Below are positions 1 to 64,000 of a DNA stretch of 64,000 bases, one piece after another. The translations under genes were made by a program, and so were the position numbers. This stretch comes from Antedon mediterranea (Eukaryota; Echinodermata; Crinoidea; Comatulida; Antedonidae): NCBI RefSeq assembly GCF_964355755.1, contig NC_092672.1:33104501-33168500 (forward strand), given 5' to 3'. How positions within the stretch are numbered: position 1 is the stretch's first letter; every line of letters begins with the position of its first letter. Under the pieces are notes generated by a model that worked only from the letters and a program-made list of their open reading frames with translations, had not been told where the DNA came from and did not search any database.

Positions 1-35
1 AAAAATGTTTTTCAGGGGACAATATATCTTTAACG
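1..35. repeat. Terminus of a TTAA-family MITE
   Basis: The first bases carry GGGGACAATATATCTTTAA, a variant of the right terminal inverted repeat GGACAATACATCTTTAA seen at 19141-19160 and 27204-27221. Only the end of the copy is inside the window. Confidence 0.5.
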
Positions 36-539
36 TTATTAGTAATGGAGGGACGTAGAGTGAGACTATAGTAATATTTTTTAAATCAATACAATTCTGT
101 TCTGTATTTATTTGTGACGTCATACGGTGTATAAAATGTTCAAAAGCGTCACAATTTAAATTAAAATGACGTTGCTGTTATATATATATATATAAATATC
201 ATATTGTATATAAAAAAAATTTTAATTTAGGCCTATTTATAGCACGAATACGTTATTTTGTTCGCTTATTTCGACACTGAACTAAACTCAACTTAATTGT
301 GTTACTTGAAACTCGACGCAAGCGCTTTTACGAAACCAGTTCCTTTGAGTTAAGTTAAGTTGTGTTCCGTGTCGATAAGCATTACGTCAGCACGTTGTTC
401 TTCACTATTTTTGCGAATAAAACATTGGTTGCGAGTAGATGTGGAAATTTAAACAAACGTTTATATAAATTTGCTTAGTGGCAAATCAAAACATTAAGCT
501 CATTGGGGTATAACTACACAACTATATAATTCTTTATTA
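36..539. other. AT-rich noncoding stretch with an imperfect foldback
   Basis: No coding region is seen. Between about 270 and 400 a sequence with GACACTGAACTAAACTCAA is followed by its imperfect reverse complement ending GTGTCGATAAGC, making a weak hairpin. A short TA run lies at 181-194. Confidence 0.4.
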
Positions 540-1105
540 CAGAGCCATATATAGAGAGAGTTTCGACATTGAATGGATTATAAAGCCGTGTTTGTGTCCA
601 ACTATGAGTCTTTTGTTTTGAAAATGTATATAACGTTCAAAAGGCTTTAATTATCGAATTTAATATCAAAAAAATCCATTTCATTAAAGGTTTTTGTTAA
701 AATAATAAAAAAATTATAAAGTTACTGCGAACATGATTTAAAACAACAAAAATATCAATTTCGGAACGGCTCTGGTTGTGCGCTCCATGCACGATCTACG
801 CGTGCGCGCTTAGTTTGTACAGCGATTCTCTATAGTAATGCATTGTTTTTACATTTTGTTTAAATTCATGTTCGCAGTAACTTTAAGATTTCGTTATTAT
901 CTTAACAAAAACTTTTAAACAAATTGATTGTTTTGATATTAAATTCGATATTTAAAGCCTTGTGAATGTTATACATTTTTTAAGTAAATGACTCGACTCC
1001 ATACGCTACATAGGCATAGTTGGACACAAATGGCCGGCGCGCGTGCACACCACGTGACTTTCTAAAATCCGTGAACGCAAAGTCGTAACTCTCTTTATGG
1101 CTCTG
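540..1105. mobile_element. hAT-like foldback MITE
   Basis: The element starts CAGAGCCATA and ends TATGGCTCTG. It is flanked by an exact 8-bp duplication CTTTATTA at 532-539 and 1106-1113, the length typical of hAT transposition. The arms are long: about 620-735 is nearly the reverse complement of 860-985, including GTTACTGCGAACATGA and its complement. The core is about 120 bp. There is no transposase ORF, so it is non-autonomous. Confidence 0.8.
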
Positions 1106-1113
1106 CTTTATTA

Positions 1114-3140
1114 TTGTGTGTAGCGCCCTCTTAAAACTTCACCCTACTAAAGTTTAATAGACTCAGTTTCAGACGTTACTAAAATAATACTTCCTTCTAC
1201 CGATGATGTATTGTACGTAGGCCTACTGTGTAAAACGTTATAATAGCCTAGATATTATATTGTGTAGGTTTATTTTTTAAGTGTAAGTATATTAATTTCA
1301 AAATCCAGTTATCGGTTATGCTTATGCCATCGTAAAATACCATAGAGTTATAACTCTATGGTATAGAAATATATTTAGGGGGAGAGCAAGCGACGATCGA
1401 CGATACGTCATCATTCACAGTGCGCATGCGGGGATATTGGAACGTCTTTCATCGCTTCCAACTAAACACGTCATCATGTATGGTCGGTGGTCGCGCGCAA
1501 ATCGAACCTCATGACTGATTGATATAAAAGTAATAGGAATTACATTAGAGTATAAACTGAATGAAGAAAAAAAAGAACAACGATAAACTAAAAGTGTTCA
1601 CAAGATTAGTAATACATTTTTCAATTAATCGCACAATTTGGCCGCCTTTTGGCCACAACATTATTAGGAACCGTGCAATATAGTTTAGTAGATATAGGTA
1701 ATAGTTCTACATTGTTATTGATGTTAATTTCAAGGAATACTTTTGCATATGTGAAAATATATGTGGAAATAATCAAATGATAATGAGTATTTTTTTTAAT
1801 TTTTTTTAATCTTTCGTGGGATTTGCCCACCTTTATTGTAATTTCTTCTCATTTTCATTAACATGACTTCACAGGTATTTATAAACGTATTCATTTACGA
1901 ACCAATGTATAATAGTTTAAAATGTAATTCTTAAAACGATATAGATACATATTTGGAATAAAGGTAAATAGACTATACAGATGAAGCTATAATAGAAACA
2001 AATTAATATACATTTTGAATGAGTGTTTGTTTTTCATTGTTGTTATGATACCGTAAGGACTAAGCGTATTCAGTACAGTTTGTCTGTAACCATGTTGGTT
2101 ACCTAGTATGCCTATAAATAGAATCTTAAGTAAATATTGATGAGAAATGAAACTAATTACATACAAACTTAGGCCTAACAAGAGCAAATGGTTTTTGCGG
2201 CAAATTAGAGTTAGCATGGTCAATCTGACGAAATGTATGGTCTAAAATTCCAGGCCTAAACCGAATAGTCTAGAGAAATCGGCAAAGGGAAACAGAAGCT
2301 AAAAGTAATTGCTCTACTTACTTCCCTGTCGTATTGTTACGATACTACCTTTGTAACATCACTGTTATTGTACGGGTACCTTCAGCAAGTACAATTGATT
2401 TCTTTCACTTCCTATATTACCCATTGACTCGACAAATTTCGATAATCAACAATTACACTCCTTCAAAATAATTCCGATTTTGCAGTAGGCCTAAGTCAAT
2501 ATAATAATAACTCTCCTAGAATTTGGCAAGGTTGAGTGTTGGATAATGTTGGACCTTTATTGTTACGAAACTTCAGATCCTAAACTTCGATATTCAATAT
2601 TATATAACTTTAAGTGAAATAAAATATTATAATAGTGAGCTTTCGATTTTTGCGAAAACATATTTTCTTCGTACGCAAAAAAATAGAGCTAAAAAGTACT
2701 ATTGAACGACCGTTCAATATTGCCTACTATTGCACACCATGTCACCAACAATAGTCCAATCAAGTGACATTTAGTTAGGTGTTAGGCATAATGTACAATA
2801 ATGGAGATTTCGATTTGGGCCGGAACCTACGACCAACTAGGCCATGATATGGTCGGTCGTAGCCTCGACCAGAAAGCAAGAACAAACGTCCAAATATTTC
2901 CACATTCCCACAATGAACTATGACGTAGTTTGGCTGTCGTCGCAAATCGAAACACGCTCCCTACATGCAACGTGATTCAAGTCAAAATAAATATTTATAT
3001 AACAAATAAATCACATAAAACACATTCTGAAATTCAGTTACATTATGAGAGACTTCTTAATTCAATGTTAAGCTAGATTAATTTCCCGGTAGCGAAGGAT
3101 CCCACTTGCAATACGTAATATGGCACTTTAGAACCATGCT
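1114..3140. other. Intergenic DNA, no gene recognised
   Basis: Only short chance ORFs are present. Notable small structures are a 28-bp perfect palindrome at 1337-1364 and the short palindrome TTGAACGACCGTTCAA near 2703. Nothing else can be supported. Confidence 0.5.
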
Positions 3141-3144
3141 TTAA

Positions 3145-3415
3145 AGATGTATTGTCCCTCAAAAACATGAACAATAAAGATTAATGAAATCAGATTTTGA
3201 ATAGATTATTTTGTAGTTTTAATAAAGTTAATCCCTTTCGTACAAAAAAAACCCGGAAAAAATTAATGTTTTCACTTATGAAATGACAAAATAATTGACT
3301 GGCAGCAGCCAATTTGACTATTGTTTGCTTTAAATTACAGTTTTTTAGGTAAATACATTTTTCATCCATTTTTTTGTCAGAATGGATAACTATTAGGTGA
3401 CATTAAAATAGCATA
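3145..3415 (-). mobile_element. TTAA-flanked MITE, inverted copy
   Basis: It begins at TTAA (3141-3144) followed by AGATGTATTGTCCC. The interior is the reverse-complement counterpart of the elements at 10832 and 18832, for example the sequences around AGCCAATTTGACTATT and GATAACTATTAGGTGACAT. The right TIR has decayed; a TTAA occurs at 3416-3419. Confidence 0.6.
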
Positions 3416-3897
3416 TTAAAAAAAAAAAATGTTTAAGAATTATTTCTTTAAACAATACACAGTTTTATGCAGTATATTCACATAAAGGCACAATCATCAG
3501 ATGCTGTATCAGCATTAAGCTAAATTGTTTATAGTGAAACGGATGTATGTAACACAACGTTATTTTTGTACAATAATATCTTCCTTTACATTGAATTGTG
3601 GTTTTCTTTATCAGCATCTAAGCTTAAGTGATTACGAGTATTTACTTATTCTAGACTTAAGGAAATAAGCAGGTATTGTTAGTTAAGTGTAATACGTTTG
3701 TTATGAGAGAATTATTAGTAATGGTTGGTGAACACTGAAACTGCTTTCTGCAAACACAATATAAAATAACACAATGAACATGTGTTTGTCAATGATATTT
3801 ATTTTAGGAAACGTTTTTCAGTTCAGATTATTATTTATAACTAGGAGGAATTATAATCAAGTTTTCTGTATTTATAGTTACATGAAAAACAAATACC

Positions 3898-4192
3898 AAA
3901 ACAACAAACTCGAGCGTTTTGTAACATTTTTACCACAAAAAACTCGAGCGTTTGTAACAGGTTTTGTAACATTTTATACCACAACAAACCTGAGTGTTTG
4001 TAACAGGTTTAGCAAAATGTTATACCACAACAAATTCGAGCGTTTGTAACAGGTTTGGCAACATTTTATACCACAACAAACTCGAGCGTTTGCTAATGGT
4101 TTAGCAACATTTTATACCACAACAAACTCGAGCGTTTGTAATAGGTTTAGCAACATTTTATACCACAACAAACCTGAATGTTTGTAACAGTT
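3898..4192. repeat. 46-bp tandem repeat (minisatellite)
   Basis: About six copies of a unit containing AAACTCGAGCGTTTGTAA, then GGTTTAGCAACATTTTATAC, then CACAAC. The CTCGAG (XhoI) motifs at 4081 and 4127 and the matching position at 4173 give a 46-bp period. It lies just left of the first Reeler unit and is absent at the starts of units 2 and 3. Confidence 0.85.
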
Positions 4193-4422
4193 ATTTATCA
4201 CATATGTGTGTCATAAACCTATCATCACTACTTTATTGGGCCTTATAAAAATCTCGACATAAGTGCACTACATCATTGTTTAGCGTTTAGATTTATTGGT
4301 ACCTGGTGGGGATTATGCAGACAATATCAAATAAAATCCCTGAATGATCATATTGTGTGCTACTTAAAAGAGTGCTGATCATAATAAATGCAACAATAAT
4401 TTAAATCCAATGTTAACACACG

Positions 4423-4588
4423 GGTTTTGATTGGTTGTTGTAGTTGGTTTCTGATTAGTCATTCATCATCAGGAAGTTGGTGAGATTACCAAACCGTTGG
4501 TACATTTTCTATTCCTGGTTCACACTGTGCGGCGTTAGTACACGTTCACAGGATCTTTTAATCAATTTATACAAAAACAATTAACAAG
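4423..4588 (+). promoter_or_regulatory. Promoter block and noncoding exon 1 of Reeler gene A
   Basis: This block is conserved at all six loci of the array: GTTTTGATTGGTTGTTG (an inverted CCAAT box), a GATTAGTCATT or similar segment, CCGTTGGTA, then GGTTCACACTGTGCGGCG, a GGATCTT segment and ACAATTAACAAG followed by GTAAGT. I read the last part as a noncoding first exon ending at 4588. The intron of about 2.4 kb ends at TTTATAG just before the start codon (AAGAATGAATGCC). The transcription start itself is not visible. Confidence 0.65.
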
Positions 4589-6124
4589 GTAAGTGATAAT
4601 TAGTGTATTGTAGGCCAACCAACTTTGTTACCATTTTAGTTTACTGGGTAATTTGGCGTATGCGCAACACCTAGAATGTATACTCCTAAGACCTAAGATA
4701 TAGACGAAAGGTGTAGGCCTACTCATAAACATTTTAGTACGGGAGTGAATTTTGTATTTGTGTATACTTAATTCTATATTAGGCTAGGCAATTAGTAACC
4801 ATAAATAAGGTGCTTACTCAAAATTGTATATAGTTATATTAAAATACAACAAGGTTTGTTATTCCTGCATGAAAACATTTTTGTAATATATTTGTAAATT
4901 TATATTTTAAGTTAGGGTGCCACAGATTAAAAGCTTCGCTTGCTTGTGGTTATCCTGTTTTTCACACTTTATTGTACTTAATTTTCTATTTATATTTTTA
5001 TGAATGTTGTGTGAAAAATAAAAAAATTATGTACAAAAGTGGAACAGGCGAATGGTTCTTTTATTTACTTTTATTTATTAATTTTATTCATTTAGCATTC
5101 ATTCAACATAACATCTAAAATACATAACAAAGAAAAAATACCAACAATTGGAATATTAAAATTGAATAAAACCAAAGTTTTTTGAAAAGGCCAACAGAGT
5201 TTCCCCATGGGGATAATAAAGTTTTAATTGAATTGAATTGAAATTGAATTGAAGTGACTGAATTAAATAAAATAAAGTCATAACATTGTAGCAAGGAAGT
5301 GAATTTTGTATTTGTGTGTATACTTTATTAGGTTTGGCAATTAGTACAATCATCAACAAAGTTTACTCAAAATTGTATTGAAAAATACTAATCTGAGATA
5401 TGTTTTATTTTATTTGTGTTTTATTAGGCCTATTTTATTTTTACCAAAACGCCACGACATAGAATATCTCTACACACAGTTTAGGCGGAAGGTCCCGTCA
5501 TAAAATGTTAGTACGGAAGTGAATTTTGTATTTAGTGTACACTCCATTTCACATTAGACTATTATATTAAGTGTGCTGGTATTATATATATATGTGAACT
5601 TTTATTCAATCAATCGTACATTTGTTATAATGGTAACCATAATAACGTATAATATTACAGAAAAAAAAAACCAATTTAAATATTAATTATAAAATATATA
5701 CAATGATTATTTACAGTATAGATAATAATAATTGTTTCTATTGACTATTATTGGAAACAGAAGTTGAATAATAAAATACTGAAAAGTTTAATTAGAGGTT
5801 TACAATCAATGGAAAAGATGAAAACATATAATATTGTAAGTATTAAAAGTAGCAAATAGTGTTTAGGAAGATTACTGTATATTGGCAACGGCCTACAGAT
5901 GAACATGGTTATAAGCAAAAGTTATATAAGTATATAAAGTATATATCCTTTTAATTAAAATCACTATTCATTGCAATTTAAAGTATTTATTTGCAAATTT
6001 CTATCAAAAAGCCGTATAGGCCTACAACAAAGTTTCTTTAGACAAATATAGTATATTTGCATGGCGGTTTGCATTACTCCTGTATATATCTTATTGAATA
6101 GGCCAAAAATATGTATGTTAAACG

Positions 6125-6625
6125 CAGTGATATGTAATAACCGAAGGCTGGATGGCAATCTTTTAATGTTATCGCAGTTCAAAAGTGATTCTCCATGAAG
6201 AGGGAACCAACAAGATGGCGGCTGCAATCGACCAATCAGATATGCCCTACGCAGTACGCACTACAACGCCTGTGTGTTGAGCCTATCTGCTGCGTGAGAA
6301 CAATACGCAACGCAGCGCGTTAAGCGTATAAACGCGGACGCATTCTATATGATCCTCGTATACGTACAATTGCTAGATTACCAAGAAATTATTCATTCTA
6401 TTGCGATTAAAAATAATTATATTAAATTTTATAAAAACTTCACTGTGCTTTGAAAAGAATATGTGTTGCAATTTATGTGGTCTTAATGTATTATATTTGA
6501 TTATTATTTTGTATATTAAATAATGTTTATGAACACATTTACGGCCGCCATCTTGTTGGTTCTCCTCTGTGTGAATCACTTTTCAGTCCGGAGTGCGCCC
6601 TCTAGGCTTCGGCTTTACCTCACTG
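6125..6625. mobile_element. hAT-like MITE in the 5' intron of gene A
   Basis: The ends are CAGTG and CACTG, flanked by an exact 8-bp duplication GTTAAACG (6117-6124 and 6626-6633). Imperfect inverted arms of about 90 bp include AACCAACAAGATGGCGGC and its complement. Units 2 and 3 lack it and run uninterrupted at the same place, so it arrived after the duplications or was never copied. Confidence 0.85.
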
Positions 6626-6988
6626 GTTAAACGTCAACTCCCTCCTGTGATTTTCAAGTAGCCTCTATTAAAAAAGGAATGACCAACTTTGTTCCATTAA
6701 ATGGTTTTCTTAAAGTTGTTCACGTTCAAGAGTCGGTGTCAGATTATTTCAAAATGGTAGCATAAATAAAATGTCGATGACATAATACAGTATTTTAGCG
6801 CCCTCCGAACGCCTCTGAAATGTGTTCATTGGTTGACGCTAAGTATATATTTTTATTTTGTCTAATTTTCTTGCAATTGAACTGTATGGCAAGGCAAATG
6901 AATTCACAATTATATCTGGACACTTATACTTAAAACTTGAATGTACAAATTGTGACGTAATTACGTTTGAAATTGTGTTTATAGAAGA

Positions 6989-9584
6989 ATGAATGCCGTA
7001 CTGATTTTCAGCGCATGCCTGTCTATGGCATTTGCGCGTTCCACTGGACCCCCAACAGATGCTTGTACCGATATGATTCCTCAACATGGAGGCTTGACTG
7101 TGTCAGGAGAACCTCCATATGCTGTCAACATTGGTTCAATGAAGTACGCCACAGGATCTCCTGTTCAAGGTAGGCCTAAGACTGTCTCCAATCTTAAAAC
7201 AAAATGTTGCTTTTGCTTTTCTTGGAGAAGCTATCAAACAAACTGGCCAAAAAAGAGAAAAAAAAAATTAAGAAAATCTGCGCAAACTCACAAACTCCTT
7301 ATTTCTTTATTCTTAACAACAGTCACCGTTGCAACTACAAATGGAACCTCTTTCCGAGGCTTCTTTGTCCAAGCCAGAGTGAACGATACTGATTTTGTAA
7401 CTAATCCAGCTTTAGGAATGTTCTCCAATTACCCCGAGCAGACAGGTGGTGTGGAATGTACCACTGACAATGCTAACGTAAGAACGTCTTATTTTTACTA
7501 GGTCAATAATTACTAGTGGAAACTAGACACTAAGATTGTCTAGAATCCCGCTTGAAACCGAATTAATTGCAGCTTTCGTTTGGCACCAAATTCCGCTTGT
7601 GACAGAATTCCGATTTAAATAGAATTCCGCTTGAAACAGAATTCCGCTTCCGTTTGGCACCAAATTCCGCTTGGGACAGAATTCCGCTTTAAAAAGAGTT
7701 CCGCTTGAAACAGAATTCCGCTTAAAACTGAATTCTCGTTAGGAACCGAATTCCGCTTGAATCGGAATTCCGTTCGAAACAAAATTTCGCTTGGGACAGA
7801 ATTCCTATTGAATTAGAATTTAGCTTGAAACAAAATTATGCATGGAAACATAACTTCTCTAATTAAGCGTTGTTCATGCTCAGAATGAATTTAGTCTTAT
7901 TGTTCTTTCATCCGTTTCTACTTAAGTTTATATCGAGCTAAATATATTTGTTTATAGAGTGCTTGGGGACATACAAATAATAATGACAAAACGAGTGTCA
8001 TGGCCACTTGGACATACGATGGACCATGTGAAGATGTCGGCGATTTAGCTTTTAGGTACGGTAATTATTTCTGAATTCCGTTAAAATGATGCAAATGGTA
8101 GGCCTATATTATTTTATATTAAATGCATATTCACAATACGGTGTCACATGTTACATTCAATGAATCTGGCTTTTTTTTAATAATAATTAATATGTCCTTG
8201 CTTACAGGTATAACACAATGAGCTTAGATTGGTTTCCTCATATCGCCACGCTTCGGTTATTAATCCGGAAATCATTGTAGTCGAAAGAATCGACATTTAA
8301 CTGGTATGAGGTCGGATATATAGCCAGTCGGATTCCCTTTATTTTCTCAATCCAGCCAAGCTTATGACTAAGCACAAGCGAAAGATTATCCAAATTGTTG
8401 CTCGTGATTGGTCAGCCTGCCTTGCGTGAACGGCACTGCGTTTCTTCCCAGCGCAAGCGCGAAGGATCAGAAACAATGTTGTCTATTGACACGACAACAA
8501 TAGTTTTAAAATCACGGCGAGTAGCCTTATGAATAGCCTAATTTGTTTTATTGTATTTCAGAGTGACTGTAGTCCAAGGTGATCCTCGAACACGATATTA
8601 CACTGACATCGTCTCCAACAATCTAATGTTTGATGCCGAGATGTGCGACACCAGTGCAGCTAGTGAGTTTATAGTCACAAACAAGTTTTCTCTCTAATAA
8701 AACTTAACTTATAACTATGAATTGTTATCAAATAAAATATCTTGTATTTGCCTTCCTATATCCTCTCTGCCTGATCCTCTCCCTCCCTTTCCGCGCGCGG
8801 ACTGAAAGCCATTTTTGCGTAACGTTTTGCGAACTGTGTTTTAGGTGTTATGTTAACTATTTAATATTTTGTATTTTTCAGGTACGACAACGGAGCAGCC
8901 AGTAAGTTTGGTTAAACTAATGAATTCAAATCAAATATTGTGTATTAGCCCCATACATCCTGTCTGCCTGTCTTTCTCCCGCTCTTTCCCACCAATCTTT
9001 GAAAGAATTAAGTTTTGCTGCCCCATGTTCCTGTACAATACGAATTAAAAAATCTAGGATAATTGAAATCTTTTATGTATTGTTTTAATCCGTGCGCGGA
9101 CTGAAAGCCATTTGTGCGCAAAAAATGCTGTGTTTTAGGTGTATGTTAACTAATTTACTATTTTCTTTTGTTTTTCAGAATGGAGCAGCCAGTAAGTTTG
9201 GATACCTATCAAGTTTTCTCTCTAATAAACTTTACTGTTAACTATGAATTTCTATCAAATAAAATATCTTGTATTGCCCGGCCTATATCCTGTCTGCTTG
9301 ATCCTCTCCCGCCTTTTCTCATCCATGTTTTGCTGCCCCATGTTCATGTACAATACAAATTTATAAATCGAACGGGAAAGGGTAACCGGAATCTTTTATG
9401 TATTGTTTCATGTTGTTGTCATCCGCGTACGCGAACTGAAAGCCATTTGTGCGCAAAAGGTTTTTGCGAACTGTGTTTTAGGTGTTTGTTAACTACTTTA
9501 ATATTTTTGTATTTTTCAGATTACGTCATATCATCAATCTTTACAATTATCTCTAGTATCATGGTAGCTGTTCTTGCTTATTAG
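6989..9584 (+). CDS. Reeler-domain secreted protein, gene A (7 coding exons)
   Basis: Coding exons: 6989-7169, 7323-7477, 7958-8055, 8562-8662, 8882-8901, 9167-9179 and 9520-9584, all with GT/AG borders; together 210 codons plus stop. The protein has a signal peptide (about residues 1-18), then Reeler hallmarks: MIPQHG, SGEPPY, an FRGFFVQAR core, the W-T-Y-D-G-P-C segment and a VTVVQGD strand. There is an N-G-T glycosylation sequon and a 20-residue hydrophobic C-terminus without a cytoplasmic tail, which suggests GPI anchoring. The family (insect noduler/Hdd11-type defence proteins, reelin N-terminus) is extracellular. Two microexons of 20 and 13 nt, absent from paralogues, add about 11 residues (T, E, Q, N, G, A) before the tail and together keep the frame. 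Their use needs transcript evidence; skipping both also keeps the frame. Confidence 0.85.
7540..7850. repeat. GAATTCCGCTT intronic minisatellite, gene A
   Basis: The intron after coding exon 2 holds more than ten degenerate tandem copies of a 17-21 bp unit around GAATTCCGCTTGAAACA, each carrying an EcoRI-like GAATTC. The same intron carries it in every paralogue. Confidence 0.8.
8650..9519 (+). repeat. Triplicated exon-end plus intron segment in gene A
   Basis: Three tandem copies, about 230, 285 and 340 bp, each start with the exon-4 end (GAGCAGCCAGTAAGTTT or similar). Each runs through ATAAAATATCTTGTATT, TATCCTGTCTGC, GACTGAAAGCCATTT-like segments and GTGTTTTAGGTGT, and ends TTTTTCAG. Genes C and E have a single copy. 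The extra donor and acceptor pairs produce the two microexons of gene A. Confidence 0.8.
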
Positions 9585-10264
9585 ATTCTCGTAACTTTAT
9601 AATCACACACAGTTTATAGAAAATATTTTATAGAAGAATATAGAAACAAAATGAAAGCAATGTTTTAGTAAGAAAAGAATGATCCATTGACTACCGAACG
9701 TACGAGGGCGTTCTTTTCTATATTTCTTTGTAAGCACGCGCGCGTCATCTTGGAAATGTTGCTGTATTTGATAATGCTGGACATACAATGCCTACACCAT
9801 ACATACAGAGACCAAGCACTACTTCTAAAAAGCAGGGTACAACCAATTCATGTATTCAGTGCAATTTATGCATTCATCGTTTAATTATAATTTTTCACAA
9901 TAACTCGTCTTCTGCGAGCAACATACTGGTCACGTGGCGTCGCAAAAATTTGTAGATTGTAGAAGAAATGATCAGCTCCTCATAAACGGATTTATTCTAT
10001 GCTTTAGTAAAAGATTCTGCACATAAGGCTGTTGAGAAAATGTTTGTTTTATTTTATTAGTACATCATAGGTTAGACCTATAATAACCAAGGCTGTCAAA
10101 CACGGATGTTATAAAAATAATGTATTATTCGTTATTTTTTGCTATAATAAAGAGTATACACTGGTCGGATTAGATTTTTTATATAATAAAAGTTCTTTGA
10201 GAAAACTATTTTGTTTTGTATCGTTTCCAAAATTTAGTCGTTGGATTTTTCTTTTCATTCAAAC

Positions 10265-10825
10265 TACTCGCCTCCAAGAGCCCACTCAGATCCGTTGTTT
10301 GCATCCCTTTCCCTTTTAAAAATTTACGATATAAATTGCCTTCAACAATGTATTTTCGTATACTCTTGGTTAAATTCCCTAATCCCGGCTCAATTTCAAC
10401 CCCTGTTCAAATTCAATTTCAACTATCATAGTCATAACACAAGAACCTCAAATAAAATACATATTCCATTACACAAAACACTATCTTTCAAACATAACAT
10501 TCAGTTTTCAGGGCCAAAATATTGGAACAACTTACCCAAATACATAACCAAATCGCCAACAAAAAAACATTTCACTTTTAAGCTAAAAAGGCATCTATTA
10601 TCCACAAATAATCACTGAATTCTAAATAATATTAATTCAAATTTCTTTGATATTTTCAATCGGTTACTTTTGTTTTACTTTGGTTTTTTTAATGATTTTT
10701 TGATATTTTTTATTTTTTGGCAGCCCACCACAAGTTTACACTTTCTGGGGTTCGCCTCTCTTATTTAAAATTGTTTTTTTACAAACACTGTTAATAGAAA
10801 AGAGAAGAGAAATAAATGTTCTGAA
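10265..10825 (+). pseudogene. 5'-truncated non-LTR retrotransposon 3' end
   Basis: An open frame to 10618 encodes the extreme C-terminus of a non-LTR ORF2. It includes SDPLFASL, LLKIYDINCLQQCIF, the H-N-T-R-T-S segment and SGPKYWNNLPKYI, matching the end of the intact ORF2 at 47642-50674 in order and spacing. It is followed by a 3' UTR ending near AGAGAAGAGAAATAAATGTT. The reverse transcriptase core is missing. It lies between gene A and pseudogene B. Confidence 0.8.
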
Positions 10826-10831
10826 TATAAA

Positions 10832-11145
10832 GATGTATTGTCCCACTGAAAAAAATAATTATTTAATTTTTTGTTGTTGAATATCCCATTTTAATGTCAC
10901 ATAATAGTTATCCACTTTGACCAATAATTAGATTGAAAAAAATGCATTTACCGGCAAAAACTGCAAAAAAAATAGTCAAATTGGCTGCAATGGATTTTTA
11001 GTTGAATTTAACCAATTTTGTCATTTTATAAGGGAAAACATTATTTGTTTTTTTTTCTACGGAAGTGATGAACTTGATTAAGACTACAAAATAACCTATT
11101 CAAAGTCTGAATTAACTAATCTTCATTTTTTCATGTTTTTAGGGG
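10832..11145 (+). mobile_element. TTAA-family MITE, unit 1 copy
   Basis: The left end AAGATGTATTGTCCC and right end TTAGGGGACAA are inverted. The interior is shared with the copies at 18832 and (inverted) 3145. About 14 bp of the right terminus present in unit 2 (CATCTTTAA) is deleted here. Confidence 0.7.
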
Positions 11146-11460
11146 ACAACATATAATTAAACCCGTATTTATTTTGGTTAAAACAGTGGATCGGCGGACC
11201 GTAATGTACATGTGATACCACTTATACTTGGTACATCGCCATACACGTTCAGAATATACTACACATTGACCCTTGTTATCTTATTTAATAAGTCTATAGA
11301 CATAAAGCGGTAGGCCTGTGCCGTGTACAGTGGTAACCTACCAGATTCACTCACCTGATAATTTAATTATATATAACAACAAGCAACAGGATTACTCCTC
11401 TTCCCCAATCTCTAGCACATTATGCATAACCATTAGATATTATTTTCCCATTACCTATTA

Positions 11461-11612
11461 ATTATAAAGCGTCTAATGTTGTGAAACCTTCATGTGCTGT
11501 ATTATTATCACCCCGGTCATTTTTGATCAATCGCGTATGAATACGTTATGCTTTGACCTAAGGTACCCATTTGTACACCTGGGTGGAGAGAGGCAAACGT
11601 AACAAAATTGTG
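11461..11612 (-). repeat. tRNA-SINE fragment (internally deleted)
   Basis: Part of the SINE family seen complete at 28870-29113 and 36004-36302: an AAAGCGTCTAATGTTGTGAA end, then CCCATTTGTACACCTGGGTG and GAGAGAGGCAA. The tRNA-like head is lost by a deletion shared exactly with the unit 2 copy. Confidence 0.7.
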
Positions 11613-11689
11613 GGTTATGGAGGGGATAATACAAAATAGAAATCATGATCGATGATTATTGCAACAAATTAATATTCATCAATTTTAAC

Positions 11690-11857
11690 ACATGGTTTTG
11701 ATTGGTTGTTGTAGTAGTTTGTGATTAGTCATTTATCAGGGAGTTAATGAGATTTAAAAAAAAACCAGCCGTTGGTATTTCTGCATTCTTGGTTCACATC
11801 GTGCGACGCTGGTAGCCCTACTCAAGGATCTTGGTAAATTAAACAAAACAATTGAAG
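11690..11857 (+). promoter_or_regulatory. Promoter block and noncoding exon of pseudogene B
   Basis: The conserved array block is present: GGTTTTGATTGGTTGTTG, GCCGTTGGTA, GGTTCACATCGTGCGACG, GGATCTTGG and an exon end ATTGAAG before GTAGGTGATA. It looks intact although the gene behind it is broken. Confidence 0.6.
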
Positions 11858-12438
11858 GTAGGTGATAGGTGATACGTAGTCAAAATTGTATTTAGTATCG
11901 AAAATCCAACAAGAATTGTTACCACTGAAAACCATGTTCTTGGCGAAATGTCCACTATCAAAATTCAATACGGACATATACCAACCAGGTATTACATAAC
12001 CCTGGTCAGAGTACTATTTACCATCAACTACAATCTAAACAACTGTTCAGGGACTGTCACTACTGTTGGGCCTTGACATAGAAACTCGAATTTGAACACT
12101 TTTAAGCCACTCCTGAAAGTGCTATGTGCAATCGGTGGAATGGCGCTTTAAAAATGGAAAGATTGTTGATAGATAGATTGTAGGCCTAATATAGATAATA
12201 GTTTGAATTTACAGATTTCTGATGTTATAACGTAGGTTAAAAATAACGTTCATACTGGACCAAACCATTTTATTTGTAGGATACTGATTTTAAGCACCCG
12301 CTGTCTTACTGTGACATTGGCGCTCCTCACTGTACTGCTGATTCTAGATATATATTCTGAGAGTAGTTTGAATTTACAGATTACTGACGTAATAAATAAC
12401 GTTTTACAGAACTAAACCGTATTTTTTTTTGTAGAATA

Positions 12439-13364
12439 ATGAATGCCGTACTGGTTTTAAGTGCATGCCTGTCCGTGGCATTAGCGCTTCCCACTGGACC
12501 CCCAACTACTGCTTGTCCAAATATGATCCCTCAACATGGTCCTTCCACCGTATCAGGAGAACCTCCATATGAGGTCACTAAAAACGACATACAGCAAAGG
12601 AGCTTCGGTGCAAGGTAAGCAAACGAAGAAGGAAATGACGCAATAATTGAAGCGCGCGTACAGAGAAACGCTTACTACGTATACTAATCTTAAACAACAA
12701 ATTCATGAACTTCAAAATTAAACCAACAAAAAAGGACTAACAATAAAAGTAGGCCTACCAAACCGGTTTTGTAAAGATGCGAACTTGGAATTGAAATACC
12801 GTCAAGTCAACATTGATAACAAACTTTTCTATATAATTTTTATTCCTAAAAGTCACCGTTGGAACATCTTTTCGAGGCTTCTTTGTCCAAGCCAGAGAGT
12901 GAACGATGCTGATTTTGCAACTAATCCAGCTTTAGGAATGTTCTCAGATTACCCAGAGCAAACAGGTGGCGTGGAATGTGCTGCTGACAATTGCTAACGT
13001 AAGAACGTCTTATTTTTACCGAGAGCAAAATACTGGGTTAATATTACTAGTGGAAACTAAATGTAAATTCAGCTAAGAACAGAATTCCGCTAATTAGCCT
13101 ACAGAATTTCGCTAAGAACAGAATTCCGCTAAGCGAAATTTCCACTCAATTAAGATTGGCCCTAATTCCACTGGCGTAGAAATCGATACCAATTCCAATT
13201 CTTGGCTAATTGGTGCAAATTCTATCCAATAAAAACAATATAATATTCTGTCCAATTATGTAACCTCATAAAAACGTCTTAGGTCTTTCTTTTTAATTGA
13301 ATTAGGAATTCTGTATAATATCAATATACAATACTATTGCAAACTATCATTTCTATAGAGTGCA
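12439..13364 (+). pseudogene. Reeler pseudogene B, truncated
   Basis: Coding exon 1 (12439-12614) and exon 2 (12853-12998) of an F-type Reeler gene are recognisable. Lesions visible against F: a 5-bp deletion in exon 1 after GAGGTCAC, a 12-bp in-frame deletion and a 2-bp AG insertion in exon 2 that leads straight to a stop, and an extra T near the exon 2 end. Exon 3 stops after six bases (AGTGCA at 13359-13364), where unit 2 begins; exons 4 and 5 are absent. The exon 2 deletion and AG insertion are shared with D, so they predate the duplication. Confidence 0.85.
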
Positions 13365-13465
13365 CTACTTTAATGGGCCTATAAATAAACATCTCGATAT
13401 AAGTGCACTACGTCATTTTTCTAGTTTTCTCCGTGCCTAGTTATTGGTATGATTATGCAGACAAT

Positions 13466-13742
13466 TAATAATAATAATAATAATATCCTGGATTTATATA
13501 GCGCCTAATGTTGTGAAACCTCTAAGCGCTGAACAACATTATTACCATAGTCATTTTTTTCCTGATCAAACACGTATGGAAACGTACTCCCATAATGCAG
13601 CTAGTATAGTAATCAGAGCAAAGTTGTGTCTTGATCTAACCGGGTTCCCATTTATACCCCTGGGTGGAGAGAGGCTTGGATTTGAACCTCGAACTCACGA
13701 TCAGTAGTCGAACGTCCAACACACTGCGCCACACGCCTTTAC
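13466..13742 (-). mobile_element. tRNA-derived SINE, unit 2
   Basis: On the minus strand the head reads GGCGTGTGGCGCAGTGTGTT (A box) followed by GGTTCGAGGTTC-type B-box sequence. The body includes CACCCAGGGGTATAAATGG, and the tail is GGCGCTATATAAATCC followed by an (ATT)n run. It sits just upstream of the gene C promoter. Confidence 0.8.
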
Positions 13743-13845
13743 TCGATTACAATTACAAATAAAATCCATGAATAATATTGTGCCACTTATAGAAGTGATG
13801 ATCATAATACATGAAATAATAATTTCAATCCAATGTTAACACACG

Positions 13846-14016
13846 GGTTTTGATTGGTTGTTGTAATTGTATTATTATGGTTATTCATTCATCAGGGAGT
13901 TGGTGAGATTACACCAACCGTTGGTACTTTTTCTATTCCTGGTTCACACTGTGCGGCGTTAGTACACGTTCAAAGGATCTTTAAACTAATTTATAGTAAA
14001 AAAAACAATTAACAAG
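13846..14016 (+). promoter_or_regulatory. Promoter block and noncoding exon 1 of gene C
   Basis: Same block as gene A: GGGTTTTGATTGGTTGTTG, CAACCGTTGGTAC, CTGGTTCACACTGTGCGGCG, then an exon end at AACAAG before GTAAGTGATAATT. The 5' intron runs to TTTATAG at about 15357. Confidence 0.65.
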
Positions 14017-15362
14017 GTAAGTGATAATTAGTGTATTGTAGTATTAAAAATACAGCCAACTTTGTTACCATTTTAGTTTACTGGACGATTTGGCGTTATA
14101 CGCAACACCGTAGAATGTATGTACATCAATCAGTAGGCCTAGGCGAAAGGACAATCCGGCGAAAGGACAATCCGGCGAAAATGTCTTCATACTTTTTTAG
14201 TACGGATGTGAATTTTGTATTTGTGTACACTTAATTCTATATTAGGCTAGGCAATTAAGTAACCATAAAAAACCTGTTTTCTTAAAATGGTATTGTTATA
14301 TTAAAAATTCAACCAGGTTTGTTATTCCTGTTTATGCCAACGCCTTAAAATTATGTACATAAGTGAGATAGGCGAATGTTTCTTATTTATCTTTATTTAT
14401 TCATTCATTTAGCATCCATTTAACAATACATTTAAAATACATAACAAAGAAAAAATACAAACAATTGGAATATTAAAATTGAATAAAACCAAAGTGATTG
14501 AATTGAATAACATTATAGCAAGGAAGTGAATTTTGTATTTGTGTGTCTACTTTATTAGGCTTGGCAATTAGTAATCATCAACAAGTTTTACTCAAAATTC
14601 TATTGAAATCCAACCAAGTTTAATACTACTCTGAGATGTGTTTTATATTATTTGTGTTTTATTATTTTATTTTTATCCGAAACGCCACGACATAGAATAT
14701 CTCTACACACAGTTTATGCGGAAGGTCCGCTCATAAAATGTTAGTACCACCGAAGTGAATTTTGTATTTAGTGTACACTCCATTTCACATCAGAAGTGTG
14801 CTGGTGGTATATGTGCACACACTTTGCATTAGCCTATTAAGTGTGCTGGTATAATAAAGTATATAGAGCCTTTTGTTTAAAATTACTATTCATTGCAATT
14901 TAAAGTATTTGTATTTGCAAATTTCTACCAATAAGCCGTATAGGCCTACAACAAAATTTCTTTAGGCAAATATAGTATATTTTGCATGGCGGTTTGCATT
15001 ACTCCTGTATATATTTTATTGAATTTTGTTAAACTCCCTCCTCTGATTTTCGAGTCGCCTCTATTAAAAAAATGATCAACTTTGTTGTATTAAATGGTTT
15101 TCTTAAAGTTGTTCATGTTTTAACGACGAGTCTGTGTCAGATATTTAAAAATGGTAGCATAAATAAAATGTCGATGACATAATACAGTATTTTAGCGCCC
15201 TCCGAACTCCCCTGAAATTGGTTGACGCTTAACATAATATATTTTTATTTTGTCTAATTTTCTTTCAATTGAACTGTATGGCAAGGAAAATGAATTCACA
15301 ATTATATATCTGGACACTTTTACTTAAAACTGTACAGATTGTGAAATTGTGTTTATAGAAGA

Positions 15363-17278
15363 ATGAATGCCGTACTGATCTTAAGCGCATGTCTGTTGTC
15401 CGTGGCATTGACGCTTCCCACTGGACCCCCAGAAAGTGCTTGTAACGATATGATTCCCCAACATGGAGACGCGACTGTGTCAGGAGAACCTCCATATGCG
15501 GTCACCATTGGTTCAATGAAGTACGCCACAGGATCTCCTGTTCAAGGTAGGCCTAAGAATGTCTCCAATCTTAAAACAAAATGTTACACTTGCTTTTCTT
15601 GGAGAGCTATCAAACATACTGGCCAAAAAGAAAAACACAAACTCACTTTTTTTATTCTTATAAACAGTCACCGTTGCAACTACAAATGGAACATCTTTCC
15701 GAGGCTTCTTTGTTCAAGCCAGAGTGAACGATGCTGACTTTGTAACTAATCCAGCTTTAGGAATGTTCTCAGATTACCCAGAGCTGACAGGTGGAGTAGA
15801 GTGTACTGCTGACAATGCTAACGTAAGAATGTCTTATTTTTACCGAGAGAAAAATACTGGGTTAATATTACTAGTGGAAACTAGACACTAAGATTGTCTA
15901 GAATCCCGCTTGAAACCGAATTAATTCAGGCTTCCGTTTGGCACCAAATTCCGCTTGGGACAGAATTCCGCTTTAAATAGAATTCCGCTTGAAACAGAAT
16001 TCCGCTTACAACCGAATTCCCGTTTGGAACCGAATTCCGCTTGAATCGGAATTCCGTTTAAAAAAAATTCCGCTTGGGACAGAATTCCTATTGAATTAGA
16101 ATTTAACTTGAAACAAAATTCTGCATGGAAACATAACTTCGGTAATTATGCGTTGTTCATGCTCAGAATTAATTTAGTCTTTTTGTTCTTTCATCTGTGT
16201 CTCTTTAAGTTTAATCTCTATTATCGAGCTAAATACATTTTTTTATAGAGTGCATGGGGACATAAAGATAATAATGACAAAATGAGTGTCGTGGCTACTT
16301 GGACATACGACGGACCGTGTGAAGATGTCAGTGACTTAGCCTTTAGGTAAGGTAATTATTTTTTAAACATCCAAACACAATAGAAGGGCGCGCCTGTTAC
16401 TGTTACTTATTAGCCATTTTAACACTGTAGGCAAATGGCATATTTATATAATTACACAATAAGGTGTCACATCACACAGATGTTTTTTTACCAGCTAATA
16501 ACATAGTATCATCATACTATATCTTCTGAAATTGTCAATGAATCTGGATTTTTGATCTGGCCTTGGTTACAGACAATGAGTTTCCTCATATCATCGCGTT
16601 GGTTATTCATCCGGAAACCATTGTATTGTAGTCGAATAATCGAAATTGAACTGGTATGATGTCGGATATATATATCCAGTCTGATTCCTTTACTTTCTCA
16701 ATCCAGCCAAGATTAGTACATTTGACCAATCCCAAGCGACAGATTATCCCAACTTTATTTTCTTTACGCGATCTTCACTGCTTAGTGAGAAGATAAGAAC
16801 TAAGCGCAAAGACACAAACAATGTTAGTTGTCTATTGACACGACAACAATTAATACTTTTGAAATCATGTCGGGTAGCCTTATGAATAGCCTAATTTGTT
16901 TTATTGTAATTCAGAGTGACTGTAGTTCAAGGTGATCCTGCAACAAGATTTTACACGGACATCGTCTCCAACAATCTAATGTTTGATGCCGAGATGTGCG
17001 ACACCGGAGCAGCTAGTAAATTTATAGTTACAATTAAACATGTTTTCTCCCTAATAAACTTCACTATTTACTATAAATTTCTATCTAATAAAATATCTTG
17101 TATTAGCTCCCTACATCCTGGGTAATCGGAATCTTTTATTTATTGTTTCACGTGTCACTGCGAACTGTGTTTTAGGTGTATGTTAACTACTTTAACATTT
17201 TTGTATTTTTCAGGTTACGTCATATCATCAATCTTTACAGTTATCACCAGTATCATGGTAGCTGTTCTTGCTTATTAG
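15363..17278 (+). CDS. Reeler-domain secreted protein, gene C (5 coding exons)
   Basis: Coding exons 15363-15546, 15668-15822, 16249-16346, 16915-17015 and 17214-17278 join to 200 codons plus stop. Exon phases match genes A, E and F; exon 1 has one extra Leu codon in the signal peptide. The mature part shows MIPQHG, SGEPPY, the glycosylation sequon NGT, FRGFFVQAR, the WTYDGPC segment, VTVVQGD and four cysteines. The C-terminal 20 residues are hydrophobic after a G-A-A-S stretch that could be a GPI attachment site. The likely role is an extracellular or surface defence or adhesion protein; this is inferred from the Reeler family. The last donor is a weak GTAAAT. The ATG follows a 5' UTR acceptor, as in the paralogues. 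Confidence 0.87.
15898..16115. repeat. GAATTCCGCTT intronic minisatellite, gene C
   Basis: Same intron position as in gene A: degenerate 17-21 bp repeats around AGAATTCCGCTTGAAACAG, nearly identical to those of gene E. Confidence 0.8.
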
Positions 17279-17904
17279 ATTCTTGTAACTTTATAATCAC
17301 ACACAGTTTATAGAAAATATTTTATAGAAGAATATAAAACAAAATGAAAGCAATGTTTTAGTAAGAAAAGAATGATCCATTGACTACCGAACGTACGAGG
17401 GCGTTCTTTTCTATATTTCTTTGTAAGCACGCGCGCGTCATCTTGGAAATGTTGCTGTATTTGATAATGCTGGACATACATGCCTACACCATACATACAG
17501 AGACCAAGCACTACTTCTAAAAAGCAGGGTACAACCAATTCATGTATTCAGTGCAATTTATGCATTCATCGTTTAATTATAATTTTTCACAATAACTCGT
17601 CTTCTGCGAGCAACATACTGGTCACGTGGCGTCGCAAAAATTTGTAGATTGTAGAAGAAATGATCAGCTCCTTATAAACGGATTTATTCTATGCTTTAGT
17701 AAAAGATTCTGCACATAAGGCTTTTGAGAAAATGTTTGTTTTATTTTATTAGTACATCATAGGTTAGACCTATAATAACCAAGGCTGTCAAACACGGATG
17801 TTATAAAAATAATGTGTTATTCGTTATTTTTTGCTATAATAAAGAGTATACACTGGTCGGATTAGATTTTTTATATAATAAAAGTTCTTTGAGAAAACTA
17901 TTTT

Positions 17905-18815
17905 GTTTTGTATCGTTTCCAAAATTTAGTCGTTGGATTTTTCTTTTCATTCAAACTCGCCTCCAAGAGCCCACTCAGATCCGTTGTTTGCATCCCTTTC
18001 CCTTTTAAAAATTTACGATATAAATTGCCTTCAACAATGTATTTTCGTATACTCTTGGTTAGTTAGGAGTGGAGCTGTGTCTTGGTGGTTATGATGCTTG
18101 GCTCCCAATCTAAGGGTCCTGGGTTTAAGTCCTGTCATATGTCAGGGTTTTTTTCTCATGACAATTTACAACTCCACTCCCAAAGACTTAATAATAATAA
18201 GTCTTTGTTTATGTAGAGCATCTTGTGTATATGTTTGTCTTATATGTTCTAGTGCAGTATATGGAGAGCCTTTTCGATAGTGCTTTGCACTCATGGCAAT
18301 CCTCAGGGTGCTGCACCGCTGTATTGTCATGTATACCTGAAAATTGAATAAAGAAAAAAAAAATAATAAAGTTAAATTCCCTAATCCCGCTCAATTTCAA
18401 CCCCTGTTCAAATTCAATTTCAACTATCATAGTCATAACACAAGAACCTCAAATAAAATACATATTCCATTACACAAAACACTATCTTTCAAACATAACA
18501 TTCAGTTTTCAGGGCCAAAATATTGGAACAACTTACCCAAATACATAACCAAATCGCCAACAAAAAAACATTTCACTTTTAAGTTAAAAAGGCATCTATT
18601 ATCCACATATAATCACTGAATTCTAAATAATATTAATTCAAATTTCTTTGATATTTTCAATCGGTTACTTTTGTTTACTTTGGTTTTTTTTAATTATTTT
18701 TTGATATTTTTTATTTTTTGGCAGCCCACCACAAGTTTACACTTTCTGGGGTTCGCCTCTCTTATTTAAAATTGTTTTTTTACAAACACTGTTAATAGAA
18801 AAGAGAAGAGAAATA
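17905..18815 (+). pseudogene. Non-LTR 3' fragment, unit 2, interrupted by a SINE
   Basis: Same 5'-truncated ORF2 C-terminus as at 10265, in two pieces (about 17945-18064 and 18371-18619) because a SINE lies at 18065-18370. The 3' end again reads GAGAAGAGAAATAAATG. Sharing with unit 1 shows that the fragment predates the unit duplication. Confidence 0.8.
18065..18370 (+). mobile_element. tRNA-derived SINE inserted in the LINE fragment
   Basis: The head GGTGGTTATGATGCTTGGC fits a Pol III A box and GGGTTTAAGTCCTG a B box. A body with CTCAGGGTGCTGCACCGCTG follows, and the end is GAATAAAG, A-rich and AATAATAA. Unit 1 is uninterrupted at this site; a GTTA copy lies on each side, a short target duplication. 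It is younger than the unit duplication. Confidence 0.8.
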
Positions 18816-18831
18816 AATGTTCTGAATATAA

Positions 18832-19160
18832 AGGTGTATTGTCCCACTGAAAAAAATAATTATTTAATTTTTTTTTGTTGAATATCCCATTTTAATGTCA
18901 CATAATAGTTATCCACTTTGACCAATAATTAGATTGAAAAAAATGCATTTACCTGCAAAAACTGCAAAAAAATAGTCAAATTGGCTGCAATGGATTTTTA
19001 GTTGAATTTAACCAATTTTGTCATTTTATAAGGGAAAACATTATTTGTTTTTTTTTCTACGGAAGTGATGAACTTGATTAAGACTACAAAATAACCTATT
19101 CAAAGTCTGAATTAACTAATCTTCATTTTTTCATGTTTTTGGGGGACAATACATCTTTAA
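18832..19160 (+). mobile_element. TTAA-family MITE, unit 2 copy
   Basis: The left terminus AAGGTGTATTGTCCC is inverted relative to the right terminus GGGGGACAATACATCTTTAA, so this is the most complete long copy in the window. It has no ORF. Confidence 0.75.
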
Positions 19161-19479
19161 ACAACATATAATTAAACCCGTATTTATTTTGGTTAAAACA
19201 GTGGATCGGCGGACCGTAATGTACATGTGATACCACTTATACTTGGTACATCGCCGTACACGTTCAGAATATACTACACATTGACTCTTGTTATCTTATT
19301 TAATAAGTCTATAGACATAAAGCGGTGGGCCTGTGCCGTGTACAGTGGTAACCTACCAGGTTCACTCACCTGATAATTTAATTATATATAACAACAAGCA
19401 ACAGGATTACTCCTCTTCCCCAATCTCTAGCACATTATGCATAACCATTAGATATTATTTTCCCATTATCTATTAATTA

Positions 19480-19626
19480 TAAAGCGTCTAATGTTGTGAA
19501 ACCTTCATGTGCTGTATATTATTATCACCCCGGTCATTTTTTATCAATCGCGTATGAATACGTTATGCTTTGACCTAAGGTACCCATTTGTACACCTGGG
19601 TGGAGAGAGGCAAACGTAACAAATTT
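19480..19626 (-). repeat. tRNA-SINE fragment, unit 2
   Basis: Same internally deleted SINE as at 11461-11612, with an identical deletion junction at GTGGGTTATGGAGGGGATAA. Confidence 0.7.
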
Positions 19627-19707
19627 GTGGGTTATGGAGGGGATAATACAAAATAGAAATCATGATCGATGATTATTGCAACAAATTAATATTCATCAAT
19701 TTTAACA

Positions 19708-19880
19708 CATGGTTTTGATTGGTTGTTTGTATTGTAGTAGTTTGTGATTAGTCATTTATCAGGGAGTTAATGAGATTAAAAAAAAAACCAGCCGTTGGTA
19801 TTTCTGCATTCTTGGTTCACATCGTGCGACGCTGGTAGCCCTACTCAAGGATCTTGGTAAATTAAACAAAACAATTGAAG
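19708..19880 (+). promoter_or_regulatory. Promoter block and noncoding exon of pseudogene D
   Basis: Near-copy of the B block: GGTTTTGATTGGTTG, GCCGTTGGTATTTCTGC, GGTTCACATCGTGCGACG and an exon end ACAATTGAAG before GTAGGTGATA. Confidence 0.6.
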
Positions 19881-20461
19881 GTAGGTGATAGGTGATACGT
19901 AGTCAAAATTGTATTTAGTATCGAAAATCCAACAAGAATTGTTACCACTGAAAACCATGTTCTTGGCGAAATGTCCACTATCAAAATTCAATACGGACAT
20001 ATACCAACCAGGTATTACATAACCCTGGTCAGAGTACTATTTACCATCAACTACAATCTAAACAACTGTTCAGGGACTGTCACTACTGTTGGGCCTTGAC
20101 ATAGAAACTCGAATTTGAACACTTTTAAGCCACTCCTGAAAGTGCTATGTGCAATCGGTGGAATGGCGCTTTAAAAATGGAAAGATTGTTGATAGATAGA
20201 TTGTAGGCCTAATATAGATAATAGTTTGAATTTACAGATTTCTGATGTTATAACGTAGGTTAAAAATAACGTTCATACTGGACCAAACCATTTTATTTGT
20301 AGGATACTGATTTTAAGCGCCCGCTGTCTTACTGTGACATTGGCGCTCCTCACTGTACTGCTGATTCTAGACATATATTCTGAGAGTAGTTTGAATTTAC
20401 AGATTACTGACGTAATAAATAACGTTTTACAGAACTAAACCGTATTTTTTTTTGTAGAATA

Positions 20462-21376
20462 ATGAATGCCGTACTGGTTTTAAGTGCATGCCTGTCCGTG
20501 GCACTAGCGCTTCCCACTGGACCCTACTACTGCTTGTCCAAATATGATCCCTCAACATGGTCCCTCCACAGTATCAGGAGAACCTTCATATGAGGTCATT
20601 ATTGGTAAAACGACATACAGCAAAGGAGCTTCGGTACAAGGTAAGCAAACGAAAAAGGAAATGACGCAATAATTGAAGCGCGCGTACAAAAACGCTTACT
20701 ACGTATACTAATCTTAAACAACAAATTCATGAACTTCAAAATTAAACCAACCAAAAGGACTAACAATAAAAGTAGGCCTACCAAATCGGTTTTGTAAAGA
20801 TGCGAACTTGAACTTGGAATTGAAATACCGTCAAGTCACCATTGATAACAAACTTTTCTATATAATTTTTATTCCTAACAGTCACCGTTGGAACATCTTT
20901 TCGAGGCTTCTTTGTCCAAGCCAGAGAGTGAACGATGCTGATTTTGCAACTAATCCAGCTTTAGGAATGTTCTCAGATTACCCAGAGCAAACAGGTGGCG
21001 TGGAATGTGCTGCTGACAATGCTAACGTAAGAACGTCTTATTTTTACCGAGAGCAAAATACTGGGTTAATATTACTAGTGGAAACTAAATGTAAATTCAG
21101 CTAAGAACAGAATTCCGCTAATTACAGAATTTCGCTAAGAACAGAATTCCGCTAAGCGAAATTTCCACTCAATTAAGATTGGCCTAAATTCCACTGGCGT
21201 AGAAATCGATACCAATTCTAGGCTAATTTGTACAAATTCTATCCAATCAATAGAATATTCTGTCCAATTATGTTACCTCATAACAACGTCTTAGGTGTTT
21301 CATTTTAATTGAATTAAGAATTCTGTATAATATCAATATACAATACTATTGCAAACTATCATTTCTATAGCGTGCA
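20462..21376 (+). pseudogene. Reeler pseudogene D, truncated
   Basis: F-type exon 1 (20462-20640) carries a 2-bp deletion after ACTGGACCC that shifts the frame. Exon 2 (20882-21026) carries the same 12-bp deletion and 2-bp AG insertion as B. Exon 3 ends after six bases (CGTGCA), where unit 3 starts. The B-specific 5-bp deletion is absent, so B and D decayed further after sharing a broken ancestor. Confidence 0.85.
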
Positions 21377-21475
21377 CTACTTTATTGGGCCTATAAATAA
21401 CCATCTCGACATAAGCGCACTACATCATTTTTCTAGTTTTCTCCGTGCCTAGTTATTGGTATGATTATGCAGACA

Positions 21476-21479
<4 letters not shown>

Positions 21480-21506
<27 letters not shown>

Positions 21507-21772
21507 TCCTGGATTTATATAGCGCCTAATGTTGTGAAACCTCTAAGCGCTGAACATTATTACCCTATAGTCCCCATTTTTTCCTGATCAAACACGTATG
21601 GAAACATACTCCCATAATCTCGCAGCTAGTATAGTAATCAGCGCAAAGTTGTGTCTTGATCTAACCGGGTTCCCATTTATACACCTGGGTGGAGAGAGGC
21701 TTGGATTCGAACCTCGATCTCACGATCAGTAGTCGAACGTCCAACACACTGCGCCACACGCCTTTACTCGAT
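21480..21772 (-). mobile_element. tRNA-derived SINE, unit 3
   Basis: Orthologous to the SINE at 13466-13742, same place and orientation: an (AAT)n run, CTGGATTTATATAGCGCC, CACCTGGGTGGAGAGAGGC, then GGATTCGAACCTCGATC (B-box complement) and ACACTGCGCCACACGCC (A-box complement). Confidence 0.8.
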
Positions 21773-21867
21773 TACAATTACAAATAAAATCCGTGACTAA
21801 TATTGTGCCACTTATAGAAGTGATGATCATAATAAATGCAATAATAATTTCAATACAATGTTAACAC

Positions 21868-22039
21868 ACTGGTTTTGATTGGTTGTTGTAGTTGGTTTAT
21901 GGTTATTCATTCATCAGGGAGTTGGTGAGATTACACCAACCGTTGGTACTTTTTCTATTCCTGGTTCACACTGTGCAGCGTTAGTACACGTTCACAGGAT
22001 CTTTAAACTAATTTATAGTAAAAAAAAACAATTAACAAG
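21868..22039 (+). promoter_or_regulatory. Promoter block and noncoding exon 1 of gene E
   Basis: GGTTTTGATTGGTTGTTG, GGTTCACACTGTGCAGCG, a GGATCTTTAA segment and an exon end ATTAACAAG before GTAAGTGATA, as in genes A and C. Confidence 0.65.
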
Positions 22040-23450
22040 GTAAGTGATAATTAGTGTATTGTAGTATTAAAAATACAGCCAACTTTGTTACCATTTTAGT
22101 TTACTGGACGATTTGGCGTATACGCAACACCGTAGAATGTATGTACATCAATCAGTAGGCCTAGATATAGGCGAAAGGACAATCCGGCGAAAGGACAATC
22201 CGGCGAAAGGACAATCCGGCGAAAATGTCTTCATACTTTTTTAGTACGGATGTGAATTTTGTATTTGTGTATACTTAATTCTATATTAGGCTAGGCAATT
22301 AAGTTACCATAAACAAGCTGTTTTCTTAAAATGGTATTGTTATATTAAAAATTCAACCAGGTTTTTTATGCCCGTTTATGCCAACGCCCTAAAATTATGT
22401 ACATAAGTGAGATAGGCGAATGGTCCTTATTTATCTTTATTTATTTATTCATTTAGCATCCATTTAACAATAAATTTAAAATACATAACAAAGAAAAAAT
22501 ACAAACAATTGGAATATTAAAATTGAATAAAACCAAAGTGATTGAATTGAATAAAACCAAGTCATAACATTATAGCAAGGAAGTGAATTTTGTATTTGTG
22601 TGTCTACTTTATTAGGCTTGGCAATTAGTAATCATCAACAAGTTTTACTCAAAATTCTATTGAAAATCCAACCAATGTTAATACTACTCTGAGATGTGTT
22701 TTATATTATTTGTGTTTTATAATTTTATTTTTATCCGAAACGCCACGACATAGAATATCTCTACACACAGTTTATGCGGAAGGTCCGCTCATAAAATGTT
22801 AGTACCACCAATGTGAATTTTGTATTTAGTGTACACTCCATTTCACATCAGAAGCGTGCTGGTGGTATATGTACACACACTTTGCATTAGCCTATTAAGT
22901 GTGCTGGTATAATAAAGTATATAGAGCCTTTTGTTTAAAATTACTATTCATTGCAATTTAAAGTATTTGTATTTGCAAATTTCTACCAATAAGCCGTATA
23001 GGCCTACAACAAAATTTCTTTAGGCAAATATAGTATATTTGCATGACGGGTTGCATTATTCCTGTATATATTTTATTGAATAGGCCAAAAATATGTATGT
23101 TAAACTCCCTCCTCTGATTTTCGAGTCGTCTCTATTAAAAAAATGATCAACTTTGTTGTATTAAATGGTTTTCTTAAAGTTGTTCATGTTTTAACGAGTC
23201 GGTGTCAGATATTTCAAAATGGTAGCATAAATAAAATGTTGATGACATAATACAGTATTTTAGCGCCCTCCGAACTCCCCTGAAATTGGTTGACACTTAA
23301 CATAATATATTTTTATTTTGTCTAATTTTCTTTCAATTGAACTGTATGGCAAGGAAAATGAATTCACAATTATATATCTGGACACTTTTACTTAAAACTT
23401 GAATTTACAGATTGTGACGTAATTACGTTTGAAATTGTGTTTATAGAAAA

Positions 23451-26123
23451 ATGAATGCCGTACTGATCTTAAGCGCATGTCTGTCCGTGGCATTGACGCT
23501 TCCCACTGGACCCCCAGAAAATGCTTGTAACGATATGATTCCCCAACATGGAGACGCGACTGTGTCAGGAGAACCTCCATATGCGGTCACCATTGGTTCA
23601 ATGAAGTACGCCACAGGATCTCCTGTTCAAGGTAGGCCTAAGAATGTCTCCAATCTTACAATCTTAAAACAAAATGTTTCACTTGCTTTTCTTGGAAAGC
23701 TATCAAACATACTGGCCAAAAAGAAAAACACAAACTAAAGGCCTCCGAACACCAATCTGCGCAAACTCACAAACTCACTTTTTTTATTCTTATAAACAGT
23801 CACCGTTGCAACTACAAATGGAACATCGTTCCGAGGCTTCTTTGTTCAAGCCAGAGTGAACGATGCTGACTTTGTAACTAATCCAGCTTTAGGAATGTTC
23901 TCAGATTACCCAGAGCTGACAGGTGGAGTAGAGTGTACTGCTGACAATGCTAACGTAATAATGTCTTATTTTTACCGAGAGAACAAGCACGAATGTGCAA
24001 TACTCGGGGTACAGCGAAAGAAGCTGTATACAGACGTATACAGTTAGAAAGTTAAAGAAAAATAGGTTTCGCCAGGGCTCGAACCGGGACCTTCTGCGTG
24101 TTAACCAGACTTGACAACCACTACACTACAAAACCTCTTACATTGAAATTGTGGGTTACAGAAAGTTTTTTAATCCATTTAAATTACAAATAAATGGTAA
24201 TAAGCACAAAGCAAAATAAACATGTGTAAAAGTGATAATTACCGATTACACAAAATAAGTATTTTAAAAAAATAATAATAAGATATACTGTTTATAATTA
24301 TCATATTGCGTATACAGTACTTTTCACCATAAAGTTTAAAAAAAAAGGTTTAGCCCGGGCTCGAACCAGGTACCTTCTGCGTATTGAGCAAACGTGATAA
24401 CCACTACGCCAAGAAGCCGCATATAACCATATAACTACATAACGCTGTGGTGTGTGTCACACATTGTGGATTCTTAATTAAACAAATTAATTAACAAAAA
24501 ATTAAAAATCCGGCTCTATAGCTTTGAGGACATGTCCCTGTAGTATGTTCATGCCAAATCCCAGCTCAATACTACAACTAATAAGGGAGGAGTAGTACTT
24601 TAAAAATCGCACTTTTTACTCAATAGTGTCCAGATGGTGGAGGAGAAAATGAGTAAGTACTAGACTCGGGTACCCCGAGTAAAAATACTGGGTTAATATT
24701 ACTAGTGGAAACTAGACACTAAGATTGTCTAGAATCCCGCTTGAAACCGAATTAATTCAGACTTCCGTTTGGCACCAAATTCCGCTTGGGACAGAATTCC
24801 GCTTTAAATAGAATTCCGCTTGAAACAGAATTCCGCTTACAACCGAATTCCCGTTTGGAACCGAATTCCGCTTGAATCGGAATTCCGTTTAAAAAAAATT
24901 CCGCTTGGGACAGAATTCCTATTGAATTAGAATTTAGCTTGAAACAAAATTTTGCATGGAAACATAACTTCGGTAATTATGCGTTGTTCATGCTCAGAAT
25001 TAATTTAGTCTTTTTGTTCTTTCATCTGTGTCTCCTTAAGTTTAATCTCTATTATCCAGCTAAATACATTTTTTTATAGAGTGCATGGGGACATAAAGAT
25101 AATAATGACAAAATGAGTGTCGTGGCTACTTGGACATACGACGGACCATGTGAAGATGTCGGTGACTTAGCCTTTAGGTACGGTAATTATTTTTGAAACA
25201 TCCAAACACAATAGAAGGGCGCGCCTGTTACTGTTACTTATTAGCCATTTTAACACTGTAGGCAAATGGCATATTTATATAATTACACAATAAGGTGTCA
25301 CATTTGTAAGATTTTACATTTTTTTTTACCAGCTAATAACATTGTATCATCATACTATATCTTCTGAAATTGTCAATGAATCTGGATTTTGGATCTGGCC
25401 TTGATTACAGACAATGAGTTTCCTCATATCATCGCGTTGGTTATTCATCCGGAAACCATTGTATTGGAATTGTAGTCGAATAATCGAAATTGAACTGGTA
25501 TGATGTCGGATATAATATATCCAGTCGGATTCCTTTACTTTCTCAATCCAGCCAAGATTAGTACATTTGACCAATCCCAAGCGACAGATTATCCCAACTT
25601 TATTTTCTTTGCGCGATCTTCACTGCTTAGTGAGAAGATAAGAACTAAGCGCAAAGACACAAACAATGTTAGTTGTCTATTGACACGACAACAATTAATA
25701 CTTTTGAAATCATGTCGAGTAGCCTTATGAATAGCCTAATTTGTTTTATTGTATTTCAGAGTGACTGTAGTTCAAGGTGATCCTGCAACAAGATATTACA
25801 CTGACATCGTCTCCAACAATCTAATGTTTGATGCCGAGATGTGCGACACCGGAGCAGCTAGTAAATTTATAGTTACAATTAAACATGTTTTCTCCCTAAT
25901 AAACTTCACTATTTACTATAAATTTCTATCTAATAAAATATCTTGTATTAGCTCCCTACATCCTGGGTAATCGGAATCTTTTATTTATTGTTTCACGTGT
26001 CACTGCGAACTGTGTTTTAGGTGTATGTTAACTACTTTAACATTTTTGTATTTTTCAGGTTACGTTATATCATCAATCTTTACAATTATCTCCAGTATCA
26101 TGGTAGCTGTTCTTGCTTATTAG
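23451..26123 (+). CDS. Reeler-domain secreted protein, gene E (5 coding exons)
   Basis: Coding exons 23451-23631, 23800-23954, 25080-25177, 25760-25860 and 26059-26123 give 199 codons plus stop. Residues: signal peptide 1-18; C26; M29-G34 (MIPQHG); sequon N67; FRGFFVQAR 71-79; C106; W130 and C136 in WTYDGPC; C173; G-A-A-S 176-179; hydrophobic tail 180-199. This fits a Reeler domain occupying most of the mature protein with a GPI-type tail. Intron 2 is about 0.7 kb longer than in gene C because of an insertion carrying two antisense tRNA-like genes; the exon 2 donor is GTAATA rather than GTAAGA. Reeler function (surface or secreted, often immune) is family knowledge; the role here is inferred. 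Confidence 0.87.
24065..24135 (-). tRNA. tRNA-Val(AAC)-like gene or pseudogene
   Basis: On the minus strand: acceptor GGTTTTG pairs with CGAAACC, TAGTGTAGTGGTT forms the D-arm A box, the loop TTAACAC places AAC as anticodon, and GGTTCGAGCC is the B box. A run of five T follows directly, a Pol III terminator. The anticodon and T stems each have one mismatch, so it may be a pseudogene. Confidence 0.55.
24347..24418 (-). tRNA. Second tRNA-Val-like sequence, probably pseudogene
   Basis: On the minus strand: GGCGTAGTGGTTATCACG, anticodon stem and loop TTTGC-TCAATAC-GCAGA and B box GGTTCGAGCCC, then a run of nine T. The acceptor stem pairs poorly (GGCTTCT against CTAAACC) and the anticodon reads AAT, so it is likely decayed from a tRNA-Val. 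Confidence 0.45.
24728..24945. repeat. GAATTCCGCTT intronic minisatellite, gene E
   Basis: Nearly identical to the gene C array at 15898-16115, same intron. Confidence 0.8.
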
Positions 26124-26440
26124 ATTCTCGTAACTTTATAATCACACACAGTTTATAGAAAATATTTTATAGAAGAATATAGAAACAGAATGAAAGCAAT
26201 GTTTTAGTAAGAAAAGAATGATCCATTGACTACCGAACGTACGAGGGCGTTTTTTCTATATTTCTAGGTATGCACGCGCGCGTCATTTTGGCAATGTTGC
26301 TGGTCACGTGGTATCGCAACATTTGTAGATTAAAAAAAATGATGAGCTCCTTAAACGGATTTATTCTATGCTTATGTAAAAGAGTCTGCACATAAGGCTG
26401 TTGAGAAAATGCTTCTTGTTTTATTTTATTAGTAGGCCTA

Positions 26441-26877
26441 CCGTAAATCTTCTAATAGTAACTCACAATCTAATAGTAACCCCCTTCTAATAGTAACCCA
26501 CCTTCTAATAGTAACCCACCCTGTAAGTCAATCTATAATAATAACCCACTACTACCCCCATGGGTTACTATTTTAGGATAATACATGTTGATCTCGGGAG
26601 TGGGGGAGGATTGAGTGTTTTTGAGTTTATAAAATAAAGTTAGCGTTCAAACTAATTTGTTTATTGATTCGTACCTTTTTATTTCTTTGCTATGAGTTGC
26701 TGACCGGAAAAGTTGGGATGGGTTACAATTTTCAGGTGCCTAATTTAAGATTAGTAATAGTAACCCACTACTCTAATAGTTACCACACCCCCCCCCCCTT
26801 CTCCCTTCTAACAGTAACCCACCCTAAAAAAACAATCAAAGAATAATAACCCAGGGTTACAATTAGAAGATTTACGG
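26441..26877. mobile_element. TA-flanked MITE with CTAATAGTAACCCA repeats
   Basis: The left end CCGTAAATCTTCTAAT and right end ATTAGAAGATTTACGG are perfect inverted repeats, flanked by TA on both sides (26439-26440 and 26878-26879). The interior has several copies of CTAATAGTAACCCA and an inverted GGGTTACTATT. There is no ORF. A TA duplication fits the Tc1/mariner group; the family assignment is inference. Confidence 0.8.
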
Positions 26878-27140
26878 TACATGTATAATAGGTTAACATT
26901 TCTTAATGCCTGTAAAATGACACGCATTGTGTGAAACAAGGCTATCAAACATAGGTGAACACGGTTGTTAACTAAAATAACGCATTATTCGTTTTTTTGT
27001 TTTTTTTTGCTATAATAAAGTATATGCTGGTCGGATTAGGTTTTTATATAATAAAGTTCGTGGAGAAAACTATTTTGTTTTGTCTCGTTTCCAAAATTTA
27101 GTCGTTGGATTTTTCTTTCATTTCATATTCATTCATTTAA

Positions 27141-27217
27141 AGGTGTATTGTCTCCTGAAAAAAAAATTTATTTAAATTTGTTTTTGTTGAATATGCCATT
27201 CGGAGGACAATACATCT
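27141..27217. mobile_element. Minimal TTAA-flanked MITE (77 bp)
   Basis: AGGTGTATTGTCTCC and its inverse GGAGGACAATACATCT are only about 50 bp apart and bounded by TTAA at 27137-27140 and 27218-27221. TTAA duplication fits piggyBac-type transposition. This looks like an internally deleted copy of the family at 18832. Confidence 0.7.
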
Positions 27218-27269
27218 TTAAACAAAATATATTTAAACCCATATTTATTTTGGTTAAAACAGTGGATCG

Positions 27270-28645
27270 GTACAGTACATTCCTTTAGGATTACTAGAGG
27301 GTGAGCTCGCTTCGCTCGCTCCCCCTCTAGGAAGTGTAGACGATGGTTCTCGGAATGATAACAATTTTCTCCTTGTACGTTTTCTGTCGGTTACCATTAT
27401 TGAAAATGCTTGACATTCGTAAAACTAAACTACTCTGTTTCACAGTGTTTTAGATGATTAATAACATTTTAAAGTTTAGTGTTTATTGTTTGGTAGGGCC
27501 CTTTGGGGAGGCGGAGTTTATTTGAAGGAGGTGCTTATTCGAGGGATATATGTTAATTTTTGTAGTTTTAATAATATGGTAACATTTATAATCAAATGAA
27601 AAGATATGAAAAGTGGTAAAAAAGAATAACAAATGCTTGGCATTGTAGATAACAGTGCGATGAATTCTACTACAAATAGTATAATGATTATTATTCAAAG
27701 TGATGTTTTATTAGAGAGGCGTTTATTCAAATAAATACCACCCTAATAATTATTAATACATTATTTAATTTAAACATCTTTTGAAACTAACTGCCGTGAC
27801 AGAGTGGGCCCAAGAAAGAAGATATTACGGCTTGCAATATGGGCAGACATCTCGGTCCTAACGGGACACAGATAGCCTACAGTTATTCCTGCCAGCTTAC
27901 TCAATCAACTATTAGGATTTCACTCAATTTTAAACAAAATGTCTTATCATCAAATCTCCCTATGTAATTTTATAATACTATTTCCCACAATATATTCCAA
28001 TTCTTTATGGCGTATATTTAATTTGATCTTTATTAATTTGCAGTATAATTTTTATTTTTTAACTACTATACCTTACACGCGCGGTCCGTTCCTAAAATAA
28101 ACAAACAACTGAAATGGCTAAGCTCCAGTCCTACTATCGGTATTTTTTCTTCTTTCTTCCAAAGGGACACTGTATTGATTGATGGAAAATGCCTGTTTCC
28201 AGTCACCTTGGGTCAAATCAATTATTTTAACTGCTCCCTTGTGTATAAAAGAGAGAAAATAGTTGAAACCAGGTTGTTGCAAGGTGAACCCGGAAATTAC
28301 TTTGACCCACGAAGAATTGAAATTGAGTTGAAAATCTAATGTTGAAATCATAAATTGTGTTAAAAAACTCTTTATAATATCTTCCTAAGATAGAAATATG
28401 AAACAATAGCGTCGATGTGAAAACTAATGTTATCAAAGCTACGTTTTCACGGTACATCTGAGATAAATAAGGTAGGTGTTTTGATGTTTTTTTGATGTTT
28501 TATATGAAATAAAAGAATAATAAAAAAAAAAGGTATCCAAGGCGGAGATTTGTACCGAAGTTTTTGCATTCTGCTCGCCTATGTCAGAATTAACCATATA
28601 AATTTATATATAGATTGCTTTTTTCTGTGAGACCCCTATTTGGTA
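27270..28645. other. Unit 3-specific insertion, no gene recognised
   Basis: Units 1 and 2 continue directly from CAGTGGATCGG to GGTACATCGCC, while unit 3 has about 1.4 kb between them. It includes a GC-rich hairpin CTAGAGGG...CCCTCTAG at 27296-27332 (loop GAGCTCGCTTCGCTCGCTC). No protein family was recognised. Confidence 0.55.
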
Positions 28646-28869
28646 CAGCGCCATACACGTTCAGATTATACAACACATTGACTCTTGTTATTTTATTTAA
28701 TAAGTCTATAGACATAACGCATGCGGTAGGCCTGTGCCGTATATAGTGGTAACCTACCCGATTCACTCACCTGATAATTATATAACACAACAAGCAACAG
28801 GATTACTCCTCTTCCCCAATCTCTATCACATTATGCATACTCATTAGATATTATTTTCCCATTACCTCA

Positions 28870-29113
28870 ATTATAAAGCGTCTAATTTTGTGAAACCTTC
28901 AAGCGCTGTATATTATTATCACCCCGGTCACGTCATTTTTTATCAATCAAGTATGAATACGTTATGCTTTGACCTAAGGTACCCATTTGTACACCTGGGT
29001 GGAGAGAGGCAAACGTAAAAAAATTGTTTTGCCTGAGGATACAAAAAATTTAACACGAGCGTTGGATTCGAACCCACGTCCAACACCCTGTGCCGGCGCC
29101 ACATGCCCTTTTT
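28870..29113 (-). mobile_element. tRNA-derived SINE, complete copy before gene F
   Basis: Full-length counterpart of the deleted copies at 11461 and 19480. It retains GGATTCGAACCCACGTCC (B-box complement) and CTGTGCCGGCGCCACATGCC (A-box complement), plus the CACCTGGGTGGAGAGAGGC body. Confidence 0.75.
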
Positions 29114-29238
29114 ATTGTTATATAAATATTGGAGCGGGAAGGTTGGGGAGTGGGGGAATGGGCTATGGAGGGGATAATACAAAATAGAAATCATGATCGA
29201 TGATTATTGCAACAAATTAATATTCATCAATTTTAACA

Positions 29239-29408
29239 CATGGTTTTGATTGGTTGTTGTAGTAGTTTGTGATTAGTCATTTATCAGGGAGTTAATGAGA
29301 TAAAAACCCAGCTTTTGGTATTTCTGCATTCTTGGTTCACATCGTGCGACGTTTGTAGGCCTGCACGTTCACAGGATCTTGATAGATTTACACAAAACAA
29401 TTAAAAAG
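29239..29408 (+). promoter_or_regulatory. Promoter block and noncoding exon 1 of gene F
   Basis: GGTTTTGATTGGTTGTTG, a GATTAGTCATTTATCAGGGA segment, GGTTCACATCGTGCGACG, GGATCTTGATA and an exon end TTAAAAAG before GTAGGTGATAGG. Confidence 0.65.
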
Positions 29409-29956
29409 GTAGGTGATAGGTGGTCAAAATTGTATGTAGTAAGTATTGAAAATCATCTGAAAACCATGTCCTTGGCGAAATGTCCACTAGCAAAATTCAA
29501 TACGGACATATACCAACCAGGTATTACATAACCCTGGTGGCCAGAGTACTATTTACCATCAACTACAATCTAAACAACTGTTCAAGGACTTTCACTACTG
29601 TTGGGCCTGGGCGCTGGAAACATTCTCTCTTTGACATAGAAACTCGACTTTGGACAGTTTTAAACCACTTCTAAAGGTGCTATGTGCAATCGGTGGAATA
29701 GCGCTTTAAAAATGGGAAGATTGTTGATAACAGTTTGAATTTACAGATTCTGATGTTATAACGTAGGCCTAGGTTAAAAAAAAGTTCATACGGGACCAAA
29801 TCATTTTATTTGTAGAATACTGATTTTAAGTGCCCGCTGTCTTACTCTGACACTGTACTGCTGGCTCTAGACATATATTCTGAGAGTAGTTTGAATTTAC
29901 AGATTCCTAACGTAATAAATAACGTTTTACAGAACTAAACCGTATTTTTGTTTAGA

Positions 29957-32220
29957 ATGAATGCCGTACTGATCTTAAGCGCATGTCTGTCCATGGCATT
30001 GGCGCTTCCCAATGGTCCCCCAACTACTGCTTGTCCAAATATGATCCCTCAACATGGTCCTTCCACAGTATCAGGAGAACCGCCATATGAGGTCACAATT
30101 GGTAAAACGATATACAGCAAAGGAGGTTCGGTACAAGGTAAGCCAACAAAAAAGGAAATGACGCAATAAGTGACGAGTGCGTACAAATAAAGCGCTTACT
30201 ACGTATACTAATCTTAAACAATAATTTCATGAACTTCAAAATTAAACCAACCAAAAGGGCTAACAAAAAAAGTAGGCCTACCAAACCGGTCTTGGAATTG
30301 AAATACCGTCATGTCACCATTGAAAACAAACTTTTCTATATTCTTAACAACAGTCACCGTTGCAACTACAAATGAAACATCTTTCCGAGGCTTCTTTGTT
30401 CAAGCCAGAGTGAACGATGCTGATTTTGCAACTAATCCAGCTTTAGGAACGTTCTCCGACTACCCAGAGCAAACAGGGGGCGTGGAATGTGCTGCCGACA
30501 ATCCTAACGTAAGAATGTCTTATTTTTACCGAGAGAAAAATACTGAGTCAATATTACTAGTGGAAACTAAATATAAATTCAGCTAAGAACAGAATTCCTC
30601 TAATTACACAATTTCGCTAAGAACAGAATTCCGTTAAGAACAGAATTCCGCTATACACGGAATTCCGCTATACATGGAATTCCGCTATACACGGAATTCC
30701 GCTAAACACGGAATTCCGCTATACACAGAATTCCGCTAGGCGAAATTTCGACTCAATTAAGATTGGCCCAAATTCCACTGGCGTAGAAATCGATACCAAT
30801 TCTAGGCTAATTGGTGCAATTCTATCAATCAAAACAATATAATATTCTGTCCAATTCTGTTACCTCATAAAAACTTGTCTTAAGTGTTTATTTTTAAGAA
30901 TTCTGTATAATATCAATATACAATACTTATGCAAATTATCATTTCAATAGAGTGCATGGGGCCATAAAAATAACAATGACAAAATGAGTGTCGTGGCCAC
31001 CTGGACATACGATGGACCATGTGAAGATGTCGGCGACTTAGCCTTTAGGTATACTTTTTTTAAATTCCATTAATTCTTAATTTAGAGCACCAGGCCATTG
31101 GCAAATTTCCCAAGCATATTTTAGTAAATAGAAACTAATTATGTCAATATGAATTCGCCTTGATATTGTAGATTGTCATTCGTTTAATTATTAATTTAAT
31201 AAGCTTATCATACAATATGATACAATTTCGTTGACATGAACACGCACTTTAATCATGGAAAGGCGTGTTTTAATTAAGTTCGAACATTCCACTGTATCAA
31301 TAGAAACCGTGCATATACATTTCTAATGTGATAATTTATCTTTATCAGAATCAGAACTCTTTTCTCAAATTCATTATTATAATGAACGATTATAAAAAAT
31401 GATTTTCTAAGGAAATTTACATTTGCACAGTCGGAAACACAGTATACGATAACGATTGGAATTAAACTGCTTTATCAGGTCGGACATAGCAAGTCGGATT
31501 CATATTACCAATCTGCGCCATTTTGCAATCTTAATCAGACTTTAATATAACAGAAATATCCTGATTTTTAGTAGGCATTGTTGAAGGCAATAAAGCGCAG
31601 CGCAAGTACTTTGAACAATCAAAAGATCCGATTTGTTAGTGTTTGTCTATTGGCACGACCGCAGTTTCATCTCGAAATAATTGCTATGTATCCTAATATA
31701 AAAATTAATTTTTCGTTTTACTCTTCAGGGTAACTGTAGTCCAAGGTAATCCTGCATCAAGATATTATACCGGCATTGTCTCCAATAATTTAAAGTTTGA
31801 TGCTGATAAGTGTGAAACTGGAGCAGCTAGTAAGTACAGTAGTATAATTATTTAACGAACATCTTTCCTTAATTAATAAAGTTAACAGATTTTTTTTAGG
31901 GTTTGAATATGTCATTTTAATGTTATATAATATACGGTAGTTATTCACTTTGACCTAAAATTGTATCAAAATAAATATTGTTTTACCTGAAAAAAAACTT
32001 AATTTAAAGAATAAGATAATCAAAATAGTTGCCAACCAATGAGTTTTGAATAAATTTAATAATTTATTTTCTCTTTTTTATTAGACAAAGGTGATTAACT
32101 TAAAGTGATAAAAAATACAAAATTGCCCAAGTCTTCTTCATTTTGTATTTTTCAGGTTACGTTATATCATCAATCTTTACAATTATCACCAGTATCATAG
32201 TAGCTGTTCTTGCTTATTAA
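29957..32220 (+). CDS. Reeler-domain secreted protein, gene F (5 coding exons)
   Basis: Exons 29957-30137, 30354-30508, 30951-31048, 31729-31829 and 32156-32220 give 199 codons plus stop; this is the only complete member of the B/D/F type. The signal peptide is like gene E. The mature region has MIPQHG, SGEPPY, the sequon NET, FRGFFVQAR, WTYDGPC and VTVVQGN, and cysteines at positions matching 26, 106, 136 and 173 of gene E. It ends in the same 20-residue hydrophobic tail, with stop TAA instead of TAG. It differs from E mainly at residues 45-58 (a G-K-T-I-Y-S-K stretch) and in exon 4. I chose the ATG that follows the TTTAG acceptor (M-N-A-V), as in its paralogues, over one 9 nt upstream. Confidence 0.87.
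30585..30745. repeat. 17-bp GAATTCCGCTATACACG minisatellite, gene F intron
   Basis: Regular copies of a 17-bp unit GGAATTCCGCTATACAC between 30640 and 30735, preceded by looser AGAACAGAATTCCGCTA copies. It is a regular subtype of the minisatellite in the same intron of genes A, C and E. Pseudogenes B (13065-13140) and D (21100-21160) keep short versions. Confidence 0.8.
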
Positions 32221-34311
32221 TATTGAATTCTTGTAACAATATAGTCGTACACAATTTATAGAAGAATTAGATACAGAAAGAAACCAATATTTCTGTACGA
32301 GATTTAATCAGAAACGAATGATATAATGAATATGTAACGTGAGCGTGCTGTGTTTCGGCAAAGTAACAAGCCATACTTTGAAGGACGCGCTATCTTGTTG
32401 TTGCTAACGTACACGTGAATATCTTTGATATCCATGATCATTTACTTGATAACTCTGTTTTCAATGAAAACTGCAAATTTAATGTATCTTGGATTCCAAA
32501 TACTTTTCGAGATATGTGTATTTTTCGATAACACCAGTCACACACGACAATCAACAAATTGGAAGTCCGTCCCATTTATAAAATTGCTTTATGTTTTTCT
32601 GTAATAAACTATAAATAGTACAGCTTGTGTTTTTGCTTCTTGCAAAATCAACTTTATTTGGCATCGTGTAAACTCGTTAAAGCCTGGTTTCCACTATAGG
32701 AAACAATTAAATTAGACCAATCGCATGTGATGGATTATTCGGACTGTCGCTTGTCAAATCACTTGCGTTGTCCTAGTGGGAACCAAGCTTTACAGTAACG
32801 GACCAACGGCGTTATTGGTTGCAGCATGGAGGTACCTCCATGGTTGCAGTAAGATATAGCATATGCGTTACGACAATATTTATAGTAAATGCTCTGTGAA
32901 AAAATATGACTTTTCCTTCATAAATAAACTCCTAAAATATTTTCGATCTCGATCCTACAACATTTTTTTCCTCCATTTAATCAAAATAGGATGATACATT
33001 ACAACGTATATATAAGAGCCTTAGAACATTTGTTATAAAAACTATATATATATGCTATTTGCACGCATCATCCATAGGATCAAAATGACCGAAGGTCGTT
33101 GGAAGTTTTGTCCTAAAAAGATCGGGTACGCATGTCTTGTCGAAGCTGGTATTATCGCATTATGAAAACCGCCAAGATAATCCGACACAAAGTTAGTAAT
33201 TTTCGATTTTTCACACAAAAGAAAGATTTAGACACATGCATATCCAGGTCTTTATCAATACTACTTTGATGACACTGCATAAAAGTAGGCCTACTTAATG
33301 ACTTTGTGTTTATCCTTGACTGGGTATCAAAGGTTGTTTGTGGTGTGAACAAGGTGATACGATCATTTAAATTTATCAAAGTTCATGATCCGTTATATAA
33401 TAATTAGACCTTGAATTAGAGAAATATTCAAATATGATCTAGAGAACGCGCTGTACAAACACATAGCTGAGTGATTACGCTAAGTGGTACCATGTAGGTA
33501 CCTACAATGGTGGTACTGAAATATAGATATCATCACGATGCATTTTTAGGTACAACTGGTATTCCATGCCTTTAGTAAATTAATACGTATGGTGTCTGCA
33601 TATTGTGTATCCACTTGTACAATGACAACTTCTTTTATTTTCAATTTCAATTTCAAAGTTTTGGTTCAAACTAGAGCTGTAACGCAAGCGCGCCATTTGA
33701 CCAATCGCAAGCGATGGATTATTCCCACTTTCGCTTGTGATTGGTCAATTCGCTTGAGTTGGTTCTCGCTGGGACACAACGCAAGAACTACGAACTAAAG
33801 CGTGGTTCCCACTAGCGACGCAACACAAGGACGTAACGCAACGCAAGTGAATTGACCAATCACAAGCGATGGCTTATTGCTTGTGATTGCTAACTGTCTA
33901 TAACTTCGCTTGTCATTGGTTAAAACGCTTGCGTTGCGTTTACGTCCTTGCGTTACGTTCTAGTGGGAACCAAGCTTAAGTTCGCCGCAATATTAATAAT
34001 ACAGAGGGCGCCAACCACGACATCTTTTATCGTAGCATTTATTTATTCTAATAAACAATACAACTGGAGAATGAAAGTAAAAAGTAAACCGGTGAGGCAT
34101 GATTACATAAATATTATTTAAAGGAATAAATTGACACAAAAACATTTATTGTAAAAATATGAATTTAAAAAGGTTGAAACTGATTATACTAAAACATTCT
34201 AATTTAATCTAAGACGACGTCGCACAGTGCGCAACTACGTATGCGCAACTAGCAATTAATTTCGTTCATCGTTATGCAAAATCTAAATGATTTATTTAGC
34301 TTCCTGTGTAT
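32221..34311. other. Intergenic region with small foldback MITEs
   Basis: No gene is seen. Three members of one foldback family occur: 32680-32791 (AAGCCTGGTTTCCACTA ... TAGTGGGAACCAAGCTTT), a partial copy at about 33668-33795, and 33797-33978 (AAGCGTGGTTCCCACTAG ... CTAGTGGGAACCAAGCTT, with inner ACGCAACGCAAG arms). An 18-bp perfect palindrome CATGGAGGTACCTCCATG is at about 32827. Confidence 0.6.
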
Positions 34312-34670
34312 TCACCACTGCCAATAACAACGTATGTTGTAAGAAATTAAAAAATAAGGGTAAAACTGCATTTCAATGATCTCAACTTTGTTCGCCGCTG
34401 CATACTCTTGGACGGTTGGTGAAACTCTTGCACCTTTCCCAACGGCGAGTACAGCTTTTCCATTCCCTCTTGCGGTATCCGCTACTTGATCAACACAAGC
34501 TTTGTCAATTTTTGATTGAGTTTTGGCTTCCCATACCTGGTTACCTCTTACGAAAAAAATCAGCTTGCTTTCCGTTCATTGGGACTTCTAAATTTGACGT
34601 TAGAGCTGCCGAAACGGTCACACAAATACTTTCCAACTTGCCTCTGAAACCAATATCCACGGTTTGCCAT
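34312..34670 (-). pseudogene. Nuclease-like (PD-(D/E)XK) family member with frameshift
   Basis: Minus strand, starting MANRGY at 34670 just after an AG acceptor (TTTTTACAG, exon start 34681). The first 24 residues match the intact gene at 57723-58034. One extra base in the segment after S-S-N-V shifts the frame and gives a stop after about 37 codons. Beyond it the other frame still carries the Q-A-D-F and W-E-A-K signature and the S-P-T-V segment, in order. The rest is well preserved, so the break looks recent, or a sequencing error is possible. Confidence 0.7.
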
Positions 34671-35158
34671 TTTGTTTTGTTCTGTAAAAACAATTATCAA
34701 TAGCAAACATATGAATAAACAAGAGAGATATCCAAAATATATAATCAATTATACTTTTCAATAGTTGGTTTTGTAAATCCATGCAGAGATCATCATCGAC
34801 TAAATCTTAATGCAATCAAACGTATGCCATAAATGACAGTCTCCATACACCTACGCTCTACACCTGCCTCATTCAGTTTCTATGTAGACCATATCATTTC
34901 TTCTGAAAAGAAGCTGCTATCCAAAGGAAAGGGTTGGGTGAATTATAATCCGTCGAGTACTGGATGTCTAAACTTTGCAAGGGACGTACAGTTATCGTAC
35001 CCGTTATAGTATTTTATAACTAGTACTGAATTGTTTAACTTCAGTAATATAAAATTTCAATTTCAATCAATTTTTAAATTAAAAGTAACTTATTTGAACT
35101 ACTGTGTATAATAAATATAACTATGATATATCAATTTGGTAAACAATTTTACTCTTAC

Positions 35159-35372
35159 CTTTTTTTAAAATTAATTCTCAACTTCTTCGAAACTGAAGTG
35201 ACTGATAGCAAAAACACGTTCGAATAACATTAGTATTGTCTTCTGACTAAACTTAAAATATGCTTACAGGATACCGAAAAGTGACACTATGTGCTGATTG
35301 GTTAAACATTTTCCTGTGATACAGAGACTTTTTTGTTTAAACTTAACATTACTTCATTCTGGAAAAACCAAA
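35159..35372 (-). promoter_or_regulatory. Upstream exon and promoter module for the 34.3-kb locus
   Basis: On the minus strand a donor AAAAG|GTAAGAGT ends at 35159 and pairs with the acceptor at 34682-34683. Upstream is a module shared with the loci at 37.6, 38.9 and 58.7 kb: GGTTTTTCCAGAATGAAGTAATG, then about 50 bp on AACCAATCAGCAC (a CCAAT box). Confidence 0.6.
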
Positions 35373-36003
35373 ATCCTAGGAAGTAGGCGCTATGCCAGTA
35401 TTGTATCTTTTTTGTTAGTACTGTATAAAAAAGACAATTTAATCGAACGAAATACAACTATATTTAGGCCTATAAGCTTTTAGAGGTTTTAAAAAACAAC
35501 ATTCAAATGTTATACATTTATTAGTATAATTCTTGTGATTATGTGTATCATGATAAAATACTAATACTCTGGCTCTTAGTTTCCAAAGCAAACTAATTTT
35601 TGCAAGATAATTTGCTTATAAATTATACTTTATTTGTAAGATATTTAATAATTTGTATTGGTATCATTAGTATCACTTCAAAAATTCAATTCAAGTAAAC
35701 ATTTTAAATTCTGAGATTTTCTTTTCGAGAAAAAAAAATTCACCAGTATCTTCTCAATTATCTTCAACAATCATTGTAATAATCCATTATCATAATCATT
35801 GCATATCACATGATTTATTATATTTTGTTAAACCTTATTCAAACCTTACCAGCAACACATCTGATTGATCAATCATGGGTCATTATTATTTTTGTTACTA
35901 CCATTCAGTTTTTACGTCATCGTAATATTATTTTTTTTCGTCATCGTAATTATTATTTTTTTTGGTCATCGTAATATTTTTTTTTCATTAGTAATAATAT
36001 AAT
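35373..36003. other. AT-rich noncoding stretch
   Basis: No gene is seen. Simple repeats of ATTATTTTTTTTCGTCATCG type lie at 35880-35990. Confidence 0.4.
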
Positions 36004-36302
36004 AATAATACCACATTTATATAGCGCCCTTTTCATGAGTAATCATGCTCAAAGGCGCTTTACAAGCATTATTACCCCAGTATTTTTTTGAGATCAAACA
36101 CGTATGGAAACATACTCCCATAATGCAGCCGGTAACCAGCGCAAAGTTGTGTCTAGATCTAACTGGGTACCCATTTATACACCTGGGTGGAGAGAGGCAA
36201 CGTAAGTAAAGTATCTTGCCTACGGATACAAGCAATGCGGATTCGAACTTAGGTCTGACGATCAGTAGTCCAACGTCCAACACACTGCGCCACACGCCCT
36301 TT
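36004..36302 (-). mobile_element. tRNA-derived SINE
   Basis: Fullest copy of the family. Minus-strand head GGGCGTGTGGCGCAGTGTGT (A box), then a B-box region around AAGTTCGAATCCGC, the CACCCAGGTGTATAAATGG body and the tail GGGCGCTATATAAATGTGG with an (ATT)n run. Confidence 0.8.
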
Positions 36303-36665
36303 CAGTAATGTAATGTCATCGTCCATCAAGATTATATAAAAGAGAGCGTTTTTTCGTTATACACATTGTGGTATTGCACGTACGTATCAATATGGTATCA
36401 AAATGACATGAATTGAACTTAAAGGGTTTTAACATACACTAGTAAACAGTAAACTGCGTCTTGTTAATTCAAGCGCAGAAAAACAAAAATCTCATCATCA
36501 TCATCATCATAATCATCATCGCGTCACCTACATTTTGTATGTAGTCCCGTCAATCAAACTGACCAATATAACCTACTTTTTAACAATTAATAATTATTTC
36601 TATGTTTAGTAAAACTTAAATCTACTAGTACTAAAAATTTAACGTTGGTTGTGAGCAGTAATATG

Positions 36666-36983
36666 TCAATTGAAAGGCATTCTGACAACCTCTACGCCGT
36701 TAGCTGCAGCATGCTGCAGAACGGTTGGTGAAATAGATGCATCTCTCCCGATAGCAAGCACAGGTTTCCCCACTCCACTTGCAATTCTTGCTGCTTGAAA
36801 AACATGCTCCTTTCTAATCTGCGATGAAGACTTGGCCTCCCATATCTGGATGCCGCTTACCGCATTGACGACAAAATCAGCGCGACTGTTGTTCATTGGT
36901 ACCTGTGATCTCACGTCACTGTATTGGCTGGCCAGGTAACTGCCAACTTGACCCTCAAATGATGCTCCATGGTTATGGTTCAT
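36666..36983 (-). CDS. Small PD-(D/E)XK nuclease-like protein, 105 aa, intact
   Basis: A single coding exon preceded by an acceptor (TATTTTCAG, exon start 36988), so a 5' UTR intron is expected. Visible: G6-x-x-F9-E10 in a first helix, R-A-D36-F, then I-W-E49-A-K51, giving D-x12-ExK. This is the catalytic layout of the PD-(D/E)XK fold. A late segment D-A-S-I-S-P-T-V and a strand ending R-M-P-F-N follow. The size equals one bare nuclease domain. The layout resembles endonuclease-fold domains at the C-termini of bacterial Rhs-type polymorphic proteins, but that is recognition by eye, not a search. It has no signal peptide or membrane segment, so is probably intracellular. It lies 170 bp downstream of a degraded sister copy and has no promoter module of its own. 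Confidence 0.65.
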   Translation of the reverse strand: MNHNHGASFEGQVGSYLASQYSDVRSQVPMNNSRADFVVNAVSGIQIWEAKSSSQIRKEHVFQAARIASGVGKPVLAIGRDASISPTVLQHAAANGVEVVRMPFN

Positions 36984-37153
36984 TTTTTCTGAAAATATTA
37001 ACGTTTAGAGTAATCATTTTCCCAGACATCCTCTGCACTCGAACCATTTTCTACCACTATAATTTGGAATTGTTTTTCTTCTAACAACAGGCCCTACAAC
37101 CTAACTTCAATTAATTTAACACACAATTTCTCTATTCTTTCTAAGAAGAAGAG

Positions 37154-37429
37154 TTAACATTTAACCTTACTTTCAGATTTGTTGCCAAAATTCTTTCGAA
37201 TGATCTCAGCCTTGTTTGCAGCTGCATGCTGCTGGATGGTTGGTGAGACCGTTGAACATTTCCCGATGTTGTGTATAGACTTTCTGCCTCCTGCGGTGGC
37301 CACAAGTGGTACAAAATACGCTTGTCTTCCGTTCATAATTGACACTTTTGGCTGGACTTGAGAGCTACCAAAGCGATCACACAAATGTTTCCAAACTTGC
37401 CTCCAAAAATAATATCCACGGTTCGCCAT
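37154..37429 (-). pseudogene. Degenerate nuclease-like copy lacking the catalytic signature
   Basis: It starts MANRGYYF after a TTCTACAG acceptor (exon start 37430) and keeps the first half of the family and the late V-S-P-T-I segment. The conserved Asp is replaced (R-Q-A-Y-F) and the W-E-A-K block is deleted in frame. The frame stays open for about 91 codons. It may be a dead copy or a product with a non-catalytic role. Confidence 0.65.
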
Positions 37430-37551
37430 TCTGTAGAAGAAATGTCTAGCGGTCACATTCTATCCTTGGAATGAGGACTTGAAAATGGGGTTGGGATGAG
37501 TCTCGGTGCTAATTGTTCGTTATAATAAACGTGAACAAATAAAACACTTAC

Positions 37552-37750
37552 CTTTAAAGTATGTTTCTAAAGCGACACGAACATGATCAAATTATCATGA
37601 TTTTCTTCTGGCAAAACTGTAAATATCTTGTTAAAACTTAGAATGGTATAAAATCTTCAAGTGATGATTGGTTAAAACTCTTCCTGTTATGATACAGAAA
37701 CTGCATATTTTGTTGAAATCAAGCATTACGTAATTCTGGAAAATCCAAGA
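37552..37750 (-). promoter_or_regulatory. Upstream exon and promoter module for the 37-kb loci
   Basis: Donor CTTTAAAG|GTAAGTG ends the exon at 37552. Upstream on the minus strand is GGATTTTCCAGAATTACGTAAT (kappaB-like GGATTTTCC next to the bZIP site TTACGTAA), and AACCAATCATC lies nearer the exon. It could serve both 37154-37429 and, by alternative splicing, 36666-36983. Confidence 0.6.
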
Positions 37751-38378
37751 TATTTGTAATATAAACGGAAACAAGAATCAGGCGTTATGTCAGTTTTATT
37801 TTTTTTAAATATGTAATATGCTTTATTCTCGTTAAACTGACTTATTTAAGTAGTAACAGTAGCAGTATTTAATTTATTATTTTGTTAGTAAAACACAAAT
37901 TCACATTATTTATTCAAACTCGAAGAAATATACAAATATGACTGTACTTATCAAAACAATTTATTTTATATATATTTATTTGCCTGTTATATAGGTAGCT
38001 AGAAATACAAGTGTCATTTTACTCGCAATAGGGGACCTATTTTTATTTACATATTTTTAAATGATTAAATAATCTCATGAAGCATCGTCTTTTGTTAATT
38101 ATTTATTTATTAATGTTTTTTGTCCAAGCACAGGAACAATTTGGACGGTCGCAACTAGTTCTTAATTTGTTACAAACGCCCTCTAAAAAGTTAAGAATCT
38201 TCACACGCTCTGGTTGTTGTCTACGGACGAAATTTGTTTACGATTTTAACAATCATGCCCTCATCTATGCCTTTATGATGTCACGTGTTCTTGTTGCCGC
38301 CACACCTCAAATCGGCAAATCATAATTCTTTTTTAAAATATTGTTGCCTACAGTTTTCTGTTCGAACGGAAGTGTTCA

Positions 38379-38564
38379 TTACAGTTTGGTACCCACAGGC
38401 ACAATAATCGCGAACAGAGAGAACAGGATAAATATTGTTAACAATTTATAAAACGTTGTCTTGGTAGTCTCGCATACTCGGAAGTTGTTCCTTCTCAGTT
38501 GGATTTGACCGGAACATCCGTTCGTGTTTCCAATAACCACAATTGGACCGCCCTGGTTAGCCAT
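38379..38564 (-). CDS. 61-aa single-pass membrane protein, family unknown
   Basis: It starts M-A-N-Q-G-G after a GTTTAAACAG acceptor (exon start 38578). An upstream donor AAAACC|GTAAGTG ends at 38800, so the layout matches the nuclease-like genes: noncoding exon, short intron, one coding exon. The N-terminal part has G-N-T-N-G-C and Q-I-Q-L segments. Residues about 39-58 form a hydrophobic helix (F-Y-K-L-L-T-I-F ...) followed by a short V-G-T-K-L end. I do not recognise the family. The shared promoter module and M-A-N start suggest co-regulation with its neighbours. Confidence 0.5.
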   Translation of the reverse strand: MANQGGPIVVIGNTNGCSGQIQLRRNNFRVCETTKTTFYKLLTIFILFSLFAIIVPVGTKL

Positions 38565-38799
38565 ACATGTATTTTTTTCTGTTTAAACAAAAACATAAAT
38601 AAGTACTTAACATAATCCAGGAGCTAGAAAAAAATCCTGAAAATAAATGTGCGATGATCATAACAATGATGGACGCCGACGATAAATTATGTATCAAATA
38701 AATATTTAATAATTATTATGGAGTTACTGCTACAGTAGTAGCTTTTCCAGACATAAACTTTGATTGAAATTAGGCCTACATTGACGATGCAGCACTTAC

Positions 38800-39010
38800 G
38801 GTTTTCAGCTTCTGTGCGGCGGATAAAAACTTCTCGAGTGCTTTAATAATTTTAATGTTAGACCCGAAGCTGTCTAAGTGGAATCACAATTAAAACATGA
38901 ATTAATTTAGTAGCCTTATATAAAGACAATCATAACAACATGTCCATTTGTGATTGGATTGAATTTATATGCTCTTTAAACATTGTGTCATTTTGGAAAA
39001 CCCAATGTTT
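38800..39010 (-). promoter_or_regulatory. Upstream exon and promoter module of the 61-aa gene
   Basis: On the minus strand: TTGGGTTTTCCAAAATGACA, a gap, CAATCCAATCACAAATGG, then an exon ending at 38800 before GTAAGTG. It aligns with the modules at 35.3, 37.7 and 58.8 kb (GGnTTTTCC, TAATG-type spacer, CCAAT box). Confidence 0.5.
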
Positions 39011-39469
39011 GGAAAAGTATGTGCTGGACTTTGATAATGAAACCCACTTTATTTAATACTTTCTAATTCGGATGGATAGACACTTAATCGATAAACAAAC
39101 AATTGAATTGCGTAAGTGTCAACATTACGCTGCCCGGTGAATTCGGGAATCACGTTGGAAATTCTAAAATTCCTTGTACATTATGAAAGTTATCGTTTTG
39201 ACAATGGAGTACCGTGTCCGAGATTTGACTCTCCTGATAGACCAGGGAAGAGTTAACTCTTCCCTGGTTAGACTACGTATCCGATTTACATAAACGGCAA
39301 CTAAGCAGGAAAAAACAAAAGCAAAATTGTATACATTTCTTGTTAATTTTATTTCATTCCCTGAAACTCAAATTTGATTCAATCAATGACGTGCTCAGGA
39401 TAAGACGTGTATAGCGAGCGCTCCTCATTTGACTACAATTTACACGGCGTGTACACAGCAAAATTTGAA

Positions 39470-41010
39470 ATTCTAAGCAAGAAAAAAAAATCTTGTTTTA
39501 AGAAAAAATTCTTAAAATAAGTATTTTTTTTCTTGTCAAGATTTAAAATTACTTAAAACAAGAAATAATTTTCTATAAAAGACACATTTTCTTAAATTAA
39601 GTTTTGCAATATTCTTGAAAATGCTTATTACAAGAAATATTTTACTTAAAATAAGAAGTCAATATCATTCTCTTCTTATTAAGAATAGTTTTGCTTAAAA
39701 CAAGATTTGAAAATAATTAATTTGAAAAGTATTTTACTTAAAATAAGAAATCAATATTATATTTATCCCTATCAAGAATAATTTTTCTTAAATCAAGATT
39801 GATGAATTCTAAAAATTACTTAAAACAATAAATATTTTTCTAGGTAAGACAAAGTTTCTTAAATTAGGTTTCGCAATATTCTTAAAAATACTTATTTTGA
39901 GAAATATTTTACTTAAAATAAGAAGTCAATTTCACACTACCCTTATCAAGATTATTTTTACTTGAATCAAGATTCGCAATATTCTTGAAAATGCTTATTA
40001 CAAGAAATATTTTACTTAAAATAAGAAGTCAATATCATTCTCTTCTTATTAAGAATAGTTTTGCTTAAAACAAGATTTGAAAATACTTAATTTGAAAAGT
40101 ATTTTACTTAAAATAAGAAATCAATATTATATTTATCCCTATCAAGAATAATTTTTCTTAAATCAAGATTGATGAATTCTAAAAATTACTTAAAACAATA
40201 AATATTTTTCTAGGTAAGACAAAGTTTCTTAAATTAGGTTTCGCAATATTCTTAAAAATACTTATTTTGAGAAATGTTTTACTTAAAATAAGAAGTCAAT
40301 ATCATATTATCTTATCAAGACTATTTTTGCTTAAATTGAGATTCGCAATATTTTAAAAAATACTTATTTTGAGAAATGTTTTACTTAAAATAAGAAGTCA
40401 ATATCATACTATCTTATCAAGACTATTTTTACTTGAATCAAGATTCGCAATATTCTTAAAAATACTTATTTTGAGAAATGTTTTACTTAAAATAAGAATT
40501 CAATATCATACTATCTTATCAAGACTATTTTTGCTTAAATTGAGATTCGCAATATTTTTAAAAATACTTATTTTGAAAAATGTTTTACTTAAAATAAGAA
40601 GTCAATATCATACTATCCTATCAAGACTATTTTTGCTTGAATTCAGATTCGCAATTTTCTGATTTTGAGAAATGTTTTACTTAAAATAAGAAGTCAATAT
40701 CATACTATCTTATCAAGACTATTTTTACTTGAATCAAGATTCGCAATATTCTTTAAAATACTTATTTTGAGAAATGTTTTACTTAAAATAAGAAGTCAAT
40801 ATCATACTATCTTATCAAGACTATTTTTGCTTAAATTGAGATTCGCAATATTTTTAAAAATACTTATTTTGAGAAATGTTTTACTTAAGATAAGAAGTCA
40901 ATATCATACTATATCCTATCAAGACTATTTTTGCTTGAATTGAAGTCAATTCTATTTTAATATTCTTAAAAATACTTATTTTGAGAAATGTTTTACTTAA
41001 AATAGATTGT
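39470..41010. repeat. Left subterminal repeat array
   Basis: A 370-bp duplication (39606 and 39976 share GCAATATTCTTGAAAATGC) is followed by about seven 102-bp monomers with ACTTAAAATAAGAAGTCAAT, TCAAGACTATTTTTGCTT and TCGCAATATT. Open frames inside are by-products of the repeat. Confidence 0.85.
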
Positions 41011-41639
41011 CAATATCCTTATATTCACACAACGGTAGAGCAGTTAGCACTTCAGTTTCAACTGATGAAAGAATCTGGGTAATCAAACTGTTTGTGCTTT
41101 GAATAATCGATTGCACTGCAACCTAAAGAAAATAATATTGATTTAATATTTTTTATATTCAAGTTTTAATATGTTTAAAAACTAAGTTGTGCTTTAGTTG
41201 GGGAGCTATGCAGCCTAACAAAAAAAATGTTATTTGTAACAATGAAATTGGTCACAAAAAAATGCAACATAAACTTAGCGTGTATAATGCCTAGGCCTAG
41301 TACCCAAGTCCTATAGTTACTATAGCTAATAGTCCTGTATAATAACAGTACCAGCAAGGCCTAGGAAATCGACGTATTTCTCTAATAAAAAATAGTTTAA
41401 AATGCATAATTGTTGTAATTTTAAAGCAAAATGGCTAGTACCTGCGGAATCTTGTTTCTCTCCTTTAATTTTAGTAGAAAGACATCAGCATTTTTTATAC
41501 TATTATCTGCTTGTTCATCCTCTAGTTAGTAGGCCTTCTTGCTGAGCATCAACAAGATCATTAATATTAATACAATCATTAACAGTATAACAATACTAGA
41601 ATTATCACTACTACTATCGTCAGTTGATAAATCATCCCC

Positions 41640-41930
41640 GTTATAATAGTTTTTTTCTTCATTGACTTCGTCAGTCTCCTAGTCTAGGCCTAGTTCTACT
41701 TCATCCTCAATTGGCATCCTCGTTTTCTCCAGGCATACTTATACTGATGTTTCCATCGTCAACTGCAGGAGGTTGCCGATTGTTATACTCGTCCTTAAAA
41801 TGGCGTCTTATGACATGCTTGTAAAACGAATTGTAAATTCCAAAGCTTGCCGGGCAGCGAACCACCAATTCCACATGTTACTCGAAAATTCGGAGTATTT
41901 CCATGAATTGAATTATAATGCCTTAGCAAA
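41640..41930 (-). pseudogene. Remnant of a zinc-finger-like, acidic protein gene
   Basis: A minus-strand frame reads about 50 codons: V-V-R-C-P-A-S-F, then Y-N-S-F-Y-K-H-V-I-R-R-H (an F-x2-Y/F-x2-H-x3-4-H C2H2-like half finger), then Pro- and Asp-rich sequence ending M-P-G-E-N-E-D-A-N before a stop. A shifted frame continues with a strongly acidic stretch (E-D-E-V-E-L, then T-D-D-S-S-S-D). Stops and shifts mark it as broken. It sits in the core of the 7.1-kb element, divergent from the exons at 42338-44330. Confidence 0.4.
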
Positions 41931-42337
41931 TAGGGTAGCAAATACTGTACCTACTTCAGTTTACTGGCACCAACTTATCGCTTTTTTTCGGACTGCAACA
42001 AACATGTGTCATTATTATTGTCTGTCGTATTACTGTTGGTCCAGACGTTTTATAGATTTGCTTTTACCACCATGGAGGTTTATACCTCCATGCTTTAACG
42101 TTGAGCAGTATAATGACCTTATACATTCTGGGTAAAAGGCCAGCGATAAATTTTTGGTTATACTGTAGTTGAAAAACAACACTGTGTGTGGTCGATGACC
42201 TAGCTCCCGGCGGGATCATGGCCAACGGTTTTTTAAAGTAATCATTCAAAATCTAGAGTTTGTAAGTAAAAGACACCTTTCATCGCAATTTATATATTAA
42301 ATGCTTCAATAGGCCTAGTAAGATTAGTCTAATATAA

Positions 42338-44335
42338 TGTCGAAGGAAGACGCTTTGTTGAAGATCCGAGAAATAGATGAAGAAGTGGCCAACATTTTAA
42401 CAGGTTCGTAGGCCTAATAATTATATTTTAATCTGCCAGCAGTCTAGGCCTAGCCTAGGCTCCTTCCTAGTAAGTAATACTGTAGGCCTGGAACTAGTAG
42501 GTCTAGGCTAGCCTACTATGCCTGTACTGACGGACAGGTGTATAGGTTTAGCTTAGCATTTTAGTTCAGACATTGACAGAGGGGACAAATATTGTCGGAC
42601 CATGGACCTCCATGGTCGGACCTATTTCAGCTAGGTATAAGGAAGGCCTAATAATAGATAATACAATTATAATGTAACAGTTATTTTGTAATGTAGCCAT
42701 GAAATATCTACGAAGGATTATATTATATACACATATTCCAATGAGAAATATAATGACATTTAAAAACACTTCTTTATATTTAATTAATTGTACACACTAA
42801 GTAATCCCCGAAGTGATCACATCGATATTGAAACTTAATGTTTTTAACTCTAAATTTAAAAAAAACATACTAAAAAAACAAACAAAAAACATACGTACTG
42901 CATAACTAAAATTGTTATATTAAATTTCTTTTTAAAAAACTGTGTTATTTACAATATCTTAAATTATTTGTTAGGTAATTGAAGAAGTTCGAAGGATACT
43001 AATTATTACTAGGCAAAGAGGAATGAAATACAAAAGAAAGCTTTTTAAACAAGTGCAAATTTTTCCAAAGAAGAGAATAATATAGTTTATTTTGGTATTT
43101 TAAAGAGAAACACCAGTCCTCCATCTGGTAAGTACAGTGTATGTTTTTGTACTTTTATCTATTCATAAATAGTTTTATAATGGACCAATGGTAGTGAGGA
43201 AATATATTGTGTACGTATTTTTAACAGCTTGGTTCGACTCAAGCTAGTGTCATGCACTCCTCCCTTTGACAACTAAAATTAAATAAATGACTTATGAATA
43301 TTAATTTTTGACATATTAATGCTCTCCTGGCCAGCCCACCATTTCCCCTTCCTTTTACATTGACCACCTACAAAACTGTAGGCTACATTATTAAAAATTT
43401 GAGCTACAGTATATCAAGTTTATGTCCATACATTATTCCACTCATTTAAATAAATTTATATAATATAATGTTTTCAATTTGTTATTTTTGGTTAGGTTCA
43501 AAGATAACCCATATGTTGTCAAATCTGTCAAACATATTTGTTGGGAAAAACTCATCAAAAAAAGTCTGCCGACCTTGAAGGTATTTTAAATTTAAAATAC
43601 AAGTAACATTATGTACATTAAAAAAAAATATCTTAAAGTGTTTTTTTTAAATCAAATTTATCTTAGCTTAAAATTCGAGGTATATACTATGTTTACAATA
43701 ATTTATTAAAATCAAACAATTAAACAAAATTTACATTTAATTGTATGATTGTTATTATAAACATTGATACGGAATAAAAACATCAATCAGGATTGAGCAC
43801 CGTTTTGCGTATTGTCTTCCTAAATAGTAATATTAAAAATAAATTTAGACCCTAATAATTTAACTAAAAATAATAGATACAGCCAGGCCTGTCTTTGGGA
43901 TCGGTATAAACAGGGCAAAGTTTGTGATTAAAAAGTTCAAATGCATATTCCACCCACCTTATAATGTAAAATTATTCTTACCACCGTTCTAATATTGCGT
44001 CATGTTTTTGTGTTTACCGCCCCAGATATAGGACTCTAAAACCACACCGTACCCAATTAGTTGATGATGTTACACATATTTTAAATACAGTAATAACTAA
44101 AACTATATTAATCTCTTTTCATTTAGGAACATGAATAAAGATCCAGAATCCTGGTCTTCACGCCGATCAGGTAATATGCCGGTATTGCTTTTGGACACAG
44201 AAATGGCCTACATTAAAGTTTAGCAAACAATTCTAACTACAAAGAAAGCAAAATTAGATGAGGCTCTAGTTACTCTCCTCTCCACTTTTTACCTTCTGGA
44301 TTTCGATTATCCAAAATGAAAAGAAGTAGGCCTCA
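42338..44335 (+). pseudogene. Exon remnants of a multi-exon element-borne gene
   Basis: Coding-looking pieces in order. (1) 42338-42405: an ATG and 22 codons, M-S-K-E-D-A-L-L-K-I-R-E then I-D-E-E-V-A-N, followed by GTAGGC. (2) About 42975-43085: basic, I-E-E-V-R-R then Q-R-G-M-K-Y-K-R-K. (3) 43496-43579, after TTGGTTAG: F-K-D-N-P-Y-V-V-K-S-V-K to a GTATTT donor. (4) 44128-44170, after CATTTAG: D-P-E-S-W-S-S-R-R-S-G. (5) About 44250-44320: E-A-L-V-T-L-L-S-T-F-Y-L-L-D-F-D-Y-P-K. Stops interrupt the last part. I recall similar unnamed proteins in animal transposon-like loci but cannot name them. The exons are suggestive, not proven. Confidence 0.4.
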
Positions 44336-44699
44336 CTATCCTTTAACAGTTAGTGATTTGTGATGAAAACACACCTGTACACTTGACAAAGGCTGTTGAA
44401 TCATCATTAGTATACATTAATACATTTAAAGACACCTCTAATAGTTTAAAGCCCAGGTGCGGGAGAAGAATTTTACGAAATTTGTATTTTACCATTTTAA
44501 TGTTTTTAAGTTTTCTTTTGATGGCATTTTATTATTAATAAAAACAAGTTTGTTTTAAAGAAGTTGTATATATTATTGTACCTAATGTCATGTAAATTGT
44601 AGTTCTTAATGAAAATAACAGTATTGTTAATATTATGTTTTATAACATTCTTGAATTTATTTGTTTAAGTAAAATATTTCTTAAAATGAGTATTCATTT

Positions 44700-46570
44700 A
44701 TCGTTCTTAAAATAAATTTTTAATGATTTATATTTTATAGAATTCTTGTTTCAAGCAATTTTTTTCCCAATATAAGTAAGAATTTACGAATTTTAATTTG
44801 ATAGAATTCTTGTTTCAAGCAATACTTTTCTTAAAATAAGTAAACATTTACTGGTTTTTATTTGATAGACTTCTTGTTTACTTATTTTAAAAAAAGTTTT
44901 GCTTGAAACAAGAATTCTACAAATAAAAATCGGAATATTCTTACTTATTTTAAGAAATATATTGCTTGAAACAAGAAAACTAAAAATATAAATCGGAATA
45001 TTCTTACTTATTTTAAGAAAAATATTGCTTGAAACAAGAATTCAAAAAATACAAATCGGAATATTCTTACTTATTTTAAGAAAAATATTGCTTGAAACAA
45101 GAATTCTACAAATAAAAATCGGAATATTCTTACTTATTTTAAGAAATATATTGCTTGAAACAAGAATTCAAAAAATACAAATCGGAATATTCTTACTTAT
45201 TTTAAGAAAAATATTGCTTGAAACAAGAATTCAAAAAATACAAATCGGAATATTCTTACTTATTTTAAGAAAAATATTGCTTGAAACAAGAATTCAAAAA
45301 ATACAAATCGGAATATTCTTACTTATTTTAAGAAATATATTGCTTGAAACAAGAATATTAAAATTAAAAATCGGAATATTCTTACTTATTTTAAGAAAAA
45401 TATTGCTTAAAACAAGAATTCTAAAAAATACAAATCGGAATATTCTTACTTATTTTAAGAAAAATATTGCTTGAAACAAGAATTCTACAAATAAAAATCG
45501 GAATATTCTTACTTATTTTAAGAAATATTTTGCTTGAAACAAGAATTCAAAAAATACAAATCGGAATATTCTTACTTATTTTAAGAAAAAAATTGCTTGA
45601 AACAAGAATTCAAAAAATACAAATCGGAATATTCTTACTTATTTTAAGAAAAATATTGCTTGAAACAAGAATTCAAAAAATACAAATCGGAATATTCTTA
45701 CTTATTTTAAGAAATATATTGCTTGAAACAAGAATATTAAAATTAAAAATCGGAATATTCTTACTTATTTTAAGAAAAATATTGCTTAAAACAAGAATTC
45801 TAAAAAATACAAATCGGAATATTCTTACTTATTTTAAGAAAAATATTGCTTGAAACAAGAATTCTACAAATAAAAATCGGAATATTCTTACTTATTTTAA
45901 GAAATATATTGCTTGAAACAAGAAAACTAAAAATATAAATCGGAATATTCTTACTTATTTTAAGAAAAATATTGCTTGAAACAAGAATTCAAAAAATACA
46001 AATCGGAATATTCTTACTTATTTTAAGAAAAATATTGCTTGAAACAAGAATTCTACAAATAAAAATCGGAATATTCTTACTTATTTTAAGAAATATATTG
46101 CTTGAAACAAGAATTCAAAAAATACAAATCGGAATATTCTTACTTATTTTAAGAAAAATATTGCTTGAAACAAGAATTCAAAAAATACAAATCGGAATAT
46201 TCTTACTTATTTTAAGAAAAATATTGCTTGAAACAAGAATTCAAAAAATACAAATCGGAATATTCTTACTTATTTTAAGAAATATATTGCTTGAAACAAG
46301 AATTCAAAAAATAAAAATCGGAATATTCTTACTTATTTTAAGGCAGATACTGCTTAAAACAAGAATGAAAAAAGCAATTAAATTCTTGGTAAGAATATTG
46401 TTCTTAAAGTATTATTTCTTGGTAAGAATAATTTTTTTGATAAGAATTTGTGTGATTCTTGTTAAGAATTTTACGATTCTTGGTAAGCCAAAAAGTATTG
46501 AAATACGGACAAGTCAAAATTTACTTGTTTCAAGAAATATTTTGCTTGAAACAAGTTTTTTTTTTCTTAA
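44700..46570. repeat. Right subterminal array of 63-bp monomers
   Basis: From 44880, more than 25 monomers of 63 bp: TTGCTTGAAACAAGAATTC, an A-rich segment, AAATCGGAATATTCTTACTT and ATTTTAAGAAAAATA. The left 44700-44877 part is in the opposite orientation, so the array turns around at about 44878. Because 63 is a multiple of 3, long chance ORFs with a 21-residue period arise; I do not treat them as genes. Confidence 0.9.
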
Positions 46571-46602
46571 AACAAGAATCAGAATTTTGCTGTGTATGCA
46601 TC

Positions 46603-47292
46603 ATGGCCACCAAACCCAAGACTCGCTCTCGCCCAGCCGATATTGAAAGTGCTTGTTCCAACCCTGTGGACTTTAACAATTTTGTACATGCTTCCCTAAA
46701 ATCATTATTAGATGGGCAGGCAAAAATTAAAGAGGATTTGAACCAAGCTATTGGATTTAACTCGGACAGAATCGCAGCACTCGAAGAAAACGATATTATC
46801 AAGGCTAACAAGATTGGTCAACTCGAACAAACGGTTGATAAACTATCATCTACGGTTGCGAAGCTCGAACTAGAGGCCAACAAATCCGAACGCTTCAGCC
46901 GACGTAACAACGTTCGAATTGTGGGACTTAAAGAAGAATCAGGTGAGGATTGTGTTGTCTTGGCCAGGAACATTCTAATAGATAACTTTGAATTTAGTGA
47001 AATACCAACGATAGAGCGTGCACATCGAGTCGGTCCTGTACTGCCGGTGAGGCCCCGACACATCATAATTAAACTACTTAGTTATAACTCTAAAGTTCAA
47101 GTCATGAAACAGAAGAATATTGCCTTACAAGATAAACAGTTTTACGTGATAGATGATCTGACCTTAGTGGATTATAAAGAAAAGAAGAAATGGAAATTTC
47201 AAGTTAAAGCTTTATATGACAATGGAACTAAACTTAAATTCTCTGCTGGTAAATGGCGAACTTCTACGGGGACTCCCTATATATTCAAGTAA
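46603..47292 (+). CDS. Non-LTR retrotransposon ORF1 protein (229 aa)
   Basis: The start ATGGCC is 8 bp past the end of the 7.1-kb element. The N-terminus is basic. Residues about 45-95 form a coiled coil (E-E-N-D-I-I, then Q-L-E-Q-T-V-D-K-L and V-A-K-L-E-L-E). Then S-R-R-N-N-V-R-I-V-G-L begins an RRM-like domain, and I-E-R-A-H-R-V-G with R-H-I-I-I-K-L-L matches the C-terminal domain of L1-type ORF1 proteins, which coat the element RNA. ORF2 follows after 349 bp. No long 5' UTR is left, so the element is 5'-truncated just before ORF1, or the upstream TIR element lies in its 5' UTR. Confidence 0.85.
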   Translation: MATKPKTRSRPADIESACSNPVDFNNFVHASLKSLLDGQAKIKEDLNQAIGFNSDRIAALEENDIIKANKIGQLEQTVDKLSSTVAKLELEANKSERFSRRNNVRIVGLKEESGEDCVVLARNILIDNFEFSEIPTIERAHRVGPVLPVRPRHIIIKLLSYNSKVQVMKQKNIALQDKQFYVIDDLTLVDYKEKKKWKFQVKALYDNGTKLKFSAGKWRTSTGTPYIFK

Positions 47293-47641
47293 CTTTTACG
47301 GTGTTTTGAGGAACTGGGATATGAATGGTTTCTTTTTCTCTGCCTTCTTTCATTTTGTAATGTCAGTATATTTAACCTGGCTTTGCTTGTTTAAATTCCA
47401 AGCATGTCCGCTACGTACCATTATGCAAATTATACCTTTGCATACCCGGTTGCATACCTAATGAATTATTCTCCGTTTTATACACGGGGAGTGCAACGCT
47501 TACGCTACCTATGTATTAGTAATACGGCAGCACTAAACAGAATTGTTTTATGTTTAATTATTGTTATATTTAGTTTTTTATTTTATTATATTATTGTTAA
47601 CTTTTACCTAATGTTTAAATTATCTATGATACCTATAATTA

Positions 47642-50600
47642 ATGTGCCAATCCAACCCTACAACTGATGTGAAATTTAACCCCTTTGTGGCATACGAGAA
47701 CATGAATATTAACGAAAATGTTGATCCACATTCTCAAGTTTATGCTAGTTTAAATGAATCTAATTATTTTGATCCAGAAACATTCTCAGAGAATTTCTCT
47801 AAGCATAACAATGATAAAAATATTTTGTCTACTATCCATTTTAATACACGTAGTCTCTTGGGCAAGATGGATTCTTTAAAACGTTTTCTTCTTACTCTTG
47901 AATTTGACTTTGATGTTATTGCTATTACTGAATCTTGGCTACAGTTTGACAATAATCCCCTAACAGATATGCCAGGTTATAATATTTTTTCTAGAAATAG
48001 GAAATCTAAGGCGGGTGGTGGCGTAGCCCTATACGTACGAAACAATGTATCAGTTACTGTCCGTAATGATTTAACAACAGATGAATCAATATGTGAATCG
48101 ATATTTATTGAAATAGAACAGATACATGGGAAAAATATCATCGTGGGAACAATCTATCGTGCTCCGTCTTTGAATATCAATGCATTCAATGATATCCTAG
48201 ATAACCTACTTCATACTCTTTCAACTGAAAATAAGCTGGTATATCTGTTGGGTGATTTCAATATAGATATTTTGCAATATACTTATGAAACCACAACTAA
48301 CAATTTTGTAAACACTCTTTTTAGCAACTTTTATTTACCGCTAATACTTAGACCTACTAGGATAACATCAAATAGTGCTACTCTTATTGATAACATATTA
48401 ACCAACCAGCCTGATTTACACCTCGCTAGTGGTCAGCTCTATTGCGATATTTCCGATCACCTACCTGTTTTTTCTATATCTACCTTAACATACAAAAATA
48501 ATCAAGCAGTCAGTAGACCTCCAAATAAACCTTTTAGGAAAATTAATGAAAATAACATCGAACAATTTAAACGAGAGCTTAGCGTAATAACATGGAACGA
48601 TGTGAACTTATTGCAAGAACCTAATCAAGCTTATAATACTTTTGAAACTAAATTAAAACTTTTATATAATAAACATTTTCCAATGACTACGCAAAGTAAA
48701 AAAAACACAAAATTAAAACCTTGGATGTCAAATGGTCTGTTGCAATCTACTAAATATAAACACAAGTTATATGCTAAATACCTAAATAATCCTACCAATC
48801 ATAATAAAATAAAATACACTAAATTCCGTAATACCTTAAATTCACTTATTAAACGTGTTAAAACCGAATACTATCAAAACAGATTCACTCAATGTCAACA
48901 TGATATTAAAGGTACTTGGCGCGTAATTAACTCCTTGATTAAAAGGTCTCCGAATTTGAATACGAAAGTTGTTCTAACAGGCAATAATGGTGAATCCATT
49001 GAAGACCCGTCTCAAATCGCAAATGAATTCAATAAGTTTTTTGTCGAAATTGGACCAACTCTTTCAAAAAAATTGCCAACCGATCAATCTGATTTTAAAA
49101 CGTATTTGCCCTTACCTACTTTAAACTCTTTATTTATGTGTCCAGTGTCTGATACAGAAATTATAGATATTGTCAAATGTTTTAAAACTAATAAAGCGCA
49201 AGGACTTGATGAATTCAGTCCAAAAGTTATTAAACAATCAATTTCCCTTTTGGTTAAACCTCTATGTCACATATTTAATCTGTCTTTAACAAAAGGAGTT
49301 TTTCCAAATAAATTGAAATTGGCAAGAGTTACTCCCATCTTTAAAGCAGGAAAAAAGGACACTTTATCTAATTACCGACCGATCTCAGTCCTTTCGCTAT
49401 TTTCTAAAATATTAGAAAGAATTATCTATAATAGAACCTATGCCTTTATGGAAAAAAATAATATTCTATTCAATAAGCAATTTGGATTTCGCAAACATTT
49501 TGATACCGCAATGGCCTTAATTGATTTGTCCAATGAAATAATAGATGCATTTGAAAATGATGAGTTTGCAATTGGTGTTTTTGTCGATCTATCGAAAGCA
49601 TTCGATACCATTAACCATCCCATTCTTCTTTCAAAACTGTATCACTATGGTATTCGCGGTGTTCCTCTCAATTTATTTAAGAGCTATTTATCTAACCGCT
49701 ACCAATGTACCAAGTTTTGTGATTCCCAATCTGACTATTTGCCTATTACCTGTGGAGTACCACAAGGTTCATTACTAGGTCCTCTTCTGTTTCTTTTATA
49801 TGTGAATGATATTTACAATTCGTCAGTATCTTTATCTTACTTTTTATATGCAGATGACACAACACTAATCTGTAAAAATCGACACTTAGAGTCGTTATTT
49901 AACACTGTAAATACAAGTTTAATTAATGTATCCGAATGGTTTCTGGCAAACAGCCTTTCTGTAAATCTAAAAAAGTGCAGCTATGTTTTGTTTAGAAGTA
50001 GTACGATGCCGATTAAATTAGGTCCATTGCAAATTAAACTAAATGGTTCTGTTCTCCCCATGGTCAATCATGCAAAATTTTTGGGTGTATCCATTGATAG
50101 TCGTCTGACATGGAAACCCCATGTTATTGAGACAGAAAACAAAATCTCAAAAAATATTGGTATAATTTGTAGACTGGCATCTTTTCTTCCACATCATATT
50201 CTCCGAACACTCTACTGCTCCCTTGTTTTGCCATATCTTTTATATTGCAATATCGTTTGGTGTAACACATTCCCATCTAATTTAAATAAACTTCAAATAC
50301 TACAAAAGAAAATCATTCGAATAATTTCGAATGTTTCACCTAGAACTAGTACAGATCCTTTATTTCGTTCTCTCAAATTATTAAAATTAACAGATATTAA
50401 TATTTTCCAACAATGTTTATTTATTTACAAAAGCCAAAATGCTCTTCTTCCATCTCATTTACGCGATATGTTTTCTCCCAATTATGAATTTCACGGCTAT
50501 TCCACAAGAATCCTCAATAACCTTCATATTCCTAAACATAAAAAGACTTCTTTTCAACATAATATTAGATTTACTGGACCCAAGATATGGAACTCACTTC

Positions 50601-50674
50601 CTAACAAAATTACAACTTCTGCAAACAAACATAGCTTCGTCTTTAACACTAAACAATATCTAATACAAAAGTAA
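47642..50674 (+). CDS. Non-LTR retrotransposon ORF2, endonuclease-reverse transcriptase (1010 aa)
   Basis: An uninterrupted frame. N-terminal AP-like endonuclease: F-N-T-R-S-L, I-T-E-S-W-L, L-L-G-D-F-N-I-D and S-D-H-L-P-V carry the expected catalytic Glu, Asp-Asn and Asp-His. Reverse transcriptase: P-I-F-K-A-G-K-K, N-Y-R-P-I-S-V-L, F-V-D-L-S-K-A-F-D, G-V-P-Q-G-S-L-L-G-P and Y-A-D-D. A C-terminal domain ends with G-P-K-I-W-N-S-L-P. This order fits the CR1/L2/Jockey side of non-LTR elements; the clade is inferred. Its length and intact motifs suggest recent activity. The C-terminus is homologous to the fragments at 10265 and 17905. Confidence 0.92.
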   Translation: MCQSNPTTDVKFNPFVAYENMNINENVDPHSQVYASLNESNYFDPETFSENFSKHNNDKNILSTIHFNTRSLLGKMDSLKRFLLTLEFDFDVIAITESWLQFDNNPLTDMPGYNIFSRNRKSKAGGGVALYVRNNVSVTVRNDLTTDESICESIFIEIEQIHGKNIIVGTIYRAPSLNINAFNDILDNLLHTLSTENKLVYLLGDFNIDILQYTYETTTNNFVNTLFSNFYLPLILRPTRITSNSATLIDNILTNQPDLHLASGQLYCDISDHLPVFSISTLTYKNNQAVSRPPNKPFRKINENNIEQFKRELSVITWNDVNLLQEPNQAYNTFETKLKLLYNKHFPMTTQSKKNTKLKPWMSNGLLQSTKYKHKLYAKYLNNPTNHNKIKYTKFRNTLNSLIKRVKTEYYQNRFTQCQHDIKGTWRVINSLIKRSPNLNTKVVLTGNNGESIEDPSQIANEFNKFFVEIGPTLSKKLPTDQSDFKTYLPLPTLNSLFMCPVSDTEIIDIVKCFKTNKAQGLDEFSPKVIKQSISLLVKPLCHIFNLSLTKGVFPNKLKLARVTPIFKAGKKDTLSNYRPISVLSLFSKILERIIYNRTYAFMEKNNILFNKQFGFRKHFDTAMALIDLSNEIIDAFENDEFAIGVFVDLSKAFDTINHPILLSKLYHYGIRGVPLNLFKSYLSNRYQCTKFCDSQSDYLPITCGVPQGSLLGPLLFLLYVNDIYNSSVSLSYFLYADDTTLICKNRHLESLFNTVNTSLINVSEWFLANSLSVNLKKCSYVLFRSSTMPIKLGPLQIKLNGSVLPMVNHAKFLGVSIDSRLTWKPHVIETENKISKNIGIICRLASFLPHHILRTLYCSLVLPYLLYCNIVWCNTFPSNLNKLQILQKKIIRIISNVSPRTSTDPLFRSLKLLKLTDINIFQQCLFIYKSQNALLPSHLRDMFSPNYEFHGYSTRILNNLHIPKHKKTSFQHNIRFTGPKIWNSLPNKITTSANKHSFVFNTKQYLIQK

Positions 50675-51003
50675 ATTAATTAACTAGTTATATTCTAGGT
50701 ATCAGTTTTTTATTGTTTTCATATTCCGTCATGGTAATTACTTTATTCCTATATACCATTTACTATTATTTACTAATTTGATTTTAGTTACTTTTTGTTT
50801 TGTTCAGGCACTTTCAACACAAGCTTTTGCTTTTTAGAAATTGTGCCTCCTTCATAATATTGTTTTATTCATGTTAAAGATGAGAAAAAAAAAATTGTAT
50901 TGTTTTAACTATCTTTCTTCTCGTCATGAATTTTGTGTATTATATTATTTATTTTGTATATTATGAAGGAAATAAATGTTATTATGAAATGAAATGAAAT
51001 GAA
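50675..51003 (+). mobile_element. 3' UTR and tail of the non-LTR element
   Basis: AT-rich UTR with GAAGGAAATAAATGTT, then the tail ATGAAATGAAATGAAATG, a short tandem repeat typical of CR1/L2-like 3' ends. The two Reeler-array fragments end at the same AGAAATAAATGTT. Confidence 0.75.
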
Positions 51004-51269
51004 AAATTTACAAGAGTTAAATAAGTTCATATCTGATAATATAATGTGATAACAAGTTACTGTACTTCTATATTATGATCCAATATAATGTCAAGTTTGT
51101 AAGATGATATCGGTAGGCCTACTTACATTTCCAGAGAGACGTTTCGCCTACTAACAGCAAGGCAAAATGCGTGAGTGAATGCGTTCTGGTGACGTGCGGT
51201 GACACGGTTGAAAGGAGCCATTGTGAAGTTTACCGCTTGGTGTTATCCAAGCGGGATGTGCGAGGGTCG

Positions 51270-51441
51270 GTCTCTTTTACGTTTTAGAATGTTATCATAA
51301 ATGTGCGATAGTTCATATGCTCCTTCATCTCTATTCATATTATTAGGGTGTAATCTTATATTTATCGCTTCTTTTATTTTTCTTGTGTTCCATTCAGTTT
51401 CTTTTGCTAAGACTTTGATGTTGTTCCAATTGGGTGTGTGA
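51270..51441 (-). pseudogene. Penelope-like element, C-terminal end of the GIY-YIG endonuclease
   Basis: The minus-strand frame reads L-G-H-T-P-N-W-N-N-I-K-V-L, then E-W-N-T-R-K-I-K-E-A-I-N-I and M-N-R-D-E-G-A-Y-E-L-S, the classical end of Penelope-like proteins. It continues the frame at 53905-54258 across a 2.4-kb insertion; the 8-bp target duplication CCAAGAGT is at 51442-51449. Confidence 0.85.
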
Positions 51442-52039
51442 CCAAGAGTGGTGTCAGATGAATTCGGTCGCGCTTGAAATCGGTCGCGTTTGAAATCGGT
51501 CGCGATAAAATCAACTTCCGGTATTTTGTATGGCGCGCCGCTAGAGCTATACTTTTGATTATATCGGTCGCGTTTGAAATCGGTCGCGCTATTTTGTATG
51601 GATCGGGCGGGATGCGATGCATTTTTCGTTTATATAGATTTAATTGATATTTTTTAGGAACTAGATTATTTATGTGGATATTTTTTACTTGGTTAATAAA
51701 TATTTATTATCAATCATTAGGCCTAAATTAATTTTTTTTTTGTATTTCACAGGACTCGGAGAAGGACTGTCTTTTCAAAATGGCCATTTCTAAACACGTT
51801 TAAATATTATATTAGGCATAATGTTATATTAGGCATATAATAATTTACCTCTATTTATATGTACTGTAATTAATATATTATATAGAGAATATACGTCTGT
51901 CGTGTCTTTTATTATGCAAACAATTAGGCCTACGTATGGTTTTAGGATATTAATGAAATATATAGATAATAGGCCTATGCCGTTATAAATCAATCTACCG
52001 GCCTACAGAGGACTATGATGTACAATGATAGATGTGCGA

Positions 52040-52365
52040 ATAATTGATTGATTGAAATTTATATTTATACTGGGTAACCTCTTCAGTCAAAGACTGGTCT
52101 CCCAGAAGGCCCAGTTGGTGATCAGTGGCTGTGATGTACTAATACACCGGGGTAACCCCCTACTCGTCTCGAAAGATGTACTAGGTTCTTTAAAGTGCAC
52201 ACGAGCTAGATGTGTACACTGGACCTACGGTTTATAGTCCTTATCCGAGAAGACTCGTTCTACCACCAGAACCATGGAGTGAGTGAGCCTCGAACCCCTG
52301 CCGATGTTATGGCTACGTAATTACGGTTCCACTGTCTTCTTAACCGCTCGGCCACTCACTCACAT
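52040..52365 (-). mobile_element. tRNA-Leu/Ser-like SINE inside the long-TIR element
   Basis: Minus-strand head GTGGCCGAGCGGTTAAGAAG is a Leu/Ser-type A-box region and GGGGTTCGAGGCTC a B box. The body includes CCCCGGTGTATTAGTACATC, and the far end is a TATAAATATAAATTTCAATC tail. Confidence 0.75.
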
Positions 52366-52450
52366 AATAATGTATGGATAATGTGGACACGATTCTCAAT
52401 TGAGAATCGTGTCCACATTATCCATACATTATTATGTGAGTGAGTGGCCG
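52349..52450. repeat. 102-bp perfect palindrome
   Basis: Both 51-bp arms match exactly with no spacer; the centre is CAATTG (52397-52402). The outer arms are GGCCACTCACTCAC and GTGAGTGAGTGGCC. The left arm contains the 5' head of the SINE. Confidence 0.95.
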
Positions 52451-53904
52451 CAAAGAGGTAATCTGCACTGATATTTAAACATTTAGATTTACGAACGACG
52501 TATGAATGCGAGACACTGAGTTGCACTTACTTAATTATTTACATTAAATGATTATTATAAATGAAGAAATAAAAGATATTCAAATTAAAATCTATAGTAT
52601 CGCCGACGATATATACGTAAATTCGTATTTTTCATACTGTCAAATTATAGAAAAAGTGCTTTATTCGGAATTATTACCGTATGGATAAGCAAGCCTGTGA
52701 GCTACAGCGATTTTAATTGCTTTTGTTTTCCTTGCCTCCTTATATTTCCACGTGTCTTGATTTGGTTACCTATGTTTTAAATGTATTTCGATTTTAAAGG
52801 CTAAATAAAGAATGAATGAATGAACATGATCTCATAATCGCGTCGAGCATCTATAGCTCATTGGATCGTTTCACAAAAACACGTGCAGGAGGCCTATAGA
52901 CGTTTCAAACATGGTTATTAGTAATAGACGTCATCTTTACTTCGCCATGGACAACGATCGTACGTGTTTTGTCCACGATTTGACACACTAAACAAGTGCG
53001 TGTTTTTTAAAAAGGGGAAACCCCGTCAGCAAAATAACGTATTGTTAGAGGAAACAGCTGCACGATCATAGAAGGCGCATCTCCAATATGGCTTATTTGG
53101 GGGTTTATTTCAGTAACTCGTCTTTTTTAACCATCCGCATATAATGATCATTTTACTAAAAACTATTTTAAACATTAGAGATAAAAGTATACACGTGATT
53201 TGCCTCAACAATAATCATTATACACTTAATATTATCCTACATAACGGATAGAAATAAAATAGAAATAAAAATAAGGTGATCGAATTGTATGTTGTTAACG
53301 ACATGGATATGATATAATCTGCCACAGTATGCATAAGTAAAATGGATACGCTGGCCTTATGGGCTATATTGTAAAAATTATTGTTTTTAAATAAATTGTT
53401 CTCTTACGTAATTGTTTGCATAATAAAAGACACGACAGACGTATATTCTCTACATAATATATTAATTACAGTACATATAAATAGAGGTAAATTATGATAT
53501 CTAATATAACATTATGCCTAATATAATATTTAAACGTGTTTAGAAATGGCCATTTTGAAAAGACACAGTCCTTCTCCGAGACCTGTGAAATACAAAAAAA
53601 AATTAATTAATTTAATGATTGATAATAAATATTTATTAACCAAGTAAAAAATATCCACATAAATAATCTAGTTACTACAAAATATCAATTAAATCTACAT
53701 AAACGAAAAATGTATATCCCGCTCTAGCATGCATCCCGCTCGATCCATACAAAATAGCGCGACCGATTTCAAACGTGACCGATATAATCAAAAGTATAGC
53801 TCTAGCGGCGCGCCATACAAAATACCGGAAGTTGATTTTATCGCGACCGATTTCAAACGCGACCGATTTCAGACGCGACCGATTTCATCGTAAACCCCAA
53901 GAGT

Positions 53905-54258
53905 CACCATATGATCCGTGATAGCCGAGCTGTGAAACTTTTCTGACGCCGACTTTCTGCTTGATCTGGTTGAAACACCTTTGCATTGTTCTACAACTTC
54001 GGTTTTATGTTCTTTGATCCTGGTCTTCAGCGCTCGTCCTGTTTCTCCAACATACATACTATCGCAGTTATGACAGTTCACTTGATATAACACACCACAC
54101 AATGCATCGCATGCAGATAGAGCAGTTCTTATGATTTTAACTTCATTCTCTTGTTCTTTCTGCGTGGAAACAACATTCTGACATCTGTCCACACGTGTGC
54201 TCACAACACTCAATTTATTTTGTAATGAGTGACATGAATGAAAGTGTAAATATTGGTT
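53905..54258 (-). pseudogene. Penelope-like element, linker and GIY-YIG endonuclease, part 1
   Basis: The minus-strand frame starts T-N-Q-Y-L-H-F-H-S-C-H-S, then V-L-Y-Q-V-N-C-H-N-C, M-Y-V-G-E-T-G-R and R-I-K-E-H-K, a GIY-YIG-type nuclease with its Cys pair, ending at T-D-H-M-V-T-L-G, where the long-TIR element interrupts. The upstream part of the protein lies at 56132-56915 beyond a second insertion. Confidence 0.88.
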
Positions 54259-54266
54259 GGTATGGG

Positions 54267-56123
54267 ACCTCAGTGGTGGCGCCAGCGGGGGGGCTACGGG
54301 GGCTCTAGCCCCCTCGTCGGGGAGCCTAGCCCCCCCCCGTCGGGGAACACGGGTACTTTTTGTCGGGGAATATAACATACAGTAAAAAAAATTCACGTTC
54401 ACTTCATATAGCTTCAGCGCCTAGAAAACCACGACGTTCCATTGACCGTGAGAGTACGTCAGAGGGCTATTATGCACTTTTATGCATTCGTTATTGCCAG
54501 AGATCTAACTACTAAACAATAGCTAGTACGCACTTGTTTGGCGGTATCCCTTTGTACGAATCGTTTACCGTTGGATCGAGACGCGTGATATCATGTTCCA
54601 TCCAGGGACCAAAATGTGTAATGTAGTTATTTTCCAGGCGAAGTTTACCGACGGTTACCGAAGGGAACACGGGTACTTTTTGTCGGGGAATATAATATAC
54701 AGTAAAAAACGTTCGCGTTCACTTGGTAGCTTCAGCGTCTAGAAAACCGCGACGTCTCATTGACCGTGAGAGTACGTCAGAGTGCTATTATGCAATTTAT
54801 ATGCATTCATTATTGCCAGCGATCTTACTACTAAACATTAGCTAGGTACGCACTTGTCTGGCGGTATCCCTTTGTACGAATCGTTCAACGTTGGGTCGAG
54901 ACGCGTGATATCAAGTTCCATCCAGGGACCAAAATGTGTAATGTAGTTATTTTCCAGGCGAAGTTTACCGACGGTTTGGGTACTTTTTGTCGGGGAATAT
55001 AATTCGTTCGCGTTCACTTCGTAGCTTCAGCGCCTAGAAAACCTCGACGTTTCATTGACCGTGAGAGTACGTCAGAGTGATATTATGCACTTTATATGCA
55101 TTCATTATTGCCAGCGATCTAACTTACTACTAAACAATAGCTATAGGTACGCACTTGTCTGGCGGTATCCCGTTGTACGAATCGTTCAACGTTGGGTCGT
55201 GATATCATGTTCCATCCAGGGACCAAAATGTGTACTGTAGTTATTTTCCAGGCGAAGTTTACCGACGGTTACGTCGTGTACTGTGTCGACGTGCGCTACA
55301 CTACAGCAAAAACGAATTATGTTAATTGTTCGTATGTTCACCAATTTTTTAATTTACAAGTAACCTTCTGTACCGTGGGGCACCTAAAATAAATATTTCA
55401 TCCATTACTAAACAAAAAAACATGCCATTTTCGCGTAGCCAACATCTTATTATAGCTAAGTTATTAAATTTTCAATGTCCTGATGTCATGAATTTCTCAC
55501 CACTCGGAAGTCCAGATGGTACGCAGGCATACACTTGGGAGGAATAAACTTATTTCCCCGACTGAAAAAGGTCTACGCTTGCGTTTTTTAAGCCTCTGGG
55601 CCTGATGTTTCCAAAGTATAAAATGCAATTTTTTGAAGACCTGCAGCTCTAGTTTTAAACATTTTCTTAGCTCAGCCCCAACAATAAAGCTGGTCATATT
55701 TCGAAGTACAAGAAGTGCATTTTCCGGGACCTAACATCTCTATTTTTCAAACACTTCTTAGCTCAGTCACAACCATGATAGGGACTTATATATTTTGTTT
55801 TATGTTTTGAAGTATAATAAGTCCAATTTCCAGGACCTCCAACTCTATTTTTCTAAATTTTCTTTGAACTTTTATTTTTTAAATTGAAAAATATGGATTG
55901 AAACAGTCATCGCGCATCGTTTTTTTGCACGCAGTATTTTATTTATGCATTATAAAAAATGGAAAAAATGGCTACCCTAAATCTGATTAAAATGACCTCA
56001 AATGACGCTAGAACGCGTTGCTTCCGGGGGCTGGGCCCCCTGGCCCCCAGCCTTGTGATGCTCGCATAGCCCCCTCGTCGGGGAATGTAGCCCCCGCGTC
56101 GGGAAGATCCTGGCGCCACCCCT
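54267..56123. mobile_element. hAT-like element splitting the Penelope element
   Basis: The ends CAGTGGTGGCGCCAGC and (complement) AGGGGTGGCGCCAGG are inverted; GGTATGGG flanks both sides (54259-54266, 56124-56131), an 8-bp duplication. CCCCCTCGTCGGGGA-type GC-rich arms sit near both ends. The interior has three tandem copies of about 310 bp. No transposase is visible. Confidence 0.8.
54345..55275. repeat. Three ~310-bp tandem copies within the hAT-like element
   Basis: GGGTACTTTTTGTCGGGGAA recurs at about 54351, 54669 and 54978. Each copy carries TGACCGTGAGAGTACGTCAG, GGCGGTATCCC and TTTTCCAGGCGAAGTTTACC. Confidence 0.85.
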
Positions 56124-56131
56124 GGTATGGG

Positions 56132-56915
56132 TAGGTTTTCTGTAAACTGATGTAGTAATTGTGTTGTCAATGAGTGAAATGGAGACGTCTAGGAAAGGTA
56201 TAGTGTTATTAGTCATATGTTCTGTTGTGAAAGTGATGTTGTGTGTGGGATTGAGTTAAGATGATAATTAAGGTTGTCAGCAGCTCCTTCTGGAACAACT
56301 GCTAACACGTCATCTACATATATTTTCCATATCAGTGGCTTAATTTCTGTTTTAAGTGCTTCCTCTTTTAGCCATTCTAGAAACAGGTTCACCACAATAG
56401 GGCTCACTGGGCTTCTATTTGTTTATAGAAGTATCCGTTGAAGCTGAAATAGGTGGTATTTATCAGAAGGGACAGCAATTCTAAAATGTCATCGACGGAG
56501 AGATTTGTACGTTCTTTTAAGTCATCATCATTTTCTAGTTTTATTCGTATGATTTTTAATGCTAATTCTGTGGGTGTCTTGGTGAATAGAGATACAACAT
56601 CGTACGAGACAAATGTGTAGTTCTGTGGACATTTAACGTCGCAAGTTCTTTAACTAAGTCTTTGGAGTTCTTTACATGATGTATAGTATTTCCAACTAGG
56701 TGCTCTAAATATCGGCAAGGGTTTTTCCTCTAAGTTATAGTATATGGAGTTGATGCAGTCAACAATAGGACGAAGCGGTACATTCATTTTGTGTATTTTT
56801 GGAAGGCAATAAATTCGTGGTTTTCCTTCTGCTGTAGGGAATATTCTTTTTTGCTCTGATTTACAGCATTTAATTTTAATTTGTTGATAGTGAAACACAA
56901 ATTCAACATTCCTAC
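56132..56915 (-). pseudogene. Penelope-like reverse transcriptase part, 5'-truncated
   Basis: Minus-strand pieces: P-R-I-Y-C-L-P-K-I-H-K, then P-L-R-P-I-V-D and Y-Y-N-L (RT motifs 1-2 of Penelope-like elements), Y-V-D-D-V (catalytic Asp pair), and N-N-T-I-P-F-L-D-V-S-I with S-V-Y-R-K-P-T-H leading to the insertion site. Several frame changes and the missing N-terminus show it is dead. Confidence 0.85.
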
Positions 56916-57722
56916 GAAATACAACTAAAAGCTTTAATTTATTTAAATTTTAAGACATTTACAAATAATAATGATTATTATTATGAATTATACAATAATC
57001 AAAACACCTGATGATTGATACATTTATTTGTTTTTGTATATATTTGTATTGTCGGAGAATCCTTCTTCACATCTTTAGGTCTAATTCTAAGATCGATTCT
57101 TTACAAATTATCTTTGTGATATTTATCAGCTTCTTTTATCCTCATTATAAAAAAAACTGAATATAAAAACTGAATAATAAACACATGGGCATCTTTAAAT
57201 CACATGATCTATACATTTCGTGAATCCAGAGCCAATAGCAATAGAAGCCTATCTTTATCTACATATTATATTAAACATTATTAATTAATCGCATGACTCA
57301 TCTTCATCTGCTGCTGTCAATAGGGTCTGTTATCGTCATTCTTGCTGTTAATAATCATTATCATTAATTTTTTTATTTGCAAAGTATTGTAAATTTAAAA
57401 AATGTTCTAAAATTCGACAAATTTATCGAACAACATATTTTTTTTAAGAACAATAAGATTGACTCATGGAACAAAAAATGGAACCTTTTAAATCTTGATT
57501 ATAAGTAATCATATTAAGTTTGAATTGACAGAGTGGTTTTATTTGTTTTTAATTTATGATTTTTTTTGATTTATGATCTGACAGACGATGTGTTACAAAA
57601 AGTATTATAATACTAATGTTGATAACATGAAATATACACCGTCTTTTTAAAATGTTGCGTCTCTACTAATAACTAATATTATGATAAACAGAACATAACA
57701 TTAAAAGCAGTACAAGTACATG
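56916..57722. other. AT-rich noncoding stretch
   Basis: No gene, tandem repeat or clear element end was recognised between the Penelope truncation point and the nuclease-like gene. Confidence 0.4.
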
Positions 57723-58034
57723 CTAATTAAATGTCATTGGAGCGATCTTAACTTTTTTCTCAGCAGCATACTGTCGGACGGTTGGTGAAACTGATGCATC
57801 TTTGCCAACGGCGAGTACAGCTTTTCCATTCCCTCTTGCGGTATCCGCTACTTGATCAACACAACCTTTGTCAATTGTTGATTGAGATTTGGCTTCCCAT
57901 ACCTGGTTACCATAAACGTGAAAATCGGCTTGTCTTCCGTTCATTGGCACTTCTGTTCTGACGTTAGAGCTACCAAAACGGTCACGTAAATACTTCCCAA
58001 CTTGCCCCTGAAAAGAATATCCATGGTTCGCCAT
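57723..58034 (-). CDS. Small PD-(D/E)XK nuclease-like protein, 103 aa, intact
   Basis: One coding exon after an acceptor GTTTACAG (exon start 58050); the donor lies at 58597-58598 (TTTAAAG|GTAAGCG), giving a 5' UTR intron of about 550 bp. The protein has G5-Y-S-F8-Q9, R-Q-A-D37-F, then V-W46-E47-A-K49, a D-x9-ExK signature, and K-D-A-S-V-S-P-T-V-R. It is the best match to the frameshifted locus at 34.3 kb. The early Glu seen in the 36.7-kb protein is Gln here, which may weaken metal binding or be tolerated. It has no signal peptide. Function is inferred from motifs only. Confidence 0.68.
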   Translation of the reverse strand: MANHGYSFQGQVGKYLRDRFGSSNVRTEVPMNGRQADFHVYGNQVWEAKSQSTIDKGCVDQVADTARGNGKAVLAVGKDASVSPTVRQYAAEKKVKIAPMTFN

Positions 58035-58597
58035 TTTGCTTGTAATTCTTCTGTAAACAAAAACAAGTTATAATGTATTTATCTTTTATAAGAAATACAT
58101 AGAAATCAGAATGCTACCAATTAAATATTCAGTTTTTTATATTATATAGTGCTCGACTAATTTATTATGTAAAAATTATTCTGCAGTTGACATTATTTTG
58201 TTTACTCTCACTGTTTATACAATTATTTAGTATATTTATTGAGGTCAATTATAAACACAGGCCTATTTTTGCAAAGTGCTTCTTGAAAAAACCTCTACAT
58301 TGAAAAAACTGAAACCATACATTATTACAGTAAAAAAAGGTTGTTAGTATGCCTAATTACAGTATTTTTGACATAATAAATAACAATTATTGGTCGAAGT
58401 TTTTTAGGGCCTCCCAACAATCGCATTGTAATGATCATAATGATAAAACTTAAAACACATAATATGCGGATATATAGGCCTACAATTTACTATTTCATTC
58501 TAGCATGCAACTGTATTATAACTCACATAATCTGTGACTTAAATAAGTAATAAACAAATTGAATAACATAAAATATGGCCTACAATACAACGCTTAC

Positions 58598-58810
58598 CTT
58601 TAAAATGTTTCTAAAAAGTTTGCAATGAGTTGGCAGTGAATATGAAGTGGGTTGATAACAACACGTCGAATGTGTAAAACGTATATCGTGTTTACAAATT
58701 AACCGTAACAGTAACAATGCTGATTGGATAGAATTGTTCCCGTGATAGAAAACGCGCATATTTATGTCTAAATATAAACATTACATAATTCTGGAAAAAC
58801 CCAATAGGGC
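58598..58810 (-). promoter_or_regulatory. Noncoding exon and promoter module of the 57.7-kb gene
   Basis: On the minus strand: TTGGGTTTTTCCAGAATTAT, GTAATG, an AT-rich gap, then a CCAATCAGCATTG box, and the exon ending at 58598. It aligns with the modules at 35.3, 37.7 and 38.9 kb. Confidence 0.6.
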
Positions 58811-59209
58811 GTAACTATGAAATGATAATTATAAACATCATGCATGATTCAACAACAAGATAATGGTAACAGGTAGTTCGTTTTTCAATTCAGTACCACT
58901 TAAATGCTGTAAATTGCAAGCGTTCAAAAATCGTCTCTTGTAGGATATATTATTTATAATCGACCGTCATAAAAATAACCAGTACAATAATAATAATTCG
59001 CGTTATCCTCAATCACAATCTCATTTTCATCCATCATAATCATTTGTATAGGGGTTGGTATTTGTCAAGTTATTTTACTTCTTTTTCTGATCTTTGAAAC
59101 AGTTCTTATTTAATGTTACCATTTAAGTTATTATAATTAATGTACGCTGTTTTTTTATTTCATGAACTGTGTCTAATGTTGTTGATAATAGACTTTGTAA
59201 TAATTAACA

Positions 59210-59365
59210 TATAATTCTGACAATCTCTGCGCATGCTGTACAACTGTGCCTGAAATAGGTGCATCTCTCCCCATAGCAAGCACAGGTCTTCTACTTGCAA
59301 TTCGTGCTTCTTCAACAATTACTCCTTCCATCTTCGGTGAAGACTTGCCCTGATATATTGGGTAT
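59210..59365 (-). pseudogene. Fragment of a nuclease-like family member
   Basis: The minus-strand frame shows G-K-S-S-P-K, A-R-I-A-S, P-V-L-A-M-G-R-D-A and a V-Q-H-A segment, closest to the second half of the 36.7-kb protein. The W-E-A-K block and the first half are lost. Confidence 0.65.
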
Positions 59366-59407
59366 AATGCGGATCCATCTATATGCTTACTGTTAATTTT
59401 ATATATT

Positions 59408-61519
59408 AGCCTGTTTTCCTGTCGACGTTATTCGACGCTATCGTCGTTGATCGTTAACAGTTCAACGACGATCGTTTAAAAACGATATATATATAAACTT
59501 TATTTAGACACGAGACTGATGTGCAGTACAACTCGTTCAATCAATATTGATTGTTTTTACACAAGTTCGTGATACTGTATTACAAAACAAAAAAAATCAA
59601 CACCATATAAATACAACAGAAACGAAAAAAATTGAAATTGAAAAGAAACAAAATTACAGCAGAATCCCCTTCATCTGACACCTCTATTTAGGGTACACCA
59701 TACCGGTACTTCCCGTGTAAACGGAAACCCTTATCGAAGTGTATAATTCATGGGGATTCAACTGTAATACATAATAAATCTTTTGGATTTCATTGACGTT
59801 AAAATAATAGTGATAAAACACACATTTTACATAGTATTTAGCCATTTTAAAAGTTGGATGTAGATCGTAGATTACCATACCATTATGTTTTACAATGCAT
59901 TTTTCAGATACGTTTTAAACAACTTAACTGAATTTGGAAGGGTATCAACATTGAGACTATTCCATATAATTGCTCCACGATAAGACAGACTTCGTTTTTT
60001 AAAATCGGTTTTTGGCTTTGGGATGAATAGATGTGTATCACTGTTCCTTAGATTATAATTTATATCCTTGAATGTAAATACATTATTTAGGTAAGGTGGG
60101 GCATTATCTGTCAAAACCTTATATATAACCATACAACATTCATATCTATCTTGATAAAATAAAGGTGACCAATTAATTTGCCTTAGTGCCTCACTACTAG
60201 GTGTGTCCCATGTTAGACCACACACGATTCGAGCTGTTCTGTTTTGTATAGTTTGAACTCTTTTCATTAGAGTTTGACTACTATTTCCCCAAATTATGTT
60301 ACAATAGCTCAAGTAAGGTATTACAATAGAGTTTGCAATATGTTTTAATATGTTTTGTGGAAAATAATAGCTACATCGTCTAAGCATACCCAATCCATTT
60401 AGAGCTTTACCTCGAATGTATTCAATCTGATTTTTCCATGATAAATGTTCGTCTATTATGATACCGAGATGTTTGCAATATAGAACGCGTGGTACAACAT
60501 CGTTATCTATATTAACTGATCTATTTTTTTCTTTGGTGGTTGCCAATCGGTTTGTCGATCCGATCAACATGAACTCGGATTTAGAGACATTTAGACTCAA
60601 TTTATTATTTTTTAGCCAATCGTCGATTTGTATAAGTTCTTCATTTATACTTTGGTATATTTCATTTTCATTTTTTGAAGAACAATAAATTATAGTATCG
60701 TCAGCATACATACTTATTTTACATTTGTTTGCAACTTTCGATAGGTCATTTATATATAAGAGGAAAGCAAGTGGGCCCACGATTGACCCCTGAGGCACTC
60801 CACATTGGATGTGTGTATAGTCAGACAATGTATTATTTACATTTGTGAATTGCTTTCGCTCAGACAGATAGCTCTCGAACCATTTTAAAACATATTTACT
60901 TAAACCATAAAGTCTCAATTTGCTTAATAGTATGTTATGGTTTACCGTATCAAAGGCCTTTTTAAAATCTAGTAAACAGATTCCGACCAGCTTACCCTCG
61001 TCTATTGCACTATACCAGTCTTCCGTCACTTTTGTAAGTGCAGTAGATGTTGAGTATGATGGTCGAAAACCTGATTGATTTATACATAACAGATTATTAT
61101 TATTTAAAAAAGCATAAAGTTGATTAAAAACGACTCGTTCAATTATTTTTGAAAGTATAGGTAGGACGGAAATGGGACGATAATTATTAGGGTTAGTTTT
61201 TTCACCATTCTTAAAAATTGGCGTGACCTTTGCTATTTTCCACGTATTTGGGAATTTACATGTTGTGAAGGAGTGATTTATGATTCTTGTAATTGTTGGG
61301 GATATAATCGGGGCAGACAGTTTTAGAATGCCCGGTGGTAAGTTATCATGACCAGTGGCTTTGTTTTTTGAAAGATTATTTAAGTATTTATATACAAATT
61401 CACATGTGATGTGTTCGAATTCAAAATTATTTTCGGTGAAAGCATCGATTTCGATAAAGTTGAAGATCGCCGATTATTGTTAACGATAGCATCGACTAAC
61501 GTCGACAGGAAAACAGGCT
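59408..61519. mobile_element. Harbinger-like MITE interrupted by a LINE
   Basis: The left terminus AGCCTGTTTTCCTGTCGACG plus GCTATCGTCGTTGATCG and the right terminus GATAGCATCGACTAACGTCG plus GGAAAACAGGCT are the two ends of the MITE seen whole at 63011 and 63240. They are separated by the LINE at about 59488-61433. Confidence 0.75.
59890..61433 (-). pseudogene. 5'-truncated non-LTR reverse transcriptase (open C-terminal part)
   Basis: The minus-strand frame is open from about 61433 to the stop at 59890. RT motifs: G-H-D-N-L-P, P-I-F-K-N-G-E-K, N-Y-R-P-I-S-V-L-P, L-D-F-K-K-A-F-D, G-V-P-Q-G-S-I-V-G-P, M-Y-A-D-D-T. A C-terminal domain follows with R-T-A-R-I-V-C-G and I-W-N-S-L. The endonuclease and start are missing. 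The family differs from the ORF2 at 47642. The 3' UTR reaches about 59488 with an AATAAAG signal and a TATA-rich tail (minus strand). Confidence 0.88.
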
Positions 61520-61521
61520 TA

Positions 61522-63007
61522 AGGCTGGTTTCCTGTCGACGTAAGAACATCACTTTTGTTGCGACTACGTCGATTTGTCGTAAGAAATGCAGATTTTACA
61601 GGAAACCGATTACGATCGAAAATTTATAAAATCGACGCAACGTAAGAAAAATGGTAACGACAAACGATTTTACAGGAAACCGATGACCTAACAATTGTTG
61701 CGTTACGACGTTTTCTTCCGATTTTACAGGAAACCGGGATTTTTGATCTTACGCTTGAATGAACGCCCTTGCGTCACGTTTCTTACGTCTCTTACGAAAG
61801 TTGACTTGAAGTCAACTTTCGCAAGAGACGTAAGCGCAATCGTAACAAGCAACCAATAAGCGACAAGAGTTATGACGTAATGTGTATGACCTTATAGTGA
61901 AATAAAGCCGGACAATAACATTTGTATGTATTTACTACTATAATTTTAGCCCACTTTACAATGTTGTACATACTTTACAAATGCACAGTATAGTTTCAAT
62001 ATAATAATGTTCTAATCAGGGAGTTTACAACTCATATCAAAATATAATACACTTATTTATGGACGTGCAATAAACAATCAGCATTTCAAAGAAACCGATA
62101 TTCTTCTGTTCTATTTGTCGGTAGAAACGTCGCGAAAGGTGAACATTTGCAACAAGATAAGATATAGAAAGCCCCTTTGTAAGCAATATAATATCATTAT
62201 GTAACTTTAAAAAAAAAATGTTTGCTTGATTTTGTATAATTTATATTGTTTTGTTAAATTTATTCTTATTATAGGCCTGTAAATAATGGGTATCTTACTG
62301 CGGTAGTACTATCTCATGCTCGATTAGAGTATGCCTGGGCCCATAGGCCAAGGCCTAGCCTAGGGCATAAGTAGGTCTAATAATAATAGGAATCCCGAAA
62401 TGATTTGCCTTTTTTTAATTTTGAAAACTATTTAAGGCTATAGGCCAGAATAATTCATTCATATTTTGATTCATACAATAGTAGCCTGCATAGGCCTACT
62501 AGCCTAGGCTCCTAGGCTAGTTTGGTTAGATTTTGGTCAAATAAATTCCTATTAGTACAGTATTAATCATGGAGTAAGTATTATTACTAATACTAGGGCC
62601 TAGCCTATCTACTAAAAATAATATGTTGGTGTGCTGCACTGACACTGCTGCTGAGTAGCTACAGGTACAATAACAACATTCAACATTTCGCGCGAAAAAT
62701 GATAAAACCCGCTCTAAAAAGAAACACCAATCAGAGATGTTGTTTCAAATACGTCATAAATCTGACCGACGTAAGAAAAAAATTTCAACTTTCGTAACAA
62801 CACTAAAATCGACGTAAGCATACGACGTGTGTTTCACAGCCAAAATTTCAACTTTCGGGAGCAGCATAACTACAGATGTTTCTCTGTGGCCCGACACGAT
62901 CTTGACTAACGTCAACGACGTCAATTTTTCTCAACTTTCGTAAGAGACGTAAGAAACGCAAGAATCGTTGCAAAATTCGACTTCTTACGTCGACAGGAAA
63001 CCAGCCT
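61522..63007. mobile_element. 1.5-kb TTA-flanked element, Harbinger-like
   Basis: The ends AGGCTGGTTTCCTGTCGACG (then TAAGAA) and its inverse are perfect over about 26 bp. TTA flanks both sides (61519-61521, 63008-63010), the duplication of the PIF/Harbinger group. Internal copies of TTTTACAGGAAACCGAT at 61600-61740 and a hairpin at 61784-61836 are present. There is no transposase ORF. Confidence 0.8.
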
Positions 63008-63010
63008 TTA

Positions 63011-63203
63011 AGCCTGTTTTCCTGTCGACGTTATTCGACGCTATCGTCGTTGATCAACGACGATCGTTTGGAAACGATCAACTTGAAATGATGACAATAG
63101 CGAGTACCTTTTCCTGTAAATCGTTAACATTTCCATGTTTACGTAGATGATCGCCGATTATTGTCAACGATAGCGTCGACTAACGTCGACAGGAAAACAG
63201 GCT
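63011..63203. mobile_element. Harbinger-like MITE (193 bp)
   Basis: AGCCTGTTTTCCTGTCGACG and its inverse, with TTA at 63008-63010 and 63204-63206. The inner arms carry CGACGCTATCGTCGTTGA-type sequence. Confidence 0.85.
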
Positions 63204-63239
63204 TTAGCTAAAGAGTTTGGCGACTCACAATGCCTCTTA

Positions 63240-63436
63240 AGCCTGTTTTCCTGTCGAAGTTATTCGACGCTATCATCGTTGATCGTTAACAGACGATCGT
63301 TTAAAAACCATCAAGTTGAAATGATAATGATAGCGAGTACCTTTTCCTGTAAATCGTTAACATTTCAATGTTTACATAGAAGATCGCCGATTATTGTTAA
63401 CGATAGCATCGCCTAACGTCGACAGGAAAACAGGCT
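63240..63436. mobile_element. Harbinger-like MITE (197 bp)
   Basis: Same family as 63011-63203; TTA flanks at 63237-63239 and 63437-63439; shared interior GAGTACCTTTTCCTGTAAAT. Confidence 0.85.
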
Positions 63437-63524
63437 TTAGCTATAAAGTTCGGAGACTCATAATGCCTCTAGGTTTAAAATCTGATTATACCAAATAGTT
63501 GTGCCCTCTTAAGCTGTCATGTCT

Positions 63525-63802
63525 ACCACTATCAAACTAAACTTTGAAAAAGTGTGATATGCCAAAATATGGTAGCGATTATGCTTAAATATGGTAGCGA
63601 TATGCTTAAATATGGTAGCGATATGCTTAAATATGGTAGCGATATGCTTAAATATGGTAGCGATATGCTTAAATATGGTATTGATATCAAAGATTGTATT
63701 ATGTATCGGCGCTATACAATCTTTGGTGATACGGCCAAATGTGGTAATTATATGACATCATCAAGTCCATGGGCACGTCAATAAAGTTTGATAGTGTAGA
63801 AA
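63525..63802. repeat. Foldback with a 21-bp tandem repeat
   Basis: CACTATCAAACT at the left and AGTTTGATAGTG at the right are inverted. Inside, five copies of GATATGCTTAAATATGGTAGC (21 bp) lie at about 63560-63680, then a hairpin whose arms are CAAAGATTGTAT and ATACAATCTTTG. Confidence 0.8.
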
Positions 63803-63955
63803 GAGTTGCAGACTACAGATTTATATTGTCTCTAACATTCTCTCCACAATGATTCATCAACCAATAATATTTTGCCATGGATTTATAATCTTTATGTATA
63901 AATATTATCTACAAATGCCAATTACGTATATCAACGAATAGTAACAATATAAGTG

Positions 63956-64000
63956 TTAGTTAAATAACATTCGAATGATCTCAACATTGTTCGCAGTAGC
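63956..64000 (-). CDS. Nuclease-like family member, 3' end only (runs off the window)
   Basis: The last codons on the minus strand, A-N-N-V-E-I-I-R-M-L-F-N before TAA, match the ends of the 57.7-kb and 36.7-kb proteins. The catalytic part lies outside the window. Confidence 0.6.
   Translation of the reverse strand, partial: ATANNVEIIRMLFN

Follow-up and report, generated by a model that had tools for sequence, protein, structure and literature searches.

What are the short, mutually similar minus-strand reading frames that recur along one stretch of this animal genome, and do they work as genes? A preliminary description of that stretch (the window: all 64,000 nucleotides of C3:33104501-33168500) had proposed a cluster of tiny nuclease-like genes. 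On balance we favour the view that they represent a lineage-specific animal family of minimal stand-alone PD-(D/E)XK-fold proteins that would act as inducible nucleases in conflict or stress. The genes, on contigs C3 and C7, are likely to make up an animal family of minimal PD-(D/E)XK proteins that is new, probably one of nucleases.

Copies of the family and their state

The genome (354 Mb, 18 contigs) was searched with three family members as queries. Each query returned the same short list of nine copies; with a fragment recognized at the DNA level, there are 10 detectable copies, eight on C3 and two on C7. Six of the C3 copies lie within or reach into the window, and two lie just beyond it. 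The six minus-strand loci recognized in the preliminary description are true homologues, with within-genome E-values of 1e-65 to 2e-4 for every locus except the fragment at 59 kb, which was matched at the DNA level (Table 1). The two reading frames reported there as intact, at 36666-36983 and 57723-58034, are both present. In all, six of the 10 copies are intact: A, B, C and E on C3, the last of these beyond the window, and a cluster of two on C7 (c7a at 23581300 and c7b at 23640264). Their products, each of 102–113 aa from one coding exon, are as far apart as 40% identity.

Table 1. Features of the window, with positions counted from its first base
Feature	Position	Strand	Remarks
Copy F, decayed	34363..34670	-	three indels relative to copy B (two net frame changes); stop codon gone
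Copy A, intact (P0001, 105 aa)	36666..36983	-	coding exon; splice acceptor 5 bases upstream of ATG
Copy X, decayed	37175..37429	-	catalytic ExK block gone; C-terminus enters exon-1-like sequence upstream of A
Copy B, intact (P0002, 103 aa)	57723..58034	-	coding exon; splice acceptor 16 bases upstream of ATG
Fragment of A/E-type copy	59231..59351	-	ExK motif onward, with indels; seen at the DNA level
Copy C, intact	63956..64000	-	C-terminal codons and stop in window; whole copy C3:33168459-33168770
Promoter element of copy F, GGTTTTTCCAGAATGAAGTAATG	35347..35369	-	followed by CCAATCA and donor AAAG|GTAAG
Promoter element upstream of X and A, GGATTTTCCAGAATTACGTAATG	37724..37746	-	with CCAAT box and exon-1 donor
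Promoter element of copy B, GGTTTTTCCAGAATTATGTAATG	58779..58801	-	CCAAT box ~74 bp and exon-1 donor ~200 bp further on
Reeler array	6971-7501, 15345-15737, 23433-23738, 30302-30586	+	partial repeats at 12722 and 20733
LINE-type ORF	47642-50671	+	endonuclease and reverse transcriptase; open over 1010 aa
Second LINE-type RT ORF	59893-61473	-	
Probable Penelope-like element remnants	53872-56949	-	weak GIY-YIG match, RT-like fragments
Long tandem arrays	44878-46373 and 39537-41017		63-bp unit, ~24 copies; ~102-bp unit; open as repeated ORFs

The decayed members have been disabled in different ways. Copy X lacks the ExK block, as had been noted, and copy D, beyond the window on C3, is interrupted by a single in-frame TAG, two residues past the ExK lysine. 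Copy F (34312-34670) had been credited with a single-base frameshift; comparison with copy B reveals instead three indels (one base lost, two gained and then one more gained), and the reading passes through three successive frames. The copy that was seen to leave the window does extend past its edge, where it is intact, and copies D and E lie farther on. The indels, the lost block and the TAG, found among intact members, support the proposed process of birth and death.

Selection on the surviving copies was estimated from pairwise dN/dS, which was 0.19–0.50 for all estimable pairs except A/E (0.55). For five of the six pairs tested, dN equalled or exceeded dS in 0–3 of 1000 bootstraps; for A/E, the youngest and closest pair, neutrality was not rejected (80 of 1000). 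Purifying selection therefore operates in most comparisons. Between C3 and C7, synonymous sites are at or near saturation, which indicates a long history of the family in this lineage.

Conserved residues and predicted fold

The six intact copies share an invariant D-x(9-13)-E-x-K motif and a following Q; the invariant residues include N4, G6, F9, Q12, V13, A35-D36-F37, Q46, W48-E49, K51-S52 and Q63. A late S-P-T-V segment had been put forward as part of the family signature, but the homologous segment reads SPTV, SPTV, PPTV, SQTV, SDDV, SKTV or SEHV, and only the last V is invariant. Helix 1 carries a Q where many PD-(D/E)XK relatives have E. The proteins are basic (predicted pI 8.3–10.7) and have no other domain and, as judged by eye, no evident signal peptide, a combination suggestive of an enzyme that acts on nucleic acids inside the cell, as a dimer or with a partner.

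Searches of profile libraries, including Pfam, NCBIfam, PHROGs and PADLOC, gave no match above threshold, and matches in NCBIfam, PHROGs, PADLOC and PDB sequences were at chance level. In Pfam and PADLOC, matches below threshold to SfsA, Cas4 and PDDEXK_9 all fall on the D/ExK block; against the Pfam models for these three families they reach 12–15 bits, where the curated cut-offs are 22.7–25.5.

The structure of P0001 was predicted from an alignment of window sequences only. The model (pLDDT 80, pTM 0.74) has the order α-β-β-β-α-β-α-β (H9-20 E24-31 E34-41 E44-51 H58-68 E73-78 H86-94 E98-101), with D36 in strand 2, E49-x-K51 at the end of strand 3, Q12 and Q63 in helices 1 and 2, respectively; pLDDT was 56–69 in four of the five P0001 models. 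The P0002 model has the same element order but is poor (pLDDT 66), and its structural comparison, which gave no convincing match, is uninformative. The alpha-beta-beta-beta-alpha-beta core that defines the superfamily is thus present in the P0001 prediction and weakly so in that of P0002, and the D and (D/E)-x-K on strands 2 and 3 are invariant in the intact copies.

When the P0001 model was compared with solved structures using VIA-align, the best match was EndoMS/NucS (Z 10.6 over 93 residues at 2.7 A), and the other neighbours include 2vld (9.8), AF1548 (9.3), VC1899 and Cdn1 (both 8.3), Can2 (8.2), EcoT38I (7.8), SfsA (6.9), RPB5 (~6.5) and MspJI (6.4); because a best Z of 7–8 is common by chance, according to the tool's own warning, only the first few of these neighbours stand clear. 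The best matches are at 10–20% identity, and the top rows are mostly PD-(D/E)XK members. Foldseek returned no match with E below 0.001; its TM scores were ~0.5–0.74 for Cdn1, Can2, MspJI and phage restriction endonucleases. HIV integrase cores also appeared in the Foldseek list, with TM of 0.28–0.36, below the nuclease values, and an RNase H fold was rejected on this ground.

Judged from the predicted element order, the placement of the motif and the sub-threshold profile matches on the D/ExK block, these proteins very probably have the PD-(D/E)XK fold. The proposal of a stand-alone domain of this type is thereby strengthened.

If they do, there is a good chance that they are active nucleases; that D, E, K and Q are all invariant speaks for catalysis having been kept. 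Some proteins with this fold, RPB5 among them, have lost catalysis and serve a binding or inhibitory role. The presence of RPB5 among the structural matches, together with the Q in place of the helix-1 glutamate, would suit a similar non-catalytic module here, but conservation of D, E and K in all intact copies makes this improbable. In the reading that we prefer, D36, E49 and K51, with Q12 and Q63 near, would form a divalent-metal site at which phosphodiesters of nucleic acids are hydrolysed, as expected from fold and motif. Having no extra domain, the protein is likely to act as a homodimer or together with a partner.

A family-specific promoter module and the probable gene structure

The coding exons of the family are preceded by a recurrent arrangement. 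Some 390–1090 bp upstream of the ATG lies a 23-bp element, GGTTTTTCCAGAATGAYGTAATG, followed ~40–75 bp on by TATCCAATCA and, a further ~120–155 bp on, by the donor AAAG|GTAAG. With up to two mismatches allowed, the element occurs eight times in the 354 Mb, every time beside a family member, while the reversed element, used as a control, occurs once and our own arithmetic gives a chance expectation of ~0.1 occurrences. The module varies among copies: in c7a the box reads CCAATTA, the element is present twice in D and the CCAAT box twice in c7b, and the promoter of copy C is degenerate, with a partial element and neither CCAAT box nor donor. Between B and D the upstream block is 74.5% alike over 251 bp and the coding exon 72.6%, whereas the intervening intron cannot be aligned. 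Because both clusters have the promoter element and the intron position, these features predate the split between C3 and C7.

A splice acceptor lies 5–25 bases before the ATG in every intact copy. Acceptor-to-ATG distances are 5, 16, 11, 12, 16, 9, 24 and 25 bases, with no common phase; c7a has a second possible acceptor at 1 base, a distance also seen in the decayed copy X. Since the phases differ, no coding exon shared among the copies could be joined on from upstream. The ATG, which lies within AAAATGGC in several C3 copies, is likely to be the translation start. Taken together, these features of the DNA strongly suggest that each gene has a single coding exon, separated by an intron from a non-coding exon 1, under a promoter module private to the family. 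The promoter element, the non-coding first exon with its donor and the acceptor in varying phase indicate that the members are probably spliced, stand-alone genes.

This bears on the alternative that the coding exons belong to a mobile element or form the final exon of some larger gene. Retroelements are abundant in the window (Table 1) and a splice acceptor precedes all the coding exons, which speaks for such a reading. However, there are just two clusters in 354 Mb, the promoter element is restricted to the family, and the varying phases allow no read-through from a shared upstream coding exon. We consider both versions very improbable, and rejected them because the copies are few, the promoter is private and the phase is not shared.

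Between 37154 and 37750 of the window, one promoter module is common to X and A, and the frame of X enters an exon-1-like stretch that has its own donor. Copy A may therefore be spliced from either of two exon-1-like donors.

Within the 23-bp element are a dyad, TTCnnGAA, and a bZIP-like site, TKAYGTAA, beside the CCAAT box. Read as letters only, they suggest stress- or signal-regulated transcription.

Neighbouring genes

In the window, the nuclease cluster is adjoined on the plus strand by Reeler-domain genes in a tandem array of repeated exons; one ORF of this array was tested and matches PF02014 (E 5.6e-9). On the far side of the cluster, on C3 beyond 33174 kb, are minus-strand exons resembling those of ionotropic glutamate receptors (PF10613, PF00060). 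On C7, a gene for a large GTPase of the URGCP/VLIG type (approximately C7:23633353-23637900; PF25496, E 6.5e-66; PF25683, E 8e-43) is convergent with copy c7b, a position that is no evidence of function.

Possible roles

Conflict genes show this pattern of clustering with birth and death, which is by itself no evidence of function. From this genomic behaviour, the proteins could be inducible intracellular nucleases deployed in host conflict or stress, for instance against foreign nucleic acid. A role in defence or stress is a guess from clustering, decay and neighbours that we consider less likely than not. Still more tentative is the fuller version, in which an inducible single-domain nuclease family with immune-effector-like birth and death and a private promoter is possibly a domesticated prokaryotic conflict nuclease directed against foreign nucleic acid.

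The top structural score, that of the EndoMS nuclease domain, and the basic pI would suit a DNA repair or recombination nuclease (acting on mismatches, junctions or flaps, and nearest to EndoMS/NucS in structure) whose gene was duplicated by chance. We regard this as unlikely: repair genes do not usually form clusters of fast-turnover copies with several of them decayed, as found here, the proteins lack the N-terminal domain of EndoMS, and Z reports fold rather than function.

Tandem single-domain PD-(D/E)XK genes with rapid turnover are, as far as the literature and libraries searched show, apparently undescribed in an animal. If active, these proteins would rank with the smallest members of the superfamily known in animals. 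The promoter private to the family offers a direct way to test the timing and place of expression, and with them the choice between defence, stress and repair.

Origin and comparison with known systems

The preliminary description had likened the layout to endonuclease-fold domains of bacterial polymorphic proteins. With the REase domains of bacterial polymorphic toxins the family has the superfamily and its general layout in common, but membership is not supported, and the family has no Tox-REase profile match. Published signatures are GxxxE, IxD, ExK and Q for Tox-REase-7 and GxxxQ, DD and QxK for Tox-REase-8 (PMC3482391). In contrast to the former, the family has Q12 in helix 1 without GxxxE, ADF for IxD and no Pfam match; in contrast to the latter, it has ExK instead of QxK and ADF instead of DD.

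Could the family descend from a prokaryotic or phage gene, the lateral origin with later intron gain that the preliminary description considered possible? An REase-fold domain of effector or toxin type would have been acquired long ago, gained a 5' UTR intron and a promoter, duplicated and been co-opted by the host. A polar helix-1 residue, D, ExK, Q and then strand-helix-strand also occur in REase-fold toxin clades, and most of the closest structural neighbours are nucleases of prokaryotes. Entry of REase-fold toxin domains into animals has a precedent in Tox-REase-8, reported in crustaceans, insects and Trichoplax (PMC3482391). Against this, no significant relative was found among 84,980 prokaryotic species genomes of GTDB, or in IMG/VR contigs, phages and plasmids, searches that reach near relatives only; the Tox-REase profiles do not match; and the saturated or nearly saturated divergence between C3 and C7 means that any transfer was old. 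We consider such an acquisition possible but doubtful. A literature search found no description of the C3/C7 gene family.

The CRISPR ancillary nucleases Can2, Card1 and Cdn1, and VC1899, have a nuclease domain that matches the P0001 model (Z 6–8, a range that chance matches also reach), yet the family here is without their CARF sensor domain and shares ~15% identity with them. EndoMS/NucS, the archaeal and actinobacterial mismatch endonuclease, supplies the nuclease domain that is the best structural match, at 11% identity. Unlike this two-domain enzyme, the 102–113 aa ORF corresponds to the nuclease domain only, and lacks the N-terminal dimerization and DNA-binding domain. We know of no EndoMS/NucS in animals. 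From the PD-(D/E)XK superfamily as a whole, the family is set apart by the absence of any known family profile above threshold, by its minimal size and by its occurrence as clustered animal genes; it shares with the superfamily, as predicted, the alpha-beta-beta-beta-alpha-beta core, the D of strand 2 with the E-x-K of strand 3, and the Q on the next helix.
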